Assembly (NCBI GenBank): GCA_028710135.1
Contig: JAQUSS010000002.1
Coordinates: 1-53,552, forward strand
Length of the DNA stretch: 53,552 nucleotides
Source of the DNA: Gemmiger sp.
Lineage (GTDB): Bacteria; Bacillota; Clostridia; Oscillospirales; Ruminococcaceae
Reading direction: 5' to 3'
The position numbers and the translations under genes are program-made. Below the pieces are notes generated by a model. It had not been told where the DNA came from. It was given only the letters and a program-made list of their open reading frames with translations, and searched no databases. This document shows positions 1 to 53,552 of the stretch, one piece after another; within the stretch, counting starts at the first letter, position 1; every line of letters begins with the position of its first letter.

Positions 1-404
1 CCGCCGGGGGGGCGCAGGGTTTTAGGGTTGGCGGTTGCCTTTGCCGTTTACCCCCGCCGGGCGCAATGGTTGCCTATTCAAATAGGCCCCGGGCCAGGCA
101 AGGTTCGGCAAGAGCAGAGCCCTTGCCCTACGGTTCTAAGGCCAACCACATCACAAACCCAAAGGGCACCAATCTGCCCGCAACGCCCACCTGGCACCCA
201 ACCCCACCTCTGTAGGGCAAGGGCTCTGCTCTTGCCGCCGGGGGGGCGCGGGGTTTTTGGGTTGGCGGTTGCCTTTGCCGTTTGCCCCGCCGGGCGCAAT
301 GGTTGCCTATTCAAATAGGCCCCGGGCCAGGCAAGGTTCGGCAAGAGCAGAGCCCTTGCCCTACGGTTCTAAGGCCAACCCCATCACAAACCCAAAGGGC
401 ACCC
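1..404. repeat. Two direct copies of a ~170-bp intergenic repeat
   Basis: Positions about 1-170 and 235-404 are near-identical direct copies. Each carries the same GC-rich head, an AAATAGG-containing middle and the same tail. A 26-bp core at 106-131 and 339-364 also occurs as a perfect reverse complement at 212-237, between the two copies. The tail block (GCCAACC..CATCACAAACC..) occurs three times, at 141-170, 374-403 and 418-447. No credible gene lies in 1-470. This looks like a dispersed REP-like or miniature element, but copies elsewhere in the genome cannot be seen here. Confidence 0.8.
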
Positions 405-470
405 CGCCAATTTGTGGGCCAACCCCATCACAAACCCAAAGGGTACCAATTTTGGGCCCTCGCCGCCCGT

Positions 471-1802
471 TTACCCGCAGTTTATCTGAATTGTCACAAT
501 CGTGTGGGGGGCAACCTCCAGGGTGGCGGCGGCTTCCTCGCCCAGCATCAGGCTGGCGGGCAGGGGCTTTTCGCTGCGGTTGAGAAGCACCGCGGCAATG
601 CTGCCATCGGTATTTTCAAAGGCGGTAACCTCCAGCTCGGCGGCCCAGCAGCTGCTGGCAATGCGCACCGCGCCCGGGCGGATATACCGGCTAAACTGGC
701 CGATGTACCAGTAGGTTCCCTGCTTGATAAACTCGCCCTTGCCATCCAGCATCAGCGGGGCGGCGCAAAAATTGCCCACATGGTTGGGGCCGCCGGCTTC
801 ATCCAGCAGCAGGTTCCAATCCAAAAATTCTACCGTACCGGCGTTCAAATCGCCCAAAATATCGTGCGCATACATTTCGGCCTTGCCCACCTCGCCACGG
901 TCGGCAAAGCGGCTATATTCCACGCACCCCTCGGTAAAGCACAGCTTTTTCTCGGGCCACAGCTCGGTTGCCAGGGCAACGGCCTCAAAATGGTCGCCCG
1001 AATACCAGTGGAAGGCAATGCCATCAATGGCCGCGCGCCATTCGGGCTTGGCAAAACTGCCGGTGGCACGGCGGAGCAAGGCTTCCTTATTATGGTCCCA
1101 AATCAAAATTTTTACATCGGCAAAGCCCGCTTTATCCAGCGCCGGGCGCAGGTATTCGGCCGCAAAGGCCCCCTCCTCCTCGGCGCTCCAAATGCAGGAA
1201 TCCCAGGTTTGCACGGCCTCCGGCTCGTTTTGCACGGTAAGCTGGCGCACATCAAACCCGGCAGCGCGGTAGCGGCCAACATAGCCAACAATCAAATCGG
1301 CCCAGGCGGCGCGGTATTCGGGCAGCAGCTTGCCGCCGTGGTTCATCTCGCCGTTCGTTTTCATGAAAGCGGGCGGGCTCCAGGGGGAGAGCAACAGCCC
1401 AATGGGGGTTGCGGTTTCGGCCTGGGCCGCGCGCAGCAGCGGCAGCAGGTAGGCTTCGTCCCGCTCCATCGAAAACCCGGTGTCCTCGGGCGTTTCCACC
1501 GCGGCATAGTTGCCCAGCGCAAAATCGCAGCTACCCATATGGGTGCGGCCCAGGGTATAATTCAGCCCGGTGGGGCCGTAGCAGGCCGCCGCAAAGGCTT
1601 TGCGGTGCGGGCCATCCAGCTTGCCCCAATTGTAGCCGGCGGCCTCGGTAAAGGCGCCGCCAAACCCCGCAAAGGTTTGCTTTTTATGCTGGGGGTACAG
1701 GCACACGGCGTGCATCAGGTCGGCGGCCTCGGGGGCGGCAAGGGGTGTTTCCTGCCAGTGGATGCCCTGGGTTAAATCCGTCAAAATTTGCGTAGCTTTC
1801 AT
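471..1802 (-). CDS. GH30-family glycoside hydrolase (copy 1)
   Basis: A 443-aa retaining glycosidase of the glucosylceramidase/GH30 type. The family motif SPWSPPAFMKTNG is present. The acid/base glutamate is E193 in VQNEPEA and the nucleophile is E291 in CFTEGC. There is no signal peptide, so it should act in the cytoplasm on imported beta-glycosides; GH30 members variously cleave beta-glucosides, beta-xylosides, beta-fucosides or beta-1,6-glucan, and the exact substrate cannot be read here. The start has a good upstream site (AGAAGGAGAA). The gene is divergent from the AraC-type regulator at 2021, which probably controls it together with the transporter operon further right. A clear paralog lies at 20853-22190 in another operon; both share the TWDSC and IWDHNKE blocks. 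Confidence 0.9.
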   Translation of the reverse strand: MKATQILTDLTQGIHWQETPLAAPEAADLMHAVCLYPQHKKQTFAGFGGAFTEAAGYNWGKLDGPHRKAFAAACYGPTGLNYTLGRTHMGSCDFALGNYAAVETPEDTGFSMERDEAYLLPLLRAAQAETATPIGLLLSPWSPPAFMKTNGEMNHGGKLLPEYRAAWADLIVGYVGRYRAAGFDVRQLTVQNEPEAVQTWDSCIWSAEEEGAFAAEYLRPALDKAGFADVKILIWDHNKEALLRRATGSFAKPEWRAAIDGIAFHWYSGDHFEAVALATELWPEKKLCFTEGCVEYSRFADRGEVGKAEMYAHDILGDLNAGTVEFLDWNLLLDEAGGPNHVGNFCAAPLMLDGKGEFIKQGTYWYIGQFSRYIRPGAVRIASSCWAAELEVTAFENTDGSIAAVLLNRSEKPLPASLMLGEEAAATLEVAPHTIVTIQINCG

Positions 1803-1849
1803 TCTGTTCTCCTTCTCCCACTATACGGGTGGGTCCGGTAATTGCCCCT

Positions 1850-1858
1850 ATTATACCA
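1850..1858 (-). promoter_or_regulatory. Extended -10 promoter of the GH30 gene
   Basis: On the minus strand the sequence reads TGGTATAAT, a perfect -10 hexamer (1855-1850) with a TG extension. No recognisable -35 hexamer lies 16-18 bp upstream, which would fit activation by the divergent AraC-type regulator. The AT-rich stretch 1880-1920 is a candidate operator area. Confidence 0.5.
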
Positions 1859-1950
1859 AAACCCCCTCCCAAACATCTATACATATTTTTTAAAAATGGT
1901 GTTCAATTTTTAAAAGACCCCCCACAATTTTCCCTTCCGGGGGCAAAACG

Positions 1951-1979
1951 TTGACATCCGCCGCGGTATTGTTTATCAT
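1951..1979 (+). promoter_or_regulatory. Sigma-A promoter of the AraC-type regulator
   Basis: TTGACA at 1951-1956, a 17-bp spacer, and TATCAT at 1974-1979, about 40 bp before the regulator start codon. The near-consensus elements suggest constitutive expression of the regulator. Confidence 0.75.
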
Positions 1980-2020
1980 AAACCCAAAGATACCCCAACA
2001 AGAACAGGAGCCTGAACCTT

Positions 2021-4318
2021 ATGCAGCAAGTTGATAAAAAGCAGAATACCGGCCGGTGGTCGGTGCGCCACGGCTGGTTTTTTTCCTATCTGCTGGTGTT
2101 GGCAGTGCCCCTGGTTCTTTGCCTGCTGCTCTACGCCTATACCTCGCACGTTATCACCCAGGAATCCCAGCGTATCTACGGCTCCTCGCTTGAGCAGGTG
2201 CGCATTGATTTGGATGCCTATGTGGAGGAAATCAACCAGGTGCTGGAGCAGATGCTGATGGATAAATCCATCCAGCTGGCAACCCACATCAAAGAAAAAG
2301 CCACCCCCAAAGAGCAGCTAAACCTGATTGATGCCGAGGATAGCCTAAACAGCTTACAGGTCAGCCACCCGCACATCAGCTCGCTTTTTGTGGCGCTCAA
2401 CCGCCCCGATACCGTCATCAGCACCAAGGGCCACATGAGCCAAACGCTGTTTTACCAGCTTTACTGCCAATCGGCCGGCATGACGGAGAATCAGTTCCGG
2501 GCACAGGTGCGGGCCAAGCACCCCAACTGGGATATGGTGCCCCTTACCCGCAACGATGGCAGCGTGCTGCTGCTGTTTATGCGCACCACCATGGATACCG
2601 GGCTGGGCAGCAGCAACGCCACCGCCGTGGTGGCCATTGAGCAAACCATTTTTCAGCAGCGGCTGGCCCAGTTCCAGTGGGATAAGCGCTTAAACCTCTA
2701 TGTTGTGCGCCCGGACGATATGGTAATTTGCCACACCGGCACCCGTGCCGCCAGCGGGCTAAGCTATGCCAATTTGAAGGAGAGCGCCAATTTTTCCTTC
2801 GTGCAGCAGGGCGGTATGCTGGTGCGCACCTCCAAACAATCGCAGTGGCGGTACCTGCTGCTGGCCGATACCGACCTTTTGCTGCAAAACGCCCGCACCA
2901 CCCAGGGCTACACCTTTTTGGGGATGCTCTTCTGCCTGCTGCTGGGCTTGTTCCTTTCCATCCGGCTTACCAAATACAACTACGGCCCGCTCCACCGGCT
3001 GGTGGGGTTATACGCCCCCAAGGCGGGGGAGGCCCCCACCCTGCCCCAAAGCAAAAACGAGTACGAGCAGCTTGACCATTATGTGCAGCAGTTTTTCCGG
3101 GAGAAGGGGGACGCACAGCACGAGCTGTGGAACAGCCAGCAGATGCTGCACAAATACTACCTGTATTCCCTCTTGGAGCATCCACAGTCCTGGACGCGAA
3201 CCGCCCACCCCGCCGGGCAGGCGGCTTTACAGCTGCCCGGCCCCTGCTATATTGCCGTTTTGTTTTTAAACCCCCTGCCGCCCCTTGGCAGCGCCACCGA
3301 GGAAGAAAACCGCTCCTATGTTTTAACGCAGTTTGCCATTTTAAATATTTTTCAGGATGTTGCGGGCCACCACTTCACCCTGGAAACCACCGATATGGGC
3401 GAAACCGCCACCGCCATCCTCAGCCTGCCCGATTTATCGGACGCATGGCAAAAGCAGCTTGCCGAGGATATCCAATTTACCGAGCAGCGCATCCAGGAAT
3501 ATTTCCACCTGAATGTAACGGCGGCCATGGGCAGCCCCCACCGGGGCGATAACGCCATCCATCGCTCCTACACCGAGGCACTGGAGGCACTGGCCTGCCT
3601 GCGCGCGGGCGAGGATGCCGATATCATGAGCTACGAGGAGGTGCGCGATGCCCGCCACGCCTACCCCTTCACCCTGGAAACCGAGCACAAAATGTTAGAT
3701 TTGATGGCCGCCGGCAGCACCGAGAACGTGGCCAAGCTGATACGGCAGGTGTTCCCCATCACGGGGGCGGAGGCCATTGTTTCGCCCTCCATCCAAAAAT
3801 GCCTGGTGTACGATATCACCGCCGCGCTGATTAAGGGCGCCAACGATGTGGGCGTAACCGATTTGGGGGATATCCAGTTTATCCAGTTTGAGCATATTAC
3901 CGCGCCCGAGCTGCTGCAATACCTGCTGGATACCGCCGCCCTACTGTGCGAGAAGGTGCGCCATATCCGGGCCGAAAGTACCCTGGCCACCCAGCTTTGC
4001 CACAGCGTGCAGGCCTATATCCGGGAAAATTACCAGGATGCCGATTTAAATATCTCCCAAACGGGGCTACATTTTAACATCACCCCGGCCTACCTTTCGG
4101 CCATTTTCAAGCGCGAAACCGGCTCCAGCCTGCTGGGCTACATCAACGAGGTACGCCTGAAGGCCGCCAAGGAGCTGCTGCTCCAGGGGGTTTCGGTGGT
4201 GCAGATTGCCGAGCGGGTCGGCTTTCGGGATAGTGGCTCCTTAATACGGGTATTCAAAAAAGATACCGGCCTTACCCCCGGCCAGTACAAAGCGGCCCAC
4301 ACCGGCCGCGGGGGGTAA
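2021..4318 (+). CDS. Membrane-anchored AraC-family regulator with extracellular sensor
   Basis: A 765-aa one-component sensor-regulator. Transmembrane helix 1 lies at about residues 19-41. An extracellular sensor region of roughly 250 residues follows, then helix 2 at about 297-317, a long cytoplasmic linker, and a C-terminal AraC-type double helix-turn-helix at about 660-760 (ITPAYLSAIFKRETG and SVVQIAERVGFRDSGSL). Proteins of this architecture in Firmicutes sense extracellular sugars, sometimes through the binding protein, and activate a neighbouring uptake operon. The neighbours fit: the binding-protein/permease operon begins 0.5 kb downstream and a GH30 gene is divergent. The start codon follows an AGGAG site by about 10 bases. 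The ligand is unknown. Confidence 0.88.
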   Translation: MQQVDKKQNTGRWSVRHGWFFSYLLVLAVPLVLCLLLYAYTSHVITQESQRIYGSSLEQVRIDLDAYVEEINQVLEQMLMDKSIQLATHIKEKATPKEQLNLIDAEDSLNSLQVSHPHISSLFVALNRPDTVISTKGHMSQTLFYQLYCQSAGMTENQFRAQVRAKHPNWDMVPLTRNDGSVLLLFMRTTMDTGLGSSNATAVVAIEQTIFQQRLAQFQWDKRLNLYVVRPDDMVICHTGTRAASGLSYANLKESANFSFVQQGGMLVRTSKQSQWRYLLLADTDLLLQNARTTQGYTFLGMLFCLLLGLFLSIRLTKYNYGPLHRLVGLYAPKAGEAPTLPQSKNEYEQLDHYVQQFFREKGDAQHELWNSQQMLHKYYLYSLLEHPQSWTRTAHPAGQAALQLPGPCYIAVLFLNPLPPLGSATEEENRSYVLTQFAILNIFQDVAGHHFTLETTDMGETATAILSLPDLSDAWQKQLAEDIQFTEQRIQEYFHLNVTAAMGSPHRGDNAIHRSYTEALEALACLRAGEDADIMSYEEVRDARHAYPFTLETEHKMLDLMAAGSTENVAKLIRQVFPITGAEAIVSPSIQKCLVYDITAALIKGANDVGVTDLGDIQFIQFEHITAPELLQYLLDTAALLCEKVRHIRAESTLATQLCHSVQAYIRENYQDADLNISQTGLHFNITPAYLSAIFKRETGSSLLGYINEVRLKAAKELLLQGVSVVQIAERVGFRDSGSLIRVFKKDTGLTPGQYKAAHTGRGG

Positions 4319-4410
4319 ACCACAAACCGCCCAAAAGCAACGCCTTTGCCACCCGCCACGCGGCTTAAAACGCCGCCGCGCTTGGCGGCTACCGCTTTTT
4401 GGGCCGTTTG

Positions 4411-4453
4411 GCAAACAGGCAGCGCCACAAACCGTTGGGCGCTGCCTGTTTTT
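4411..4453 (+). terminator. Rho-independent terminator after the regulator
   Basis: A 14-bp perfect stem, AAACAGGCAGCGCC (4413-4426) with its complement (4438-4451), followed by a T-run to 4453. It separates the regulator gene from the lipoprotein operon, so the operon needs its own promoter. Confidence 0.85.
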
Positions 4454-4817
4454 GTGGGTGTTGGCGGGCCACCGGCCAGCAAGGCGTTTTTTACAAAATG
4501 CACAAGAACGCCGGTTTTCAGCTGTGCATTTTCACAGCATTGTTTTTGGATTTTTAAGAATTGCCAATAAATTCGCGGTATTTCACATCCCATTTTTGGA
4601 ATATTGCATACGTTTTTGAGTTTATTTCTATTTTTTAGCCGTGCCGCCTATGCTAGGCTTAATGCACGGAACCAAGGCAGCCTGCCGCAGGACGTCATGT
4701 GTGCAGGTGGCATTACCGGTTCATTGCCTGCCCAAGCGCAGCACCCGGTTCAAGTGAACCAAAACAAGCTTAACCCACGCCAAACAAGCTTAAATGAAGG
4801 AGTTGGAACACATTTTT
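4454..4817 (+). promoter_or_regulatory. Long regulatory leader of the system 1 uptake operon
   Basis: A 364-bp gene-free stretch. It holds overlapping inverted repeats: ATGCACA (4498-4504) with TGTGCAT (4523-4529), and GCTGTG (4521-4526) with CACAGC (4533-4538). Candidate -10 elements are TATGCT at 4649-4654 and an AT-rich area near 4623; neither has a good -35. Further down are the palindrome GGTTCA-AG-TGAACC (4747-4760) and the direct repeats AAACAAGCTTAA at 4762-4773 and 4782-4793, just before the ribosome site. I see no known riboswitch. The region is likely to be the target of the AraC-type regulator at 2021. Confidence 0.5.
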
Positions 4818-6464
4818 ATGAAAAAGAACACTGGAAAGAAAGCACTTGCCCTCTTGAGCGCTTCTGCCCTTTCGGCCACCATGTTGGCCGGCTGCGGCGG
4901 CGCCGCCCCCGCAAGCTCCGCCCCGGCTGCCTCTACCGATAGCACCGCGGTTTCTACCGCCGAGGGTGCCGAATTTTCCTACCCGATGTCGGGCGACCAT
5001 GCCATCACTTACTGGACAACCCTCAACGAGATTATGTCCTCCGATTATTCTAATATGGGCGATTCCCCGTTTGGCAAGGGCCTGATGGAACGCACCGGCG
5101 TGAACATCACCTTCCAGCACCCGCCTACGGGTCAGGGCGATGAGCAGTTCAACCTGATTCTTGCGGACGGCGATTTGCCCGATGTGATGGAATACCACTG
5201 GATGGACTACCCGGGCGGCCCCGAAAAGGCGATTGCCGATGGCAACATCCTGGCGCTCAACGATATTATTGACCAGTATTGCCCCAACCTGAAAGCCTAC
5301 CTTGCCGCCAACCCCGAAGCGGACCGCCAGGCCAAAACGGATGATGGCAACTATTATATGTTCCCCTTTATCCGCGGCGATGATGCGCTGCGGGTGACCA
5401 TTGGCTTGATGATCCGCCAGGACTGGCTGACCGAGCTGGGCCTGGAGATGCCCACCACCATGGACGAATGGCACGATGTGCTGACCGCCTTTAAAGAGAA
5501 AAAGGGCGCTGCCGCCCCCTTCTGCTACGAGTACAAGATGGGCAGCTTGACCGATGTGCTGCCCTTCCAGTTTGCCTACAACACCACCAAAAAGTTCTAC
5601 GTGGGCGATGACGGCATGGTACATTTTGGTGCCGCCGAACAGAATTTTAAAGATTTTCTTACCACCATGCACCAGTGGTACAGCGAAGGGCTGATTGATG
5701 CCGATATCGCCACCCAGGAGTTTGACCAGGTAAGTGCCAAGATGAGCAACGGCACCGCCGGTGCCTCCTGTGGCTGGGCGGGCAGCCGTATGGGCGTGTG
5801 GAGCAACGCCGCCCTTGCCACCGACCCCAACTACGACCTGGAGCCCTGCCCGGTGCCCACCCTGAACAAGGGCGAAACCGCCAAGATGGGCCCCATTGAG
5901 AACGTTGTGCCCAACCAGGGCGGCGTTGCCATTACCACCAGCTGCAAGGACATTGAGGCCGCGGCCCGTATGCTGGATTGGGCCTACAGCGATGAAGGCC
6001 ATATGTACTACAACTTTGGTGTGGAGGGCGTAAGCTACAACATGGAGAACGGCGAGCCCGTTTACACCGACCTAATCCTGAAAAACCCCGATGGCAAAAG
6101 CATTGCCAACGCCATGGTAGATAACATCCGTGGCAACTACAATGGCCCCTTTGTGCAGGATGTGCGCTATCTTTCGCAGTATTACACCCTGGCTGGGCAA
6201 AAGGTTTCCAACGCCACCTGGCTGGTGAAGAGCGCCGCCAAGTACGCGCTGCCCCCCATCACCCCCACCGCCGAGGAGAGCGAGCAGTTTGCCGCCATCA
6301 TGAACGAGGTAAACACCTACCGTGATGAGATGATCCTCAAATACATCCTGGGCACCGAAAACCTCGATACCTTCGACGATTTTGTTGCCACCATGAACAG
6401 CATGGGCCTGGACAAGGCGCTGGAGATTGAAAACGCAGCCTTAACACGCTACAACGCAAGATAA
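4818..6464 (+). CDS. Extracellular solute-binding lipoprotein (system 1)
   Basis: A 548-aa sugar-type ABC binding protein related to the LplA group. The N-terminus is a lipoprotein signal with lipobox LAGC and Cys26 as the acylated residue, followed by an Ala/Ser/Thr-rich linker that holds it off the membrane. I chose ATG 4818 because it begins the classic Lys-rich signal; an in-frame ATG at 4794 lies in front of the AAGGAG site. The protein should capture an oligosaccharide outside the cell and deliver it to the permeases at 6564 and 7555. A large hairpin follows the gene. Confidence 0.9.
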   Translation: MKKNTGKKALALLSASALSATMLAGCGGAAPASSAPAASTDSTAVSTAEGAEFSYPMSGDHAITYWTTLNEIMSSDYSNMGDSPFGKGLMERTGVNITFQHPPTGQGDEQFNLILADGDLPDVMEYHWMDYPGGPEKAIADGNILALNDIIDQYCPNLKAYLAANPEADRQAKTDDGNYYMFPFIRGDDALRVTIGLMIRQDWLTELGLEMPTTMDEWHDVLTAFKEKKGAAAPFCYEYKMGSLTDVLPFQFAYNTTKKFYVGDDGMVHFGAAEQNFKDFLTTMHQWYSEGLIDADIATQEFDQVSAKMSNGTAGASCGWAGSRMGVWSNAALATDPNYDLEPCPVPTLNKGETAKMGPIENVVPNQGGVAITTSCKDIEAAARMLDWAYSDEGHMYYNFGVEGVSYNMENGEPVYTDLILKNPDGKSIANAMVDNIRGNYNGPFVQDVRYLSQYYTLAGQKVSNATWLVKSAAKYALPPITPTAEESEQFAAIMNEVNTYRDEMILKYILGTENLDTFDDFVATMNSMGLDKALEIENAALTRYNAR

Positions 6465-6479
6465 GTTTGCCTAAACAGG

Positions 6480-6538
6480 CTGGGCAAATGGGGCGGGCCC
6501 TGTGTAATGGATGCACGGCCCGCCCCAGCTTTTGCCCC
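6480..6538 (+). terminator. Intercistronic hairpin after lipoprotein 1
   Basis: Arms GGGGCGGGCC (6490-6499) and GGCCCGCCCC (6517-6526), extended by GGGCAAA (6482-6488) pairing with TTTGCCC (6531-6537). There is no long T-run, so it is more likely an mRNA-stabilising or partial-termination structure than a full stop. Confidence 0.65.
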
Positions 6539-6563
6539 GCCCACGCACTAAGAGGTGATTTTT

Positions 6564-7541
6564 ATGAAGCAAGCCACACCCGAAGCCCTTGCCACGGCAA
6601 CCAAAACCGCCAAGGCGCCCAAGCACCTGCACAGCTTCGGCTACCGTGCCCGCAAGGATATGCAGCGCAACTGGGAGCTTTACCTGCTGGTGCTGCCCGT
6701 GCTAATTTTTTACTTTTTGTTCTGCTACAAGCCGATGTACGGCGCGCTGATTGCCTTTCAAAACTACAAGCCCGCGCTGGGTTTTGCGGGCAGCCCCTGG
6801 GTTGGGTTTGATAACTTTATCCGCTTTTTTACCAGCCCGTTCTTTGGGCGGCTTGTCAAAAACACGCTGTTTTTAAGCTTTGAGCTGCTGATTTTCGGCT
6901 TTCCCGCCCCCATTATTTTGGCGCTGCTTTTGAACGAGCTGCACGCCGGGCCGTTCAAAAAAACCATCCAAACGGTCACCTACCTGCCCCACTTTATCTC
7001 CATCATTGTGGTGGCCGGTATGCTTACAGATTTTTGCATGAGCACCGGCCTCATCAACGATATCATTGTATTTTTTGGGGGTGCGCGCAGCCCGCTGCTG
7101 CAAAACCCCGCGCTGTACCGCACCATCTACATCCTTTCGGATATCTGGCAGCAGATTGGCTGGGGCTCCATCATCTATCTTTCGGCCCTATCGGGGGTGG
7201 ATGCCCAGCTGTACGATGCCGCCTCGATTGATGGCGCGGGCCGCTTCCAAAAGCTGCTCAATGTCACCCTGCCCAGCATCATGCCCACCATCGTTATCAT
7301 GTTTATCCTGCGCATTGGCTCCTTGATGAGCATCGGGTACGAAAAAACCATCCTGCTGTACAACCCCTCCACCTACGAAACCGCCGATATTATCTCCTCC
7401 TACGTCTACCGTGTCGGCATCCTGGAACAAGGTTGGAGCTATTCCACGGCAATCGGCCTGTTCAATTCCGTTGTCAACCTGATTTTGCTGCTGATTGCCA
7501 ACCGGTTAAGCAAAAAGTTGACCGAAACCAGCCTTTGGTAA
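6564..7541 (+). CDS. ABC sugar permease, LplB type (system 1)
   Basis: A 325-aa inner-membrane permease with about six membrane helices. It carries the cytoplasmic EAA-type loop that docks the ATPase, visible as AASIDGAGRFQKLLNVTLP. ATG 6564 follows an AGAGGTGA site; a GTG at 6555 overlaps that site and is less likely. It pairs with the permease at 7555 to form the import channel for the lipoprotein's ligand. No ATPase gene is present in the operon, as is usual for this family, which borrows an MsmX-like ATPase. Confidence 0.92.
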   Translation: MKQATPEALATATKTAKAPKHLHSFGYRARKDMQRNWELYLLVLPVLIFYFLFCYKPMYGALIAFQNYKPALGFAGSPWVGFDNFIRFFTSPFFGRLVKNTLFLSFELLIFGFPAPIILALLLNELHAGPFKKTIQTVTYLPHFISIIVVAGMLTDFCMSTGLINDIIVFFGGARSPLLQNPALYRTIYILSDIWQQIGWGSIIYLSALSGVDAQLYDAASIDGAGRFQKLLNVTLPSIMPTIVIMFILRIGSLMSIGYEKTILLYNPSTYETADIISSYVYRVGILEQGWSYSTAIGLFNSVVNLILLLIANRLSKKLTETSLW

Positions 7542-7554
7542 GGAGGAATTTACC

Positions 7555-8448
7555 ATGGATCAAAGCGTTAAAATCAAACAAACGCGCGGTGAGAAGGTCT
7601 TTAATGTCTTCAACGTTGTTCTGCTCACCCTGCTTGCCATCATCTGCTTATACCCCATGCTCTATGTGGCGTTTGCCTCCTTAAGCGATAGCACCCGCCT
7701 TACCCAGCACACCGGCCTGCTGTTGTGGCCGCAGGGGTTCAGCTTTGCCGCCTTTGAGCGGGTGTGTAAAATCCCCATGATTGCCCGCGGCTACCTAAAC
7801 CCCATGTTTGTATTGGTGGTGGGGGTCTGCTTGCAGCTGATCATGACCATCTTGGCTGCCTACTTTCTCTCCCGCCGCAACGTCATGTTCCGCAAGCCCA
7901 TCATGATGCTAATCACCTTCACCATGTTCTTTTCCGGCGGCATGATTCCCTTCTACTTTACGCTCAAGGATTTGCACCTGACCAACTCCCTTTGGGGGCT
8001 GATTATCCCCTTCATGGTAAGCACCTACAACCTGATTATCCTGCGCACCTCCTTTGAGGCCATCCCCGAAAGCCTGATTGAGGCCGCCCGCATTGACGGC
8101 GCGGGCCATCTGCGGGTGCTGTTCTCCATCGTTCTCCCCCTCTCCAAGGCCATTTTGGCCGTTATGGTGCTCTACTACGGTGTCAGCATCTGGAACGGTT
8201 GGTTCTGGGCCTCCACCATTTTGCGTGACCGTGAAATGTACCCCCTGCAAGTCATCCTGCGCGAGATTTTGCTCCAAAACAGCACCTCCAGCATGACGGG
8301 CGGCGCGGGTGCCGGCGATACCGAATCGGTCGCGGCCACCGTCAAGTATGCCACCATCATGGTGGCCACCCTGCCCATCCTCTGCGTTTACCCGTTCTTA
8401 CAAAAGTATTTTGCGGCCGGCGTAATGGTCGGCGCGGTAAAAGAATAA
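7555..8448 (+). CDS. ABC sugar permease, YtcP/LplC type (system 1)
   Basis: A 297-aa second permease subunit with about six membrane helices. Its EAA loop reads EAARIDGAGHLRVLFSIVLP and it ends with the family-typical VMVGAVKE. The start follows AAGGAGGAA at ideal spacing, 13 bp after the first permease. It is co-transcribed with the lipoprotein, its partner permease and the downstream glycosidases. Confidence 0.92.
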   Translation: MDQSVKIKQTRGEKVFNVFNVVLLTLLAIICLYPMLYVAFASLSDSTRLTQHTGLLLWPQGFSFAAFERVCKIPMIARGYLNPMFVLVVGVCLQLIMTILAAYFLSRRNVMFRKPIMMLITFTMFFSGGMIPFYFTLKDLHLTNSLWGLIIPFMVSTYNLIILRTSFEAIPESLIEAARIDGAGHLRVLFSIVLPLSKAILAVMVLYYGVSIWNGWFWASTILRDREMYPLQVILREILLQNSTSSMTGGAGAGDTESVAATVKYATIMVATLPILCVYPFLQKYFAAGVMVGAVKE

Positions 8449-8461
8449 GGAGTGTAACACC

Positions 8462-9598
8462 ATGCCACAAGCGAACCCCGATGCCTGTTTACAAGATACC
8501 CGGCTCTATGCCCTGATGAGTGCCGAAATTGAAGAGAAGCTGCGCCGCGCCCTGCCGCTTTTTACCGACCATTTCCCCCACATTACCGGCACGGCCCAGC
8601 AGGGCCTAACCTACCAGCCGGAGGAAAATACCCTGTGGACGACCTCCTTTTTTCCCGGCATGGCCTACCTGGCCTACGACCGTACCGGCGATGAGGCGTT
8701 TTTGGCCCATGCCGAGGATTACCTGGCAAGCTTCCGCCACCGCCTTACCCACCGGCTGCATATCTCCCACGACCTTGGCTTTTTGTATACCCTATCAAGC
8801 GTTGCCCTCTATAAGCTGACGGGGAACGAGGATGCCAAGGCCCTGGCCCAGCAGGCGGCCGATATGCTGGCCGAGCGCTACAACGAAAAAGGCCGGTTTA
8901 TCCAGGCCTGGGGCGAGGTTGGCGTGGGCGACCCCTACGTTAAAATTATTGTGGATACCATGCTGAACCTGCCGCTGCTTTTTTGGTCGGCAAACCCGCG
9001 CCACCACGAGATGGCCGTTGCCCACGCCAACACCTGTGCCGACTATTTGGTGCGGGCGGATTATAGCTCCTTCCACACCTACCTGATGGACCCGGCCACC
9101 GGCAAAGCGGTGGAGGGGCGCACCCACCAGGGCTTCCACGATGATACCACCTGGGCGCGGGGCCAGGCTTGGGTGGTGTATGGCTTTGCCCTTGCCTACG
9201 CCTATACCAAAGAACCACGCTTTTTGGAGGTTGCGCAGAAATCGGCTGCCGTTTTTTTGCAAAACCTGCCTGCTGACCATGTGCCCTACTGGGATTTCAC
9301 CTTCACCGATGCGGTGCCGGATGTGCGCGATACCTCGGCGGCATCCATCTTTACCTGCGGCCTGCTGGAGCTGGAAAAGTGGAGCACCCCGGCCCTGGCC
9401 GAAAGCTACCAACACGCCGTTTGGCAGATGGTGCGCAGCCTGTACGACCATTACTTCCTGCACGACCCTGACCGCCTTTGTGTCTTGACGGATGGCATTT
9501 ACCACCGCAACACCGGCAGCACCGGCACCATCTGGGGGGATTATTTCTTTTACGAAACCCTGGTTCGGTTACAAAAAAGCTGGAATTTATTCTGGTAA
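8462..9598 (+). CDS. GH88 unsaturated uronyl hydrolase
   Basis: A 378-aa alpha/alpha-toroid enzyme of the unsaturated glucuronyl hydrolase family. It removes 4,5-unsaturated uronic acid from the non-reducing end of oligosaccharides made by polysaccharide lyases, by hydrating the double bond. The two family aspartates are D104 (in HISHDLGF) and D165 (in VDTMLNLPLLFW). Further conserved blocks are HQGFHDDTTWARGQAW and DTSAASIF. There is no signal peptide, so it acts on imported oligosaccharides. It is 13 bp after the permease and is followed by a terminator-like hairpin. Its presence says that system 1 handles lyase products of a uronic-acid polymer. The related GH105 family is the main alternative. 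Confidence 0.9.
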   Translation: MPQANPDACLQDTRLYALMSAEIEEKLRRALPLFTDHFPHITGTAQQGLTYQPEENTLWTTSFFPGMAYLAYDRTGDEAFLAHAEDYLASFRHRLTHRLHISHDLGFLYTLSSVALYKLTGNEDAKALAQQAADMLAERYNEKGRFIQAWGEVGVGDPYVKIIVDTMLNLPLLFWSANPRHHEMAVAHANTCADYLVRADYSSFHTYLMDPATGKAVEGRTHQGFHDDTTWARGQAWVVYGFALAYAYTKEPRFLEVAQKSAAVFLQNLPADHVPYWDFTFTDAVPDVRDTSAASIFTCGLLELEKWSTPALAESYQHAVWQMVRSLYDHYFLHDPDRLCVLTDGIYHRNTGSTGTIWGDYFFYETLVRLQKSWNLFW

Positions 9599-9608
9599 TT
9601 ACACCGTG

Positions 9609-9638
9609 TTGGCGGGCCAGAGGGCCCGCCAATTTTTT
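9609..9638 (+). terminator. Terminator-like hairpin inside the system 1 operon
   Basis: Stem TTGGCGGGCC (9609-9618) with GGCCCGCCAA (9623-9632), a 4-nt loop and six T. It is a good intrinsic terminator, yet the next gene continues on the same strand, so read-through or partial termination is expected. Confidence 0.75.
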
Positions 9639-9658
9639 AGGATACGGAGGAATTGTTT

Positions 9659-11581
9659 ATGGAAGCTTTTCAACCTTCCCTGGCGCAGAACCCGCTGCAA
9701 ACCCGGCAGGATGCGGTGGCCGCCCTGCTGGCCCTCTGCCGCTCTTTACGCGCCTTTTACAGCGAGGAAAAAAGCCTGCTGTACCTGGGCAACACGGCGG
9801 CCCATTACGGCGAAAAATCGGCCCGGATGGAGGGCTGGGCGCGGGTTTTGTGGGGCCTTGGCCCCCTGTTTGCCACCGATAATGCCGATTTGGACGCCGA
9901 CACCCGGGCCGAAATTGCCGGTTGGGCCACCTTGTACCGCACCGGCCTTGTGCATGGAACCGACCCCGCCGATGCCGGCTACTGGGGCGATATTTACGAT
10001 TATGACCAAAAAATGGTGGAAACCGCGGCCCTTGCCGTGGCCCTTTCCTTAGCCCCCCAGGTGCTGTGGAACCCCTTGACCGAAACCCAGCAAAACCATG
10101 TGTACACCTGGCTGAACGGGATGAACAGCCACGCCATCCACCCCAACAACTGGCGTTTTTTCCGCATTTTAACCAACATGACCTTTGCCCGCCTTGGCCT
10201 GCCCGTGAACGCCCAGCGGCTGGAGGATGATTTTCAGGTGGTGGCCCACTGCTATACCGGCGATGGCTGGTATTTTGATGGCAACGCCGGCCAGCTTGAC
10301 TATTACATCCCCTTTGCCATGCACTTTTACAGCCTGATTTGGGCGGCACTAAGCCCGCTTGACGATGGCAGCCTGCGCGAAACCCTGAAAGCGCGCAGCG
10401 CCACCTTTGCGGGCGATTTTATCCAGTGGTTTGCCGATGATGGGGCCGAAATTCCGTTTGGGCGCAGCCTTACCTACCGGTTTGCCCACAGCGCCTTTTT
10501 CTCGGCCCTGGCGCTGGCCGGGGTAGAGGCCCCGGCCCTGCCCTGGGGGGCGGTGCGCCATACCGTGCTGCAAAACCTGCGCCACTGGCTACAATACCCG
10601 ATTCTTGACCGGGCCGGGGTGCTGACGATTGGCTACCAGTACCCCAATTTGGTGATGAGCGAAAAATACAACGCCCCCGGCTCGCCCTACTGGGCGTTCA
10701 AGGCATTTTTGTTTTTGGCCCTGCCTGCCTCCCATCCGTTCTGGCAGGGGGCCGAGGAAACGGTGCCCCACCCCGCCCAGATGCTGCAAGAAAAGCCCCG
10801 GATGCTGGTTTGCCACGACCTACACGCCGGCACCGACCATCTAACCGTTTACCCCGCCGGGCAGCACTGCATGAACCATGGCGGCATCAGCGAAAAATAC
10901 GAAAAATTTGTTTACTCCAACCGCTTTGGCTTTAGCGTGGGCCGGGGCACCACCCTGGAGGATGGCGCGTTTGATAACACGCTGGCGGCCTCCCTGCCGG
11001 GCATCCCCCATTACCGGATGCGCTACGGAGTGGAGGAATACCGCCTGACCGAGGATTTCATCTACACCCGCTACACCCTGCTGCCCGGCCTTGCGGTGCA
11101 AAGCTGGGTGGTGCCCTGCGGCGGGCCGTGGCACCTGCGGGTACACCGGCTGGAAGCCGCGCAGGCCGTGCAAATTGCGGATGGTGGCTTTGCCCTATCG
11201 GTGGAGGAACCCTTCACCTACACCCCCGGCCGGGGCGATAGCAAGCGGATCCCCGGGCAGGAGGAAGCAGTGCCCGGCGGCATCGGTGCCTTTTTGCCCT
11301 GGGGCGCTTCGGCTGCCTGCCGCCTTGCGGGGGTGGAAACCGGCAGTGCCATGCTGCGCACCTTCCCCAATACCAACCTGATGGCCCCCCTTTGCGCCAT
11401 GCCGGTGCTTACGGCGGTGCTGCAACCCGGCACCCACTGGGTGGTAAACGCCTTTTTTGGCGATACCACGCCGGATGCCCGCGCCCGCTTTGCCGCCGCC
11501 CCCACGGCCCTGTTGGAGGGGAGCCGGGTCACCCTCCGCCTACCTTCCGGGCGCAGCCTGACGATTGAAACGGAGGGCTAA
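9659..11581 (+). CDS. DUF2264 protein, probable intracellular carbohydrate-active enzyme
   Basis: A 640-aa protein matching DUF2264 in its N-terminal half (for example HPNNWRFFRILTNMTFARLG, GWYFDGNAGQLDYYIPFAMH). That region looks like an alpha/alpha toroid, and the C-terminal part is beta-rich. I recall some DUF2264 proteins being assigned beta-glucuronidase activity (GH154), but I cannot verify that here. ATG 9659 follows ACGGAGGAA; a TTG six bases earlier is less likely. There is no signal peptide. It sits between GH88 and another toroid-like protein, so a role in trimming uronic-acid oligosaccharides is a reasonable inference. Confidence 0.8.
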   Translation: MEAFQPSLAQNPLQTRQDAVAALLALCRSLRAFYSEEKSLLYLGNTAAHYGEKSARMEGWARVLWGLGPLFATDNADLDADTRAEIAGWATLYRTGLVHGTDPADAGYWGDIYDYDQKMVETAALAVALSLAPQVLWNPLTETQQNHVYTWLNGMNSHAIHPNNWRFFRILTNMTFARLGLPVNAQRLEDDFQVVAHCYTGDGWYFDGNAGQLDYYIPFAMHFYSLIWAALSPLDDGSLRETLKARSATFAGDFIQWFADDGAEIPFGRSLTYRFAHSAFFSALALAGVEAPALPWGAVRHTVLQNLRHWLQYPILDRAGVLTIGYQYPNLVMSEKYNAPGSPYWAFKAFLFLALPASHPFWQGAEETVPHPAQMLQEKPRMLVCHDLHAGTDHLTVYPAGQHCMNHGGISEKYEKFVYSNRFGFSVGRGTTLEDGAFDNTLAASLPGIPHYRMRYGVEEYRLTEDFIYTRYTLLPGLAVQSWVVPCGGPWHLRVHRLEAAQAVQIADGGFALSVEEPFTYTPGRGDSKRIPGQEEAVPGGIGAFLPWGASAACRLAGVETGSAMLRTFPNTNLMAPLCAMPVLTAVLQPGTHWVVNAFFGDTTPDARARFAAAPTALLEGSRVTLRLPSGRSLTIETEG

Positions 11582-11584
11582 ACG

Positions 11585-13447
11585 ATGGAGCGTCAACTTT
11601 TGCGCAGCTGGTGCGATGGGCTGCTGCGCTACCAAATTGCAGGTACCGGCAACCCCCGGCTGGATGGCGGCATCCTGTGCCCTGCCTGTATGCGGGTACA
11701 TGGCCGCAGCGGCGATGCCGTGCTGCCCTTAATCACCCAATGGGCCACCAGTGGGGCCGTGCGCTACCTGCACGCAGCCGAGCGGCTGTTTGCCTGGTCA
11801 GAAACCATGCTGCGGCCGGATGGCAGCTACAATAACGATACCAACAGCAACTGGAACGGGATTACCGTGTTTGCCGCCAACCAGTTGGGGGAAATTTTGC
11901 TGCATTTCGGCACCCGCCTACCCCCGGCGGACTATGCCGCTTTTTCCCACCGGTTTGCGGTTTCGGCCAACTATCTGCTGCAAAATATTGAACAGATTGG
12001 CGGCAACATCAACTACCCCGTAACCTGCGCCTACACCATGGCCCTGGCGGCCCGGCTGCTGCCTGATAAGGCCGAAGCCTTTGCCGCAAAGGGGCGGGCG
12101 CTGGCCGCCGTGGCCCTAGCGCACCTTACGCAGGACGGCCTGCTGTACGGCGAGGGCCACCCCACCGAGGCCGTGACCCCCAAGGGCTGCCGCCCGGTGG
12201 ATATCGGCTATAATGTGGAGGAATCTCTCCCCGCGCTGGCACTGTATGCCGAGCTTGCGGGCGATGCCAAGGTGTTGGCCGCCACCCTGGCGGCGGCCCG
12301 GGCGCACCTGCAATTTATGCTGCCGGATGGCGGTTGGAACAACAGCTTTGGCAGCCGCAGCTATAAATGGAGCTACTGGGGCAGCCGCACCTCCGATGGC
12401 TGCGCGGCCGGGTTTGCGGTGCTGGCCAAGCACGACCCCCTGTTTGGCGAGGCCATTTTGCGCAACCTTGCCCTGCTGGGCCGCTGCACCCAGGATGGCC
12501 TGCTGTACGGCGGCCCCCACTTTGCCGCCGCCGGGGAGCCACCCTGCATCCACCACACCATCTGCCATGCCAAAGGGCTGGCGGCGCTGGTTTTGCAGGG
12601 CTGGCAGCCGCCCGAGCATCGCCTGGCCCTGCCGGCGGAAAATGCCGCCGGGGCGCAGTATTTTCCCACCATAGACACCTGGCTGCTGGCGGCGGGGGGC
12701 TGGCAGGCCACCGTAACCGGGTACGACTACCAGTATTTGGCGGGCGGCCACCCCACCGGCGGCGCACTCAGCCTGCTGTGGAACCGGCAGTGGGGCCCCG
12801 TGCTGTTTGGCGGCATGGACCCCTACCGCCAAAACGAGCCAAACAATATGCAGATGCCCCGCTACCAGTTTGGCATCTGCCCCACCCCCCGCCTTGTGCA
12901 TAAGGGCTGTTGCAGCAGCAACGACGTAACCGCCCGCCTGACCGCCGGGGAAGAACCTGCCGGGGCAGACCCCGCCGGGGAAAAACGCACCGGCGGCGAA
13001 GCCTACACGGTTTGGGCCGAAGCCACCGGCACATTATACAGAAGCGAGGACCGAAGCGAGGGCCAAAATGCGGGCCAAAGCGATGCCCCGCAAACCGCCG
13101 GGACCTACCACCTGCGCTATACGGCGGGGGCGGCAGGCGGCTTTACCCTTACGGCCCGGGCGGCAGAGCCCGGCGCAGTTTTGCTTCTGCCCATCGTTTC
13201 GCCCACCGGCGATGCGTTTACCCTAACGGAAGGCAAGGCCACCTTCCGCCGGGGCAAGCTCACCCTTTGCGCGTGCGCCACCGGCGGCAATTTCGCCCTA
13301 CCGGCCGAATACCGGCTGCCGGGCGGCCACCCCCGCCGTTTGTTTAGCCCGGTGGGCGGCTTGCAGGCGGTTGTGCTGGAGTTGGCACTGCCCCCGGTGC
13401 CGGAGGCTGCCGTTACCGTTACCTTCACCATCTCGGCAGGCGAATAA
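11585..13447 (+). CDS. Unrecognised toroid-like protein, candidate lyase or hydrolase
   Basis: A 620-aa protein I cannot place in a family with confidence. Residues 1-340 are helix-rich with recurring Trp/Gly/Tyr blocks (SYNNDTNSNWNGITVF, GGNINYPVTCAYTMAL, WSYWGSRTSDGCAAGF), as in alpha/alpha-toroid polysaccharide lyases and hydrolases. The remainder looks like a beta-sandwich, interrupted at about residues 455-505 by a low-complexity insert rich in Gly, Glu, Ala and Gln. The overall plan resembles heparinase II/III-like lyases. There is no signal peptide. The start is 4 bp after the DUF2264 gene with GGAGGG upstream, so the two are likely translated together. Its place after GH88 suggests action on the same uronic-acid oligosaccharides. 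It is the last gene before the terminator. Confidence 0.6.
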   Translation: MERQLLRSWCDGLLRYQIAGTGNPRLDGGILCPACMRVHGRSGDAVLPLITQWATSGAVRYLHAAERLFAWSETMLRPDGSYNNDTNSNWNGITVFAANQLGEILLHFGTRLPPADYAAFSHRFAVSANYLLQNIEQIGGNINYPVTCAYTMALAARLLPDKAEAFAAKGRALAAVALAHLTQDGLLYGEGHPTEAVTPKGCRPVDIGYNVEESLPALALYAELAGDAKVLAATLAAARAHLQFMLPDGGWNNSFGSRSYKWSYWGSRTSDGCAAGFAVLAKHDPLFGEAILRNLALLGRCTQDGLLYGGPHFAAAGEPPCIHHTICHAKGLAALVLQGWQPPEHRLALPAENAAGAQYFPTIDTWLLAAGGWQATVTGYDYQYLAGGHPTGGALSLLWNRQWGPVLFGGMDPYRQNEPNNMQMPRYQFGICPTPRLVHKGCCSSNDVTARLTAGEEPAGADPAGEKRTGGEAYTVWAEATGTLYRSEDRSEGQNAGQSDAPQTAGTYHLRYTAGAAGGFTLTARAAEPGAVLLLPIVSPTGDAFTLTEGKATFRRGKLTLCACATGGNFALPAEYRLPGGHPRRLFSPVGGLQAVVLELALPPVPEAAVTVTFTISAGE

Positions 13448-13461
13448 CAACCCCCACACCC

Positions 13462-13503
13462 AAAAATAGAGCGCTCCGTTTGCAGGCGGAGCGCTCTATT
13501 TTT
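13462..13503. terminator. Bidirectional terminator ending system 1
   Basis: Perfect 17-bp arms AAAAATAGAGCGCTCCG (13462-13478) and its complement from 13487. It has a T-run on the plus strand and an A-run on the other side, so it can stop transcription from both converging operons. The 13504-13620 stretch after it is T-rich low-complexity DNA with no gene. Confidence 0.9.
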
Positions 13504-13637
13504 ATTTGGGTTTGCTTTATTTTGGCCTTATTTTTGCCTTATTTTTGTTTGGTTTTGTTTAAATTCGGCTTGGTTTTGTTTCAATTTTGCTTAAATTTTT
13601 CTCTATTTTTCGGTTTTAGGGGGGTATTTCAGCGCCC

Positions 13638-16600
13638 TCAGCCGCGAACAATGCCGTAGCTGCTGCACAGGGCCGTGAATTCGTTGCTGCCCACAAAGCC
13701 CGCAAATACCTGTTGGCGGGTTGCGCCCTTGGCCAGGCGGCCCAGCCAATCGGCTTTGCCGGCGGCATCGCTGGGGCGGCCCATGAAGGCGCTGTAAAGG
13801 CATTCCACAAAATCAGCGTCCGAAAGCCCTTTTTTCGTAAATTCCTTGCTGAAGATAAAGCCTGCGGCAACCTCGCTGCCGCTTGCCTTGTGTGCCCACA
13901 GGCGGCCCGTCCAATCCTTCAGGCCGGGGGCATCCGGCGCGCGGTTCAGCGTCACCTTGTATAGCCGGGTCACGAAGGCGGTCACGCCGTCCGGCGTGTT
14001 GTCGTTAGTGCAGGGGCCGGTTGGCACGGTGCCGTAGGCGGGCACCGGCATATTGCCGCCGCGGGCAATGCCATAGGCTTTGCACAGGGCAGTAAATTCA
14101 TCGCTGCCAACAAAGCCGTTGAAAATTTCCTCCCGCTTGCTGCCGCTTTCCAGCTTTGCAACCCAGCTTGCAAGGCCCTTGGCATCGGCCTCGCGCCCCA
14201 AAAACGCGCGGTACAGGGTTTGAACATAGCAGGTGTTGCAGTAGTTGTATGCCTGGAACTCATCGCTGAACACAAAGCCCATGGCAGCCTGTGCGCCGGT
14301 AATTTCTTTGTTGTTTAGCTTCTGGCTCCAATCGGCCAGGCCCTTGGCATCTGGCGTGCGCAGCAGGCAAACCGTGTACAGGCGGGTAACAAAGCCCTTG
14401 GCATCCTTGCTGTACACCGGTTCCGGCGTGGGTGTGGGCTTGGCCGTAGGCGCTGCCGTGGGCTTGGCGGTTGGCGTGGCCGTGGGTTTGGCGGTCGGCG
14501 CTGCCGTGGGCTTCGCGGTCGGCGCTGCCGTAGGTTTGGCGGTCGGTGCTGCCGTGGGTTTGGCGGTCGGCGCTGCCGTGGGCTTCGCGGTCGGCGCTGC
14601 CGTAGGTTTGGCGGTCGGCGCTGCCGTGGGCTTCGCGGTCGGCGCTGCCGTGGGCTTCGCGGTCGGTGCTGCCGTAGGCTTCGCGGTTGGTGTAGCCGTG
14701 GGCTTCGCGGTCGGTGCTGCCGTGGGCTTCGCGGTCGGGGCCGCCGTGGGGCTGGCCGTCGGGCTGGCCGTCGGGGCCGCCGTGGGGCTGGCCGTCGGGC
14801 TGGCCGTCGGGGCAGCCGTCGGGCTGGCGGTCGGCTGGGCACCCGCCAGTGTCACCTCGCTGCGGTCACGCACACGCAGGCAGGTGCCATCGGGGTCGTT
14901 GTAAATCACGCCGATGGCGGTAATCTGCGCATCCTTGGCAACAAAGCTTTCCAGCTTGGCGCTGGTGCTATCCGAGTAGCCGATGTAGTTGTTGAAAAAC
15001 ACGCGGAACTCCTGGGTGCCATCGGTCAGGATGGCATAATCCAGCAGGTTGTTGGTGGCTTTAACGCTTTTCACCTTGCCGGTAACCGTGGCCAGCTTGC
15101 CGCCGTTGGCCGCATAATCGCCCGCCTGCGCCAGGGTCAACGCGGTGGCGGCCACCGGGCTGCTTTGGCTGGCATCCACCATGGTAACCGAGATGGTGCG
15201 CAGCTCAATATCGCCCTGGTAAGCATCCAGGGAGCCAGTAACCTGCACGGTTTGCCCGGGCAGGAAGGTGCCATCGGTGGAGGCCACCGGGTAGATATCG
15301 AGCCCGCCGGTGGCATCTTGAATATAGATGGTATCAAAGAAGGCGTTTGGCTCCACGTTGCCCGCGGTAACCTTGCCCTGCACGGTAAACACCTGGCCCT
15401 TGTCGGCCTCGCCGCTGTAGGCAGCGCGAACATCGGCAATCGGGGTGATGGTGGCCGGGGCGGTAACGTCATCAATCAAATTGCCCAAGATTACCTTGTT
15501 GGCATAGCTGGCATCGCCGTAATCGACGTTGCCGGAATCGGAAATTTCGTAGTTGGAGCAGAACACGGTACCGGCCAGGTAAACCCGGCCGCTGCCCACG
15601 GCCTCGGTGGCAAGGGTGACCACATTGCCCTTTTGCACCACGGCGGTATCGGGGTTGTAGCTGCCGCTGGCCGTGCTGCCGGTGGGCTTGCCGCTGTTCC
15701 ACTGGCCCTCGGCACCCGCCGGGCGGGCCTTGGCGTTGATGGAGTAGCAGTTGGGCGAGCCTTTTACCAGCGCCACGCCGCCGCTGCCCAAGTTGACCGA
15801 CGCGCCGGAGTAGGCACTGTACCGCTGGCCGCTTTGCATCCCCGCGAACAGGCCGGGGAAAGCGGCGGTGTTAAAATCGTCCATGTACACGCGGTAGGTC
15901 TGGGCGGTGCCGCCGTTGTAGTTGGTGTCATCGTCCAAAACCTCATCGTCGTTCAAGCGCATGGTTGCGCCCATGCTCTCCAACAGGGGGTTGATCTGCT
16001 CGGTGGAGCAGTAGGGCGCGCCGCCCACGTTATCCTGATAATCGGCCAGGCCGGATAGGATGACGGTGCCGCCGTTTTTGGCGTAATCTGCCACCAATTT
16101 GACAAATTCCGGCTCAAACACGGTGGCGGGCATCCCGTTGGCCGCCGTGCGCAGCGGGGCCGAAACCACCAGCAGGGCCACCCCATCCAAATCGGCCTCG
16201 GTGATGGTATCGCCGGGTTGTTTGATGGTAACCTGGGCGTTTTTGGCAGCAGCCAACGTGGCAAAGTTGCCCATGTTGCCCTTGTAGTAACCGGTTACAT
16301 AGTCGTTATAGTGGGTGCCATCCACCAAAATGCGGGTCACGAGCGAAGGGTCGGTAACGTTGAGGCGCAGCACACCGGTAAAGGTTTGCTCGGCCCCCTC
16401 CACCATGGCAACCAGCGCGATGTTCAGGGTGACGTTGCCCGCCATGGCCGGGGTGTAGGCAAACGCATAGTTTACGCTGGCACCGGGGGCAACCGTTTGG
16501 ATGGCGGCCAGCTTATCGCCGGTTGCCTCCTCCACCACGGTGCCATTCACGCTGTAGCGCAGGCTTTGCACGGCCATGGCGCTTTGGGTGTTGTTGTACA

Positions 16601-19256
16601 AAGCGCTCGTGATGGTTACCGGCTCGCCCTTCACAACCAGGGCGGTATCGCAGGTGGTGGAGGCCAGGCCCGCGTTCACACCCTCGCCGGTCCAAACGGG
16701 CGCGGTTACGGCAATCTGCTTATCGGCCTGGGTCACCCGCAGGTAATAGTAGGCATAATCGTTCGTGGGCAAATCAAAGTTCACGGTGCCGTTGCAGCCC
16801 GCCAAGGCCTGGCTGCCGGCCACAAGGCCGCCGTTTACAATCAGCTCCACCTTGGCGTTATCGGCATCGGTGGGGTCGGCAATTTGGGCCACCACATGGA
16901 TGCCATCCTCCTGCTTGCCAAGGATAGAACCCATCACGCTGCCGTTTAGGGTGTACAAAATGGATAGGTCGTTATCCTCGGTGGCGTACACACGGTAGCT
17001 GCCAATGGCATCGTAAATGCCCTGCTGGCTTAAATCGGTGGCAAGCACAACGCTGCGCGCCGTGTTGGAATCGCCCCAGTTGCCCTTGTGGTTATCCTGG
17101 TTGTTGGTGGGGGCTACGTGCCAGCCCTTATCCAGCGCGCGGGTGTAGTATTCATAGGAGGGGAAGTACCCGCTGGCACCGATGGCCCCCTCGCCGTTGC
17201 CAACCTCAATCAGGTTGATGCGCTGGTCAACCGCCGCGGTGTAGAAGGCGAAATCTTGAAAATCGCCAAAGGTGGTGCCGGGGTGGTTGAACTGGGAGAG
17301 GGACTGCTGCACCTCGGTAAGTTTTTGGTAGTAGAGCTGGTAGCCGTCCGTTTTGCCGGATTTATTGCCGAAATCGCCGTTGTTGCGGCTCTCAAAGCCG
17401 GGGGTGTTGAAGGTGTTGATGTGGCCGAACCCATCCGACCAGGTCATCTCAAAGCCGTAGAGGCCGACGAAATCATTGTCGGCGGCGGTGATGGCAGCAG
17501 CCGCGCTACGGCCCTCGGCAAACTCGTTGCTGATGGTGGTGCAATCGTTGGCCAGGCCGACCCCGGCGTTGGTGTCATTGTCAAACGAGTTGGAATGGTC
17601 GGTCACGGCCAGGAAGTCAAGGTTTTCGACCTTGCTGGCATGGTCAAAGGCTTGCTCCACGGTGCCCGCACCGTCCGAAATATTGGTGTGGGCGTGCAGC
17701 TGGCCAAAATAGAGCTGGTAGCCATCAATGCCGACCGCCTGCTTGTAGCTAAAGCTGGTAACCGTGCCGGTTTGGGCCGCGGCATCCGCCGTGGCCGGGC
17801 GGTAGGCCACCGCCTTGATGGTGGCGGGCAGCGCCGGTATGGTAACCGGCTCGGTGTATTTTTGCGCGGGGTTTGCCACATCGGGGTCCGCCGGGGGCTC
17901 GGTGCCGGTGGCCAAGGTGTAGTAAATTTCGGTGCCCTGTGCCCCTTTCAGGGTTACGGTATCGCCCACGGCCAGGCTTGCGCCGCTGGCGGGGGCCGCC
18001 TGCACTGTCAGGGTGCCGGCATCCGGGGGGGTGGGCGCATCCTGCGGCCAGGCCGGGATGGTGGCAGTGGTGCCGGTTTTGTAAAACTGGCAGGTGTAAA
18101 TGCTGGTATCGGTGCCCATGCTGTAGGTGGTAAAGTTGTTAAAATATTCGATGTACTGCGGTTTTTCACCGTATACAGCGTTGGCATTTTTGATAAAATA
18201 GCCATTATCGGCCGCCTCCAGCTCCCAAATGCTGTATTTGGTGGCGGTATCGGCAAGGCTTAAATTGCTGCCGGTTTCGCCTGCGGTCAGGTATTTGCCG
18301 CCGCACACAAACACGTATTGGTCGCCCTGTTTGGCAACGTCAAACACAGCGGCGGTGGTGCCGGCCTCGGCGGTCATCGCCCCCTCCGCCAACGTTACCG
18401 CGGCCTCGGTCAACTGGTTTTTGTTGTTGTAAACTTCCCCAATCGTGGAGATTGCCTGGCTCCCCTTGGGCAGCACAATGGCAACTTGGTCGCCACTTTG
18501 CAGCGTGGTGGCCAGGGTACCGGCCAGCCCGGTGGTGGGCGGGTCGGATGGGGCGGCGGTGGGGGCCGGGCCACCGGCCTTTTTGTATAGGGTGAAAGCG
18601 TGGGGGTAGCCCGCGGCGGTGCTGCCGGTGGCCGTGCTGGTTTTGTAGGCCCGGAACTTGCCAGACGAGGTTTTGTTGCTGGCCAAAGTAACCGTATCTT
18701 CCCCTTGGCCGGTGAAGGTAAAGCTTCCCGCTTCATCCACGGCCCAGCCCCAGCTGTAACTGCCGGCTTGGATGCCGTTGATGTTGCCGCCCGCGGGCGC
18801 AATGCTTTTGCCGTTGGCATCGGTTAAAGTGGCTGTGCCGCCCGCCACCGTCACGGTCCAAACCGGGGCGTTCGTCACGGTGTCGCCCTCGGGCGTAACC
18901 GAGGCCGCGGTGACCCAAGTGCCATCCAAAATATTCATGGCAAAGCTATTATCCACCGCCAGCACATAGTCACCGGTGGTAAAATCCTCGGCTGCGGTAA
19001 TTTTTGTAAAGCTTTCGCTGCTAAAAACGCTGGTTTCCCCCATAGGCGCTTCGGGTTCGTCATCCATTTCCGGGGGTGGGGTTTCGGTTTCTAGGGGCAG
19101 GGTGGGCAGGGGTTCTTCCTCGGCGGGGGCCGTTTGGGCCGTTTCGGGGGTGGCCGGGGTGGCTTCTGCCAACGCCCGCAGCGGGAAGGCGCTCAGGCTC
19201 ATGCCCAGCGCCAGCGCGAGTGCGCCGCAGCGGCGCATCAGGTCTTTCAGTACCAT
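13638..19256 (-). CDS. Giant secreted PHP-domain metallohydrolase with DUF4214 tail
   Basis: An 1872-aa exported multidomain protein. In order: signal peptide (about 1-30, cut after ALA); acidic Pro/Glu linker; two beta-rich modules (about 85-410); a chitobiase-C-terminal-like module (about 420-510); and a CehA/McbA-type PHP metallohydrolase (about 510-800). The PHP part shows LHAHTN, VTDHSNS, FNHPG and NNQDNHKG, whose His/Asp residues normally bind a metal cluster. Then come beta-sandwich modules, a Rossmann/GATase-like module (about 1015-1240), two OB-fold-like modules (about 1280-1470), a Pro/Thr/Ala/Lys repeat stalk (about 1475-1612) and two DUF4214 modules (about 1615-1735 and 1755-1872). 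PHP enzymes hydrolyse phosphoester bonds, so an extracellular phosphoesterase or nuclease-like role is plausible. It lies 84 bp after the YibE/F gene. Confidence 0.85.
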   Translation of the reverse strand: MVLKDLMRRCGALALALGMSLSAFPLRALAEATPATPETAQTAPAEEEPLPTLPLETETPPPEMDDEPEAPMGETSVFSSESFTKITAAEDFTTGDYVLAVDNSFAMNILDGTWVTAASVTPEGDTVTNAPVWTVTVAGGTATLTDANGKSIAPAGGNINGIQAGSYSWGWAVDEAGSFTFTGQGEDTVTLASNKTSSGKFRAYKTSTATGSTAAGYPHAFTLYKKAGGPAPTAAPSDPPTTGLAGTLATTLQSGDQVAIVLPKGSQAISTIGEVYNNKNQLTEAAVTLAEGAMTAEAGTTAAVFDVAKQGDQYVFVCGGKYLTAGETGSNLSLADTATKYSIWELEAADNGYFIKNANAVYGEKPQYIEYFNNFTTYSMGTDTSIYTCQFYKTGTTATIPAWPQDAPTPPDAGTLTVQAAPASGASLAVGDTVTLKGAQGTEIYYTLATGTEPPADPDVANPAQKYTEPVTIPALPATIKAVAYRPATADAAAQTGTVTSFSYKQAVGIDGYQLYFGQLHAHTNISDGAGTVEQAFDHASKVENLDFLAVTDHSNSFDNDTNAGVGLANDCTTISNEFAEGRSAAAAITAADNDFVGLYGFEMTWSDGFGHINTFNTPGFESRNNGDFGNKSGKTDGYQLYYQKLTEVQQSLSQFNHPGTTFGDFQDFAFYTAAVDQRINLIEVGNGEGAIGASGYFPSYEYYTRALDKGWHVAPTNNQDNHKGNWGDSNTARSVVLATDLSQQGIYDAIGSYRVYATEDNDLSILYTLNGSVMGSILGKQEDGIHVVAQIADPTDADNAKVELIVNGGLVAGSQALAGCNGTVNFDLPTNDYAYYYLRVTQADKQIAVTAPVWTGEGVNAGLASTTCDTALVVKGEPVTITSALYNNTQSAMAVQSLRYSVNGTVVEEATGDKLAAIQTVAPGASVNYAFAYTPAMAGNVTLNIALVAMVEGAEQTFTGVLRLNVTDPSLVTRILVDGTHYNDYVTGYYKGNMGNFATLAAAKNAQVTIKQPGDTITEADLDGVALLVVSAPLRTAANGMPATVFEPEFVKLVADYAKNGGTVILSGLADYQDNVGGAPYCSTEQINPLLESMGATMRLNDDEVLDDDTNYNGGTAQTYRVYMDDFNTAAFPGLFAGMQSGQRYSAYSGASVNLGSGGVALVKGSPNCYSINAKARPAGAEGQWNSGKPTGSTASGSYNPDTAVVQKGNVVTLATEAVGSGRVYLAGTVFCSNYEISDSGNVDYGDASYANKVILGNLIDDVTAPATITPIADVRAAYSGEADKGQVFTVQGKVTAGNVEPNAFFDTIYIQDATGGLDIYPVASTDGTFLPGQTVQVTGSLDAYQGDIELRTISVTMVDASQSSPVAATALTLAQAGDYAANGGKLATVTGKVKSVKATNNLLDYAILTDGTQEFRVFFNNYIGYSDSTSAKLESFVAKDAQITAIGVIYNDPDGTCLRVRDRSEVTLAGAQPTASPTAAPTASPTASPTAAPTASPTASPTAAPTAKPTAAPTAKPTATPTAKPTAAPTAKPTAAPTAKPTAAPTAKPTAAPTAKPTAAPTAKPTAAPTAKPTAAPTAKPTAAPTAKPTATPTAKPTAAPTAKPTPTPEPVYSKDAKGFVTRLYTVCLLRTPDAKGLADWSQKLNNKEITGAQAAMGFVFSDEFQAYNYCNTCYVQTLYRAFLGREADAKGLASWVAKLESGSKREEIFNGFVGSDEFTALCKAYGIARGGNMPVPAYGTVPTGPCTNDNTPDGVTAFVTRLYKVTLNRAPDAPGLKDWTGRLWAHKASGSEVAAGFIFSKEFTKKGLSDADFVECLYSAFMGRPSDAAGKADWLGRLAKGATRQQVFAGFVGSNEFTALCSSYGIVRG
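14420..14840 (-). repeat. Coding tandem repeat, Pro/Thr-rich stalk
   Basis: About 420 bp inside the PHP-protein gene made mostly of a 24-bp unit coding for APTAKPTA-type octapeptides (about a dozen copies, some with T for A), preceded by ASPTAAPT-type units. The near-identical DNA makes copy-number change by slippage likely. The protein stretch should form an extended, possibly O-glycosylated spacer in front of the DUF4214 modules. Confidence 0.9.
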
Positions 19257-19339
19257 ACAATTTACTCCTCTTCTTTTCGGCCTTCCCGGCTCACTTTTTG
19301 GTCAGGGTTTTCGGGGGAAGGCTGCGTACCCTCTATCTG

Positions 19340-20551
19340 TCATCTATTTGCACTTGCCGCATCCCGCGCCATACACCGCGCGCTGATGAACGCAACAAGG
19401 GGAACCGTAAGCAAAATGCCGATGGAACCGGCAATACTTTGAATCACCTCAATACAGATGAAATCGGTGTTGACAAGCTGCAAAAACGGGATGCCGTAGG
19501 TTTGTATCAGCACCAGCATATTTAAGCTGGAACCGGCAAACGCCAAAATCAGGGTGTTGGCCATGGTGCCCATGGCATCGCGCCCAATGCGCATACCCGA
19601 TAAAAACAGCTCCCGCGCGGGCAGCGCCGGGTTTTTGCTGTGCAGCTCCGCAATGGCGGAGGCAAGGCTTAACGCCACATCCATCACCGCGCCCAGGCTG
19701 GCAATCAATACGCCGCACACCAGCAGCCCGCGGATGTGCAGGCCATGCTCTGCGCCGTAAAGCAGCAGGTCCTCGGCCTCCGTCATGTTCCAGCCGTTGA
19801 TGGGTGCCACCGCGCCCACCAGGGCCGCCACCAACCCTGCCGTAACAACGCCGCACACGCACCCTGCCACCGCACAAAAGGTTTTGCGCCCGTACCCGTT
19901 CAGCAGCACCAGCGAGGATGCCGCCACCGCCGCCGTAACCCCGATGGTGAGGGGGAGCGCGGGCAGGCCGCGCAGCAAGCCGGGTATCAAAATGAACCAC
20001 AGGCAGGCCAGCGCCAGCAGCAGCCCGCCCAGCGCGCCCAGCCCCTTTTTGCCGCCAAGCGCGCCCAGCAGCAAAAAGAACACCAGCACCAGCCCGCCCA
20101 ACACCAGCCCACGGTCGTAGTTGAAAAGGGAGAGGTAATACCCGCCGCTGCCATCCTCCAAAACGCGGACAATCACCCGGTCGCCCGCCGCAACATCCAC
20201 GTTGAAGAGGGCGCTTAGGTAGTTGGTCAGCGGCAGCGTTTCGCCCTTGTGCGCGCCCGAAAGCAGGGTAACCTCCAGCGTTTGGGTGCCGATGCGCCGC
20301 CCCTCGCTGTGGGCATCATCCGCCACGGCATCATCCCCGGCAACGCGGGCCACCCGCGCGGTGGCAAACATCTGCTTGCTGGCGCTGGTTGCCACGGCCC
20401 CCGGCACCGGCTGCCCCAGCCAGATGCCCAGCGCCACCACGCCCGCCAGCAGCACCACACTGGCGGCATACGCCCACCACAGGTACCGGGGCCGTGGTTG
20501 CCGGGTTGCCACCGCCGCACCGCGCGGCGGGCATTTGCTGCGTTTGTGCAT
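19340..20551 (-). CDS. YibE/F family membrane protein
   Basis: A 403-aa integral membrane protein of the YibE/F family. It has one N-terminal helix (about 25-47), an extracytoplasmic beta-rich domain (about 60-125), then about seven hydrophobic helices. The conserved stretch GAVMDVALSLASAIAELHSKNP is present. The biochemical function of YibE/F proteins is not established. ATG 20551 is the best in-frame start, although its ribosome site (AGGAAA) is modest; a strong AAGGAGG about 40 bp further upstream has no usable in-frame start next to it. It probably shares a transcript with the secreted PHP protein 84 bp downstream. Confidence 0.85.
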   Translation of the reverse strand: MHKRSKCPPRGAAVATRQPRPRYLWWAYAASVVLLAGVVALGIWLGQPVPGAVATSASKQMFATARVARVAGDDAVADDAHSEGRRIGTQTLEVTLLSGAHKGETLPLTNYLSALFNVDVAAGDRVIVRVLEDGSGGYYLSLFNYDRGLVLGGLVLVFFLLLGALGGKKGLGALGGLLLALACLWFILIPGLLRGLPALPLTIGVTAAVAASSLVLLNGYGRKTFCAVAGCVCGVVTAGLVAALVGAVAPINGWNMTEAEDLLLYGAEHGLHIRGLLVCGVLIASLGAVMDVALSLASAIAELHSKNPALPARELFLSGMRIGRDAMGTMANTLILAFAGSSLNMLVLIQTYGIPFLQLVNTDFICIEVIQSIAGSIGILLTVPLVAFISARCMARDAASANR

Positions 20552-20689
20552 CGTTGCCGTTTCCTGCCTTTCCGTTTCTTGTTGGACATCCTCCTTATTT
20601 TATGGCATCTGCGCCCCGCCATCTATCCAGCCGCCGTAAAATGTGTTTAAAATTTGTGTAAACCGAGAAAACGGCCCCGCCCCACCTTC

Positions 20690-20748
20690 CAAAAAAACAA
20701 AAGTGCCCGGTAGCCCCCCCTTGCGGGGTATAAAGCCTACCGGGCACT
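20690..20748 (-). terminator. Terminator of the 15-gene system 2 operon
   Basis: Arms AGTGCCCGGTAG (20702-20713) and CTACCGGGCACT (20737-20748) form a 12-bp stem. On the minus strand it is followed by a T-rich tract (TTTTGTTTTTTT). It lies about 100 bp past the GH30 stop codon. The 20552-20852 gap holds only this element and the poorly defined promoter area of the YibE/F gene. Confidence 0.85.
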
Positions 20749-20852
20749 GCGTCTATTTTGTTGTTTGTGGGGGGTGTTTTTCGCCGGGCCATTCCGCCTG
20801 CCACAGCCATCCCCCGGGTTTGGCTGCCCACGGCCCGGGGCGCGGTGCAACT

Positions 20853-22190
20853 TCACCCCAGCAGCACCGTGGCAATGGCATCGCCGGGCAGTTGCAGGGT
20901 GGCAAGGGCCCCCTCCAGGCGCAGGTTGACCGGTTTTTCCTCCGCCGTTCGGTTCATCAGCACCACGGCCAGGCGGCCATCCGGCCGGCAAAAGGCCGTC
21001 ACATCGATCGCATCGGTGTAGCGGCTCATGCCGATGCGCACAGAGCCGGGCAGAATGGCGCGGCTAAAATGGCCGATATACTCGTAGCTGAGGGTTTTCT
21101 CCATGGTATCGGTTGCCGCATCGTACAGGATGGGGGCCTCGCACAGGTTGTTCACATGGTTTGGCCCACCGGCACGGTCAAACAGGATGCACCACGCAAT
21201 AAAGCCGCAGGCACCGCCGTTTAAATTCCCCACAATGTCGTGGCCGTACATCCGCGCGTTGGCCAGCGCATCGCTTTGAAAGCGGCTGTACTCCACACAC
21301 CCTTCGGTGAAAAGCAGCTTTAGCCGGGGGTAGCGCGCGTGCAGCATGGCCAGCGCCTCAAAATGGTCGCCCGAATACCAGTGGAATGCCACGCCCGCAA
21401 TAAGCGGCGCGGTGTCCTCGTCCAAAATTTCCAGGGCGCGCTCCAGGGCACGCTCCTTATTATGGTCCCAAATGTACAGCTCTAAGCTATCGGCCAGGCC
21501 GTGCGCTTTCAGGGCCGGGCAGAGGTAATCGCGCAAAAATTCCTTTTCCTCCTGCGCTGTGTACTCGCAGGAATCCCAGGTTTGGGCGGCTTTTGGCTCA
21601 TTCTGCACGCTGATGCGGCGGATATCCACACCGCGGGCGCGGTATTCTTGGATGTAGCGGCAAAAATATTCCGCCCACAGGGCACCGTAGGCGGGCTTTA
21701 AGTGCCCCCCACCATTTTTTTGCCCGTTCGTTTTCATGAAGGGCGGCGGGCTCCAGGGGCTGAGCATCACCGTGATGCCGCCGGGCGTGGCGGCGTTTGC
21801 ATCCGCAAAAAAGGGCAGGATATACTGCGCATCCCGCGCGAGCGAGAAGCTTGCAAGGGTAAGATCCTGCGCATCCTCCATGGCAGAATAATTGCCAAGG
21901 GCGGCATCGCAGCTATCCAGCGCCATACGCGCCTGGGTGTAGCCAAGGCCGGTTTTGCCAAAGTATGCCTCAAGGAATTCTGCCTGCCGCGCGGCCGGCA
22001 TCCGGCTGTACACATAGGCGGATGCCTCCGTCAGCGCACCGCCAAACCCCTCAAAGGTCTGGTAGCGGAACGCCGGGTGCAGGTTGATGGCTTCACGCTC
22101 CTGCCCGGTATCGGGCACAAAATCAAGGATACCGCTTGTTTTTACAGCGCGGCCATCCCGCCACGCCGTTGCATTCCAACTACCTTTCAT
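20853..22190 (-). CDS. GH30-family glycoside hydrolase (copy 2)
   Basis: A 445-aa cytoplasmic GH30 enzyme, paralogous to the one at 471-1802. It has SPWSPPPFMKTNG, acid/base E198 in VQNEPKA and nucleophile E296 in LFTEGC. No signal peptide is present. It is the last gene of the 15-gene operon and starts 4 bp after deoC. It presumably releases the monosaccharide that the isomerase, kinase and aldolase upstream consume. The divergence from copy 1, spread over the whole length, suggests an old duplication and possibly a different substrate. Confidence 0.9.
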   Translation of the reverse strand: MKGSWNATAWRDGRAVKTSGILDFVPDTGQEREAINLHPAFRYQTFEGFGGALTEASAYVYSRMPAARQAEFLEAYFGKTGLGYTQARMALDSCDAALGNYSAMEDAQDLTLASFSLARDAQYILPFFADANAATPGGITVMLSPWSPPPFMKTNGQKNGGGHLKPAYGALWAEYFCRYIQEYRARGVDIRRISVQNEPKAAQTWDSCEYTAQEEKEFLRDYLCPALKAHGLADSLELYIWDHNKERALERALEILDEDTAPLIAGVAFHWYSGDHFEALAMLHARYPRLKLLFTEGCVEYSRFQSDALANARMYGHDIVGNLNGGACGFIAWCILFDRAGGPNHVNNLCEAPILYDAATDTMEKTLSYEYIGHFSRAILPGSVRIGMSRYTDAIDVTAFCRPDGRLAVVLMNRTAEEKPVNLRLEGALATLQLPGDAIATVLLG

Positions 22191-22194
22191 CGTT

Positions 22195-22878
22195 TCACCG
22201 CGCTTTCAGCTCCTCCACAATGGCCACGCTGGCCGTGGAGCCAATGCGCGAAACACCCAGCTCAATCATGTGCAGCGCCGTATCCAACGTGCGGATGCCG
22301 CCCGCCGCCTTGATTTTTACCCCATCGCCCACGGCACGCTTCATCAGCGCAACATCCTCAAACGTTGCGCCGCCCGTGCCAAAGCCGGTGGAGGTTTTGA
22401 TGTAATCGGGGCGCACCTCCCGTGCAATGCCACACAGGGATAATTTTTCAGCCTCTGTCAGATAGCAGTTCTCGAAAATCACCTTGGAGGTTGCACCTGC
22501 CGCGCGGCATAGCGCCACAATGGTATTCATTTCACGCTCGATATACCCATAGTTTTTTTCCTTGAGCTGAGTGATATCAATCACGTAATCAATCTCGTCC
22601 GCCCCGTTTTCAATGGCCTCCTTCGCCTCAAACGCCTTTGCGGCAATCGTGTTTTGCCCCAAGGGGAAGCCCACCGCCGCGCCCACGTGTACCGCCGTGC
22701 CGGCCAGCAGCTTTTTGCACAGTGCCACAGGCACCGGGTTGATGGCCACCATGGCAAAGCCGTAGGCGCGGGCTTCGGCACACACCTTCTCAAAATCCGC
22801 GTTCACCGCATAGGCGCGCAACTGGGTGTGGTCAAAGTATTTTGCAAGTGCCTGCGGTGTCAGTTCTGTATGCAGCAT
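22195..22878 (-). CDS. deoC: DeoC-family class I aldolase
   Basis: A 227-aa deoxyribose-phosphate aldolase-type TIM barrel. The Schiff-base lysine is K161 in DYIKTSTGF and the second catalytic lysine is K190 in KIKAAGGI, matching the K167/K201 pair of the E. coli enzyme. The start ATG 22878 follows AAAGGAGA; the open frame extends further upstream but that part overlaps the alcohol dehydrogenase gene in another frame. DeoC normally splits 2-deoxyribose 5-phosphate into glyceraldehyde 3-phosphate and acetaldehyde. Here it sits with an isomerase, kinase and oxidoreductases instead of the usual nucleoside genes, so a related deoxysugar phosphate may be the real substrate. Confidence 0.9.
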   Translation of the reverse strand: MLHTELTPQALAKYFDHTQLRAYAVNADFEKVCAEARAYGFAMVAINPVPVALCKKLLAGTAVHVGAAVGFPLGQNTIAAKAFEAKEAIENGADEIDYVIDITQLKEKNYGYIEREMNTIVALCRAAGATSKVIFENCYLTEAEKLSLCGIAREVRPDYIKTSTGFGTGGATFEDVALMKRAVGDGVKIKAAGGIRTLDTALHMIELGVSRIGSTASVAIVEELKAR

Positions 22879-22897
22879 CTTATTTTCTCCTTTTCTA

Positions 22898-23947
22898 TCA
22901 TGAAATGGGCGGTACGATAACCGTTTTAAGCCCTGCCGCGCTGGACGCATAGGCCAGTGCGGTGCTAAAATCCGCCAGGGCAAAGCATTTGGAAACCAGT
23001 GCGCCCAGCTTAAGGTTCCCGGCGGCCTCCATTTTTGCCACGGCGCGGAACTGGGCCACATTGGCCCGGGTGGAGCCACAGATGGATAGCTGCCGGTAAT
23101 GGATAAAGTTGGTGGCCAGGCACACCTCGTCCCGCCCGGTGGGCAGGCCGCCAAAATAGAGGATACGCCCGTTCATGGCCATCAGCGATGGGGCCTGTGC
23201 CTGCGCCGCGGCGGAGGGGCAGGCGGTGATGCAAACATCCACGCCGCGCCCCTTTGTTTCCTGCATAACCTCCTCCAGCAGGTTATTGCCGGGCAGCGCG
23301 GCAGCCCCCGGCACAAGAGCCAGGCACTGCTGCCGGCGCGCGGCGCTTAAATCGCTAATCAGCACCCGGGCCGCCCCGCTGGCCTGTGCCAGCAGGGCGT
23401 GCATCACGCCGATGGGCCCGGCACCAATCACCAACACCGTATCGTTCAGCCGCACCCCAGCGCGCTGCTGGCCGTTGAGCACACAGGACATTGGCTCAAA
23501 CAGCGCCGCCGTGGCAAACGGCGTTTCCGTGCCCAGCACCATAACATTGCCCTGCGCGATGGCCGCGCCCGGCACGCACAGATACTCGGCAAAGCCGCCA
23601 TCCCGGTTGATGCCAAACGCCTGGTACTGTGTACACAGGTGGGTATCCCCCCGCACGCAGGCATCGCAGATGCCACACCCCATGTTGGGGGCCACCGCCA
23701 CCCGCATACCCGGCGCGTAGCCCTGCACGTTCTGCCCCACCTGCACGATGGTACCGCTGACTTCATGGCCAAGCGTCAGGGGGTGGCGTTCATCCACACC
23801 CTTCCACCCGTTGGCCACCATCCGCAGGTCGGTGCCGCAGATGGCGGCTGCCTCCACGCGGAGCAGCATCTCATCGGATGTAATTGCCGGAACATCACAC
23901 TCTACCACGCGCACATCGCCCGGGCCAAACAATTTTGCTGCCAGCAT
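22898..23947 (-). CDS. Zinc-dependent medium-chain alcohol/polyol dehydrogenase
   Basis: A 349-aa MDR-superfamily dehydrogenase of the sorbitol/threonine dehydrogenase type. Catalytic zinc ligands are C37 (ICGTD) and H61-E62 (GHE). The structural-zinc cysteines lie in GCGICDACVRGDTHLC, and the NAD(P) loop is VIGAGPIG. ATG 23947 was chosen because AAAGGGAG precedes it and longer versions would run into the previous gene. It lies 25 bp after the Gfo/Idh/MocA gene and 19 bp before deoC. It could oxidise a sugar or polyol intermediate, or reduce the aldehyde released by the aldolase. Confidence 0.88.
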   Translation of the reverse strand: MLAAKLFGPGDVRVVECDVPAITSDEMLLRVEAAAICGTDLRMVANGWKGVDERHPLTLGHEVSGTIVQVGQNVQGYAPGMRVAVAPNMGCGICDACVRGDTHLCTQYQAFGINRDGGFAEYLCVPGAAIAQGNVMVLGTETPFATAALFEPMSCVLNGQQRAGVRLNDTVLVIGAGPIGVMHALLAQASGAARVLISDLSAARRQQCLALVPGAAALPGNNLLEEVMQETKGRGVDVCITACPSAAAQAQAPSLMAMNGRILYFGGLPTGRDEVCLATNFIHYRQLSICGSTRANVAQFRAVAKMEAAGNLKLGALVSKCFALADFSTALAYASSAAGLKTVIVPPIS

Positions 23948-23972
23948 ACCAGCACTCCCTTTCCGCAGGCTG

Positions 23973-24989
23973 TCACAGCCTGACAATTTCCCCTGTTTTG
24001 ATGGATTCGTTCCCCGCCTGCACAATCTGCACCGCCCGCAAGCCGTCCAGCCCGGTCACTTCGGGGGGGCGGCCCTTTTGGATGCAGTTTACAAAACTGG
24101 TATCCTCCCGCAGGTAGGCATCCTCAAACAAATTCATCCAGCTTTTTACCACATCGCCGTGCAGGCCACCCTCCTTGGTAAAGGCCACGGTGCGGGTGTT
24201 TTGCAGCCCCCCCACCTGGATAGCCCCCTTGGTGCCCAGGATATCCACCCGCGCATCGTAGCCGTACTGCACCCCCTGCGCACCGTCAATGCTGCCAAGC
24301 ATTCCGTTTGCCATGCGCAGGTTCATCAGCACGGTATCGTAAAAATCCGGGTAGCTGGGCCGAATCTCGCCGCAGCGGTAGTTGCCGGCCATGGCATACA
24401 GGCTTTGCACCTCGCTGCCGGTCAACCAGCGCAGCGTATCAATGTCGTGGCTGTTCACCTCGGCCAGCGGGCCGTTGCTTTTTTGGATGTCATACATCCA
24501 TTCCCGGGGGGTGCTGGGGCCGCGTGTGAGGGATTTTACCATCACAACCTCCCCAATCTGCCCGCTCTCCACAATCTCTTTGGCACGGCGGAAGCCCTCG
24601 TCAAAGCGGCGCATAAAACCAACCTGCAGCGCCACCCCGTTTGCATCGGCGGCCTGCTGCATCTGCCGGCACTCCTGCGCGTTCATGGCCATGGGCTTCT
24701 CGCACAGGATGTGCTTTTTGGCCTGCGCCGCCGCCACCACAATCTCGTGGTGGTACTTGGTGGGTGTAACAACAATCACGGCATCCACGGCCGGGTTTTC
24801 CAAAACCTGGCGGTAGTCTGTAGTCCAGCCATCGGCGCCCAGCTCCTCCGCCGCCTGGCGGGCGCTTTGCTCCACCACATCCGATACCGCAACCATCCTT
24901 GCGCCCGGTACCCGCGCTGCAAAATTGCGCGCGTGGATCATTCCCGCACGCCCCGCGCCAATCAGCGCAATGCCCAGTTCAGCCTTCAT
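23973..24989 (-). CDS. Gfo/Idh/MocA-family oxidoreductase (system 2)
   Basis: A 338-aa NAD(P)-dependent sugar/cyclitol dehydrogenase. The N-terminal Rossmann fold starts ALIGAGRAGMIHA. The family CEKPMAMN motif carries the catalytic lysine, and VNSHDIDTLRWL fits the substrate-site His/Asp region. ATG 24989 is preferred over 25007 because AAGGGGA precedes it and it clears the kinase stop codon. Members oxidise inositol, glucose, or C3 of glycosides. Its place between the kinase and the alcohol dehydrogenase suggests sequential redox steps on the same sugar. Confidence 0.9.
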   Translation of the reverse strand: MKAELGIALIGAGRAGMIHARNFAARVPGARMVAVSDVVEQSARQAAEELGADGWTTDYRQVLENPAVDAVIVVTPTKYHHEIVVAAAQAKKHILCEKPMAMNAQECRQMQQAADANGVALQVGFMRRFDEGFRRAKEIVESGQIGEVVMVKSLTRGPSTPREWMYDIQKSNGPLAEVNSHDIDTLRWLTGSEVQSLYAMAGNYRCGEIRPSYPDFYDTVLMNLRMANGMLGSIDGAQGVQYGYDARVDILGTKGAIQVGGLQNTRTVAFTKEGGLHGDVVKSWMNLFEDAYLREDTSFVNCIQKGRPPEVTGLDGLRAVQIVQAGNESIKTGEIVRL

Positions 24990-25003
24990 ACGGCATATCC
25001 CCT

Positions 25004-26509
25004 TCATCTCACGTAATATAATTCAGAAACAGTATCCAGCACACGGCGGTATTGCCGGGCCAGTGGTGCATAGGCCGTGTGGCGCGCAGCATCCCACGCG
25101 GCCTGTTCCCTGCTTTGCAGGGTTTTGCGTATGGGGGCCTGCGCATCCGGGTACAGCCCTGCCGCGCAGCCCGCTATCACCGCACTGCCTACCAGCGCGG
25201 TATCCCCGGTTTGGGTGGCGGTAGCCTTCACGCCCAGCACGTCGGCCTTAATCTCCAAAAATAACCGGGAGGCCGCACCCCCGCCCACCGCCGTCATCTC
25301 GGCAAAGTGGCTGGCGGGGTAAAGCTGGCGCAGCACCCACAGGTAATACGCATATTCGTAGGCAATCCCCTCCAAAACAGCGCGGTAAAGATGCCCGCGG
25401 GTATGCTTCCAGTTTAACCCGGTAAAGCTGCCGCGCAGCGCGGGGTTGCTTGGCAGTACCCGGCCGCCGAAATGCGGCACAAAGCACAGCCCCTCGGCCC
25501 CCGGCGGCACCGCGCGCGCCTCTGCCTCCAGTGTGGCATAGCTGGCCGGCGGTGTGCCGGTAAATTGATCGCGGAACCAGCGGATGCAAAGCCCGCCGCC
25601 ATTGATGTAGGCCAGCGGATACCACCGGTTTTCCTCGGGGGCACGCATCATCGTGATGGTGCCAAAGCGGGTATCGGGTACAAATTGATTTACCCGCGTG
25701 CAAAGCACCGATGCCGTACCCGCACAGTCCAGCAGGCGGTTTTGCTCAAACAGGCCCGCGCCAAAGATGGAGGCTGCCGTATCGCCCGCCCCCACCGCCA
25801 CCGGGGTACCGGCGGCAAGGCCCGTGGCCTGTGCAAACGCCGCGCTGATGCCCCCGGCCTGCTCTATCGGGGAGGCGATGCGCGCCATTTTGCTACTTTC
25901 CACCCCAAACGCCCCCAGCAGCTCGGGTGACCATTGCTTGGCCAGGTTATCCCCAAAGCCGGAGTATTGCAGGCAGGTATGGTCAAAGGTGGCCGCGGCA
26001 GCGGGCAGTGCGCACATTTTGCCCACCACATACCCGTGCGGCAACACAAATTTGGCAATGCGGCGGTAAACCTCCGGCCGTTCGTTTTTCCACCAAAGGA
26101 TTTTGGGCCCGTGCGTGTAGGTGACCGGCCCACCCGTAATTTGCGTGATGCGGGTACCCGCTTGCTCGCGCATCTGCTTTACATAAGGCTCGCACCGGGT
26201 ATCCAACCAGGAATCGTAGCAGGTAACGGCCTCGCCATCCGCCCCAATGCCCAAAATGCCCGCCATTTGGGAATCTACCCCCACCGCTTGCACCCGGCCT
26301 GCCTGTGCGGCGGGGCTTTGCAGTAGGGTTTTTATCGTGCGCTGCACCGAGCCGTAAATTTCGTCCGGCTCCTGCCAAACGGTGCCGGGCGCAGGCTGAA
26401 TCAGGCGGGAGGCTTCAAACGCCGTGGCTACACAGTGCATTTCGGCATCAAACAGGCCGGCCTTGGTGCCCTGTGTGCCGATATCCACCCCAATCAAATA
26501 TGCTTTCAT
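25004..26509 (-). CDS. FGGY-family carbohydrate kinase, xylulokinase-like
   Basis: A 501-aa sugar kinase of the FGGY family, closest in style to xylulokinase. The N-terminal phosphate loop reads GVDIGTQGTKAGLFD. The catalytic aspartate region is GAGDTAASIFGAG and the C-terminal ATP site is AVGGGAASRLFLEIKADVLG. Length is normal for the family. It lies 30 bp after the isomerase and 14 bp before the Gfo/Idh/MocA gene. The likely job is to phosphorylate the ketose made by the FucI/AraA-like isomerase, giving a sugar phosphate for the DeoC-type aldolase. Confidence 0.9.
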   Translation of the reverse strand: MKAYLIGVDIGTQGTKAGLFDAEMHCVATAFEASRLIQPAPGTVWQEPDEIYGSVQRTIKTLLQSPAAQAGRVQAVGVDSQMAGILGIGADGEAVTCYDSWLDTRCEPYVKQMREQAGTRITQITGGPVTYTHGPKILWWKNERPEVYRRIAKFVLPHGYVVGKMCALPAAAATFDHTCLQYSGFGDNLAKQWSPELLGAFGVESSKMARIASPIEQAGGISAAFAQATGLAAGTPVAVGAGDTAASIFGAGLFEQNRLLDCAGTASVLCTRVNQFVPDTRFGTITMMRAPEENRWYPLAYINGGGLCIRWFRDQFTGTPPASYATLEAEARAVPPGAEGLCFVPHFGGRVLPSNPALRGSFTGLNWKHTRGHLYRAVLEGIAYEYAYYLWVLRQLYPASHFAEMTAVGGGAASRLFLEIKADVLGVKATATQTGDTALVGSAVIAGCAAGLYPDAQAPIRKTLQSREQAAWDAARHTAYAPLARQYRRVLDTVSELYYVR

Positions 26510-26539
26510 GGCACCCCCTTCGGCTTTTTTAGCCCGGGT

Positions 26540-27883
26540 TCATAACACCTCTGTTGCAAACCCGTAAATTTTTGCCATTTGCAACAGCGGTGCCGTTGCA
26601 TCGCCCGCAATTAAGATGGCATGGTGCGAGGATAAGCTTTCCATCACCTGGTGGCCGCTGTTGTTTTGATAGCGCAGCAGCGCCCCGTTGCGGCAATCGG
26701 AGCCGGGGTATTGTTCATAGCCTTCAATCTCCGCCTGAATGATGGTAAGCTTTTGCATATCCGAATGCAGCTTTGCCATGGTTACCGGGCCGGGGCGCAT
26801 ACGGCAATCAATCGCCACCGCGTCATCGCCCACAATTTCCAGCACCTTGGGGCGCAGCATCCACTGGGCGCAAAAGCTTTGCGGCACCATCCCAAAGTAG
26901 CCACAGTGTACGCCCAGCGCGTGGTTATCCGGGTCGTCAATCGCGGGGAACTTCTCAATTTTTTCGTGTTTCAGCGCGGCCATCCCCACCAGGAACGGGT
27001 AGATGTTGGTCATCATCAACGGGCGTTCCAGCGCCGAATGCAGGATGTACTCGCTAATCAGGGTAACGGTATCGCCCTCACACGCCCAAAGGATATGGTC
27101 GTACTCATACATCCAGTTCCAGGCAAGGCAGGGTGTGGTATCACTGTGGAAAGATTCATTCAGGCAGTTGGCACCCACGCCCACCACATTGCCCACGGCA
27201 TCCACCTGCCGCTTAATGGCCATGTATAACTTAACGGCTTTCAGGATGCCGCCGGGCGATACCCCCTGCTGTGGCACGGCGCGGGCCTGCCACAGTGCCG
27301 CGGCAGCCTCGTCCGGTATGGCCCGCGCCTCCTCGTTGAGTGCCCGCCAGCTTCGGTAAAGAATCTTCACGCCGAACGCTGCCTCAATACGCGCGGTACA
27401 CTGTGTTTCCCACCAGTAAAAGCGCTTAAAGATGTTGGCCTGCATCCCCTCCCCCGGCGTATCCTCAAAAATCAGGAAGCAGGCGCCGCTGCGCAGGTAG
27501 CGTTTTGCCGCCATGGCCCGCAGCAGCACGTTGGCCAATTCCACCGTGTAGGGGGTAAGCACCAGCAGCCCCAATTGCTCACGCAGGTACGCCACAATCT
27601 CCCAGTCCCACATTTCCACGGTGCCAAACTCTGAGGTGAGTACCAAGATGGGCAGTTGCAGTTTTTCCATCTCCGCCTTGTGGGCAAACACGGCGCCAAG
27701 CAACTGTGGGAACACCACCGCATCCACCCCGGCCGGCACCGGCGTGCCCAGCACCGCCGCAGGCAAAAACTCTGCCGTGCCCGCGTACCGTTCGCCCAGC
27801 GCCCGCAGCTGTTCGCCCCGCTCCGCATTTTCCCGCTCGTTGGCTTCCGCAAAATACAGGGGCAGCAATCGCGCTTTCATCAT
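26540..27883 (-). CDS. L-fucose/L-arabinose isomerase-like protein
   Basis: A 447-aa member of the FucI/AraA-type aldose-ketose isomerase superfamily, shorter than classical FucI (about 590 residues). Candidate metal or active-site residues lie in LNESFHSD, WACEGDT and GVHCGYFG. Such enzymes need Mn2+ and interconvert aldoses such as L-fucose, D-arabinose or L-arabinose with their ketoses. The two tandem ATG codons at 27883 and 27880 are both possible; AAAGAGG precedes them. Placed directly before an FGGY kinase, it very likely makes that kinase's substrate. The sugar is unknown. Confidence 0.8.
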   Translation of the reverse strand: MMKARLLPLYFAEANERENAERGEQLRALGERYAGTAEFLPAAVLGTPVPAGVDAVVFPQLLGAVFAHKAEMEKLQLPILVLTSEFGTVEMWDWEIVAYLREQLGLLVLTPYTVELANVLLRAMAAKRYLRSGACFLIFEDTPGEGMQANIFKRFYWWETQCTARIEAAFGVKILYRSWRALNEEARAIPDEAAAALWQARAVPQQGVSPGGILKAVKLYMAIKRQVDAVGNVVGVGANCLNESFHSDTTPCLAWNWMYEYDHILWACEGDTVTLISEYILHSALERPLMMTNIYPFLVGMAALKHEKIEKFPAIDDPDNHALGVHCGYFGMVPQSFCAQWMLRPKVLEIVGDDAVAIDCRMRPGPVTMAKLHSDMQKLTIIQAEIEGYEQYPGSDCRNGALLRYQNNSGHQVMESLSSHHAILIAGDATAPLLQMAKIYGFATEVL

Positions 27884-27916
27884 ATCTTTCGCCTCTTTAT
27901 CTCTTTCTATTTGCCG

Positions 27917-28633
27917 TTACCAGGGCATCAAATCTCCCTGGTAGGTCATATACTCCCACGTCGGAGGGATTTCGGCCGCACGGTTGACGATATCCCAAAT
28001 GCCGTCCGCACTCTCCTGCGGTTGGATGGCGGTGGTGGATTCTGCCGCCGTGATGCCCCCCAGCTTGGTTTTCATCCAGCCCGGATGGATGGCAAACACC
28101 CGCACGCCCTGCTGGTAGAACTCGTTCGATAGCACCCGCGCGCTCATGTTGGCCGCCGCCTTGGACATATCGTAGAGGTACATATTGGGGCGGCGGCAGT
28201 TGTTGATGCTGCCTGCCTCGGAGGTTACCAGCACAATCACGGTTCCCTTGCCCAGCAGCGGCGCGGCCTCCTTCACAACGCGTATGCCGCCCAGGGCGTT
28301 CACCTCAAACATCTTCATGCCGCCATCGATATCGGTATCGGCAATGCCCACGCGGTCCTCCTCCTCAAACATACCCGCCACGCTATAGAGGTAATCGATC
28401 TGTTTGCCCGCCGCCAGGGCCGGGGCCAGCGCCGCCTTGATTTGCTGGGTATTGCAGACATCACAGTCGCTCAGATGGAAGGTATCGGGGTATTGCTTGG
28501 CCAGCTGGCGGGTTTGGTCAATGCTATCGCGCTCTAAGCCGTATACTTCATCGCCCATCTCCAAGTGTTTTTTTGCAAGGCAGAAGGCAAGGCCCTGCCC
28601 CACACCCGTAATAACTGCGGTTTTGTTCATCAT
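27917..28633 (-). CDS. Short-chain dehydrogenase/reductase (system 2)
   Basis: A 238-aa classical SDR oxidoreductase. The cofactor loop is TGVGQGLA and the catalytic pair sits in YDMSK. The usual NAG motif is YSVAG here. The start lies one base after the preceding CoA-disulfide reductase stop codon with AAAGGAG upstream, so translation is probably coupled. Its opening and HPGWMKTKLGG block resemble the SDR at 47195 in system 3, so related reactions may occur in both systems. Substrate unknown. Confidence 0.88.
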   Translation of the reverse strand: MMNKTAVITGVGQGLAFCLAKKHLEMGDEVYGLERDSIDQTRQLAKQYPDTFHLSDCDVCNTQQIKAALAPALAAGKQIDYLYSVAGMFEEEDRVGIADTDIDGGMKMFEVNALGGIRVVKEAAPLLGKGTVIVLVTSEAGSINNCRRPNMYLYDMSKAAANMSARVLSNEFYQQGVRVFAIHPGWMKTKLGGITAAESTTAIQPQESADGIWDIVNRAAEIPPTWEYMTYQGDLMPW

Positions 28634-30310
28634 TCATTTCTCCTTTTTATTCTGTTCTTGTTGTGTCATGGCACCGCAGGGTGCGGTGTGCAGGCCGGAA
28701 AGGTCTTGCTCCTTCATCACCGAGGCATACAGCCGGTAGCCGCCTGCCAGGTTGTGGCAGGTAAAGCCGTTTTGCGCCAGTATGCGGCAGGCAATGTAGC
28801 TGCGCAGCCCGCTTTGGCAGTTTACGTAGAGGGGTTTGGCGGCATCCAGCTCCCCCAGGCGGCCACGAAGTTCATCCAGCGGCAGGTTTACCGCGCCCTC
28901 GATGTGGCCGCGGGCATACTCCCCGGCGGTGCGCACATCCAGCAGGGCAACATCGCCCCGCGCCTGCAAGCCCGGTACATCGTGCCAGTGATACTGGTGG
29001 ACGGTTCCATCCAGCAGGTTGCCAATCATAAAGCCCGCCATATTGACAGGGTCCTTTGCGGAGGAGAAGGGCGGTGCATAGGCAAGCTCCAGCTCTGCAA
29101 GGGCGGCGGCGTTCAGCCCGGCGCGAATTGCCGTGGCCAGCACATCGATGCGTTTATCTACGCCTGCCCCGCCCACCGCCTGTGCGCCAAGGATTTTGCC
29201 ATCCTGTTTGGCAAACAGCACCTTAAGGCTCATAAAATCGGCACCCGGGTAGTACCCCGCGTGGGAGGGTGACCATAGAAAGACCTTATCGTACCCAATG
29301 CCCGCGCGCTGTGCCGCGGCCTCGTTCAGGCCGGTGCAGGCCGCCGTTGTGCCAAACGTGCGGAAAATACAGCTCCCCTGGCTGCCCACATAGCGGGTGG
29401 GGTGCCCGCAGATGTTATCGGCCGCAATGCGCCCTTGGCGGTTGGCCGGCCCGGCCAGCGGCACAAAGGCATCGGCCCCGGTCAACAAATCTTGCACCTG
29501 CACGGCATCCCCCACCGCATAGATGGCGGGGTCGGCGGTGCGCATATGCTCGTCCACCACGATGGTTCCGCGCACGCCCAGCGCAAGGCCCGCCTGCGCT
29601 GCCAGCTCGCTCTCCGGCTTGACCCCGGCGCACAGCAGCACAAGGTCGGCATTCAGCTCCCCAACCGATTGGATGCGGCGGCCAGTTTCCAGGTGTACCC
29701 CGTTGCGCAGCAGGCAGTGGGTAAGCTCGCAGGCCACATCCGCGTCCAGCATGGGTGCCACGTGCGCGGCGGCCTCCACCACGGTCACCGCCAGGCCGGC
29801 GCGGTGCAGGTTTTCGGCCATCTCCAGCCCGATTGCCCCGCCACCCACGATGGCCGCCGTTTTCGGCTGGTTTTCCCGGATAAACGCCTCAATACGGCAG
29901 GCATCCTCCAGCGTGCGCAGTGTAACCACCTGCGGGGCATCCAGCCCCTCTACCGGGGGCAGGGCCGGTTTGGCGCCGGGGGCAAGAAGCAGCGTATCGT
30001 AATGTTCCTCGTAGCTGGTGCCAGCTGCGGTGCGCACCCGCACCGTTTTGCCGGCACGGTCAATCGCCACTGCCTCATGCCCCACCCGCACATCCACGGC
30101 AAACCGGGTGCGGAAGCTTTCGGGCGTTTGCAGGGTCAGCGCCTCGCGCTCGGTAATTTCGCCGCCGATATAGTAGGGCAGGCCGCAGTTTGCGTAGGAG
30201 ATGTAGCCGCCGCGCTCCAGCAGCACAATTTCCATCTTTTCATCCAGGCGGCGCAACCGCGCAGCCGCCGATGCACCACCGGCCACGCCCCCCACGATAA
30301 GCGTTTTCAT
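28634..30310 (-). CDS. CoA-disulfide reductase fused to a rhodanese domain
   Basis: A 558-aa flavoprotein. The N-terminal part is a pyridine nucleotide-disulfide oxidoreductase with FAD loop GGVAGGASAAARLRRL and the single active cysteine C42 in SYANCGLPYY, as in CoA-disulfide and CoA-persulfide reductases. The NAD(P) loop is VGGGAIGLEMA. The C-terminal 90 residues form a rhodanese domain with persulfide-accepting C498 in YVNCQSGLRS. Such fusions reduce CoA-disulfide, polysulfide or persulfide. The start overlaps the C_GCAxxG_C_C gene by 4 bp. A thiol/persulfide enzyme within a sugar operon is unusual and may reflect the substrate's chemistry. Confidence 0.92.
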   Translation of the reverse strand: MKTLIVGGVAGGASAAARLRRLDEKMEIVLLERGGYISYANCGLPYYIGGEITEREALTLQTPESFRTRFAVDVRVGHEAVAIDRAGKTVRVRTAAGTSYEEHYDTLLLAPGAKPALPPVEGLDAPQVVTLRTLEDACRIEAFIRENQPKTAAIVGGGAIGLEMAENLHRAGLAVTVVEAAAHVAPMLDADVACELTHCLLRNGVHLETGRRIQSVGELNADLVLLCAGVKPESELAAQAGLALGVRGTIVVDEHMRTADPAIYAVGDAVQVQDLLTGADAFVPLAGPANRQGRIAADNICGHPTRYVGSQGSCIFRTFGTTAACTGLNEAAAQRAGIGYDKVFLWSPSHAGYYPGADFMSLKVLFAKQDGKILGAQAVGGAGVDKRIDVLATAIRAGLNAAALAELELAYAPPFSSAKDPVNMAGFMIGNLLDGTVHQYHWHDVPGLQARGDVALLDVRTAGEYARGHIEGAVNLPLDELRGRLGELDAAKPLYVNCQSGLRSYIACRILAQNGFTCHNLAGGYRLYASVMKEQDLSGLHTAPCGAMTQQEQNKKEK

Positions 30311-30774
30311 TTGGCATCCTCCGGCGGGTTTTCACGCAGCATCCGGGCTGCAATCTCTGCGCCGCAGCGGATATATTGGGGGCAAAGCTTGCTAAAAAGC
30401 TCGTTATCCAGCACATAGGCCAGCCCCTCCGGCGTGTTGGTGTCGGCCCCCAGCAGTTCCTTACAGGTCAGCTTGCCATCGTTTTGGGCGCGGAACTCCT
30501 CAAAAAAGCGCTGCGCCATCTCGTAGCTTTTGGGGGTAGCCTGGGCATCATCCGGCAGTATTTTTCCGTACTTCATGCCAATCAGCATCACCGCGCCGGT
30601 TACGGCGCCGCAGGTTTCGGTCAAGTGGCCAATGCCGCTGCCAAAGGCACCCGCAAACCGCAGTGCCGTCACGCGGTCAATACCAAATTCCTCGCACAGG
30701 GAGCTTACCACTGCCTGCGAGCAGTTAAACCCTTCACGGTGGCAGGCCACCGCACGTTCTCCATAGATACTCAT
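30307..30774 (-). CDS. C_GCAxxG_C_C family protein
   Basis: A 155-aa cysteine-rich protein of the C_GCAxxG_C_C family, which is thought to bind a cofactor or act in redox reactions but has no firm function. Conserved features are FNCSQAV (C18), C27, and ETCGAVTGA (C55) with a Gly-rich stretch between. AAGGAGG precedes the start. It is translationally coupled (4-bp overlap) to the CoA-disulfide reductase/rhodanese gene, so the two are likely functional partners in electron or sulfur transfer. Confidence 0.85.
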   Translation of the reverse strand: MSIYGERAVACHREGFNCSQAVVSSLCEEFGIDRVTALRFAGAFGSGIGHLTETCGAVTGAVMLIGMKYGKILPDDAQATPKSYEMAQRFFEEFRAQNDGKLTCKELLGADTNTPEGLAYVLDNELFSKLCPQYIRCGAEIAARMLRENPPEDAK

Positions 30775-30795
30775 TGTATTGTTACATCCTCCTTA

Positions 30796-30837
30796 AAAAG
30801 GCCGGGCACGGGGAGCGTGTGCTCACGCGGCCCGGCA
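30796..30837 (-). terminator. Intercistronic hairpin after lipoprotein 2
   Basis: On the minus strand GCCGGGC pairs with GCCCGGC across a structured 23-nt loop and is followed by TTTTT, between the lipoprotein gene and the C_GCAxxG_C_C gene. It splits the operon into a transport part and a catabolic part and may reduce expression of the latter. Confidence 0.65.
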
Positions 30838-30892
30838 CATCACTGCATCGAACGGTTTCTAATTAAGTTAAGCCGGTTTGGGGGCGGGTAGG

Positions 30893-32428
30893 TCAGTGCC
30901 CGGCATCCCACTTGGTAATAAACTCGTCCAGTTGGCGCTGAATCTCGGCCTTTACCTTCTCGTTATCGGCGGCCTCCAACTGCTTGTTAATTTCCTCCAT
31001 ACCGGCCACGGGGTCGGTCATCCCCAGCACCAGCGGGGTATAATACTGCGACATAATGTTTTGGATGGCCGAATACTCGCTCTTAATGCTATCGGTATCC
31101 ATAAAGAAGGAGCGGTATTTGTTTTCCTTCACCGAATTTTTAAGGGATTCTACCGCCTTACCGTAGGAATCGGGCAGGCCGGTGGGCAGGCGGGTCAGCT
31201 CGTTGGTGCGGAACCCCCACCCGCAGGAATCCAGCGGGAATACATCCGGGTTCAGGGCTTCAACCGTTCCATCCTCCAAAATATTGCTGTGTACGCCGGG
31301 GATGCCATAGACAAACAAATCATAGTAGCGCGGGTCGGTGCGCAGTTTTTCCAGCAGCATCAGGGCGCGCTCGGGGTTTTTGGCGCTGGTGGGGATGGCC
31401 ATGCCGTCCTGCATGGCAGATTGAATTTCCACATGGTTGGTCATCTCGTACCACTGGAAGTCCCACTCGGGGCGCAGGATGCACAGGTCCCGCCACCAAT
31501 CCACGTTATGGATTTGCGAGGCACTTTTGCCGGTTTCCTGCATGGTGCTATCCTGGTTGGCCAGTGCATCGGCCGGCCAAAAGCCCTTCTCCGCCCAGCG
31601 GTCATACATGGCAAGGTCCTGCTGGAATTCGGGGTATTCCGTCACAAAGAAAACCGTGGGGTGTTCTTGGCTGGGGTCAATCCAGTACGGGCTGCCGGTG
31701 CTGCCCGTCAGCGGGTAATAGCCGCGGCTTAAGGCCACAACGTCATCCTGCTGTTTGCCATCGGCGTACACGCCGCTGGGCTGCATATTCGGCTCGTTTG
31801 CTTTGATGGCATCCATATACGCCTCATACCCGGCCCAATCGGTGATGGGGTCAACGCCGTACTTTTGCATCAGGTCGCCGCGCGCGGCGATACCCCACGC
31901 GCTGTAGGTATCCTTGCCGGAGGGGATGGCGTATACGTGCTCCCCCACGGTGGCCTGGAACTTTGCCGCATCGGTAATTTGCGCCCAGGTCTTGGGTGCA
32001 TACTGGGGGCCAAGCTCCTCCAGCGGCAGGAAGGCACCCTTGCGGGCTTCCTGGTAATAATTTGTCCAGGTAGCGGTGTAGATTAAATCCACCGGGTCGC
32101 CCGAGGAGAGCAGCAGCGGATACTGGGTAAGGTAATCGGCAAAGCCCAGCCAGTTAACCTCCAGCGTTGCGTTTAGCTCCTCCTTGAGCAGCTTGTTGAA
32201 CTCGACCAGCATATCGGGGAAGCCGACCGGTTCGCCGCCAATCACATACATAACCAGCGTCGCCTCCTCAAGCGCGCCGGGTGCGGAGGACGCCTCCCCC
32301 GCCGTGCTGCCCGCCGGGGCAGCGGAGGATACCGAGCTGGGCGCGCCGCCGGCGCAGCCGCACAGCAGCGATACCACCAGCGCCAGTGCCAGCAGCAGGG
32401 AAATTGCGGTGTGTGTGTTCCTTTTCAT
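30893..32428 (-). CDS. Extracellular solute-binding lipoprotein (system 2)
   Basis: A 511-aa sugar-type ABC binding lipoprotein. The lipobox is LLCGC with Cys25 as the acylated residue, then a Ser/Ala-rich linker. ATG 32428 follows AAAAGGAG; the longer frame from 32461 adds residues in front of a normal signal sequence and is rejected. Unlike systems 1 and 3, the binding protein comes after its two permeases. It should supply the system 2 oligosaccharide or glycoside to the permeases at 33386-34366 and 32465-33370. Confidence 0.9.
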   Translation of the reverse strand: MKRNTHTAISLLLALALVVSLLCGCAGGAPSSVSSAAPAGSTAGEASSAPGALEEATLVMYVIGGEPVGFPDMLVEFNKLLKEELNATLEVNWLGFADYLTQYPLLLSSGDPVDLIYTATWTNYYQEARKGAFLPLEELGPQYAPKTWAQITDAAKFQATVGEHVYAIPSGKDTYSAWGIAARGDLMQKYGVDPITDWAGYEAYMDAIKANEPNMQPSGVYADGKQQDDVVALSRGYYPLTGSTGSPYWIDPSQEHPTVFFVTEYPEFQQDLAMYDRWAEKGFWPADALANQDSTMQETGKSASQIHNVDWWRDLCILRPEWDFQWYEMTNHVEIQSAMQDGMAIPTSAKNPERALMLLEKLRTDPRYYDLFVYGIPGVHSNILEDGTVEALNPDVFPLDSCGWGFRTNELTRLPTGLPDSYGKAVESLKNSVKENKYRSFFMDTDSIKSEYSAIQNIMSQYYTPLVLGMTDPVAGMEEINKQLEAADNEKVKAEIQRQLDEFITKWDAGH

Positions 32429-32464
32429 CGTTACAACTCCTTTTTTTGATTTTATTGTCACAGG

Positions 32465-33370
32465 TCAGCCTTTTACAGCGCCTATGGTTACACCTTTTAC
32501 AAAGTATTTTTGCACAAACGGGTACACGAGGATGGCCGGGCCTGTTGCCACCACCGCCATTGCCATGCGCAGCGTTTGCGAGGGCATATTCATCACGCTG
32601 ACGTTGGCCACGCTGGAAAGCTGCGCCATCATCTGCGTGCTGGAAATCATATCGTACAGCATATATTGCAGGGGCCACATAGACCGTTTGGAGATGTACA
32701 GCATCGCATTGTACCAGTCGTTCCAGTAGTTCAGTGCGATAAATAACCCAATGGTAACCAGCCCCGCCTTGGCCAGCGGCAGCGCAATCTGGAAAAATAT
32801 CCGGTACTCGCTTGCACCATCCAGCTTGGCCGATTCAATCAGTGAGATGGGAACGGCCTTCATGAAGCTGCGCATAATAAGCAGATAAAATACATCGATC
32901 AGCGTCGGGAAAATTAGCGAAGCATAGCTGTTTTTTAGTTGCAGGTAGCGGATGATGAAGATGTAGGTACACACCATGCCGCCGTTGAAAAGTGTGGTAA
33001 AGTAGAAGAAGAAAGAAATTTGGTTGCGGTATTTAAAATCCGGCCGGCTAAGTACATAGGCGGTCATGGCGGTAACCAGCAGCCCCAGCACCGTGCCCAC
33101 CACCGTGACGAAGATGGACACGCCGTAGGCTTGCACAACGGCATCCGGGAAGCGGAAAATCATCTTGTACGCTTCCAGAGAGAACTCCTGCGGGAAAAGG
33201 CTGAACCCATTGCGGGTGATTGCGGTTTCCGAGCTGAAGGAGGCCGAAACAATCAGCAAAAACGGCACCAGGCAGAAAAAGCCAATCAGCAGCAGAAACA
33301 AGTACCCCAGCACCTGGAACAGTTTCATAGAATTGCTGGCGCGTATGCGGTTGGGGTGTTTTTTTGACAT
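32465..33370 (-). CDS. ABC sugar permease, YtcP/LplC type (system 2)
   Basis: A 301-aa permease with about six membrane helices. The EAA loop reads ESAKLDGASEYRIFFQIALP and the C-terminus is the typical VTIGAVKG. It starts 15 bp after its partner permease, with GGGAGG upstream. The two subunits form the channel for the lipoprotein encoded next. Confidence 0.92.
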   Translation of the reverse strand: MSKKHPNRIRASNSMKLFQVLGYLFLLLIGFFCLVPFLLIVSASFSSETAITRNGFSLFPQEFSLEAYKMIFRFPDAVVQAYGVSIFVTVVGTVLGLLVTAMTAYVLSRPDFKYRNQISFFFYFTTLFNGGMVCTYIFIIRYLQLKNSYASLIFPTLIDVFYLLIMRSFMKAVPISLIESAKLDGASEYRIFFQIALPLAKAGLVTIGLFIALNYWNDWYNAMLYISKRSMWPLQYMLYDMISSTQMMAQLSSVANVSVMNMPSQTLRMAMAVVATGPAILVYPFVQKYFVKGVTIGAVKG

Positions 33371-33385
33371 CTGTGTTCCCTCCCT

Positions 33386-34366
33386 TTAAAAGAGCGCGTA
33401 GTCGCTGTCAATTTTTTTCACCAACGCGTTCACACCCACGATGATGATGAAGCATAGCACCGATTGGTACAGTGTGGCGGCCATCGTCATGCCGATGTCC
33501 CCGCCGGATGCCAGCGAGCGGAACACAAAGGTATCAATCACATCGGTTGCATCGTACAACTGCCCGTTGCGGCCCACAATCTGGTAGAACATCTGGAAAT
33601 CCCCGCGAAGGATACGGCCCACGTTGAGCAGTACAATGGTGATGACCGTTGGCTTGATGGAGGGCAGCGTGATACGCCAGATTTTCTGCCAGACGTTGGC
33701 ACCATCGATATCGGCGGCCTCGTAGCATTCACTGTCGATGCCTGTGATTGCCGCAATGTACACCACCGAGTTATACCCCACCCATTTCCAGGAGTTGAAA
33801 ATCATGATGATGAAAAACCACGCGCTGGGCATCGCATAGAGGTTGATGGGGTCGTGCCCCAGCGCCACCAGAAAGTGGTTGAGCACGCCGTTATCCACAT
33901 TGAAAATGTTGTAGACAAAGGCACCCACCAAAATCCACGAAACAAAGTAGGGCAGGAAGGAAACCGACTGGATGATTTTTTTAAAGCGCCGGCCCCAAAT
34001 TTCGTTCAGCACAACGGCCAAAACCAGGGAAAGTAGCTGCGAGGTGATAAGATTGGCCGCGTTGTACACAATGGTGTTTACGGTTACCCGCAGCCCCGTG
34101 CCGGAAAGAAAGAAAAATTTAAAATTTTGCAGGCCAACCCAGGGGCTGCCCACAATGCCAAGGTCATACCGGTAATCCTTGAAGGCCAGCACAATCCCCC
34201 CAAGCGGGATGTATTTGAAGAGCAAAACCAGAAGTAGCGCCGGCAGCAACATCAAAAAAAGGCTCCGGTTCTTTTTCATTTCGCTCCATAGCGGATGCTT
34301 TTTGCCAGCCAATGCCCCTGTGGCACCGGTGGGCGTCAGCGCATTCTGTGCGTTCTGTTTTTTCAT
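33386..34366 (-). CDS. ABC sugar permease, LplB type (system 2)
   Basis: A 326-aa permease with about six membrane helices. The EAA loop is EAADIDGANVWQKIWRITLP. I chose ATG 34366 because GAGGAGG precedes it; the open frame extends to 34417, but that part overlaps the end of the aminotransferase gene. It is the first transport gene of the operon and no ATPase gene accompanies it. Confidence 0.92.
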   Translation of the reverse strand: MKKQNAQNALTPTGATGALAGKKHPLWSEMKKNRSLFLMLLPALLLVLLFKYIPLGGIVLAFKDYRYDLGIVGSPWVGLQNFKFFFLSGTGLRVTVNTIVYNAANLITSQLLSLVLAVVLNEIWGRRFKKIIQSVSFLPYFVSWILVGAFVYNIFNVDNGVLNHFLVALGHDPINLYAMPSAWFFIIMIFNSWKWVGYNSVVYIAAITGIDSECYEAADIDGANVWQKIWRITLPSIKPTVITIVLLNVGRILRGDFQMFYQIVGRNGQLYDATDVIDTFVFRSLASGGDIGMTMAATLYQSVLCFIIIVGVNALVKKIDSDYALF

Positions 34367-34404
34367 GGCAATACCTCCTCCATCTTGAACACGGCGCCGG
34401 GGGG

Positions 34405-35604
34405 CTAGCCCCCACACAACGCACGCTTTGTGGCCGCAGCCTCTAAGCGCGCAAGCGCCTCCTCCACCACCCAGGTGGGGCAGGCCAGGTTGATGCGCGC
34501 AAAGCCCTCTCCGCCCTTGCCAAACTCGTAACCGCTGCTCAAAAACAGGCGCGCATCGCGGTGCAAAAATTCTTCCAGCGCCCTATCGCTCAGGCCAAGG
34601 CCACGGCAATCCCACCATTGCAGGTAGGTGCCTTCCAGCGGCTGCACGGCAATTTGCGGCAGGTGCTGCGCCATAAAATGCTCCACGGTATCACGGTTGC
34701 GGCGCAAATGTGCCAGCAGGGCTTCCAGCCAAGGTTCACATTCGTTGTACACAAGCTCGCAGGCATAAAAGCCCGGTGCGCTTGCCCCGTAACCGCCGTG
34801 GTCATCCTTGCATTTCACAAATTTTTGGCGCAACGCCGCATCGCTGATGATAATGTTAGAAACCTTGAGCCCGGCAAGGTTGAAGGCCTTGGTGGGCGAG
34901 GTACAGGTTACACAGCGCCGCGCAATTTGTGCCGAGAGGGAGGCTAAGGGGATGTGGGTGAAGCCCGGCATCAAGATATCCTCGTGAATCTCATCGGATA
35001 CGATGATGATATCGTGTTCCTCGCACAGCTGCGCCACTTTGCACAGTTCCTCCCTGCGCCAAACCCGCCCAACGGGGTTGTGGGGGCTGCAAAACAGCAG
35101 CAGCTTGGTTTCCGGCCGTTGCAGGCAGGCCGCCAGCGCGTCAAAATCAATTTCGTAGCCGTGGGCGGTGTGCAGTAGCTCCACCGGGGCAACCTTGCGG
35201 CCACACTGCTGCACGGCCGAGTAAAAATGGTGGTAAACCGGCGAGAGCATGGCCACGCTCTCGCCCGGCTGGGTGTAGGTGCGCACCACATTGAATAGGG
35301 CTGGCACCACCCCCTCAAAGGGGACAATCCATTCCGGTTCCACCTGCCAGGCGTGGCGGCGCTGCATCCAGCGGATTACGGCATCGTAGTAGGCGGGTGT
35401 AGCCGCGGTATAACACATGGTGGCTTCGCCAAAATACCGCTGCATCCCCTGCACAAATTGCGTGGGGTAAACCAGCTCCATATCCGCCACCGTAAGCGGC
35501 ACGGTGCCAAGCGGCACGGTTGGGTCGCTTTGCAGCATTTCCATCCATTTTGTGGCCCCGGTTCCCCGTTTGGTAGGCAGCGTTGTAAAATCAAATGTTT
35601 CCAT
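34405..35604 (-). CDS. MalY/PatB-family PLP-dependent C-S lyase
   Basis: A 399-aa fold-type I PLP enzyme of the MalY/PatB group. The PLP lysine is K239 in TSPTKAFNLAG. Other hallmarks are VADMELVYP, SPHNPVGRVW and SDEIHEDI. Members cleave C-S bonds of cystathionine or cysteine conjugates, giving pyruvate, ammonia and a thiol. E. coli MalY additionally represses the maltose regulon by binding MalT, so a regulatory role is an alternative. Its place in a sugar uptake operon that also carries a rhodanese fusion makes sulfur chemistry worth considering. Confidence 0.88.
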   Translation of the reverse strand: METFDFTTLPTKRGTGATKWMEMLQSDPTVPLGTVPLTVADMELVYPTQFVQGMQRYFGEATMCYTAATPAYYDAVIRWMQRRHAWQVEPEWIVPFEGVVPALFNVVRTYTQPGESVAMLSPVYHHFYSAVQQCGRKVAPVELLHTAHGYEIDFDALAACLQRPETKLLLFCSPHNPVGRVWRREELCKVAQLCEEHDIIIVSDEIHEDILMPGFTHIPLASLSAQIARRCVTCTSPTKAFNLAGLKVSNIIISDAALRQKFVKCKDDHGGYGASAPGFYACELVYNECEPWLEALLAHLRRNRDTVEHFMAQHLPQIAVQPLEGTYLQWWDCRGLGLSDRALEEFLHRDARLFLSSGYEFGKGGEGFARINLACPTWVVEEALARLEAAATKRALCGG

Positions 35605-35649
35605 AGCGGTTTCCCTTCCTGTCCGGTATTTTTTTGGTATCCCTGGGGC

Positions 35650-36636
35650 TTACCAGGCGTAGGCCCACGGGGCCATCCCACCCGGGCCGGGGAAAATCTC
35701 ATCCAGGCGCTTCATCTCTTGCTCCCCCAGGTGGATTTCTAAGCATTTTAGGCTATCCTCCAGCTGTGCGCGGGTGCGCGGCCCCACAATAACGGAGGTT
35801 ACCGCATCGCTGTGCAACAGCCAGGCCAGCGCAATTTGGTCTTGCGGGTAGCCCAGCTCCTTGGCAAACGCATCGAACTGTTCTAACTTCGGGCGTGCTT
35901 TCTCAATATTTTCGGCAATGCGGGCGGCGCGCCCACCGTGGGCCTTATCCAGCGCGTTGCGGCCCAGCAGGCCACCCTGCAACGGGCTCCACGGCAGAAT
36001 GCCGATGCCGTTTGCCTTGGCCGCAGGCAGCACTTCCAGCTCCGGCAGGCGGCAATCCAGGTTATAGCGGTGCTGCTCGCAAACAAGGCCCAGGAAATGG
36101 CGTTTTTCTGCGGCGGCCTGGGCTGTGGCCAAATCCCAGCCTGCAAAATTGCTGGAGCCTACATAGTCCACCTTGCCCGCGCGCACCACCCCCTCAAATG
36201 CCTCCCACAGCTCCGGCCAGGTGGCGCTGCGGTCAATGTGGTGCATATAATAAAGCTCCAAATGGTCGGTTTGCAGCCGCTGAAGCGACTTTTCAAGGTG
36301 CCGCCGCACCTTGTAGAGCGAGAGCCCCGCCTCAGCGTTGGGGCCTTCCTCCGCAAAGTCGGAGTCCATGGTGTCGTACACCTTGCTGGCAAGGATGGTT
36401 TTTGTCCGCCTGCCGCCGCCCAAGGCAAACCAGCGCCCCAAAATGCGCTCGCTCTCGCCCGTGTTGCTGCCCGGGCCGTAGGCATCCGCCGTATCAAACA
36501 GGGTGATGCCCGCATCCAGTGCGCAGTCCATGATGGCCTGCGCCTCCTTCTCCTGCGTCTGTGCGCCAAAATTCATCGTGCCAAGGCAAAGGCGGCTTAC
36601 CCGCAGGCCACTTCTTCCCAAACGTGTATATTCCAT
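35650..36636 (-). CDS. Aldo/keto reductase
   Basis: A 328-aa NADPH-dependent aldo/keto reductase with a TIM-barrel fold. The opening YTRLGRSGLRVSRLCLGTMNFG is family-typical. The catalytic tetrad can be traced as Asp and Tyr in DTADAYGPG, Lys in TKTILASKV and His in YMHHID. ATG 36636 lies 4 bp after the AraC regulator's stop codon; its ribosome site (AGGGG) sits inside that gene, so coupling is likely. Probable task: reducing an aldehyde or keto-sugar in the system 2 route. Substrate not identifiable. Confidence 0.9.
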   Translation of the reverse strand: MEYTRLGRSGLRVSRLCLGTMNFGAQTQEKEAQAIMDCALDAGITLFDTADAYGPGSNTGESERILGRWFALGGGRRTKTILASKVYDTMDSDFAEEGPNAEAGLSLYKVRRHLEKSLQRLQTDHLELYYMHHIDRSATWPELWEAFEGVVRAGKVDYVGSSNFAGWDLATAQAAAEKRHFLGLVCEQHRYNLDCRLPELEVLPAAKANGIGILPWSPLQGGLLGRNALDKAHGGRAARIAENIEKARPKLEQFDAFAKELGYPQDQIALAWLLHSDAVTSVIVGPRTRAQLEDSLKCLEIHLGEQEMKRLDEIFPGPGGMAPWAYAW

Positions 36637-36640
36637 ATGG

Positions 36641-37543
36641 TTACCCCTGCTCTCTTTCCAATTGTTCGTCAACTTCTTCATCGGCAAGCATCCGGCGCCG
36701 CCACCGGCTGGGTGTTTCCCCCATGCGGGCCACAAACAGCGTATTGAAGCTGGAAAGTGACTCAAACCCAACCTCCAACGCCACCTCCAGCACCGATACA
36801 TCCGTGCGCAGCAGCCGCTCACAGGCCTGGTTCAGGCGCTGGCTGCTCACGTAGCTCGTCACACTCTCGCCCATAATTTGCTTAAACCGGCGGCGGAAAT
36901 TTGCCGTACCCATGTGGCATAGCGCCGCCATGCAGTCTACCTCGCTATCCCCAAAGCCCTGCCGGTTCAAGTAGCGCAGCGCCGGGTATATCTCCTGGAT
37001 TTCGTCGCTGAAAAACCGGATGTTGTCGGAGATATCGCCCCGGCAGCGCAGCACCTCCACCAGCAGGGAGATGACCATCCCCCGCACCATCACCTGGTAA
37101 TTTTCATTTTTCTCCCGGAACTCGGCCAAAATGCCCTGCATCAGCCAAGATACAATCGGGCATTCTTTTTTGCGCAGCAGGCAGCGTGCGGTTTTGTTGT
37201 CGTGGCGCAGCAGGCTTTTAAAATCAATGTACACGGGCCGTATATTTTCCAACAGGCCGTGTGGGTCGATGCAGATATAATCAAACGGCAGGGCCGCCTG
37301 CCCACCCACAATGCGGATGCCCCGGCAGGTGCTGATGGCCGGCAGCACAAGCACATCCCCCGGTGCCAGCTGCACGGTTTCGCCGTTCACCCGCGCGGCA
37401 CACGCTGCAAGGCAAAGTGCAAACTCAATGCTGCCAACCAACCGGGGCTTATCCCGGTTGCCCTTGCCTGCGCCCACATCCTCATGTAAAAACGCGTAGA
37501 CCGGGAAGGTTTCTTCCTGCGCACAAAGCGGTTGCTGCGTCAT
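36641..37543 (-). CDS. AraC-family regulator heading the system 2 operon
   Basis: A 300-aa soluble AraC-family activator. The N-terminal cupin-like sensor (about 1-170) includes QLAPGDVLVLPA. The C-terminal double helix-turn-helix (about 200-295) contains CHMGTANFRRRFKQIMG and SVLEVALEVGFESLSSFN. ATG 37543 follows GGAGGGAGAG; upstream in-frame codons have no ribosome site. As first gene of the 15-gene run it probably controls its own operon, and the region shared with the divergent AraC gene at 37890 may allow cross-regulation. Confidence 0.87.
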   Translation of the reverse strand: MTQQPLCAQEETFPVYAFLHEDVGAGKGNRDKPRLVGSIEFALCLAACAARVNGETVQLAPGDVLVLPAISTCRGIRIVGGQAALPFDYICIDPHGLLENIRPVYIDFKSLLRHDNKTARCLLRKKECPIVSWLMQGILAEFREKNENYQVMVRGMVISLLVEVLRCRGDISDNIRFFSDEIQEIYPALRYLNRQGFGDSEVDCMAALCHMGTANFRRRFKQIMGESVTSYVSSQRLNQACERLLRTDVSVLEVALEVGFESLSSFNTLFVARMGETPSRWRRRMLADEEVDEQLEREQG

Positions 37544-37889
37544 CTCTCTCCCTCCGTTTCCCATTGCGTAAGCGGCTACTGTTTTTCGCCACTTCCCTTC
37601 TCTGGCTCTATTGTCCCTCATTTTGGTGCGGCAATCTACCGGAAACCTGCGCTGTTTTTGTGCAAAAACTGCCATGTTCACAGTACCTCCCGTTTTTGTA
37701 AAATACTTTTGTACAGTTTGCCACGCCCAATTCTTTCCCAGTAAATTAGGCGATGCAGAGAAAAAATTGTACCAGCCCCCAAAATTGTGCTATGATAGGG
37801 AAAAGTTTTGCGCGGTTCCCTTTGGGGGCCGCGCACCGGGCAGGCACCACTTTTGGGCCTGGATTTGTTTGGGAAAGGGGTAGGCAACG
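37544..37889. promoter_or_regulatory. Divergent promoter region between two AraC regulators
   Basis: A 346-bp gene-free region. For the plus-strand regulator, TTGTAC (37767-37772), an 18-bp spacer and TATGAT (37791-37796) with TG extension form a good promoter. Direct repeats AAAATTGT at 37763-37770 and 37781-37788 flank the spacer and could be an operator. For the minus-strand operon no clear -35/-10 pair is visible. GTTTTTGTGCA at 37654-37664 reads TGCACAAAAAC on the minus strand and is close to TGCACAAGAAC at 4499-4509 in system 1. Confidence 0.55.
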
Positions 37890-38849
37890 ATGCAAAAAGA
37901 AATCGGCGTAGAATACAAGCATTACTATATGCCCTACAAGCTGCCCTTGGTTGCGGAGATTGGCAACACCTACACCGAAAAAACAACCACCGGCTCCGCC
38001 TATATTTTCCACAATTATCTGGAGCTGGGGTACTGCCACGAAGGCTCCGGCGTGCTGGTGGTGGACGACACTGAATATCCGTTTCGCTGTGGGGATATCT
38101 CCATCGTCAGCCCCTTTGTTATGCACTACAACTACACCAGCTCAAGCGAGCCGTGCCGCTGCGAATACCTGAAAATGGATGTGGACCGCATTTTGAGCGG
38201 CTTTTCCGATGCGCACACGCTGGGGTTGCGGGAATCACTTTTTTCGGCGCGCAGCTTTAACGGCCTGGTAAAAAGCGAACAGAGCAGCATGATTCAGCCC
38301 CTTGTAAAAAATATTCTGGCGGAGGTGCAGACAAAAGACCGCTTTTATGAGGCCAGCATCCGCGGCTACTGCATGACACTGCTGATGGCCTGCCTGCGCC
38401 TGAATGCGGCTGTGCCGCCGTCAGACCAGCCACTTTCCAGCAAAATGATTATCCGCCGGGCCATTATTTACATTGACGAGCATTACAACGAGGAAATTCG
38501 CCTACTGGATTTGGCCGCCCTGTGCGATATGAGCGAAACCCATTTTTGCCGCCTGTTTCGGGAACTGATCGGCTCCACGCCGCACAACTACATCAACCGC
38601 ATCCGCATCCACAAGGCCTGCTCGCTGCTCTACGCGGGGCGCTTAAGCATTGCCCAGGTGGCGCAGCGCATCGGCTTTGGCACCCTATCCAGCTTCAACC
38701 GCAACTTTTTGCACGTAACCGGGTTCTCCCCCTCGCAGTGGTTGCAGCTGATGAAAACCGGCGACGATAACCCCGCCGTACTCCATATCGATTCCAACGA
38801 AAGCCCGGGCCCCTGCGCCGCGCAAGGCCCTGCCCCGCCCCCCAAATAA
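37890..38849 (+). CDS. Stand-alone AraC-family regulator with cupin sensor
   Basis: A 319-aa transcriptional regulator. The N-terminal cupin-type sugar-sensing domain (about 20-120) includes GYCHEGSGVLVVDD and FRCGDISIV. The C-terminal AraC double helix-turn-helix (about 190-290) contains DMSETHFCRLFRELIG and SIAQVAQRIGFGTLSSFN. AAAGGGG precedes the ATG. It is transcribed alone: its own promoter is at 37767-37796 and a strong terminator follows. Placed between systems 2 and 3 and divergent from the system 2 regulator, it may tune either one. Confidence 0.88.
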   Translation: MQKEIGVEYKHYYMPYKLPLVAEIGNTYTEKTTTGSAYIFHNYLELGYCHEGSGVLVVDDTEYPFRCGDISIVSPFVMHYNYTSSSEPCRCEYLKMDVDRILSGFSDAHTLGLRESLFSARSFNGLVKSEQSSMIQPLVKNILAEVQTKDRFYEASIRGYCMTLLMACLRLNAAVPPSDQPLSSKMIIRRAIIYIDEHYNEEIRLLDLAALCDMSETHFCRLFRELIGSTPHNYINRIRIHKACSLLYAGRLSIAQVAQRIGFGTLSSFNRNFLHVTGFSPSQWLQLMKTGDDNPAVLHIDSNESPGPCAAQGPAPPPK

Positions 38850-38852
38850 TAC

Positions 38853-38911
38853 AAAGCCGGGATATTTTAACCGCCATTTTTGCAGGCGTTTAAAATATCC
38901 CGGCCTTTTTT
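38853..38911 (+). terminator. Strong terminator after the stand-alone AraC gene
   Basis: A 15-bp stem from GCCGGGATATTTTAA (38856-38870) and its complement (38890-38904), with an inner CGCC/GGCG extension, followed by a T-rich run. It isolates the regulator from the histidine kinase operon. Confidence 0.9.
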
Positions 38912-38927
38912 CTGCCGGAAGGGGCGG

Positions 38928-38956
38928 TTTACAAAGCAAAAAAACCGTGCTATATT
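38928..38956 (+). promoter_or_regulatory. Promoter of the histidine kinase/response regulator genes
   Basis: TTTACA at 38928-38933, a 17-bp spacer and TATATT at 38951-38956 with a TG extension at 38948. It lies about 120 bp before the kinase start. A small hairpin (GCACTTT with AAAGTGC, near 38966-38990) follows in the leader. Confidence 0.7.
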
Positions 38957-39075
38957 TGAACAAATTGCGCACTTTATGCAAAAAAAGTGCCTAAAAGCTG
39001 TCAGTAAGCGACAAAAACACTTTGGATGCTCCCTGCGGAGCCTTCGGAACACCAAAAAAGAAGGATGTGATTTCC

Positions 39076-40842
39076 ATGCCGGAAAAGCCAAAAAAAATGC
39101 GCACCGTCACCCTGCGGGTGCAAACTTTTGCCCTGGTTTTGGCCGTTGTTTTGCCACTGATGGGCACCATTCTGCTCTTCAACACCTACACCGTGCGGCG
39201 CTCCAGCCAGCGCGTTTACGAGAGCGGGCTGAGTACCCTTGGCCTCTACTGTGATTCACTGGAAAGCGATTTGCACAACATTGAAAACCAGATGATCAAC
39301 CTGGCCGCAAAGGATATACACTACCAAAAGTTGCGGTTCGAGCGTGAACCTTACGAGCGATACTCCGAAATTTACGAGGTTTTTAACCGTTACCAGGAAA
39401 TCATGAATATTTATCCCATCATCGGGGCAATCCATCTCTACTCTGAGCAGAACGAGATTCGCCGCACCCTCTACCGGGATGGCTGCGGCTACAGCTACGC
39501 CTTCAAACAAGCGTGGGCAAGCACCATCACCACGCTGCTGGGCTCCCCCGAAAACCCCAGCCAGCTGGGCTGGTTTACGCAGGAGATTGACGGGCGGCTG
39601 CTGTTGCTGCGCATTTTTGGCCGCAACGGGCTGTATATGGTTTTTATGGTGGACCCGCAAAACCTACAGGTGCCGCAAGGCAGCGGCAAGGCGGAGCCTG
39701 CCAAGGGCGAACACCTGCTGATTTACGCCACGGCCGATGGCACACCGATGATTCAAAAGCCCTTTGTGGAGGAACACAAAATTGACCTGCGGGCGGAGGA
39801 AGGCTCCTTTTACCTGACCGGTAGCGGGCAAAGCTACCTGGTGTCCGCCCTGGTTTCCAGCTATAGCGGCACCAAAATGTTTTATTTGCAGCCCTACGGC
39901 GGTTTGTTTGGCAATTTGGATAACTGGCAGCTTTTGTTGCTGTTGCTCTCGCTGCTGATGTGCGGGCTAACGTTGGGGGCCATGCTGCTGCTCAACCAAA
40001 TGAACCTGGAGCCGATGACGCGGCTAATCCGCACGATAACCCGCATCCGGGAAGGCCAGGCGGATGCCCGGATGGCGGAGGATTACCATGTGGAGGAATA
40101 CCACACCCTGAGCCACAGCTTTAACGAGATGGTTGGGCAGATTCAACAATTGCGGATTGAATCCTACGAGCAGAAGCTGGCCGAGCAGAACACCCGCCTG
40201 CTGATGCTGCAATCCCAAATCAAGCCGCATTTCTACCTCAACCTGCTAAAAAACATCCAGGCCCTGGCGCAGGAGCACCAGGACGAAAAAATTCAGGCGC
40301 TGGTGATGGAGCTATCGGTCTACCTGCGGTACCTGCTGCAAACCAAAACCACCACCGTGGCGCTGGATGCGGAGCTGGAGAGTGTTTCGCACTATATCCA
40401 ATTGCAGCGCCTAACCACCTTTTACCCGCCGCAATGCGAGTTTGATGTGCCGGAGGCACTGCAAAAGCTGCAAATTCCGCCGCTGTCCATCCTAACCTTT
40501 GTGGAGAACGCCGTGAAATATGCCGTGCATAGCGATTGCCCGCTGCAAATCCATATAAAAGGGCGGCTGCTGCAAACCGAGGATGGGCACTACTATAACC
40601 TGACCATCACCGATAACGGCGGCGGTTTTTCGCCCGAGATACTGGCGCAGCTGAACAGTACCCAGCCCGTTTTTGCAGAGGGCCATGTGGGCATCCCCAA
40701 CGTGCTGCGCCGTTTTGAACTGATTTACCGCGGCAAAAGTAGCTTTGCCTTCTCCAATATGCAGAACGGTAGCTGCATTGAAATTTTTATTCCGGCGCAG
40801 GCGGAGCCGCCGCGCCCCCAGGAAAGGAGTGCCCTATCATGA
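39076..40842 (+). CDS. YesM-type sensor histidine kinase (system 3)
   Basis: A 588-aa membrane histidine kinase. Helix 1 spans about residues 10-33, an extracellular sensor follows (about 34-284), and helix 2 lies at about 285-308. Then come a HAMP-like linker, the phospho-acceptor H385 in QSQIKPHFYLN, and an ATPase domain with N box FVENAVKYAV and G boxes TDNGGGF and GHVGIPNV. ATG 39076 follows an AGAAGGA site. It overlaps the response regulator by 4 bp (ATGA). YesM-type kinases sense extracellular sugars or binding proteins and switch on the neighbouring uptake operon, here the lipoprotein/permease genes from 42628. Confidence 0.9.
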   Translation: MPEKPKKMRTVTLRVQTFALVLAVVLPLMGTILLFNTYTVRRSSQRVYESGLSTLGLYCDSLESDLHNIENQMINLAAKDIHYQKLRFEREPYERYSEIYEVFNRYQEIMNIYPIIGAIHLYSEQNEIRRTLYRDGCGYSYAFKQAWASTITTLLGSPENPSQLGWFTQEIDGRLLLLRIFGRNGLYMVFMVDPQNLQVPQGSGKAEPAKGEHLLIYATADGTPMIQKPFVEEHKIDLRAEEGSFYLTGSGQSYLVSALVSSYSGTKMFYLQPYGGLFGNLDNWQLLLLLLSLLMCGLTLGAMLLLNQMNLEPMTRLIRTITRIREGQADARMAEDYHVEEYHTLSHSFNEMVGQIQQLRIESYEQKLAEQNTRLLMLQSQIKPHFYLNLLKNIQALAQEHQDEKIQALVMELSVYLRYLLQTKTTTVALDAELESVSHYIQLQRLTTFYPPQCEFDVPEALQKLQIPPLSILTFVENAVKYAVHSDCPLQIHIKGRLLQTEDGHYYNLTITDNGGGFSPEILAQLNSTQPVFAEGHVGIPNVLRRFELIYRGKSSFAFSNMQNGSCIEIFIPAQAEPPRPQERSALS

Positions 40843-42419
40843 CCGTATTGGTTGTGGATGACCACATCAGTGTTGTGAGTGCCATCCTCTCCGCCATAAA
40901 TTGGGAGAAAATTGGGGTGGACCGGGCGCTGAAAGCCTACAACGCCTTTGAGGCAAAAAATATTCTGCGCACCCAGCCGGTGGATATTTTGCTTTGCGAT
41001 ATTGAGATGCCGGGCGAGAATGGGTTAAGCCTGTTCCGCTGGGCCAAAGAAAACAAGTACCCGGTGGAGTGCATCTTCCTTACCTCCCACGCGGATTTTC
41101 AGTATGCCAAGGAGGGGTTGCAGATGGGCGGCTTCGATTATATTTTGCAGCCTGCCCTCTACGAGGATGTGCAGGCCGCCCTAAGCCGGGCCGTGCGCAA
41201 GGTGGAAAGTGCGCGGGAATACCAAACCTATTACGCCTACGGGCGGATGATTCACGGCAACAGCGGGCTGCTTTTTGATTCCGCCCTGGGCCGCTGGCTG
41301 CACAGCGCGGAGATTGACCCCGTGCAATTGCAGCAGGCGCTGGATCAACTGCATATCGACCTGAAAGCCGAGCAGCCCTTCTGCTTTGCGCTGCTGGAGC
41401 TGCTGCATTCCGCCCTGCCGGAGAAGGACGCCCCACCGAACGACGATTTATTCCGCTATGGCATCAACAACATCCTGGCCGAGATGGGGGCGGATTATGG
41501 CCAGCAGGTTTTGCTTTTGCGGTACGATAAGGAAAGCTATGCCCTTTTTTGCTACTGCGCCGGGGCCCCCCTCAACGAGGAAAGCTTTGCCGGGCTGTTG
41601 CAGCGCTTTCTGGAAAGCTGTACCCAATTTTACCACTGCGGGGCGGCGGCCTACAGCGCCGGTGCCACCGATTTTGCCGCCCTGCCCGGCTGCATTGCCC
41701 GCCTGAACACGCGGCGGGTAAATAACGTTCTCCATGCGGCGCGGGTGTTCCGCATTTCGGAGGAGGAGCCTGCCGAGCCGCAGCGGTTGTGGGCTTCCAA
41801 CCGCAAGCGGTGGGAAACACTGGCCACCCAGGGCGGTTTTTCGGCCGTGCAGGCCGAAATTGGCGATTGCCTGGAGCTGATGGCCAGTAGCGGCACCCTG
41901 ACGGCGGAGCAGCTGCGCAGCTTCCACGGGGATTTTATCCAGCTCTTTTTCCAGGTGCTCAGCGGTATGGGGCTGGGGCTGAACGATGTCCTGCCGGATT
42001 TTGCCGAGCGGGAGTATTTTCTCAACAGCTACCATTCCATCGAGCAGACCCGCCGGGCATTGCAGATGGCCGGGGCGGCCATTGAGCGCGCCGGCGGAGC
42101 CACCGATGATGAGGACCGGGTGCAGGCCATCGTCCACTATATACAGGAAAATATTGAGAAGGATATCCACCGCCGTGACCTGGCGGCCGAATTTTTCCTC
42201 AGCCCGGATTATATCTCCCATCTGTTTCAATCTCGGATGAACATGACGCTTTCCGCCTTTGTGACGCAGGAGAAGATGCGGGTGGCCAACAACCTGCTGC
42301 GCACCACCAACCTGCCGGTCAGCGTGGTGGCGGCCAAGCTGGGCTACAACAACTTTTCCCACTTCTCCCGCACTTACAAGCAAATCTATGGGGTTAGCCC
42401 CACCGGCGAGCGCAAATAG
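40839..42419 (+). CDS. YesN-type AraC response regulator with altered receiver
   Basis: A 526-aa response regulator. The receiver (about 1-120) has the acidic pair in VVDDH, phospho-acceptor D54 in LLCDIEMPG and the switch residue in LTSHAD. The normally invariant lysine before the last proline is Q104 (DYILQPA). A long middle region follows and the C-terminus is an AraC double helix-turn-helix (about 425-525) with FLSPDYISHLFQSRMN and PVSVVAAKLGYNNFSHFS. It is co-translated with the kinase. Its likely target is the repeat-bearing promoter at 42437-42564, just behind it. The Lys-to-Gln change may alter phosphorylation-driven switching. Confidence 0.9.
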   Translation: MTVLVVDDHISVVSAILSAINWEKIGVDRALKAYNAFEAKNILRTQPVDILLCDIEMPGENGLSLFRWAKENKYPVECIFLTSHADFQYAKEGLQMGGFDYILQPALYEDVQAALSRAVRKVESAREYQTYYAYGRMIHGNSGLLFDSALGRWLHSAEIDPVQLQQALDQLHIDLKAEQPFCFALLELLHSALPEKDAPPNDDLFRYGINNILAEMGADYGQQVLLLRYDKESYALFCYCAGAPLNEESFAGLLQRFLESCTQFYHCGAAAYSAGATDFAALPGCIARLNTRRVNNVLHAARVFRISEEEPAEPQRLWASNRKRWETLATQGGFSAVQAEIGDCLELMASSGTLTAEQLRSFHGDFIQLFFQVLSGMGLGLNDVLPDFAEREYFLNSYHSIEQTRRALQMAGAAIERAGGATDDEDRVQAIVHYIQENIEKDIHRRDLAAEFFLSPDYISHLFQSRMNMTLSAFVTQEKMRVANNLLRTTNLPVSVVAAKLGYNNFSHFSRTYKQIYGVSPTGERK

Positions 42420-42436
42420 GCTAAACTGGCGCAAAT

Positions 42437-42516
42437 CGCAGAAAAGTGTTAATCCACCGCAGAATTGTGTTGATATTTTTGCGCACAGCGGCCCCAAACC
42501 GCAGAATCGTGTCAAT
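42437..42516 (+). promoter_or_regulatory. Three phased direct repeats, candidate regulator operator
   Basis: Three 17-bp copies of CGCAGAAyyGTGTyrAT: 42437-42453, 42458-42474 and 42500-42516. Start-to-start distances are 21 and 42 bp, which is two and four helical turns, so all lie on one DNA face. They sit upstream of an extended -10 that lacks a -35. This fits an AraC-type activator such as the adjacent YesN-like regulator. A weaker CGCAGA occurs at 42522. Confidence 0.75.
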
Positions 42517-42556
42517 TTCTGCGCAGACTAAGGGCGGCGGGGGCGCACCGCGGGAT

Positions 42557-42564
42557 GCTACAAT
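42557..42564 (+). promoter_or_regulatory. Extended -10 of the system 3 uptake operon
   Basis: TGCTACAAT (TG at 42557, hexamer TACAAT 42559-42564). The -35 position is G-rich with no match, indicating dependence on an activator bound at the repeats 42437-42516. Confidence 0.65.
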
Positions 42565-42627
42565 AATGCCAGCGAATGAGGAGAACGACCCCCTCACAAC
42601 AACAAAGGAAAGGTTGGTATACGAAGC

Positions 42628-44196
42628 ATGAAAAAAGCAACAAAGCAAACCGCGTCCCTGTTGATGGCAGGTGCCATGACAGCGGCATTGTTGGCCGGCT
42701 GTGGCGGTGCCCCCGCCAGCACGGCCCCCTCCTCGGCGGCAACCTCCGAGCAAACCGCCACCCCGGCAGCATCGCAGGATGCCGCCACCGATTTATCCAA
42801 GCAGGAGCCTTACACCGTTAAAATCCTGATGCTGGACGATGGCAACACCGACATTGTGAACGAGGTTGCCGCCGCGGCCAGCGAGATTACCCTGGCCAAG
42901 TTCAACACCACCATTGAGCTGGAGCGTGTGGGCTGGGGCTCCTGGGCACAGCAGGCCATGTTGCAGCTAACCTCCGGCGAAAAGCTGGATTTGCTGCCGG
43001 CCTTCTCCCTCAACACCTCCCTGGCAAACCTTGTTTCCAACGGCTACATCGTCCCGATGACCGACCTGTTGAAGGATGGCCCCGGCGCGGAGATGTACGC
43101 GATGGTCCCTGAGGAAGACTGGCTTTGCGATACCGTAAACGGCGAAATTTACGGTGTGCCGTTCAACAAAGGCAAGCAGAACGTTTACGGCGCCAGCTGC
43201 GATACCACCTACGCCGATGAGCTGAATATTGATTTGAGCGCCATCAAGACGCTGGATGATTTTGAACAGGCCCTGGCCAAAATCAAGGAAGCACACCCCG
43301 ACATCTACCCCATGGCTACCGATGGCCAGAAGATGCGGGTAATGGTACCCTCCGATACGCTGGGTGACCCGCGCGAGGTGGTTATGGGCTGCCTGGTGGA
43401 TGCCACCAGCGGCAGCACCACGGTTGAGAACCTTTATGCCTCCGATGCGTACCGCGATTTTGTGGAGCGGATGTACGACTGGCAGCAGAAGGGCTATATT
43501 ATGCCGGATACCATCAGCAACACCGTTAGCGGAAGCGACCTGATTCGTGCAGGCGCCTTCGCCAACTTCTACACCGGCCCCGCACCCGATACCGCACCCC
43601 GCCTAAGCCGCGAAACCGGCAAGCCCATCCAGGATGTAGAGTTCTTTGAGCATTACAAAACCACCGGCGAAACCTCGCCCTGCTGGAGCATTGCCGCCAA
43701 CAGCGAGAACCCCGAGCGCGCTATGCAGGTGCTGAACGAGATGTACACCAACCCCGAGCTGGCCAACATCTTTATCTACGGCATTGAGGGCAAAACCTAC
43801 GAGTTTATTGACGATAGCCGCACCGTTATTGATTACCCCGCCGGGGTGGATGCCTCCAACGCCGGTTACGCGTTTGACCACTGGGCATGGCCCAACATGT
43901 GCCTTTCCTACGTTTGGAACGGCTACCCGACCGATGTGTACAAGCAGTACGAAACCTTCAACGCCGGCGGTGTTCTGTCGCCCGCCTACGGTTTCACCTT
44001 CGATAACAGCAGCGTTATCAACGAGTATACCGCCTGCACCAACGTGGTTATGAAGTATGCCGAGGCACTGAACACCGGCTCCCTGAACCCGGAAGGCAAC
44101 CTGGATAAGTTTAACCAGGAGCTGAAGGAGAACGGCATTGATACCATCATTGCCGCAAAACAGGCCCAGTTGGATGCCTGGTTGGCTGCGAAGTAA
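42628..44196 (+). CDS. Extracellular solute-binding lipoprotein (system 3)
   Basis: A 522-aa sugar-type ABC binding lipoprotein. The signal ends in lipobox LAGC with Cys25 acylated, followed by a Ser/Ala/Thr linker. A GGAAAGG site lies upstream. It is the first gene after the activator-dependent promoter and is followed by a hairpin and two permeases. The ligand is unknown; the downstream GH1 and GH5-like enzymes suggest a beta-glycoside or gluco-oligosaccharide. Confidence 0.9.
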   Translation: MKKATKQTASLLMAGAMTAALLAGCGGAPASTAPSSAATSEQTATPAASQDAATDLSKQEPYTVKILMLDDGNTDIVNEVAAAASEITLAKFNTTIELERVGWGSWAQQAMLQLTSGEKLDLLPAFSLNTSLANLVSNGYIVPMTDLLKDGPGAEMYAMVPEEDWLCDTVNGEIYGVPFNKGKQNVYGASCDTTYADELNIDLSAIKTLDDFEQALAKIKEAHPDIYPMATDGQKMRVMVPSDTLGDPREVVMGCLVDATSGSTTVENLYASDAYRDFVERMYDWQQKGYIMPDTISNTVSGSDLIRAGAFANFYTGPAPDTAPRLSRETGKPIQDVEFFEHYKTTGETSPCWSIAANSENPERAMQVLNEMYTNPELANIFIYGIEGKTYEFIDDSRTVIDYPAGVDASNAGYAFDHWAWPNMCLSYVWNGYPTDVYKQYETFNAGGVLSPAYGFTFDNSSVINEYTACTNVVMKYAEALNTGSLNPEGNLDKFNQELKENGIDTIIAAKQAQLDAWLAAK

Positions 44197-44237
44197 GCCG
44201 TAGCAGGGTATCATACCCAAAAATAATACGCAGCAAT

Positions 44238-44272
44238 AATGGGGGAGGGTTCGATCCTTCCCCCATTTTAAA
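44238..44272 (+). terminator. Intercistronic hairpin after lipoprotein 3
   Basis: AATGGGGGAGGG (44238-44249) pairs, with one G-U wobble, with CCTTCCCCCATT (from 44256) and is followed by TTTAAAAA. It is placed exactly as the hairpins behind the other two lipoprotein genes. Confidence 0.65.
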
Positions 44273-44285
44273 AAGGGGGATTTTT

Positions 44286-45218
44286 GTGGAAAAAACAGTT
44301 TGGCAGCGCTTTACGCGCGCCATCCGCAAATTCTGGCCCCTGTATTTGATGGCAGCGCTTGGCCTGTTGTATCTATTTATCAACAACTATATGCCCATGG
44401 CCGGCCTGGTGCTAGCATTCAAACAGTATAACGCCAGAAAAGGAATTTGGGGCAGTGATTTCAACGGCCTAAAAAACTTTGAGTTCCTGTTCAAAACCCG
44501 GGATGCCTGGATCATCACCCGCAACACCATTGCCTACAACGCGGTGTTCATTGTGTTGGGTACCATCTTTTCGGTTACGGTGGCCATTTTGCTGAATGAA
44601 GTGCGCTCCGCCAAGGCGAAAAAGCTGTACCAAACCGTCACCTTGATTCCGTACATGGTTTCCATTGTGGTGGTTAGCTACTTAGCAAACGCTTTGCTGG
44701 CCACGGATAACGGGTTTATCAACACCCAAGTGTTGGCCCCGCTGGGGCAAGACCCCGTTGCTTGGTACACAACCCCCGGGCCGTGGCCGGTGATTCTTGT
44801 GCTGATTAACCTTTGGAAGGGCTTCGGCTACAGCAGCATCATCTACTTTGCCACCCTTGTGGGCATCAACCGGGAATACTACGAGGCCGCCGTGATTGAC
44901 GGTGCCTCCTGGTGGCAGCAGGTTACCCATGTTACGCTGCCCGGCTTAAAAAACACCATCATCACCATGACGCTGCTCTCGGTTGGGCGTATCTTCTACT
45001 CAGATTTTGGGCTGTTCTACCAAGTTCCCATGAACTCCGGCCCACTGTACGATGTCACCAATACCATCGATACCTATGTGTACCGTGGCTTGATGCAGAA
45101 CAACAACATCGGCATGGCCTCGGCGGCAGGCTTCTACCAAAGCTTAGTGGGCTTTGCCCTGGTGCTGGCCGCCAATACCATCGTCAAAAAAATCAGCCCG
45201 GAAAACGCGCTGTACTGA
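44286..45218 (+). CDS. ABC sugar permease, LplB type (system 3)
   Basis: A 310-aa permease with about six membrane helices. The EAA loop reads EAAVIDGASWWQQVTHVTLP. It starts with GTG at 44286 after an AGGGGGA site; no better ATG lies nearby. The partner permease starts 16 bp after its stop codon. There is no ATPase gene in this operon. Confidence 0.9.
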   Translation: MEKTVWQRFTRAIRKFWPLYLMAALGLLYLFINNYMPMAGLVLAFKQYNARKGIWGSDFNGLKNFEFLFKTRDAWIITRNTIAYNAVFIVLGTIFSVTVAILLNEVRSAKAKKLYQTVTLIPYMVSIVVVSYLANALLATDNGFINTQVLAPLGQDPVAWYTTPGPWPVILVLINLWKGFGYSSIIYFATLVGINREYYEAAVIDGASWWQQVTHVTLPGLKNTIITMTLLSVGRIFYSDFGLFYQVPMNSGPLYDVTNTIDTYVYRGLMQNNNIGMASAAGFYQSLVGFALVLAANTIVKKISPENALY

Positions 45219-45234
45219 GAGGAGGCGTTCCATC

Positions 45235-46116
45235 GTGGTAGAAAAAAACAAGGGCCTGCAGGGGGCCATCCACATTTTCTTTATCCTGCTAACGCTGCTC
45301 TGCGTTGTGCCGTTTCTGTTGCTGATTATCGCCTCCATCACCAGCGAGAGCGCCCTGATTCATGACGGCTACAGCTTTTTCCCCAAAGAATTTAGCGCGG
45401 ATGCCTACCGCTTTTTGCTGCTGGATTCCGGCTCCATCGTTAAGGGCTACGGCATTTCCGCCCTGGTTACGGTGGTGGGTACTTTGTGCAACATGACGCT
45501 AACTACCCTGCTGGCCTACCCGCTCTCCCGGCAAAACCTGCCGGGGCGCAACATCATTGCCTTTGTGGTGTTCTTCACCATGCTGTTCAACGGCGGGCTG
45601 GTGCCCAGCTACATGATGTGGACCCAAATTTTCCACATCAAAAACACCATTGCCGCCCTGCTTGTGCCCAATTTGATGCTAAGTGCCTTCAACGTTATCA
45701 TGATGCGCAGCTACTTCACCTCCAACATTCCGGATGCCGTTATTGATGCCGCGCGCATTGATGGCGCAAGCGAGATTCGTACCCTGATACAGGTGGTGCT
45801 GCCCATGTCCGTTCCCATCCTGGCCACGCTGGCCCTGCTGGCCGGCCTTGGCTACTGGAACGATTGGCTTAACGGCTTGTACTACATCAGCGATAACAAC
45901 CTCTACAGCATTCAGGTGCTGCTGTATCAAATGCTGACCAAAGCAGATTTTCTAAAATCCTCGGCGGCCTCGGCGCTGCCGGTCAACATCTCGCTGCCCT
46001 CCACCGGCATCCGCATGGCGGTTGCCGTGCTGGGCACAGTACCCATGCTGCTCGTCTACCCCTTCTTCCAACGCTATTTGGTTCGCGGCATCGTAATTGG
46101 TGCCGTCAAGGGGTAA
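45235..46116 (+). CDS. ABC sugar permease, YtcP/LplC type (system 3)
   Basis: A 293-aa permease with about six membrane helices, an EAA loop DAARIDGASEIRTLIQVVLP and the family ending IVIGAVKG. GTG 45235 follows GAGAGGAGG at 9 bases and gives a normal N-terminus; the longer frame from 45154 would overlap the previous gene. It forms the import channel with the permease at 44286. Confidence 0.9.
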   Translation: MVEKNKGLQGAIHIFFILLTLLCVVPFLLLIIASITSESALIHDGYSFFPKEFSADAYRFLLLDSGSIVKGYGISALVTVVGTLCNMTLTTLLAYPLSRQNLPGRNIIAFVVFFTMLFNGGLVPSYMMWTQIFHIKNTIAALLVPNLMLSAFNVIMMRSYFTSNIPDAVIDAARIDGASEIRTLIQVVLPMSVPILATLALLAGLGYWNDWLNGLYYISDNNLYSIQVLLYQMLTKADFLKSSAASALPVNISLPSTGIRMAVAVLGTVPMLLVYPFFQRYLVRGIVIGAVKG

Positions 46117-46156
46117 AATCAACCAACTTATACGAATTTATAAAGGAGAATGTACG

Positions 46157-46621
46157 ATGTGTGAGAATATTCTTGGCACCGATGCCATCTGCCAGGTGGG
46201 GTTGCTTGTCCACGATGTAGCCGCCACCGGCAAGCGTTTTGCAGATTTTTTTGGGGTGGAGGTTCCCCCCATCATCCACTCGGGCGAGCCTGCGCGTGTG
46301 CAGGGCAGCTACCAGGGCACCCCCAGCGATGCCACCTGCCTGATGATGTTTTTTGATATGGGCGGCTTGCAGCTGGAGCTGATTCAGCCCGACGATAAGC
46401 CCAGCGTTTGGCACGACGACCTGGCCGCCCGCGGGGAGGGGTTGCACCATGTAGCCTTCCAGGTGAAAAAGAGCAAAGACTGTGCCGCGCGTTTGGCCGC
46501 AGCCGGTTACCCGGTGCGGATGGCAGGCGATTACGGCGATAACTCTGGTTGCTTCCACTACATTGATACCCGCGATGCCCTGAAAATGACCATTGAACTG
46601 CTGGAAAGCTACGAAAAATAA
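46157..46621 (+). CDS. VOC-superfamily metalloprotein (first of a pair)
   Basis: A 154-aa protein of the vicinal oxygen chelate fold (glyoxalase I, methylmalonyl-CoA epimerase, dioxygenases). Likely metal ligands are Q13 (ICQVGLL), the Glu in LQLELI, the His in LHHVAF and the Glu in MTIELLE. This Q-E-H-E set resembles human glyoxalase I. ATG 46157 follows AAAGGAG. In an uptake operon with several sugar oxidoreductases it may isomerise, epimerise or eliminate a keto-sugar intermediate; substrate unknown. A paralog follows 35 bp later. Confidence 0.85.
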   Translation: MCENILGTDAICQVGLLVHDVAATGKRFADFFGVEVPPIIHSGEPARVQGSYQGTPSDATCLMMFFDMGGLQLELIQPDDKPSVWHDDLAARGEGLHHVAFQVKKSKDCAARLAAAGYPVRMAGDYGDNSGCFHYIDTRDALKMTIELLESYEK

Positions 46622-46656
46622 CAAAAACAGCGCCATACGGCGGAAGGAGATTTTTT

Positions 46657-47118
46657 ATGGAACGTATTATTGACCCCAAAACCTGTTGCCAGGTCAGCCT
46701 GGTGGCCCGCGATATTGAAAAAATTGCACAACGCTACGCCGAATTGTTTGGTGTAGAAATGCCCGAAATCCTGCATATTCCCCCTGTGGAGGAGGCCCAA
46801 ACCCTCTACCGCGGTATGCCCTCGATGACCCAGGCCCGGCTGTGCGTGTTTGATATGGGCCAGGTTTGCCTGGAAATTATGGAGCCGGACGAATTTGACA
46901 GCAGCTGGAAGGAAGCCCTGGGCGATAAGGAGGTAGCTTTCCACCACATTGGCTTTGTGGTGGAGGATTTGGATAAGGCAGTGGCCTACTTTGCGGCGCA
47001 TGGCTGCCCGGAGCGGCACCGCGGCCATTACCCGGTGGGGAACACCTACCTCCTGCCCGACAGCATTGACCAGTACGGCATTCTGTTCAACCTCAAGTAC
47101 GAGCCGGGCAACAACTAA
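46657..47118 (+). CDS. VOC-superfamily protein (second of a pair)
   Basis: A 153-aa paralog of the preceding VOC protein. It keeps Q12 (CCQVSL), Glu in VCLEIM and His in FHHIGF, but the fourth metal-ligand position reads GILFNL, so the Glu is absent. GGAAGGAGA lies before the start. The pair may form a heterodimer, or the second copy may have a changed metal site or a binding role. It is followed by a terminator-like hairpin. Confidence 0.83.
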   Translation: MERIIDPKTCCQVSLVARDIEKIAQRYAELFGVEMPEILHIPPVEEAQTLYRGMPSMTQARLCVFDMGQVCLEIMEPDEFDSSWKEALGDKEVAFHHIGFVVEDLDKAVAYFAAHGCPERHRGHYPVGNTYLLPDSIDQYGILFNLKYEPGNN

Positions 47119-47120
47119 AA

Positions 47121-47173
47121 CTGGTGCGCGTGGCCTGCGCTCCCCTGGGGGGGCAGCCACGCGCACTTTTTTT
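47121..47173 (+). terminator. Terminator-like hairpin inside system 3
   Basis: GTGCGCGTGGC (47124-47134) pairs perfectly with GCCACGCGCAC (47156-47166), followed by seven T. It is a convincing intrinsic terminator, yet the same-strand genes continue 22 bp later, so partial read-through or an unseen downstream promoter is implied. Confidence 0.8.
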
Positions 47174-47194
47174 GAAGAAAGCGGAGGCAGACCG

Positions 47195-47920
47195 ATGAAT
47201 ATTTTGGTAACAGGGGCGGGGCAGGGCCTGGGTGCCTGCCTGGCAAAAGCCCTGGTGGCCCAGGGGCACACGGTATTTGCGCTGGTGCGGCCGGGGCACG
47301 GCCTGGGGGCCCTGGCGGCAATTGCCCAGGCACCCAACCTAACGGTTTTGACGGCAGACCTTTGCCGGCCGGAGGAGATGGCCGCCGCCAGGGCGGCCGT
47401 GGGGGCGGCGGTTACCCGGCTAGATGCCATTGCCAACGTGGCCGGGGTACTGCTGAACAAGGGCGGCCTACTTACCGAGGACCGCTATGCCGACCTGGAA
47501 ACCACCTTCCGCGTCAATACGCTGGCCCCCATCTACCTAAACAATCTCTTTCTCGATTTGATGCAGCGCAGCACACAGGCAACCTTTTTAACGGTATGCT
47601 CCGAGATCCGCACCCTCGATGATGTAGGTGATTGGTTCCCCGCCTACTGCATCAGCAAGGCTGCCACAACCAGCTACTGCTTTGCCCTGCGGGCTACCTT
47701 GCAGCGGCAAAACATTGCGGCGCGGGTGTTTGCGGTGCATCCCGGCCGTATGCGCACCGCCATGGGCGGCGATAACGGCGAGATTGACCCGGAAGAATCC
47801 GCACAGGGGTTGCTGCGCATTTTGACAGGCGAAATACAGCCCGATAATACCGAGGTTTACATTGATTACCATGGGCAGCCCATGCTGCCCGGCCGGGGTG
47901 GGTGCGATGCACTACGGTGA
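47195..47920 (+). CDS. Short-chain dehydrogenase/reductase (system 3)
   Basis: A 241-aa classical SDR. The cofactor loop is TGAGQGLG, the NAG-type motif is NVAG, and the catalytic Tyr and Lys lie in YCISKAA. ATG 47195 follows GCGGAGG; the longer open frame upstream overlaps the VOC gene and is not real. It resembles the system 2 SDR at 27917. Its 3' end overlaps the start of the GH5-like gene by 14 bp. Substrate unknown, probably a sugar or aglycone keto/hydroxyl group. Confidence 0.88.
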   Translation: MNILVTGAGQGLGACLAKALVAQGHTVFALVRPGHGLGALAAIAQAPNLTVLTADLCRPEEMAAARAAVGAAVTRLDAIANVAGVLLNKGGLLTEDRYADLETTFRVNTLAPIYLNNLFLDLMQRSTQATFLTVCSEIRTLDDVGDWFPAYCISKAATTSYCFALRATLQRQNIAARVFAVHPGRMRTAMGGDNGEIDPEESAQGLLRILTGEIQPDNTEVYIDYHGQPMLPGRGGCDALR

Positions 47921-48884
47921 GCTTGCCTGGGTGCGGGGCTTTAACTACCAGCCGGGCTACGGCAGCACCAGCTACGAGAATTGGCGCTATTTTGACTCCG
48001 ATGCCATTGCACGGGAGCTTGCCAATGGCAAACGCTGCTTCCCCCGCATCAACACCATCCGGCTCTGGCTTTCCTTCGGGGCCTGGCAGCGCGACCCTGC
48101 CGGGTTTGCCGCCCATTTTGAGGCGCTGCTGGCAATCTGCGCGGGGCAGGGCCTGCGGGCGGTGCCCTGCCTGTTCAACCGCTGGCACAACGCCTTCTGC
48201 GATAACGATGGGCTTTACCTGGACGATTTTGCCCCCGGTGCCCCGGCGCACCCCTGGCGGAACTACCTGGAAGCGGTTTTGACGGCACACCGGCAGGATA
48301 GCCGGGTGCTGCTGTGGGATTTGTGCAACGAGCCATTCGCCTGCCACCAAACGCTACGCGCGCTGGGCAGCCTGGCCGATGCCGAGCAAAATTTTCTCCG
48401 CCAGCTGGCAAGCGCCGCCCGGGGTGTGGCCCCCTGCCAGCCCCTTGGCATCAGCCTAAGCGGGCAAGATATTGCCGCCACCCTGCCCCTGACGGCGGAG
48501 CTGTGCGATGTGCTGCTTATCCACCCTTACTGGATGCACGGCGCAGACCCTGCGCAGGCACCGGCAGAAAAGCAGCAATTTTTGCAGCAGTTGGATGCGC
48601 AGGTTGCTTTTGCCCGCCGGGCAGATTTTCCCCTGCTGGTTACCGAAACCTGCTGGGGAAGCGTAGACCCTGCCTGGCGGCAGGAGAACATTCGCTTTAC
48701 CCTGGGTGCTCTCCGCCAGCGGCAGCTTGGGTTTTTGGCCCACGCCCTCTGCCAAAGCCCAGTGGCTGACCTACACCCGCCATCTGCCGGGCCGATTTTG
48801 GAGGATTTGGGCGAATTTGAATTTTTGGACGGTGCGGGCCAACTGCGGCCCGGCCACGCAATTTTTAACGATTACTGCCCCTAA
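47907..48884 (+). CDS. GH5-like (clan A) intracellular glycoside hydrolase
   Basis: A 325-aa TIM-barrel glycosidase-like protein. The acid/base Glu is E142 in WDLCNEPF and the nucleophile is E247 in VTETCWGS, as expected for clan GH-A at strands 4 and 7. RLWLSFGAWQRDP is a conserved stretch shared with the next gene. ATG 47907 (GGGGTGGG upstream) is preferred over ATG 47862, which lies well inside the SDR gene. No signal peptide. It resembles GH5/GH2-C-type hydrolases, but I cannot assign a subfamily. Expected role: hydrolysing an imported beta-glycoside. Confidence 0.75.
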   Translation: MHYGELAWVRGFNYQPGYGSTSYENWRYFDSDAIARELANGKRCFPRINTIRLWLSFGAWQRDPAGFAAHFEALLAICAGQGLRAVPCLFNRWHNAFCDNDGLYLDDFAPGAPAHPWRNYLEAVLTAHRQDSRVLLWDLCNEPFACHQTLRALGSLADAEQNFLRQLASAARGVAPCQPLGISLSGQDIAATLPLTAELCDVLLIHPYWMHGADPAQAPAEKQQFLQQLDAQVAFARRADFPLLVTETCWGSVDPAWRQENIRFTLGALRQRQLGFLAHALCQSPVADLHPPSAGPILEDLGEFEFLDGAGQLRPGHAIFNDYCP

Positions 48885-48906
48885 GCGGGCAGGGAGGTGG
48901 CAGCGG

Positions 48907-49608
48907 ATGCACTATATTGGGTTGGATTGTTTTTTGAATGCGCCCGTTTGGCCGCTGGCCTACTGGCAGCATTTTTCGGCACCGGCGCTGGATGCCGTGC
49001 TGGCAGGCTACAAGCAACAGGCCCCGCAGGCCAATGCCCTGCGGCTTTGGCTATCCTACGGGGCGTGGCAGCGCAACCCGGCTGCGGCACTGGCCGCGCT
49101 GGAGCAAGCCCTTGGCTGCGCCGCCCGCCATGGCCTGGCCGTGATGCCCTGCCTATTTGCGCGGCGCGGTGCGGGGCGGTACGGGGATGCCGGGGAGCTG
49201 ACGCTGGACCGTATTTTGCCCGGCATTGGGTGGGCGTATCAGCGCGGGTTTTACCTGCCCTATTTCCGGCAGTTGGCCGAGCATTTTGCCGCCGACCCCC
49301 GCATTTTGGGGTGGGATATCTGCACCGGGGCATGGCCCGGCGGTGGGCCCGCGCAAACGCCCCACTATGCCGCCGAATATGCGCTGCTGCGAGAGCTATA
49401 CTTTGCGCTGCACGGTTGTGGCGTGCAGACCCCTGTGGGAATCACCCGGCTTGCAGCCACCCCGCTGCCGGATGACGCGGCCGCCTGCTTTGATTTTGTG
49501 CTGCAAGCCACGCCGGGCACTGCCGGCCAGGCGCTGGCCGGCCAAGGGTTGGATGCCGTGTTTACGGCGGAAGAAGAATTTTCGGTGCAGGAAATTTCCT
49601 GCGGATAG
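48907..49608 (+). CDS. Shortened GH5-like paralog lacking catalytic residues
   Basis: A 233-aa protein clearly related to the preceding gene: RLWLSYGAWQRNP and VMPCLFAR align with RLWLSFGAWQRDP and AVPCLFNR. The acid/base motif WDLCNEPF has become WDICTGAW, so the catalytic Glu is gone. The protein also ends before the strand carrying the nucleophile. The frame is intact, codon use matches its neighbours and a good GGGAGG site precedes it, so it may be a functional non-catalytic partner or sugar sensor rather than a dead gene. Alternatively it is an early-stage pseudogene. Confidence 0.7.
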   Translation: MHYIGLDCFLNAPVWPLAYWQHFSAPALDAVLAGYKQQAPQANALRLWLSYGAWQRNPAAALAALEQALGCAARHGLAVMPCLFARRGAGRYGDAGELTLDRILPGIGWAYQRGFYLPYFRQLAEHFAADPRILGWDICTGAWPGGGPAQTPHYAAEYALLRELYFALHGCGVQTPVGITRLAATPLPDDAAACFDFVLQATPGTAGQALAGQGLDAVFTAEEEFSVQEISCG

Positions 49609-49617
49609 GATAACGCT

Positions 49618-50622
49618 ATGAAGGTAATGATTGTGGGCGGCACCGGCAACATCAGCACTTCCATTGTGGAAGCACTGCTGGTGCAAGGGCACGAGGTTGT
49701 ATGCTTTAACCGCGGCCAAACAAGCGCGGAGCCGCTTTCGGCGCAGGTGCGCCAGCTACACGGCGACCGGCGGAACCGGGCCAGCTTTGAGGAACAGATG
49801 CGAAGTGAAAAGCCCGATGCCGCCATCGATATGGTGGGCTTTACTGCCGAGGATGCCGAGAGTGATTTGCGGGCTTTCCCGGCGGTGGAACGGCTGGTGT
49901 TTTGCTCCACCACCTGTGTTTACGGTGTGGAAGCCACCCGGCTGCCCCTGGCGGAGGATGCGCCGCCGCACCCCTTTACCGGCTATGGCCAGGGCAAGCT
50001 GGCGGCCGAGCGGGTGCTGCGGGCGGCCTGGTTCCAGGCCGGTTACCCGGTAACGATTTTGCGCCCCTCCTCCACCTACGGCAACCAGGTAGGGCTGATT
50101 GGCAGCATCGGCCAAAACAGCGTTTGGCTGGACCGGGTAAAAAAAGGTAAGCCCGTGCTGGTTTGTGGCAGCGGCAACAACCCCCACCAATTTTTGCACG
50201 TGCGGGATGCCGCCGCGGCCTTTGTGGGGGCGCTGCAAGCCCCGGCCTGCCTGGGGCAGGTATACAATTTGGTAGGCCCCGGCTTTACCGAGTGGAATAC
50301 CTGGCACCGCACCGGCATTGAACTGCTGGGGCGGCAGGTGCCCATTTTGGGCGTACCGCTGGATTTGTTGCAGGCGTTGGGCGGCCAGCGGTTTGGCTAC
50401 GCCTGCGAGATTTTTGGCTACAACATCTACTACGATGGCAGCCGCCTTGCGCGGGATTTGCCCGGCTGGCGCCCGCTGGTGCCGCTGGCCGAAGGGATGC
50501 GTGAGGTGATTGCGTGGAGCGAACGGCACGGCACCATCCCGGATAGTGATGCATACCCGCTGGAAGACCGCTTGGCCCAGGCAATGCTGGCGCTGCGCAA
50601 CATAAAAGAACAGGAGAATTGA
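49618..50622 (+). CDS. NAD-dependent epimerase/dehydratase family protein
   Basis: A 334-aa extended SDR. The Rossmann loop is VGGTGNIS and the catalytic Tyr and Lys are in YGQGK, with CSTTCVYG as the Ser/Thr strand. Related proteins epimerise or dehydrate nucleotide sugars, or reduce keto-sugars. AGGAT precedes the ATG, 9 bp after the GH5-like paralog. The stop codon lies 2 bp before the GH1 start, so expression is tightly linked. Its presence in a catabolic operon argues for a role on free sugars or keto-glycosides. Confidence 0.85.
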   Translation: MKVMIVGGTGNISTSIVEALLVQGHEVVCFNRGQTSAEPLSAQVRQLHGDRRNRASFEEQMRSEKPDAAIDMVGFTAEDAESDLRAFPAVERLVFCSTTCVYGVEATRLPLAEDAPPHPFTGYGQGKLAAERVLRAAWFQAGYPVTILRPSSTYGNQVGLIGSIGQNSVWLDRVKKGKPVLVCGSGNNPHQFLHVRDAAAAFVGALQAPACLGQVYNLVGPGFTEWNTWHRTGIELLGRQVPILGVPLDLLQALGGQRFGYACEIFGYNIYYDGSRLARDLPGWRPLVPLAEGMREVIAWSERHGTIPDSDAYPLEDRLAQAMLALRNIKEQEN

Positions 50623-50624
50623 CC

Positions 50625-51974
50625 ATGGCTTTCCCAAAAGGTTTTGTATGGGGTGGCGCTTCCGCCGCCTACCAAATTGAGGGTGCCGCCGCCGAGGATG
50701 GCCGCGCCCCCTCCATATGGGATGTTTTTTGCGAACAACCGGGCCGTATTCTGGATGGGCAGAGCGGCGCTGTCGCCTGCGACCATTACCACCGCGCCCC
50801 CGAGGATGTGGCTCTGATGCAACGGTGCGGCTACAAGGGCTACCGCTTCTCCACCGCCTGGCCGCGCATCCTGCCTGAAGGCTTTGGCAGGGTGAACGAA
50901 AAGGGGCTGGATTTTTACGACCGCTTGGTGGACGACCTGCTGGCCCATGGCATCGAGCCCTACCTTACCCTCTACCACTGGGATTTACCCGCCCTGTTGC
51001 AGCAGCGGGGCGGCTGGTTGAACCCCGATAGCCCCCAGTGGTTTGCCGAATATGCAGCGGTGGTTGCCCGCCGCCTGGGCGATAGGGTCAAGCACTTTTT
51101 CACCTTTAACGAACCGCAGTGCTTTATCGGCAACTGCTATGTGAATACCGACCATGCACCGGGCCTTGCCTACCCGCAGCGGGATGTTTTGCAGATGATG
51201 CACCATGTTTTGCTGGGCCACGGCCTGGCCGTGCAGGCACTGCGGGCCACCGTGCCGGGGGCCGGGGTGGGTTTTGTGCCCACCGGCAGCGCAAACTACC
51301 CGGTGGCCGAAACGCCCGAAAATATTGAGGCTGCCCGCAGCGCCTTCTTTGCGGTACACGATAACTGGGCGTGGAGCATCGGCGCATGGTGCGACCCGGT
51401 TTTGCTTGGCAGCTACCCACCCGCTTTTGTAGAACGTTTTGGCAGCGAGATGCCCGCCCATTGGCAGGATGACCTCAAAACCATCTGCCAGCCGCTAGAC
51501 TTTTTGGGCCTCAACTGCTATAACGGCCACCCGGTGGAGAGCGATGGCGCGGGCGGCTACCGGTTCAGCCCCCGCAAGGTGGGCTACGACCGAACCGCGG
51601 TCAAGTGGCCCATCACCCCCAAGGCACTGTATTGGGGGCCACGCTTCCTCTACGAGCGTTACAAAAAGCCCATTTATATCTCGGAAAACGGGCTTTCTTG
51701 TGCCGATGTTATCTCTCTGGATGGCAAAGTACACGACCCCAACCGCATTGATTTTCTCCACCGTTACCTGCTTGAGCTCAAGCGCGCGGCGGGCGACGGG
51801 GTGGACGTGCGGGGGTATTTCCACTGGTGTGTGACCGATAATTTTGAGTGGAACCGTGGCTATGCCGAGCGCTTTGGCATGATTTACTGCGATTTTGAAA
51901 CGCAGCAACGTATTTTAAAAGATTCTGCCTATTGGTTTGCCGAGGTTGCGCGCACCAACGGGGAAAATTTGTGA
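50625..51974 (+). CDS. GH1 beta-glucosidase family enzyme
   Basis: A 449-aa GH1 enzyme of normal length. The acid/base E163 lies in TFNEP and the nucleophile E354 in ISENG. The N-terminal block FPKGFVWGGASAAYQIEGA and the aglycone-site HWCVTDNFEW are typical. ATG 50625 follows CAGGAG; a TTG two codons earlier lies within the preceding stop region and is rejected. There is no phospho-site signature that I can recognise and no PTS gene nearby, so it probably cuts unphosphorylated beta-glucosides or other beta-glycosides imported by the system 3 transporter. Confidence 0.93.
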   Translation: MAFPKGFVWGGASAAYQIEGAAAEDGRAPSIWDVFCEQPGRILDGQSGAVACDHYHRAPEDVALMQRCGYKGYRFSTAWPRILPEGFGRVNEKGLDFYDRLVDDLLAHGIEPYLTLYHWDLPALLQQRGGWLNPDSPQWFAEYAAVVARRLGDRVKHFFTFNEPQCFIGNCYVNTDHAPGLAYPQRDVLQMMHHVLLGHGLAVQALRATVPGAGVGFVPTGSANYPVAETPENIEAARSAFFAVHDNWAWSIGAWCDPVLLGSYPPAFVERFGSEMPAHWQDDLKTICQPLDFLGLNCYNGHPVESDGAGGYRFSPRKVGYDRTAVKWPITPKALYWGPRFLYERYKKPIYISENGLSCADVISLDGKVHDPNRIDFLHRYLLELKRAAGDGVDVRGYFHWCVTDNFEWNRGYAERFGMIYCDFETQQRILKDSAYWFAEVARTNGENL

Positions 51975-52003
51975 TTTTTGATTTGTAATAGGGAGGTTTC
52001 GCC

Positions 52004-53038
52004 ATGTTCAAGGTGGCTATTTTAGGCTGCGGCCGCATCGCTATGGAGCGCCATGCCCCCGAGTGCGCCGCCCATCCATCCGTTGAAATTGCCGGTTTTT
52101 TTGACCGAGTACCGGCCCATGCCGCCGCTTTGTGCGGGCAATATGGGGGCCGGGCCTACAACAGCCTGGCGGAGGTTTTGGCGGATGGCACCGTGGATGC
52201 CGTCATCGTTTGCACCGCCAATGCAACCCATGTTCCCTACAGCCTGGCCGCGCTGCAAGCTGGCAAGCACGTACTGTGTGAAAAGCCGATGGCGCTCACC
52301 CTGGCGGAAGCCGCCGAGTTGGCCGTGGCCGCCAAGGCCAGCGGAAAGCTGTTTATGGTGGCGCAAAACCAACGGTTTGACCCCGTCAACCAGCGCGCCA
52401 AGGCATTGCTGGCGGCGGGCAGCATCGGCAATGTGCTGCGCTTTACCGCCGAGTTTTCCCACGGCGGCCCCGAGGGTTGGAGCGTGGATGGCGGGCGTTC
52501 CATGTACTTTCGCAAGGAGGAATCGGGCCGGGGTGCCATCATGGATTTGGGCATCCACAAAATCGATTTGATGCGCTGGCTGCTGGGCGAGGAATTTACT
52601 GAGGTTTCCGCCCGCCTACTCACGCTGGACAAAAAGGATGCCGCAGGCCAGCCGTTGCCGCTGGATGATAACGCGCTCCTCACAGTGCGCACCGCCGGTG
52701 GCCAGCTGGGCACCATCACCGCCTCCTGGACAAACTATGGCGGGTGCGATAGTACCGTTTGCCTGTACGGCACGGCGGGTGTGATGGAGGTGTGGGATAC
52801 CAACAACGCAGCCCCGCGCATCCATCTGCGCAAGCGTGGCGGCGCGGTGGAGCAGTATACCTTCCCCCCGGCGCAGGGTTCCGGCCTAATACAGGCCTTT
52901 ACCGATGCCGTTCTGGAAGGTAGCGCCTCGCCGGTCAGCGCGCTGGAGGGCGCACGCGGCATCCAAATTGTGGAAGCAGCCTGCACCGCCGCCCAGTCCG
53001 GCCATACCGAGCCGGTCACCCCCTGGTCGCTGCCGTAA
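52004..53038 (+). CDS. Gfo/Idh/MocA-family oxidoreductase (system 3)
   Basis: A 344-aa NAD(P)-dependent sugar dehydrogenase. The Rossmann start is AILGCGRIAMERHA and the catalytic Lys lies in CEKPMALT. The substrate-site stretch is DLGIHKIDLMRWLLG. GGGAGG precedes the start, 29 bp after the GH1 gene. It is the last gene of the operon and precedes the terminator at 53121. Family members oxidise a sugar or glycoside hydroxyl; in gut bacteria some make 3-keto-glycosides as the first step of oxidative deglycosylation, which is a hypothesis here. Confidence 0.9.
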   Translation: MFKVAILGCGRIAMERHAPECAAHPSVEIAGFFDRVPAHAAALCGQYGGRAYNSLAEVLADGTVDAVIVCTANATHVPYSLAALQAGKHVLCEKPMALTLAEAAELAVAAKASGKLFMVAQNQRFDPVNQRAKALLAAGSIGNVLRFTAEFSHGGPEGWSVDGGRSMYFRKEESGRGAIMDLGIHKIDLMRWLLGEEFTEVSARLLTLDKKDAAGQPLPLDDNALLTVRTAGGQLGTITASWTNYGGCDSTVCLYGTAGVMEVWDTNNAAPRIHLRKRGGAVEQYTFPPAQGSGLIQAFTDAVLEGSASPVSALEGARGIQIVEAACTAAQSGHTEPVTPWSLP

Positions 53039-53120
53039 AACAAGCGCAGCCTGGGGCCAGCCGCCTTTGCGCCCGCGCGCTTTTTTGCAGTGCGCAGCGC
53101 GTACCCTTAAAAACAGCTAT

Positions 53121-53157
53121 AAAAATAGCACGGTGCGTGTTGCATCGTGCTATTTTA
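53121..53157 (+). terminator. Terminator ending system 3
   Basis: AAAATAGCACG (53122-53132) with its complement (53146-53156), a 13-nt loop and a terminal T-run. The A-run on the left also allows termination from the other side. Confidence 0.85.
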
Positions 53158-53223
53158 CGCTGTTTCCGTTTGCTTTGGCTTTTTTGCACGGTTCAAACGC
53201 TCTTTGCTGGCAAGCATAAGGGA

Positions 53224-53552
53224 AGCCCGGCCGATTGGCTGCCCGCCCCCTCGCCCACGGGCTGTGCGCCCACAATCGCCAGCCGGTCTAACACCGTGGG
53301 CAGCGCCGTTCCCCCTTCGTCCGCGGCCCGTGCGCCTGCAGCGGGGGCGTTAAGAAAACTTGCCGGTGGCAAGTTTTTAGCCACCGGTTCCCGCGAGGCG
53401 AACCGGGGCGGCGGAGCCGCACCGGGTGAGCCCGCCCCCAGCCCGCAGGCTGGGGCAGGCGCAACAAAAAAGCCCGGCCAATTGGCAGCCCGCTCCCCTT
53501 TCGCCCGCGGCCCGTGCGCCTGCAGCGGGGGCGTTAAGAAAACTTGCCGGTG
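53224..53552. repeat. Direct repeats with small palindromes at the right edge
   Basis: A 48-bp block at 53321-53368 recurs exactly at 53505-53552, where the window ends. A related GCCCGGCC.ATTGGC.GCCCGC block occurs near 53226 and 53472. The first copy runs into AAAACTTGCC-GGT-GGCAAGTTTTT (about 53356-53378), a terminator-like palindrome, followed by an ACCGGTTC/GAACCGG inverted repeat (53382-53407). No gene is credible in 53158-53552; it appears to be a dispersed intergenic repeat. Confidence 0.75.

What the first reader, a model, noticed from the sequence alone, without database searches (positions are those of the whole stretch)
20853..37543. 15-gene one-strand operon encoding a possibly undescribed sugar catabolic route
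Fifteen minus-strand genes from 37543 to the terminator at 20690 are spaced -4 to 45 bp apart, except for one 118-bp gap holding a hairpin. They encode uptake, a FucI/AraA-like isomerase, an FGGY kinase, a DeoC class I aldolase, two SDR/AKR reductases, a Gfo/Idh/MocA and a zinc dehydrogenase, and a GH30. The isomerase-kinase-aldolase order resembles L-fucose or L-rhamnose degradation, but the aldolase is DeoC rather than the usual class II enzyme. That suggests an unusual deoxy- or branched sugar released from a glycoside. I know of no described pathway with exactly this set.
Basis: partly seen in the sequence, partly recalled or inferred. Interest (0 to 1): 0.75.

Follow-up and report, generated by a model that had tools for sequence, protein, structure and literature searches.

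The report
Conserved undescribed sugar-degradation gene cluster
A bacterium carries a long gene cluster that looks built to break down a sugar not yet identified, and a core of the same enzymes sits together in distant bacteria, which suggests a real but uncharacterised degradation route.

Summary
In detail: 15 minus-strand genes run from 37543 to a terminator near 20690, spaced -4 to 45 bp apart, with one 118-bp gap holding a terminator-like hairpin. The 447-aa "isomerase" (ISO) has no PDB, Pfam or NCBIfam match of its own; AlphaFold/Foldseek and profile alignment place it in the AraA/FucI fold at about 13% identity. One pattern scan found 61 related loci in several phyla. Its usual partners are an FGGY kinase (35 of 61 loci, same strand in all 35) and an IolG-like/zinc dehydrogenase pair (adjacent in 28 of 28 loci holding both). 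Transport, PatB-like, CoA-disulfide reductase, AKR and GH30 genes are mostly local additions. The DeoC belongs to a clade apart from the genome's other DeoC. In 47 ISO genomes an AroE-like dehydrogenase is found in 2 of 10 genomes with this DeoC and 32 of 37 without, so two lower halves may replace each other; relatedness weakens that test. A divergent operon (GH1, second SDR) probably belongs to the system. Nine paper searches in an open-access library showed no such pathway. Substrate, step order and activity are unknown.

The parts
36641..37543 (-). AraC-family regulator, first gene of the operon
   Evidence: PF12833 E 5e-22
35650..36636 (-). aldo-keto reductase; a 51% identical relative sits directly before ISO in L046
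   Evidence: PF00248
34405..35604 (-). class I/II aminotransferase, PatB/MalY-like (locus-specific)
   Evidence: PF00155; 0 of 61 loci; the name PatB/MalY is my reading, not a family hit
33386..34366 (-). ABC permease 1
   Evidence: PF00528
32465..33370 (-). ABC permease 2
   Evidence: PF00528, 22.4 bits against a cutoff of 26.4
30893..32428 (-). solute-binding protein with DUF3502
   Evidence: PF12010; of 34 other genomes of the genus one has a match at E 1e-30, 27% identical
30775..30892 (-). 118-bp gap with terminator-like hairpin
30307..30774 (-). C_GCAxxG_C_C protein
   Evidence: PF09719, TIGR01909
28634..30310 (-). CoA-disulfide-reductase-like flavoprotein with rhodanese domain
   Evidence: TIGR03385 437 bits, cutoff 579
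27917..28633 (-). SDR; relatives directly before ISO in L036 (46%) and nearby in L059 (39%)
26540..27883 (-). AraA/FucI-fold isomerase candidate of a new family (ISO)
   Evidence: no hit; fold; profile; family
25004..26509 (-). FGGY kinase, best model XylB but below cutoff
   Evidence: linked in 35 of 61 loci
23973..24989 (-). IolG-like Gfo/Idh/MocA dehydrogenase (ATG at 25007 also possible)
   Evidence: TIGR04380 301 bits, cutoff 355
22898..23947 (-). zinc dehydrogenase, best model IolM (scyllo-inosose 3-dehydrogenase) but far below cutoff
   Evidence: 186 bits, cutoff 450; adjacent to IolG-like in 28 of 28 loci with both
22195..22878 (-). DeoC-family class I aldolase of a distinct clade
   Evidence: TIGR00126 225 bits, cutoff 117; clade 100/99
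20853..22190 (-). GH30 glycosidase
   Evidence: PF02055/PF17189; nearest solved 2wnw
20691..20748 (-). intrinsic terminator closing the operon
37890..38849 (+). AraC-family regulator opening the divergent operon
39022..42419 (+). sensor kinase (39022-40842) and AraC-type response regulator (40839-42419)
42628..46116 (+). second DUF3502 binding protein and two ABC permeases
46949..47920 (+). second SDR; relatives near ISO in L036 (39%) and L059 (33%)
50619..51974 (+). GH1 glycosidase; 66% identical to the GH1 two genes before ISO in L036
52004..53038 (+). further Gfo/Idh/MocA dehydrogenase

Best explanation
It is a probably laterally spread catabolic gene cluster for one sugar, perhaps taken up as a glucoside. 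Inferred route: ABC import; GH30 (and the GH1 of the divergent operon) cut the glycoside; the AraA-fold isomerase turns the released aldose into a 2-ketose; the XylB-like FGGY kinase phosphorylates it. The paired IolG-like and zinc dehydrogenases carry out two NAD-linked oxidoreductions. The DeoC paralogue, with its Schiff-base lysine kept but its donor side altered, makes the retro-aldol cut to a triose phosphate and a small carbonyl, which SDR or AKR may reduce. In most other carriers searched the DeoC step seems to be replaced by an AroE-like dehydrogenase module with a GPI-type cupin, a 2-hydroxyacid dehydrogenase, a PTE-like lactonase and a KDPG-type aldolase. Shown: gene content, fold of ISO (by model), linkage, co-occurrence, the DeoC clade. 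Suggested: the alternation. Inferred: order of steps, phosphate position, substrate, products.
For: ISO fold: AlphaFold pLDDT 88; Foldseek rows 1-33 are L-arabinose isomerases (E 1e-19 at best, TM about 0.7), rows 34-41 FucI-type enzymes. hhalign to FucI-type proteins 98.6%, E 5e-16, with E269, D271 and H421 aligned to identical residues and E243 to D; E243, E269, D271, H326, H420 and H421 are invariant in 38 members. Linkage: FGGY 35 of 61, IolG-like 34, ZnADH 31; FGGY on the ISO strand 35 of 35. Genome level: IolG-like over 500 bits in 41 of 47 ISO genomes. In 391 genomes of the window's class six have ISO at E 1e-20; the five strong ones all have IolG, against 3 of the other 386 (p 7.5e-10). 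Two ISO-less IolG/FGGY clusters (G692, G834) carry a FucI-type isomerase, and in G692 a neighbour passes the NCBIfam cutoff for D-psicose 3-epimerase, consistent with an aldose-to-ketose step. DeoC clade 100/99 (13 rows, 12 genes); D97, K161 and K190 invariant in nine rows. DeoC/AroE-like alternation p 1.4e-4.
Against: No activity, substrate or expression data. FGGY is not seen near ISO in 26 of 61 loci (13 of the 40 that are at least 12 kb), and DeoC at 50% identity or more is near it in only 7. Six of 47 ISO genomes lack a strong full-length IolG (G488, G492, G497, G498, G510, G516; G516 has a truncated copy). G872 has an ISO relative (436 bits) without an IolG hit. Two genomes (G514, G515) have both the DeoC clade and the AroE-like protein. 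Carriers are related, so p values overstate independence. The IolG model was built from genes near ISO, and at least G593, G605 and G677 of the class sample are genomes that also gave ISO loci, besides the window itself; only up to five candidates per genome were scored there. IolG-like or AroE-like modules also occur without ISO (G545, G692, G834; G603, G696), so they may serve other substrates. The operon's G+C (about 0.56-0.61) is like the rest of the window, so composition gives no sign of transfer.
Confidence: 0.5

Rival explanations
1. Two short pathways lie side by side for the two halves of one glycoside: ISO-FGGY for one sugar and IolG-ZnADH-DeoC (or the AroE-like module) for the other.
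For: Modules are separable: IolG/ZnADH without ISO in G545 and G834 and IolG in G692; the AroE-like module without ISO or IolG in G603 and G696. In G490 and G500 IolG lies on another contig than ISO.
Against: FGGY stays with IolG/ZnADH where ISO is not found (G545, G834), so kinase and dehydrogenases look like one unit. G545's contig is only 8 kb and its assembly 85% complete, so its ISO could be missing from the data.
Confidence: 0.2
2. It is a cyclitol (inositol-type) glycoside pathway like the Thermotoga IolG-IolM-IolN-IolO route, with ISO and FGGY handling the ring-opened product.
For: The IolG-like protein's best NCBIfam model is inositol 2-dehydrogenase (301 bits), and all 21 members of alignment A3 match that model, best E 1.6e-90; the ZnADH's best model is IolM. 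The nearest solved GH30, 2wnw, is SrfJ (identity recalled), whose Salmonella gene is also expressed in medium with myo-inositol (abstract start of PMC5723671).
Against: Both scores are below the curated cutoffs (301 of 355; 186 of 450). An aldose isomerase, a sugar kinase and a psicose 3-epimerase are not part of the cyclitol routes I know. The Thermotoga steps are recalled, not read.
Confidence: 0.15
3. An ordinary sugar pathway: ISO is a divergent isomerase for a common sugar and DeoC a nucleoside-salvage aldolase that happens to be in the operon.
For: DeoC passes the deoxyribose-phosphate aldolase cutoff and the kinase's best model is xylulokinase.
Against: The genome has another DeoC (L001, 42% identical) placed in a different clade; the operon clade recurs with IolG and ZnADH near ISO in seven other loci including Vibrio; ISO has no match in the curated libraries at the thresholds used (weak Fucose_iso_C in 15 of 38 relatives).
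Confidence: 0.15

Closest known systems
L-arabinose / L-fucose / L-rhamnose isomerase-kinase-aldolase pathways (steps recalled)
   Same: AraA/FucI-fold isomerase next to an FGGY kinase; an aldolase in the same operon
   Different: ISO about 13% identical to AraA and in no curated family; class I DeoC-type aldolase; two paired dehydrogenases conserved with it
Thermotoga IolG-IolM inositol route (recalled; NCBIfam models used)
   Same: adjacent IolG-like and IolM-like dehydrogenases
   Different: scores below cutoffs; kinase, AraA-fold isomerase and DeoC instead of IolN/IolO
Klebsiella D-psicose locus with a gene annotated deoxyribose-phosphate aldolase (PMC6020474, passages read)
   Same: permease, kinase, epimerase, DeoR-annotated and DeoC-annotated genes in one sugar locus
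   Different: kinase annotated as ribokinase type; allulose-6-phosphate 3-epimerase; no isomerase or IolG/ZnADH in the passages seen
Levoglucosan pathway LgdA-LgdB1-LgdC (PMC10066097, passages read)
   Same: a levoglucosan-dehydrogenase-like Gfo/Idh/MocA protein and a PF01261 barrel lie in the neighbourhood of ISO in 16 and 18 loci
   Different: the Gfo protein scores 390 bits against a cutoff of 650; neither cluster has a member in the clustered part of the window, 16001-44200

Membership tests
AraA/FucI isomerase superfamily | AraA/FucI fold | tested here: met
   model only: Foldseek rows 1-33 AraA, 34-41 FucI-type
AraA/FucI isomerase superfamily | sequence similarity to a curated isomerase family | tested here: inconclusive
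   window protein no hit; Fucose_iso_C in 15 of 38 members at E 0.1, best 1.7e-4; profile search of PDB gave only a chance-level aminoglycoside kinase, E 0.15; hhalign E 5e-16
AraA/FucI isomerase superfamily | aldose-ketose isomerase activity | not testable with these tools
   needs assay
L-fucose / L-rhamnose degradation | class II aldolase on ketose 1-phosphate | tested here: not met
   the only aldolase found among the 15 operon genes is DeoC-type class I
deoxyribose-phosphate aldolase (DeoC) | TIGR00126 cutoff and catalytic residues | tested here: met
   225 bits, cutoff 117; D97, K161, K190 invariant; role of these residues recalled
deoxyribose-phosphate aldolase (DeoC) | groups with the genome's other DeoC | tested here: not met
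   separate clade of 13 rows (12 genes), 100/99
inositol catabolism (IolG/IolM) | equivalog cutoffs | tested here: not met
   301 of 355 bits and 186 of 450 bits
xylulokinase | TIGR01312 cutoff | tested here: not met
   262 of 380 bits

The most novel reading that the evidence does not exclude
An undescribed catabolic pathway for a rare sugar or cyclitol, spread over at least four phyla by record title, that runs through a new AraA-fold isomerase family and an IolG/zinc-dehydrogenase pair. It ends either in a re-purposed DERA aldolase that accepts a larger donor than acetaldehyde or in an AroE-like/KDPG-aldolase module; the two ends replace each other.
Probability: 0.4. Interest if true: 0.65.

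Novelty: new variant of a known kind. Interest (0 to 1): 0.5.

Why it matters
If true it gives a new isomerase family, a natural DERA variant with altered specificity (DERA is widely used in synthetic chemistry; recalled) and an unrecognised carbon source used by bacteria of several phyla. The interchangeable lower halves offer a way to deduce the shared intermediate.

Tried and rejected
Standard fucose/rhamnose assignment: rejected, no class II aldolase found among the operon genes. Standard inositol assignment: not filed, both dehydrogenases are below cutoffs. A sulfur-containing substrate, suggested by the PatB-like and rhodanese genes and by a PF03313 gene (SDH_alpha) in five other loci, was set aside because those window genes are not seen around ISO elsewhere (0 of 61). 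D-allose, quinovose and 3-ketoglucose as substrates were considered from neighbouring genes, but nothing separates them. Paper searches: nine; searches returned nothing, mostly unrelated papers, and none of the listings showed this gene set. PMC6020474 and PMC10066097 were read as passages; all others were seen only as search listings with the start of the abstract.

Rows dropped or left out: the DeoC tree took 63 stretches and ended with 47 rows after identical ones were removed (the window's row included); stretches with an internal stop or under 180 aa were dropped first, and L076 and L030 are the same gene. For some searches I gave 48 of the 61 loci as handles (L007, L013, L014, L029, L032, L035, L048, L051, L053, L058, L063, L064 and L065 left out); L054 was not held, so 47 genomes were searched. 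Alignments: ISO 38 rows (the window and 37 of 61 loci), IolG-like 21, FGGY 18, AroE-like 12 of 13, ZnADH 16, DeoC 9 (two of them not of the operon clade). L004 and L005 (weak hits) were left out of the clustering. DeoC clade membership of the 47 genomes rests on fetched hits (the 30 loci returned); clade members score 295 bits or more, and second hits of some genomes were not fetched. G492, with a truncated DeoC, is not counted in the main test (with it p 2.4e-5).
Full report
What is there. In order of transcription: AraC regulator, aldo-keto reductase, aminotransferase (PatB/MalY-like by eye), two ABC permeases, DUF3502 binding protein, a 118-bp gap with a terminator-like hairpin, C_GCAxxG_C_C protein, CoA-disulfide-reductase-like protein with rhodanese domain, SDR, the 447-aa isomerase candidate (ISO), FGGY kinase, IolG-like dehydrogenase, zinc dehydrogenase, DeoC, GH30, and a terminator. 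No Rfam family reached its gathering score in the window.

ISO is a new family with a known fold. By sequence the window protein has no PDB match at E 1 and no Pfam or NCBIfam match; of 38 family members 15 match Fucose_iso_C weakly, best E 1.7e-4; a profile search of PDB gave one chance-level row. The AlphaFold model (mean pLDDT 88) matches L-arabinose isomerases in the first 33 Foldseek rows and FucI-type enzymes in the next eight, at 10-14% identity. Profile-profile alignment to FucI-type proteins gives 98.6% probability, with E269, D271 and H421 on identical residues; that these are metal ligands is recalled from FucI/AraA structures. One pattern-based scan of the genome-contig collection (84,980 species) confirmed 61 loci, in Bacillota, Treponema, Synergistaceae, Planctomycetia and Vibrio hannami by record title; such a scan finds close relatives only, and most records are metagenome bins, which can be mixed. 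Among 149 other relatives of the window's genome only two weak hits (26-28% identity) were found, and the operon's binding protein has a match in one of 34 other genomes of the genus, 27% identical. That suggests lateral acquisition; base composition gives no sign of it.

The conserved unit. In the 61 ISO loci (40 of them at least 12 kb long) the FGGY kinase is present in 35, the IolG-like enzyme in 34, the zinc dehydrogenase in 31 and DeoC at 50% identity or more in 7. Other operon genes are rare there: SDR 2, AKR 1, GH30 1, permeases 1, and CoA-disulfide reductase, C_GCAxxG protein, binding protein, aminotransferase and AraC 0 (with the identity thresholds set in that script). FGGY is on the ISO strand in 35 of 35; IolG-like and ZnADH are adjacent in 28 of 28 loci that hold both. 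Short contigs make these minimum counts. A DeoR-type regulator (by eye), not seen in this operon, is in 27 loci. At genome level 41 of 47 ISO genomes have an IolG-like protein above 500 bits. In an even sample of 391 genomes of the window's class, six have ISO at E 1e-20 or better, the five strong ones all have IolG, and three genomes have IolG without ISO (Fisher p 7.5e-10 for the five strong). G872, with a 436-bit ISO relative and no IolG hit, is the exception. The test is not blind: the models were built from genes around ISO, the window is in the sample, and G593, G605 and G677 have the same coordinates or contig length as genomes that gave ISO loci.

Two alternative lower halves. Neighbourhood clustering showed two settings: DeoC with IolG/ZnADH, or a set made of an AroE-like dehydrogenase (the one member tested has no NCBIfam match at 1e-10 and no Pfam match at 1e-5; "AroE-like" is my reading of its sequence), a GPI-type cupin, a 2-hydroxyacid dehydrogenase, a PTE-like lactonase and a KDPG-type aldolase, not all in every locus. 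In 47 ISO genomes the AroE-like protein is in 34. The tree puts 13 DeoC rows (12 genes), the window's among them, in one clade (100/99), apart from the same genome's other DeoC. Ten of the 47 genomes carry this clade; two of the ten (G514, G515) have the AroE-like protein, against 32 of the other 37 (p 1.4e-4). Outside the 47, the window's genome and G834 carry the clade and show no AroE-like protein. Several carriers are close relatives, so this is suggestive, not proven. The clade keeps the residues recalled as catalytic but changes others, for instance the position of E. coli C47 to A (numbering recalled), which could admit a larger donor; this is a guess.

Support for an aldose-to-ketose step. 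Two clusters that have IolG and FGGY but no ISO (G692, G834) carry a FucI-type isomerase, and in G692 a neighbouring protein passes the NCBIfam cutoff for D-psicose 3-epimerase (384 bits, cutoff 300). A related barrel (197 bits on that model for the one tested) lies near ISO in five loci. This favours a sugar isomerase role over a purely cyclitol one.

The divergent operon may belong in the picture. From 37890 rightwards lie AraC, sensor kinase, response regulator, a second binding protein and two permeases, SDR, two ORFs without Pfam match, epimerase, GH1 and a Gfo/Idh/MocA enzyme. The GH1 is 66% identical to a GH1 in L036, where the order is VOC protein (by eye), SDR, GH1, SDR, ISO; L059 and L012 also have GH1 near ISO. 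Glycosidases near ISO or its partners elsewhere include GH1, GH4, GH13-type, GH30 and GH88-family enzymes, GH3 by eye, and GH2-type proteins in the two ISO-less clusters. I take this as a hint of a glucoside-type substrate, no more.

Verdict. The substrate is not known, and every enzymatic step is inferred from family membership. On checking, the IolG count was corrected from 42 to 41 of 47 and the matched metal-site residues from four to three; neither changes the odds given.

Noticed in passing
window 471-13447: A second sugar-use region: another GH30 (48% identical to the first), AraC-type regulator, binding protein, two permeases, GH88-family protein, DUF2264 protein and a 620-aa protein without Pfam match.
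   Followed up: partly
window 13638-19256: 1872-aa protein with PT-type disordered repeats, Fn3_assoc and four DUF4214 stretches, between two sugar regions.
   Followed up: no
L054:3012-3944 and 11 relatives (alignment A5): AroE-like family (by eye) in 34 of 47 ISO genomes and in 8 of 391 genomes of the class, also without ISO (G545, G603, G692, G696); perhaps a dehydrogenase of its own catabolic module.
   Followed up: partly
L018:19140-21280 and L153:3119-8444: Glycyl radical enzymes near the ISO cluster, with an activating enzyme in L018; only L153:6204-8444 was tested (TIGR01774, 585 bits, below cutoff), the rest by eye.
   Followed up: no
window 47862-49608: Two overlapping ORFs with similar motifs and no Pfam match, between the second SDR and an epimerase; possibly an unassigned glycosidase or a tandem duplication.
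   Followed up: no
L028:12428-14839 and relatives in L022, L025, L030, L044: URO-D-family gene and PF03313 gene (SDH_alpha) between ISO and FGGY; role unknown.
   Followed up: no
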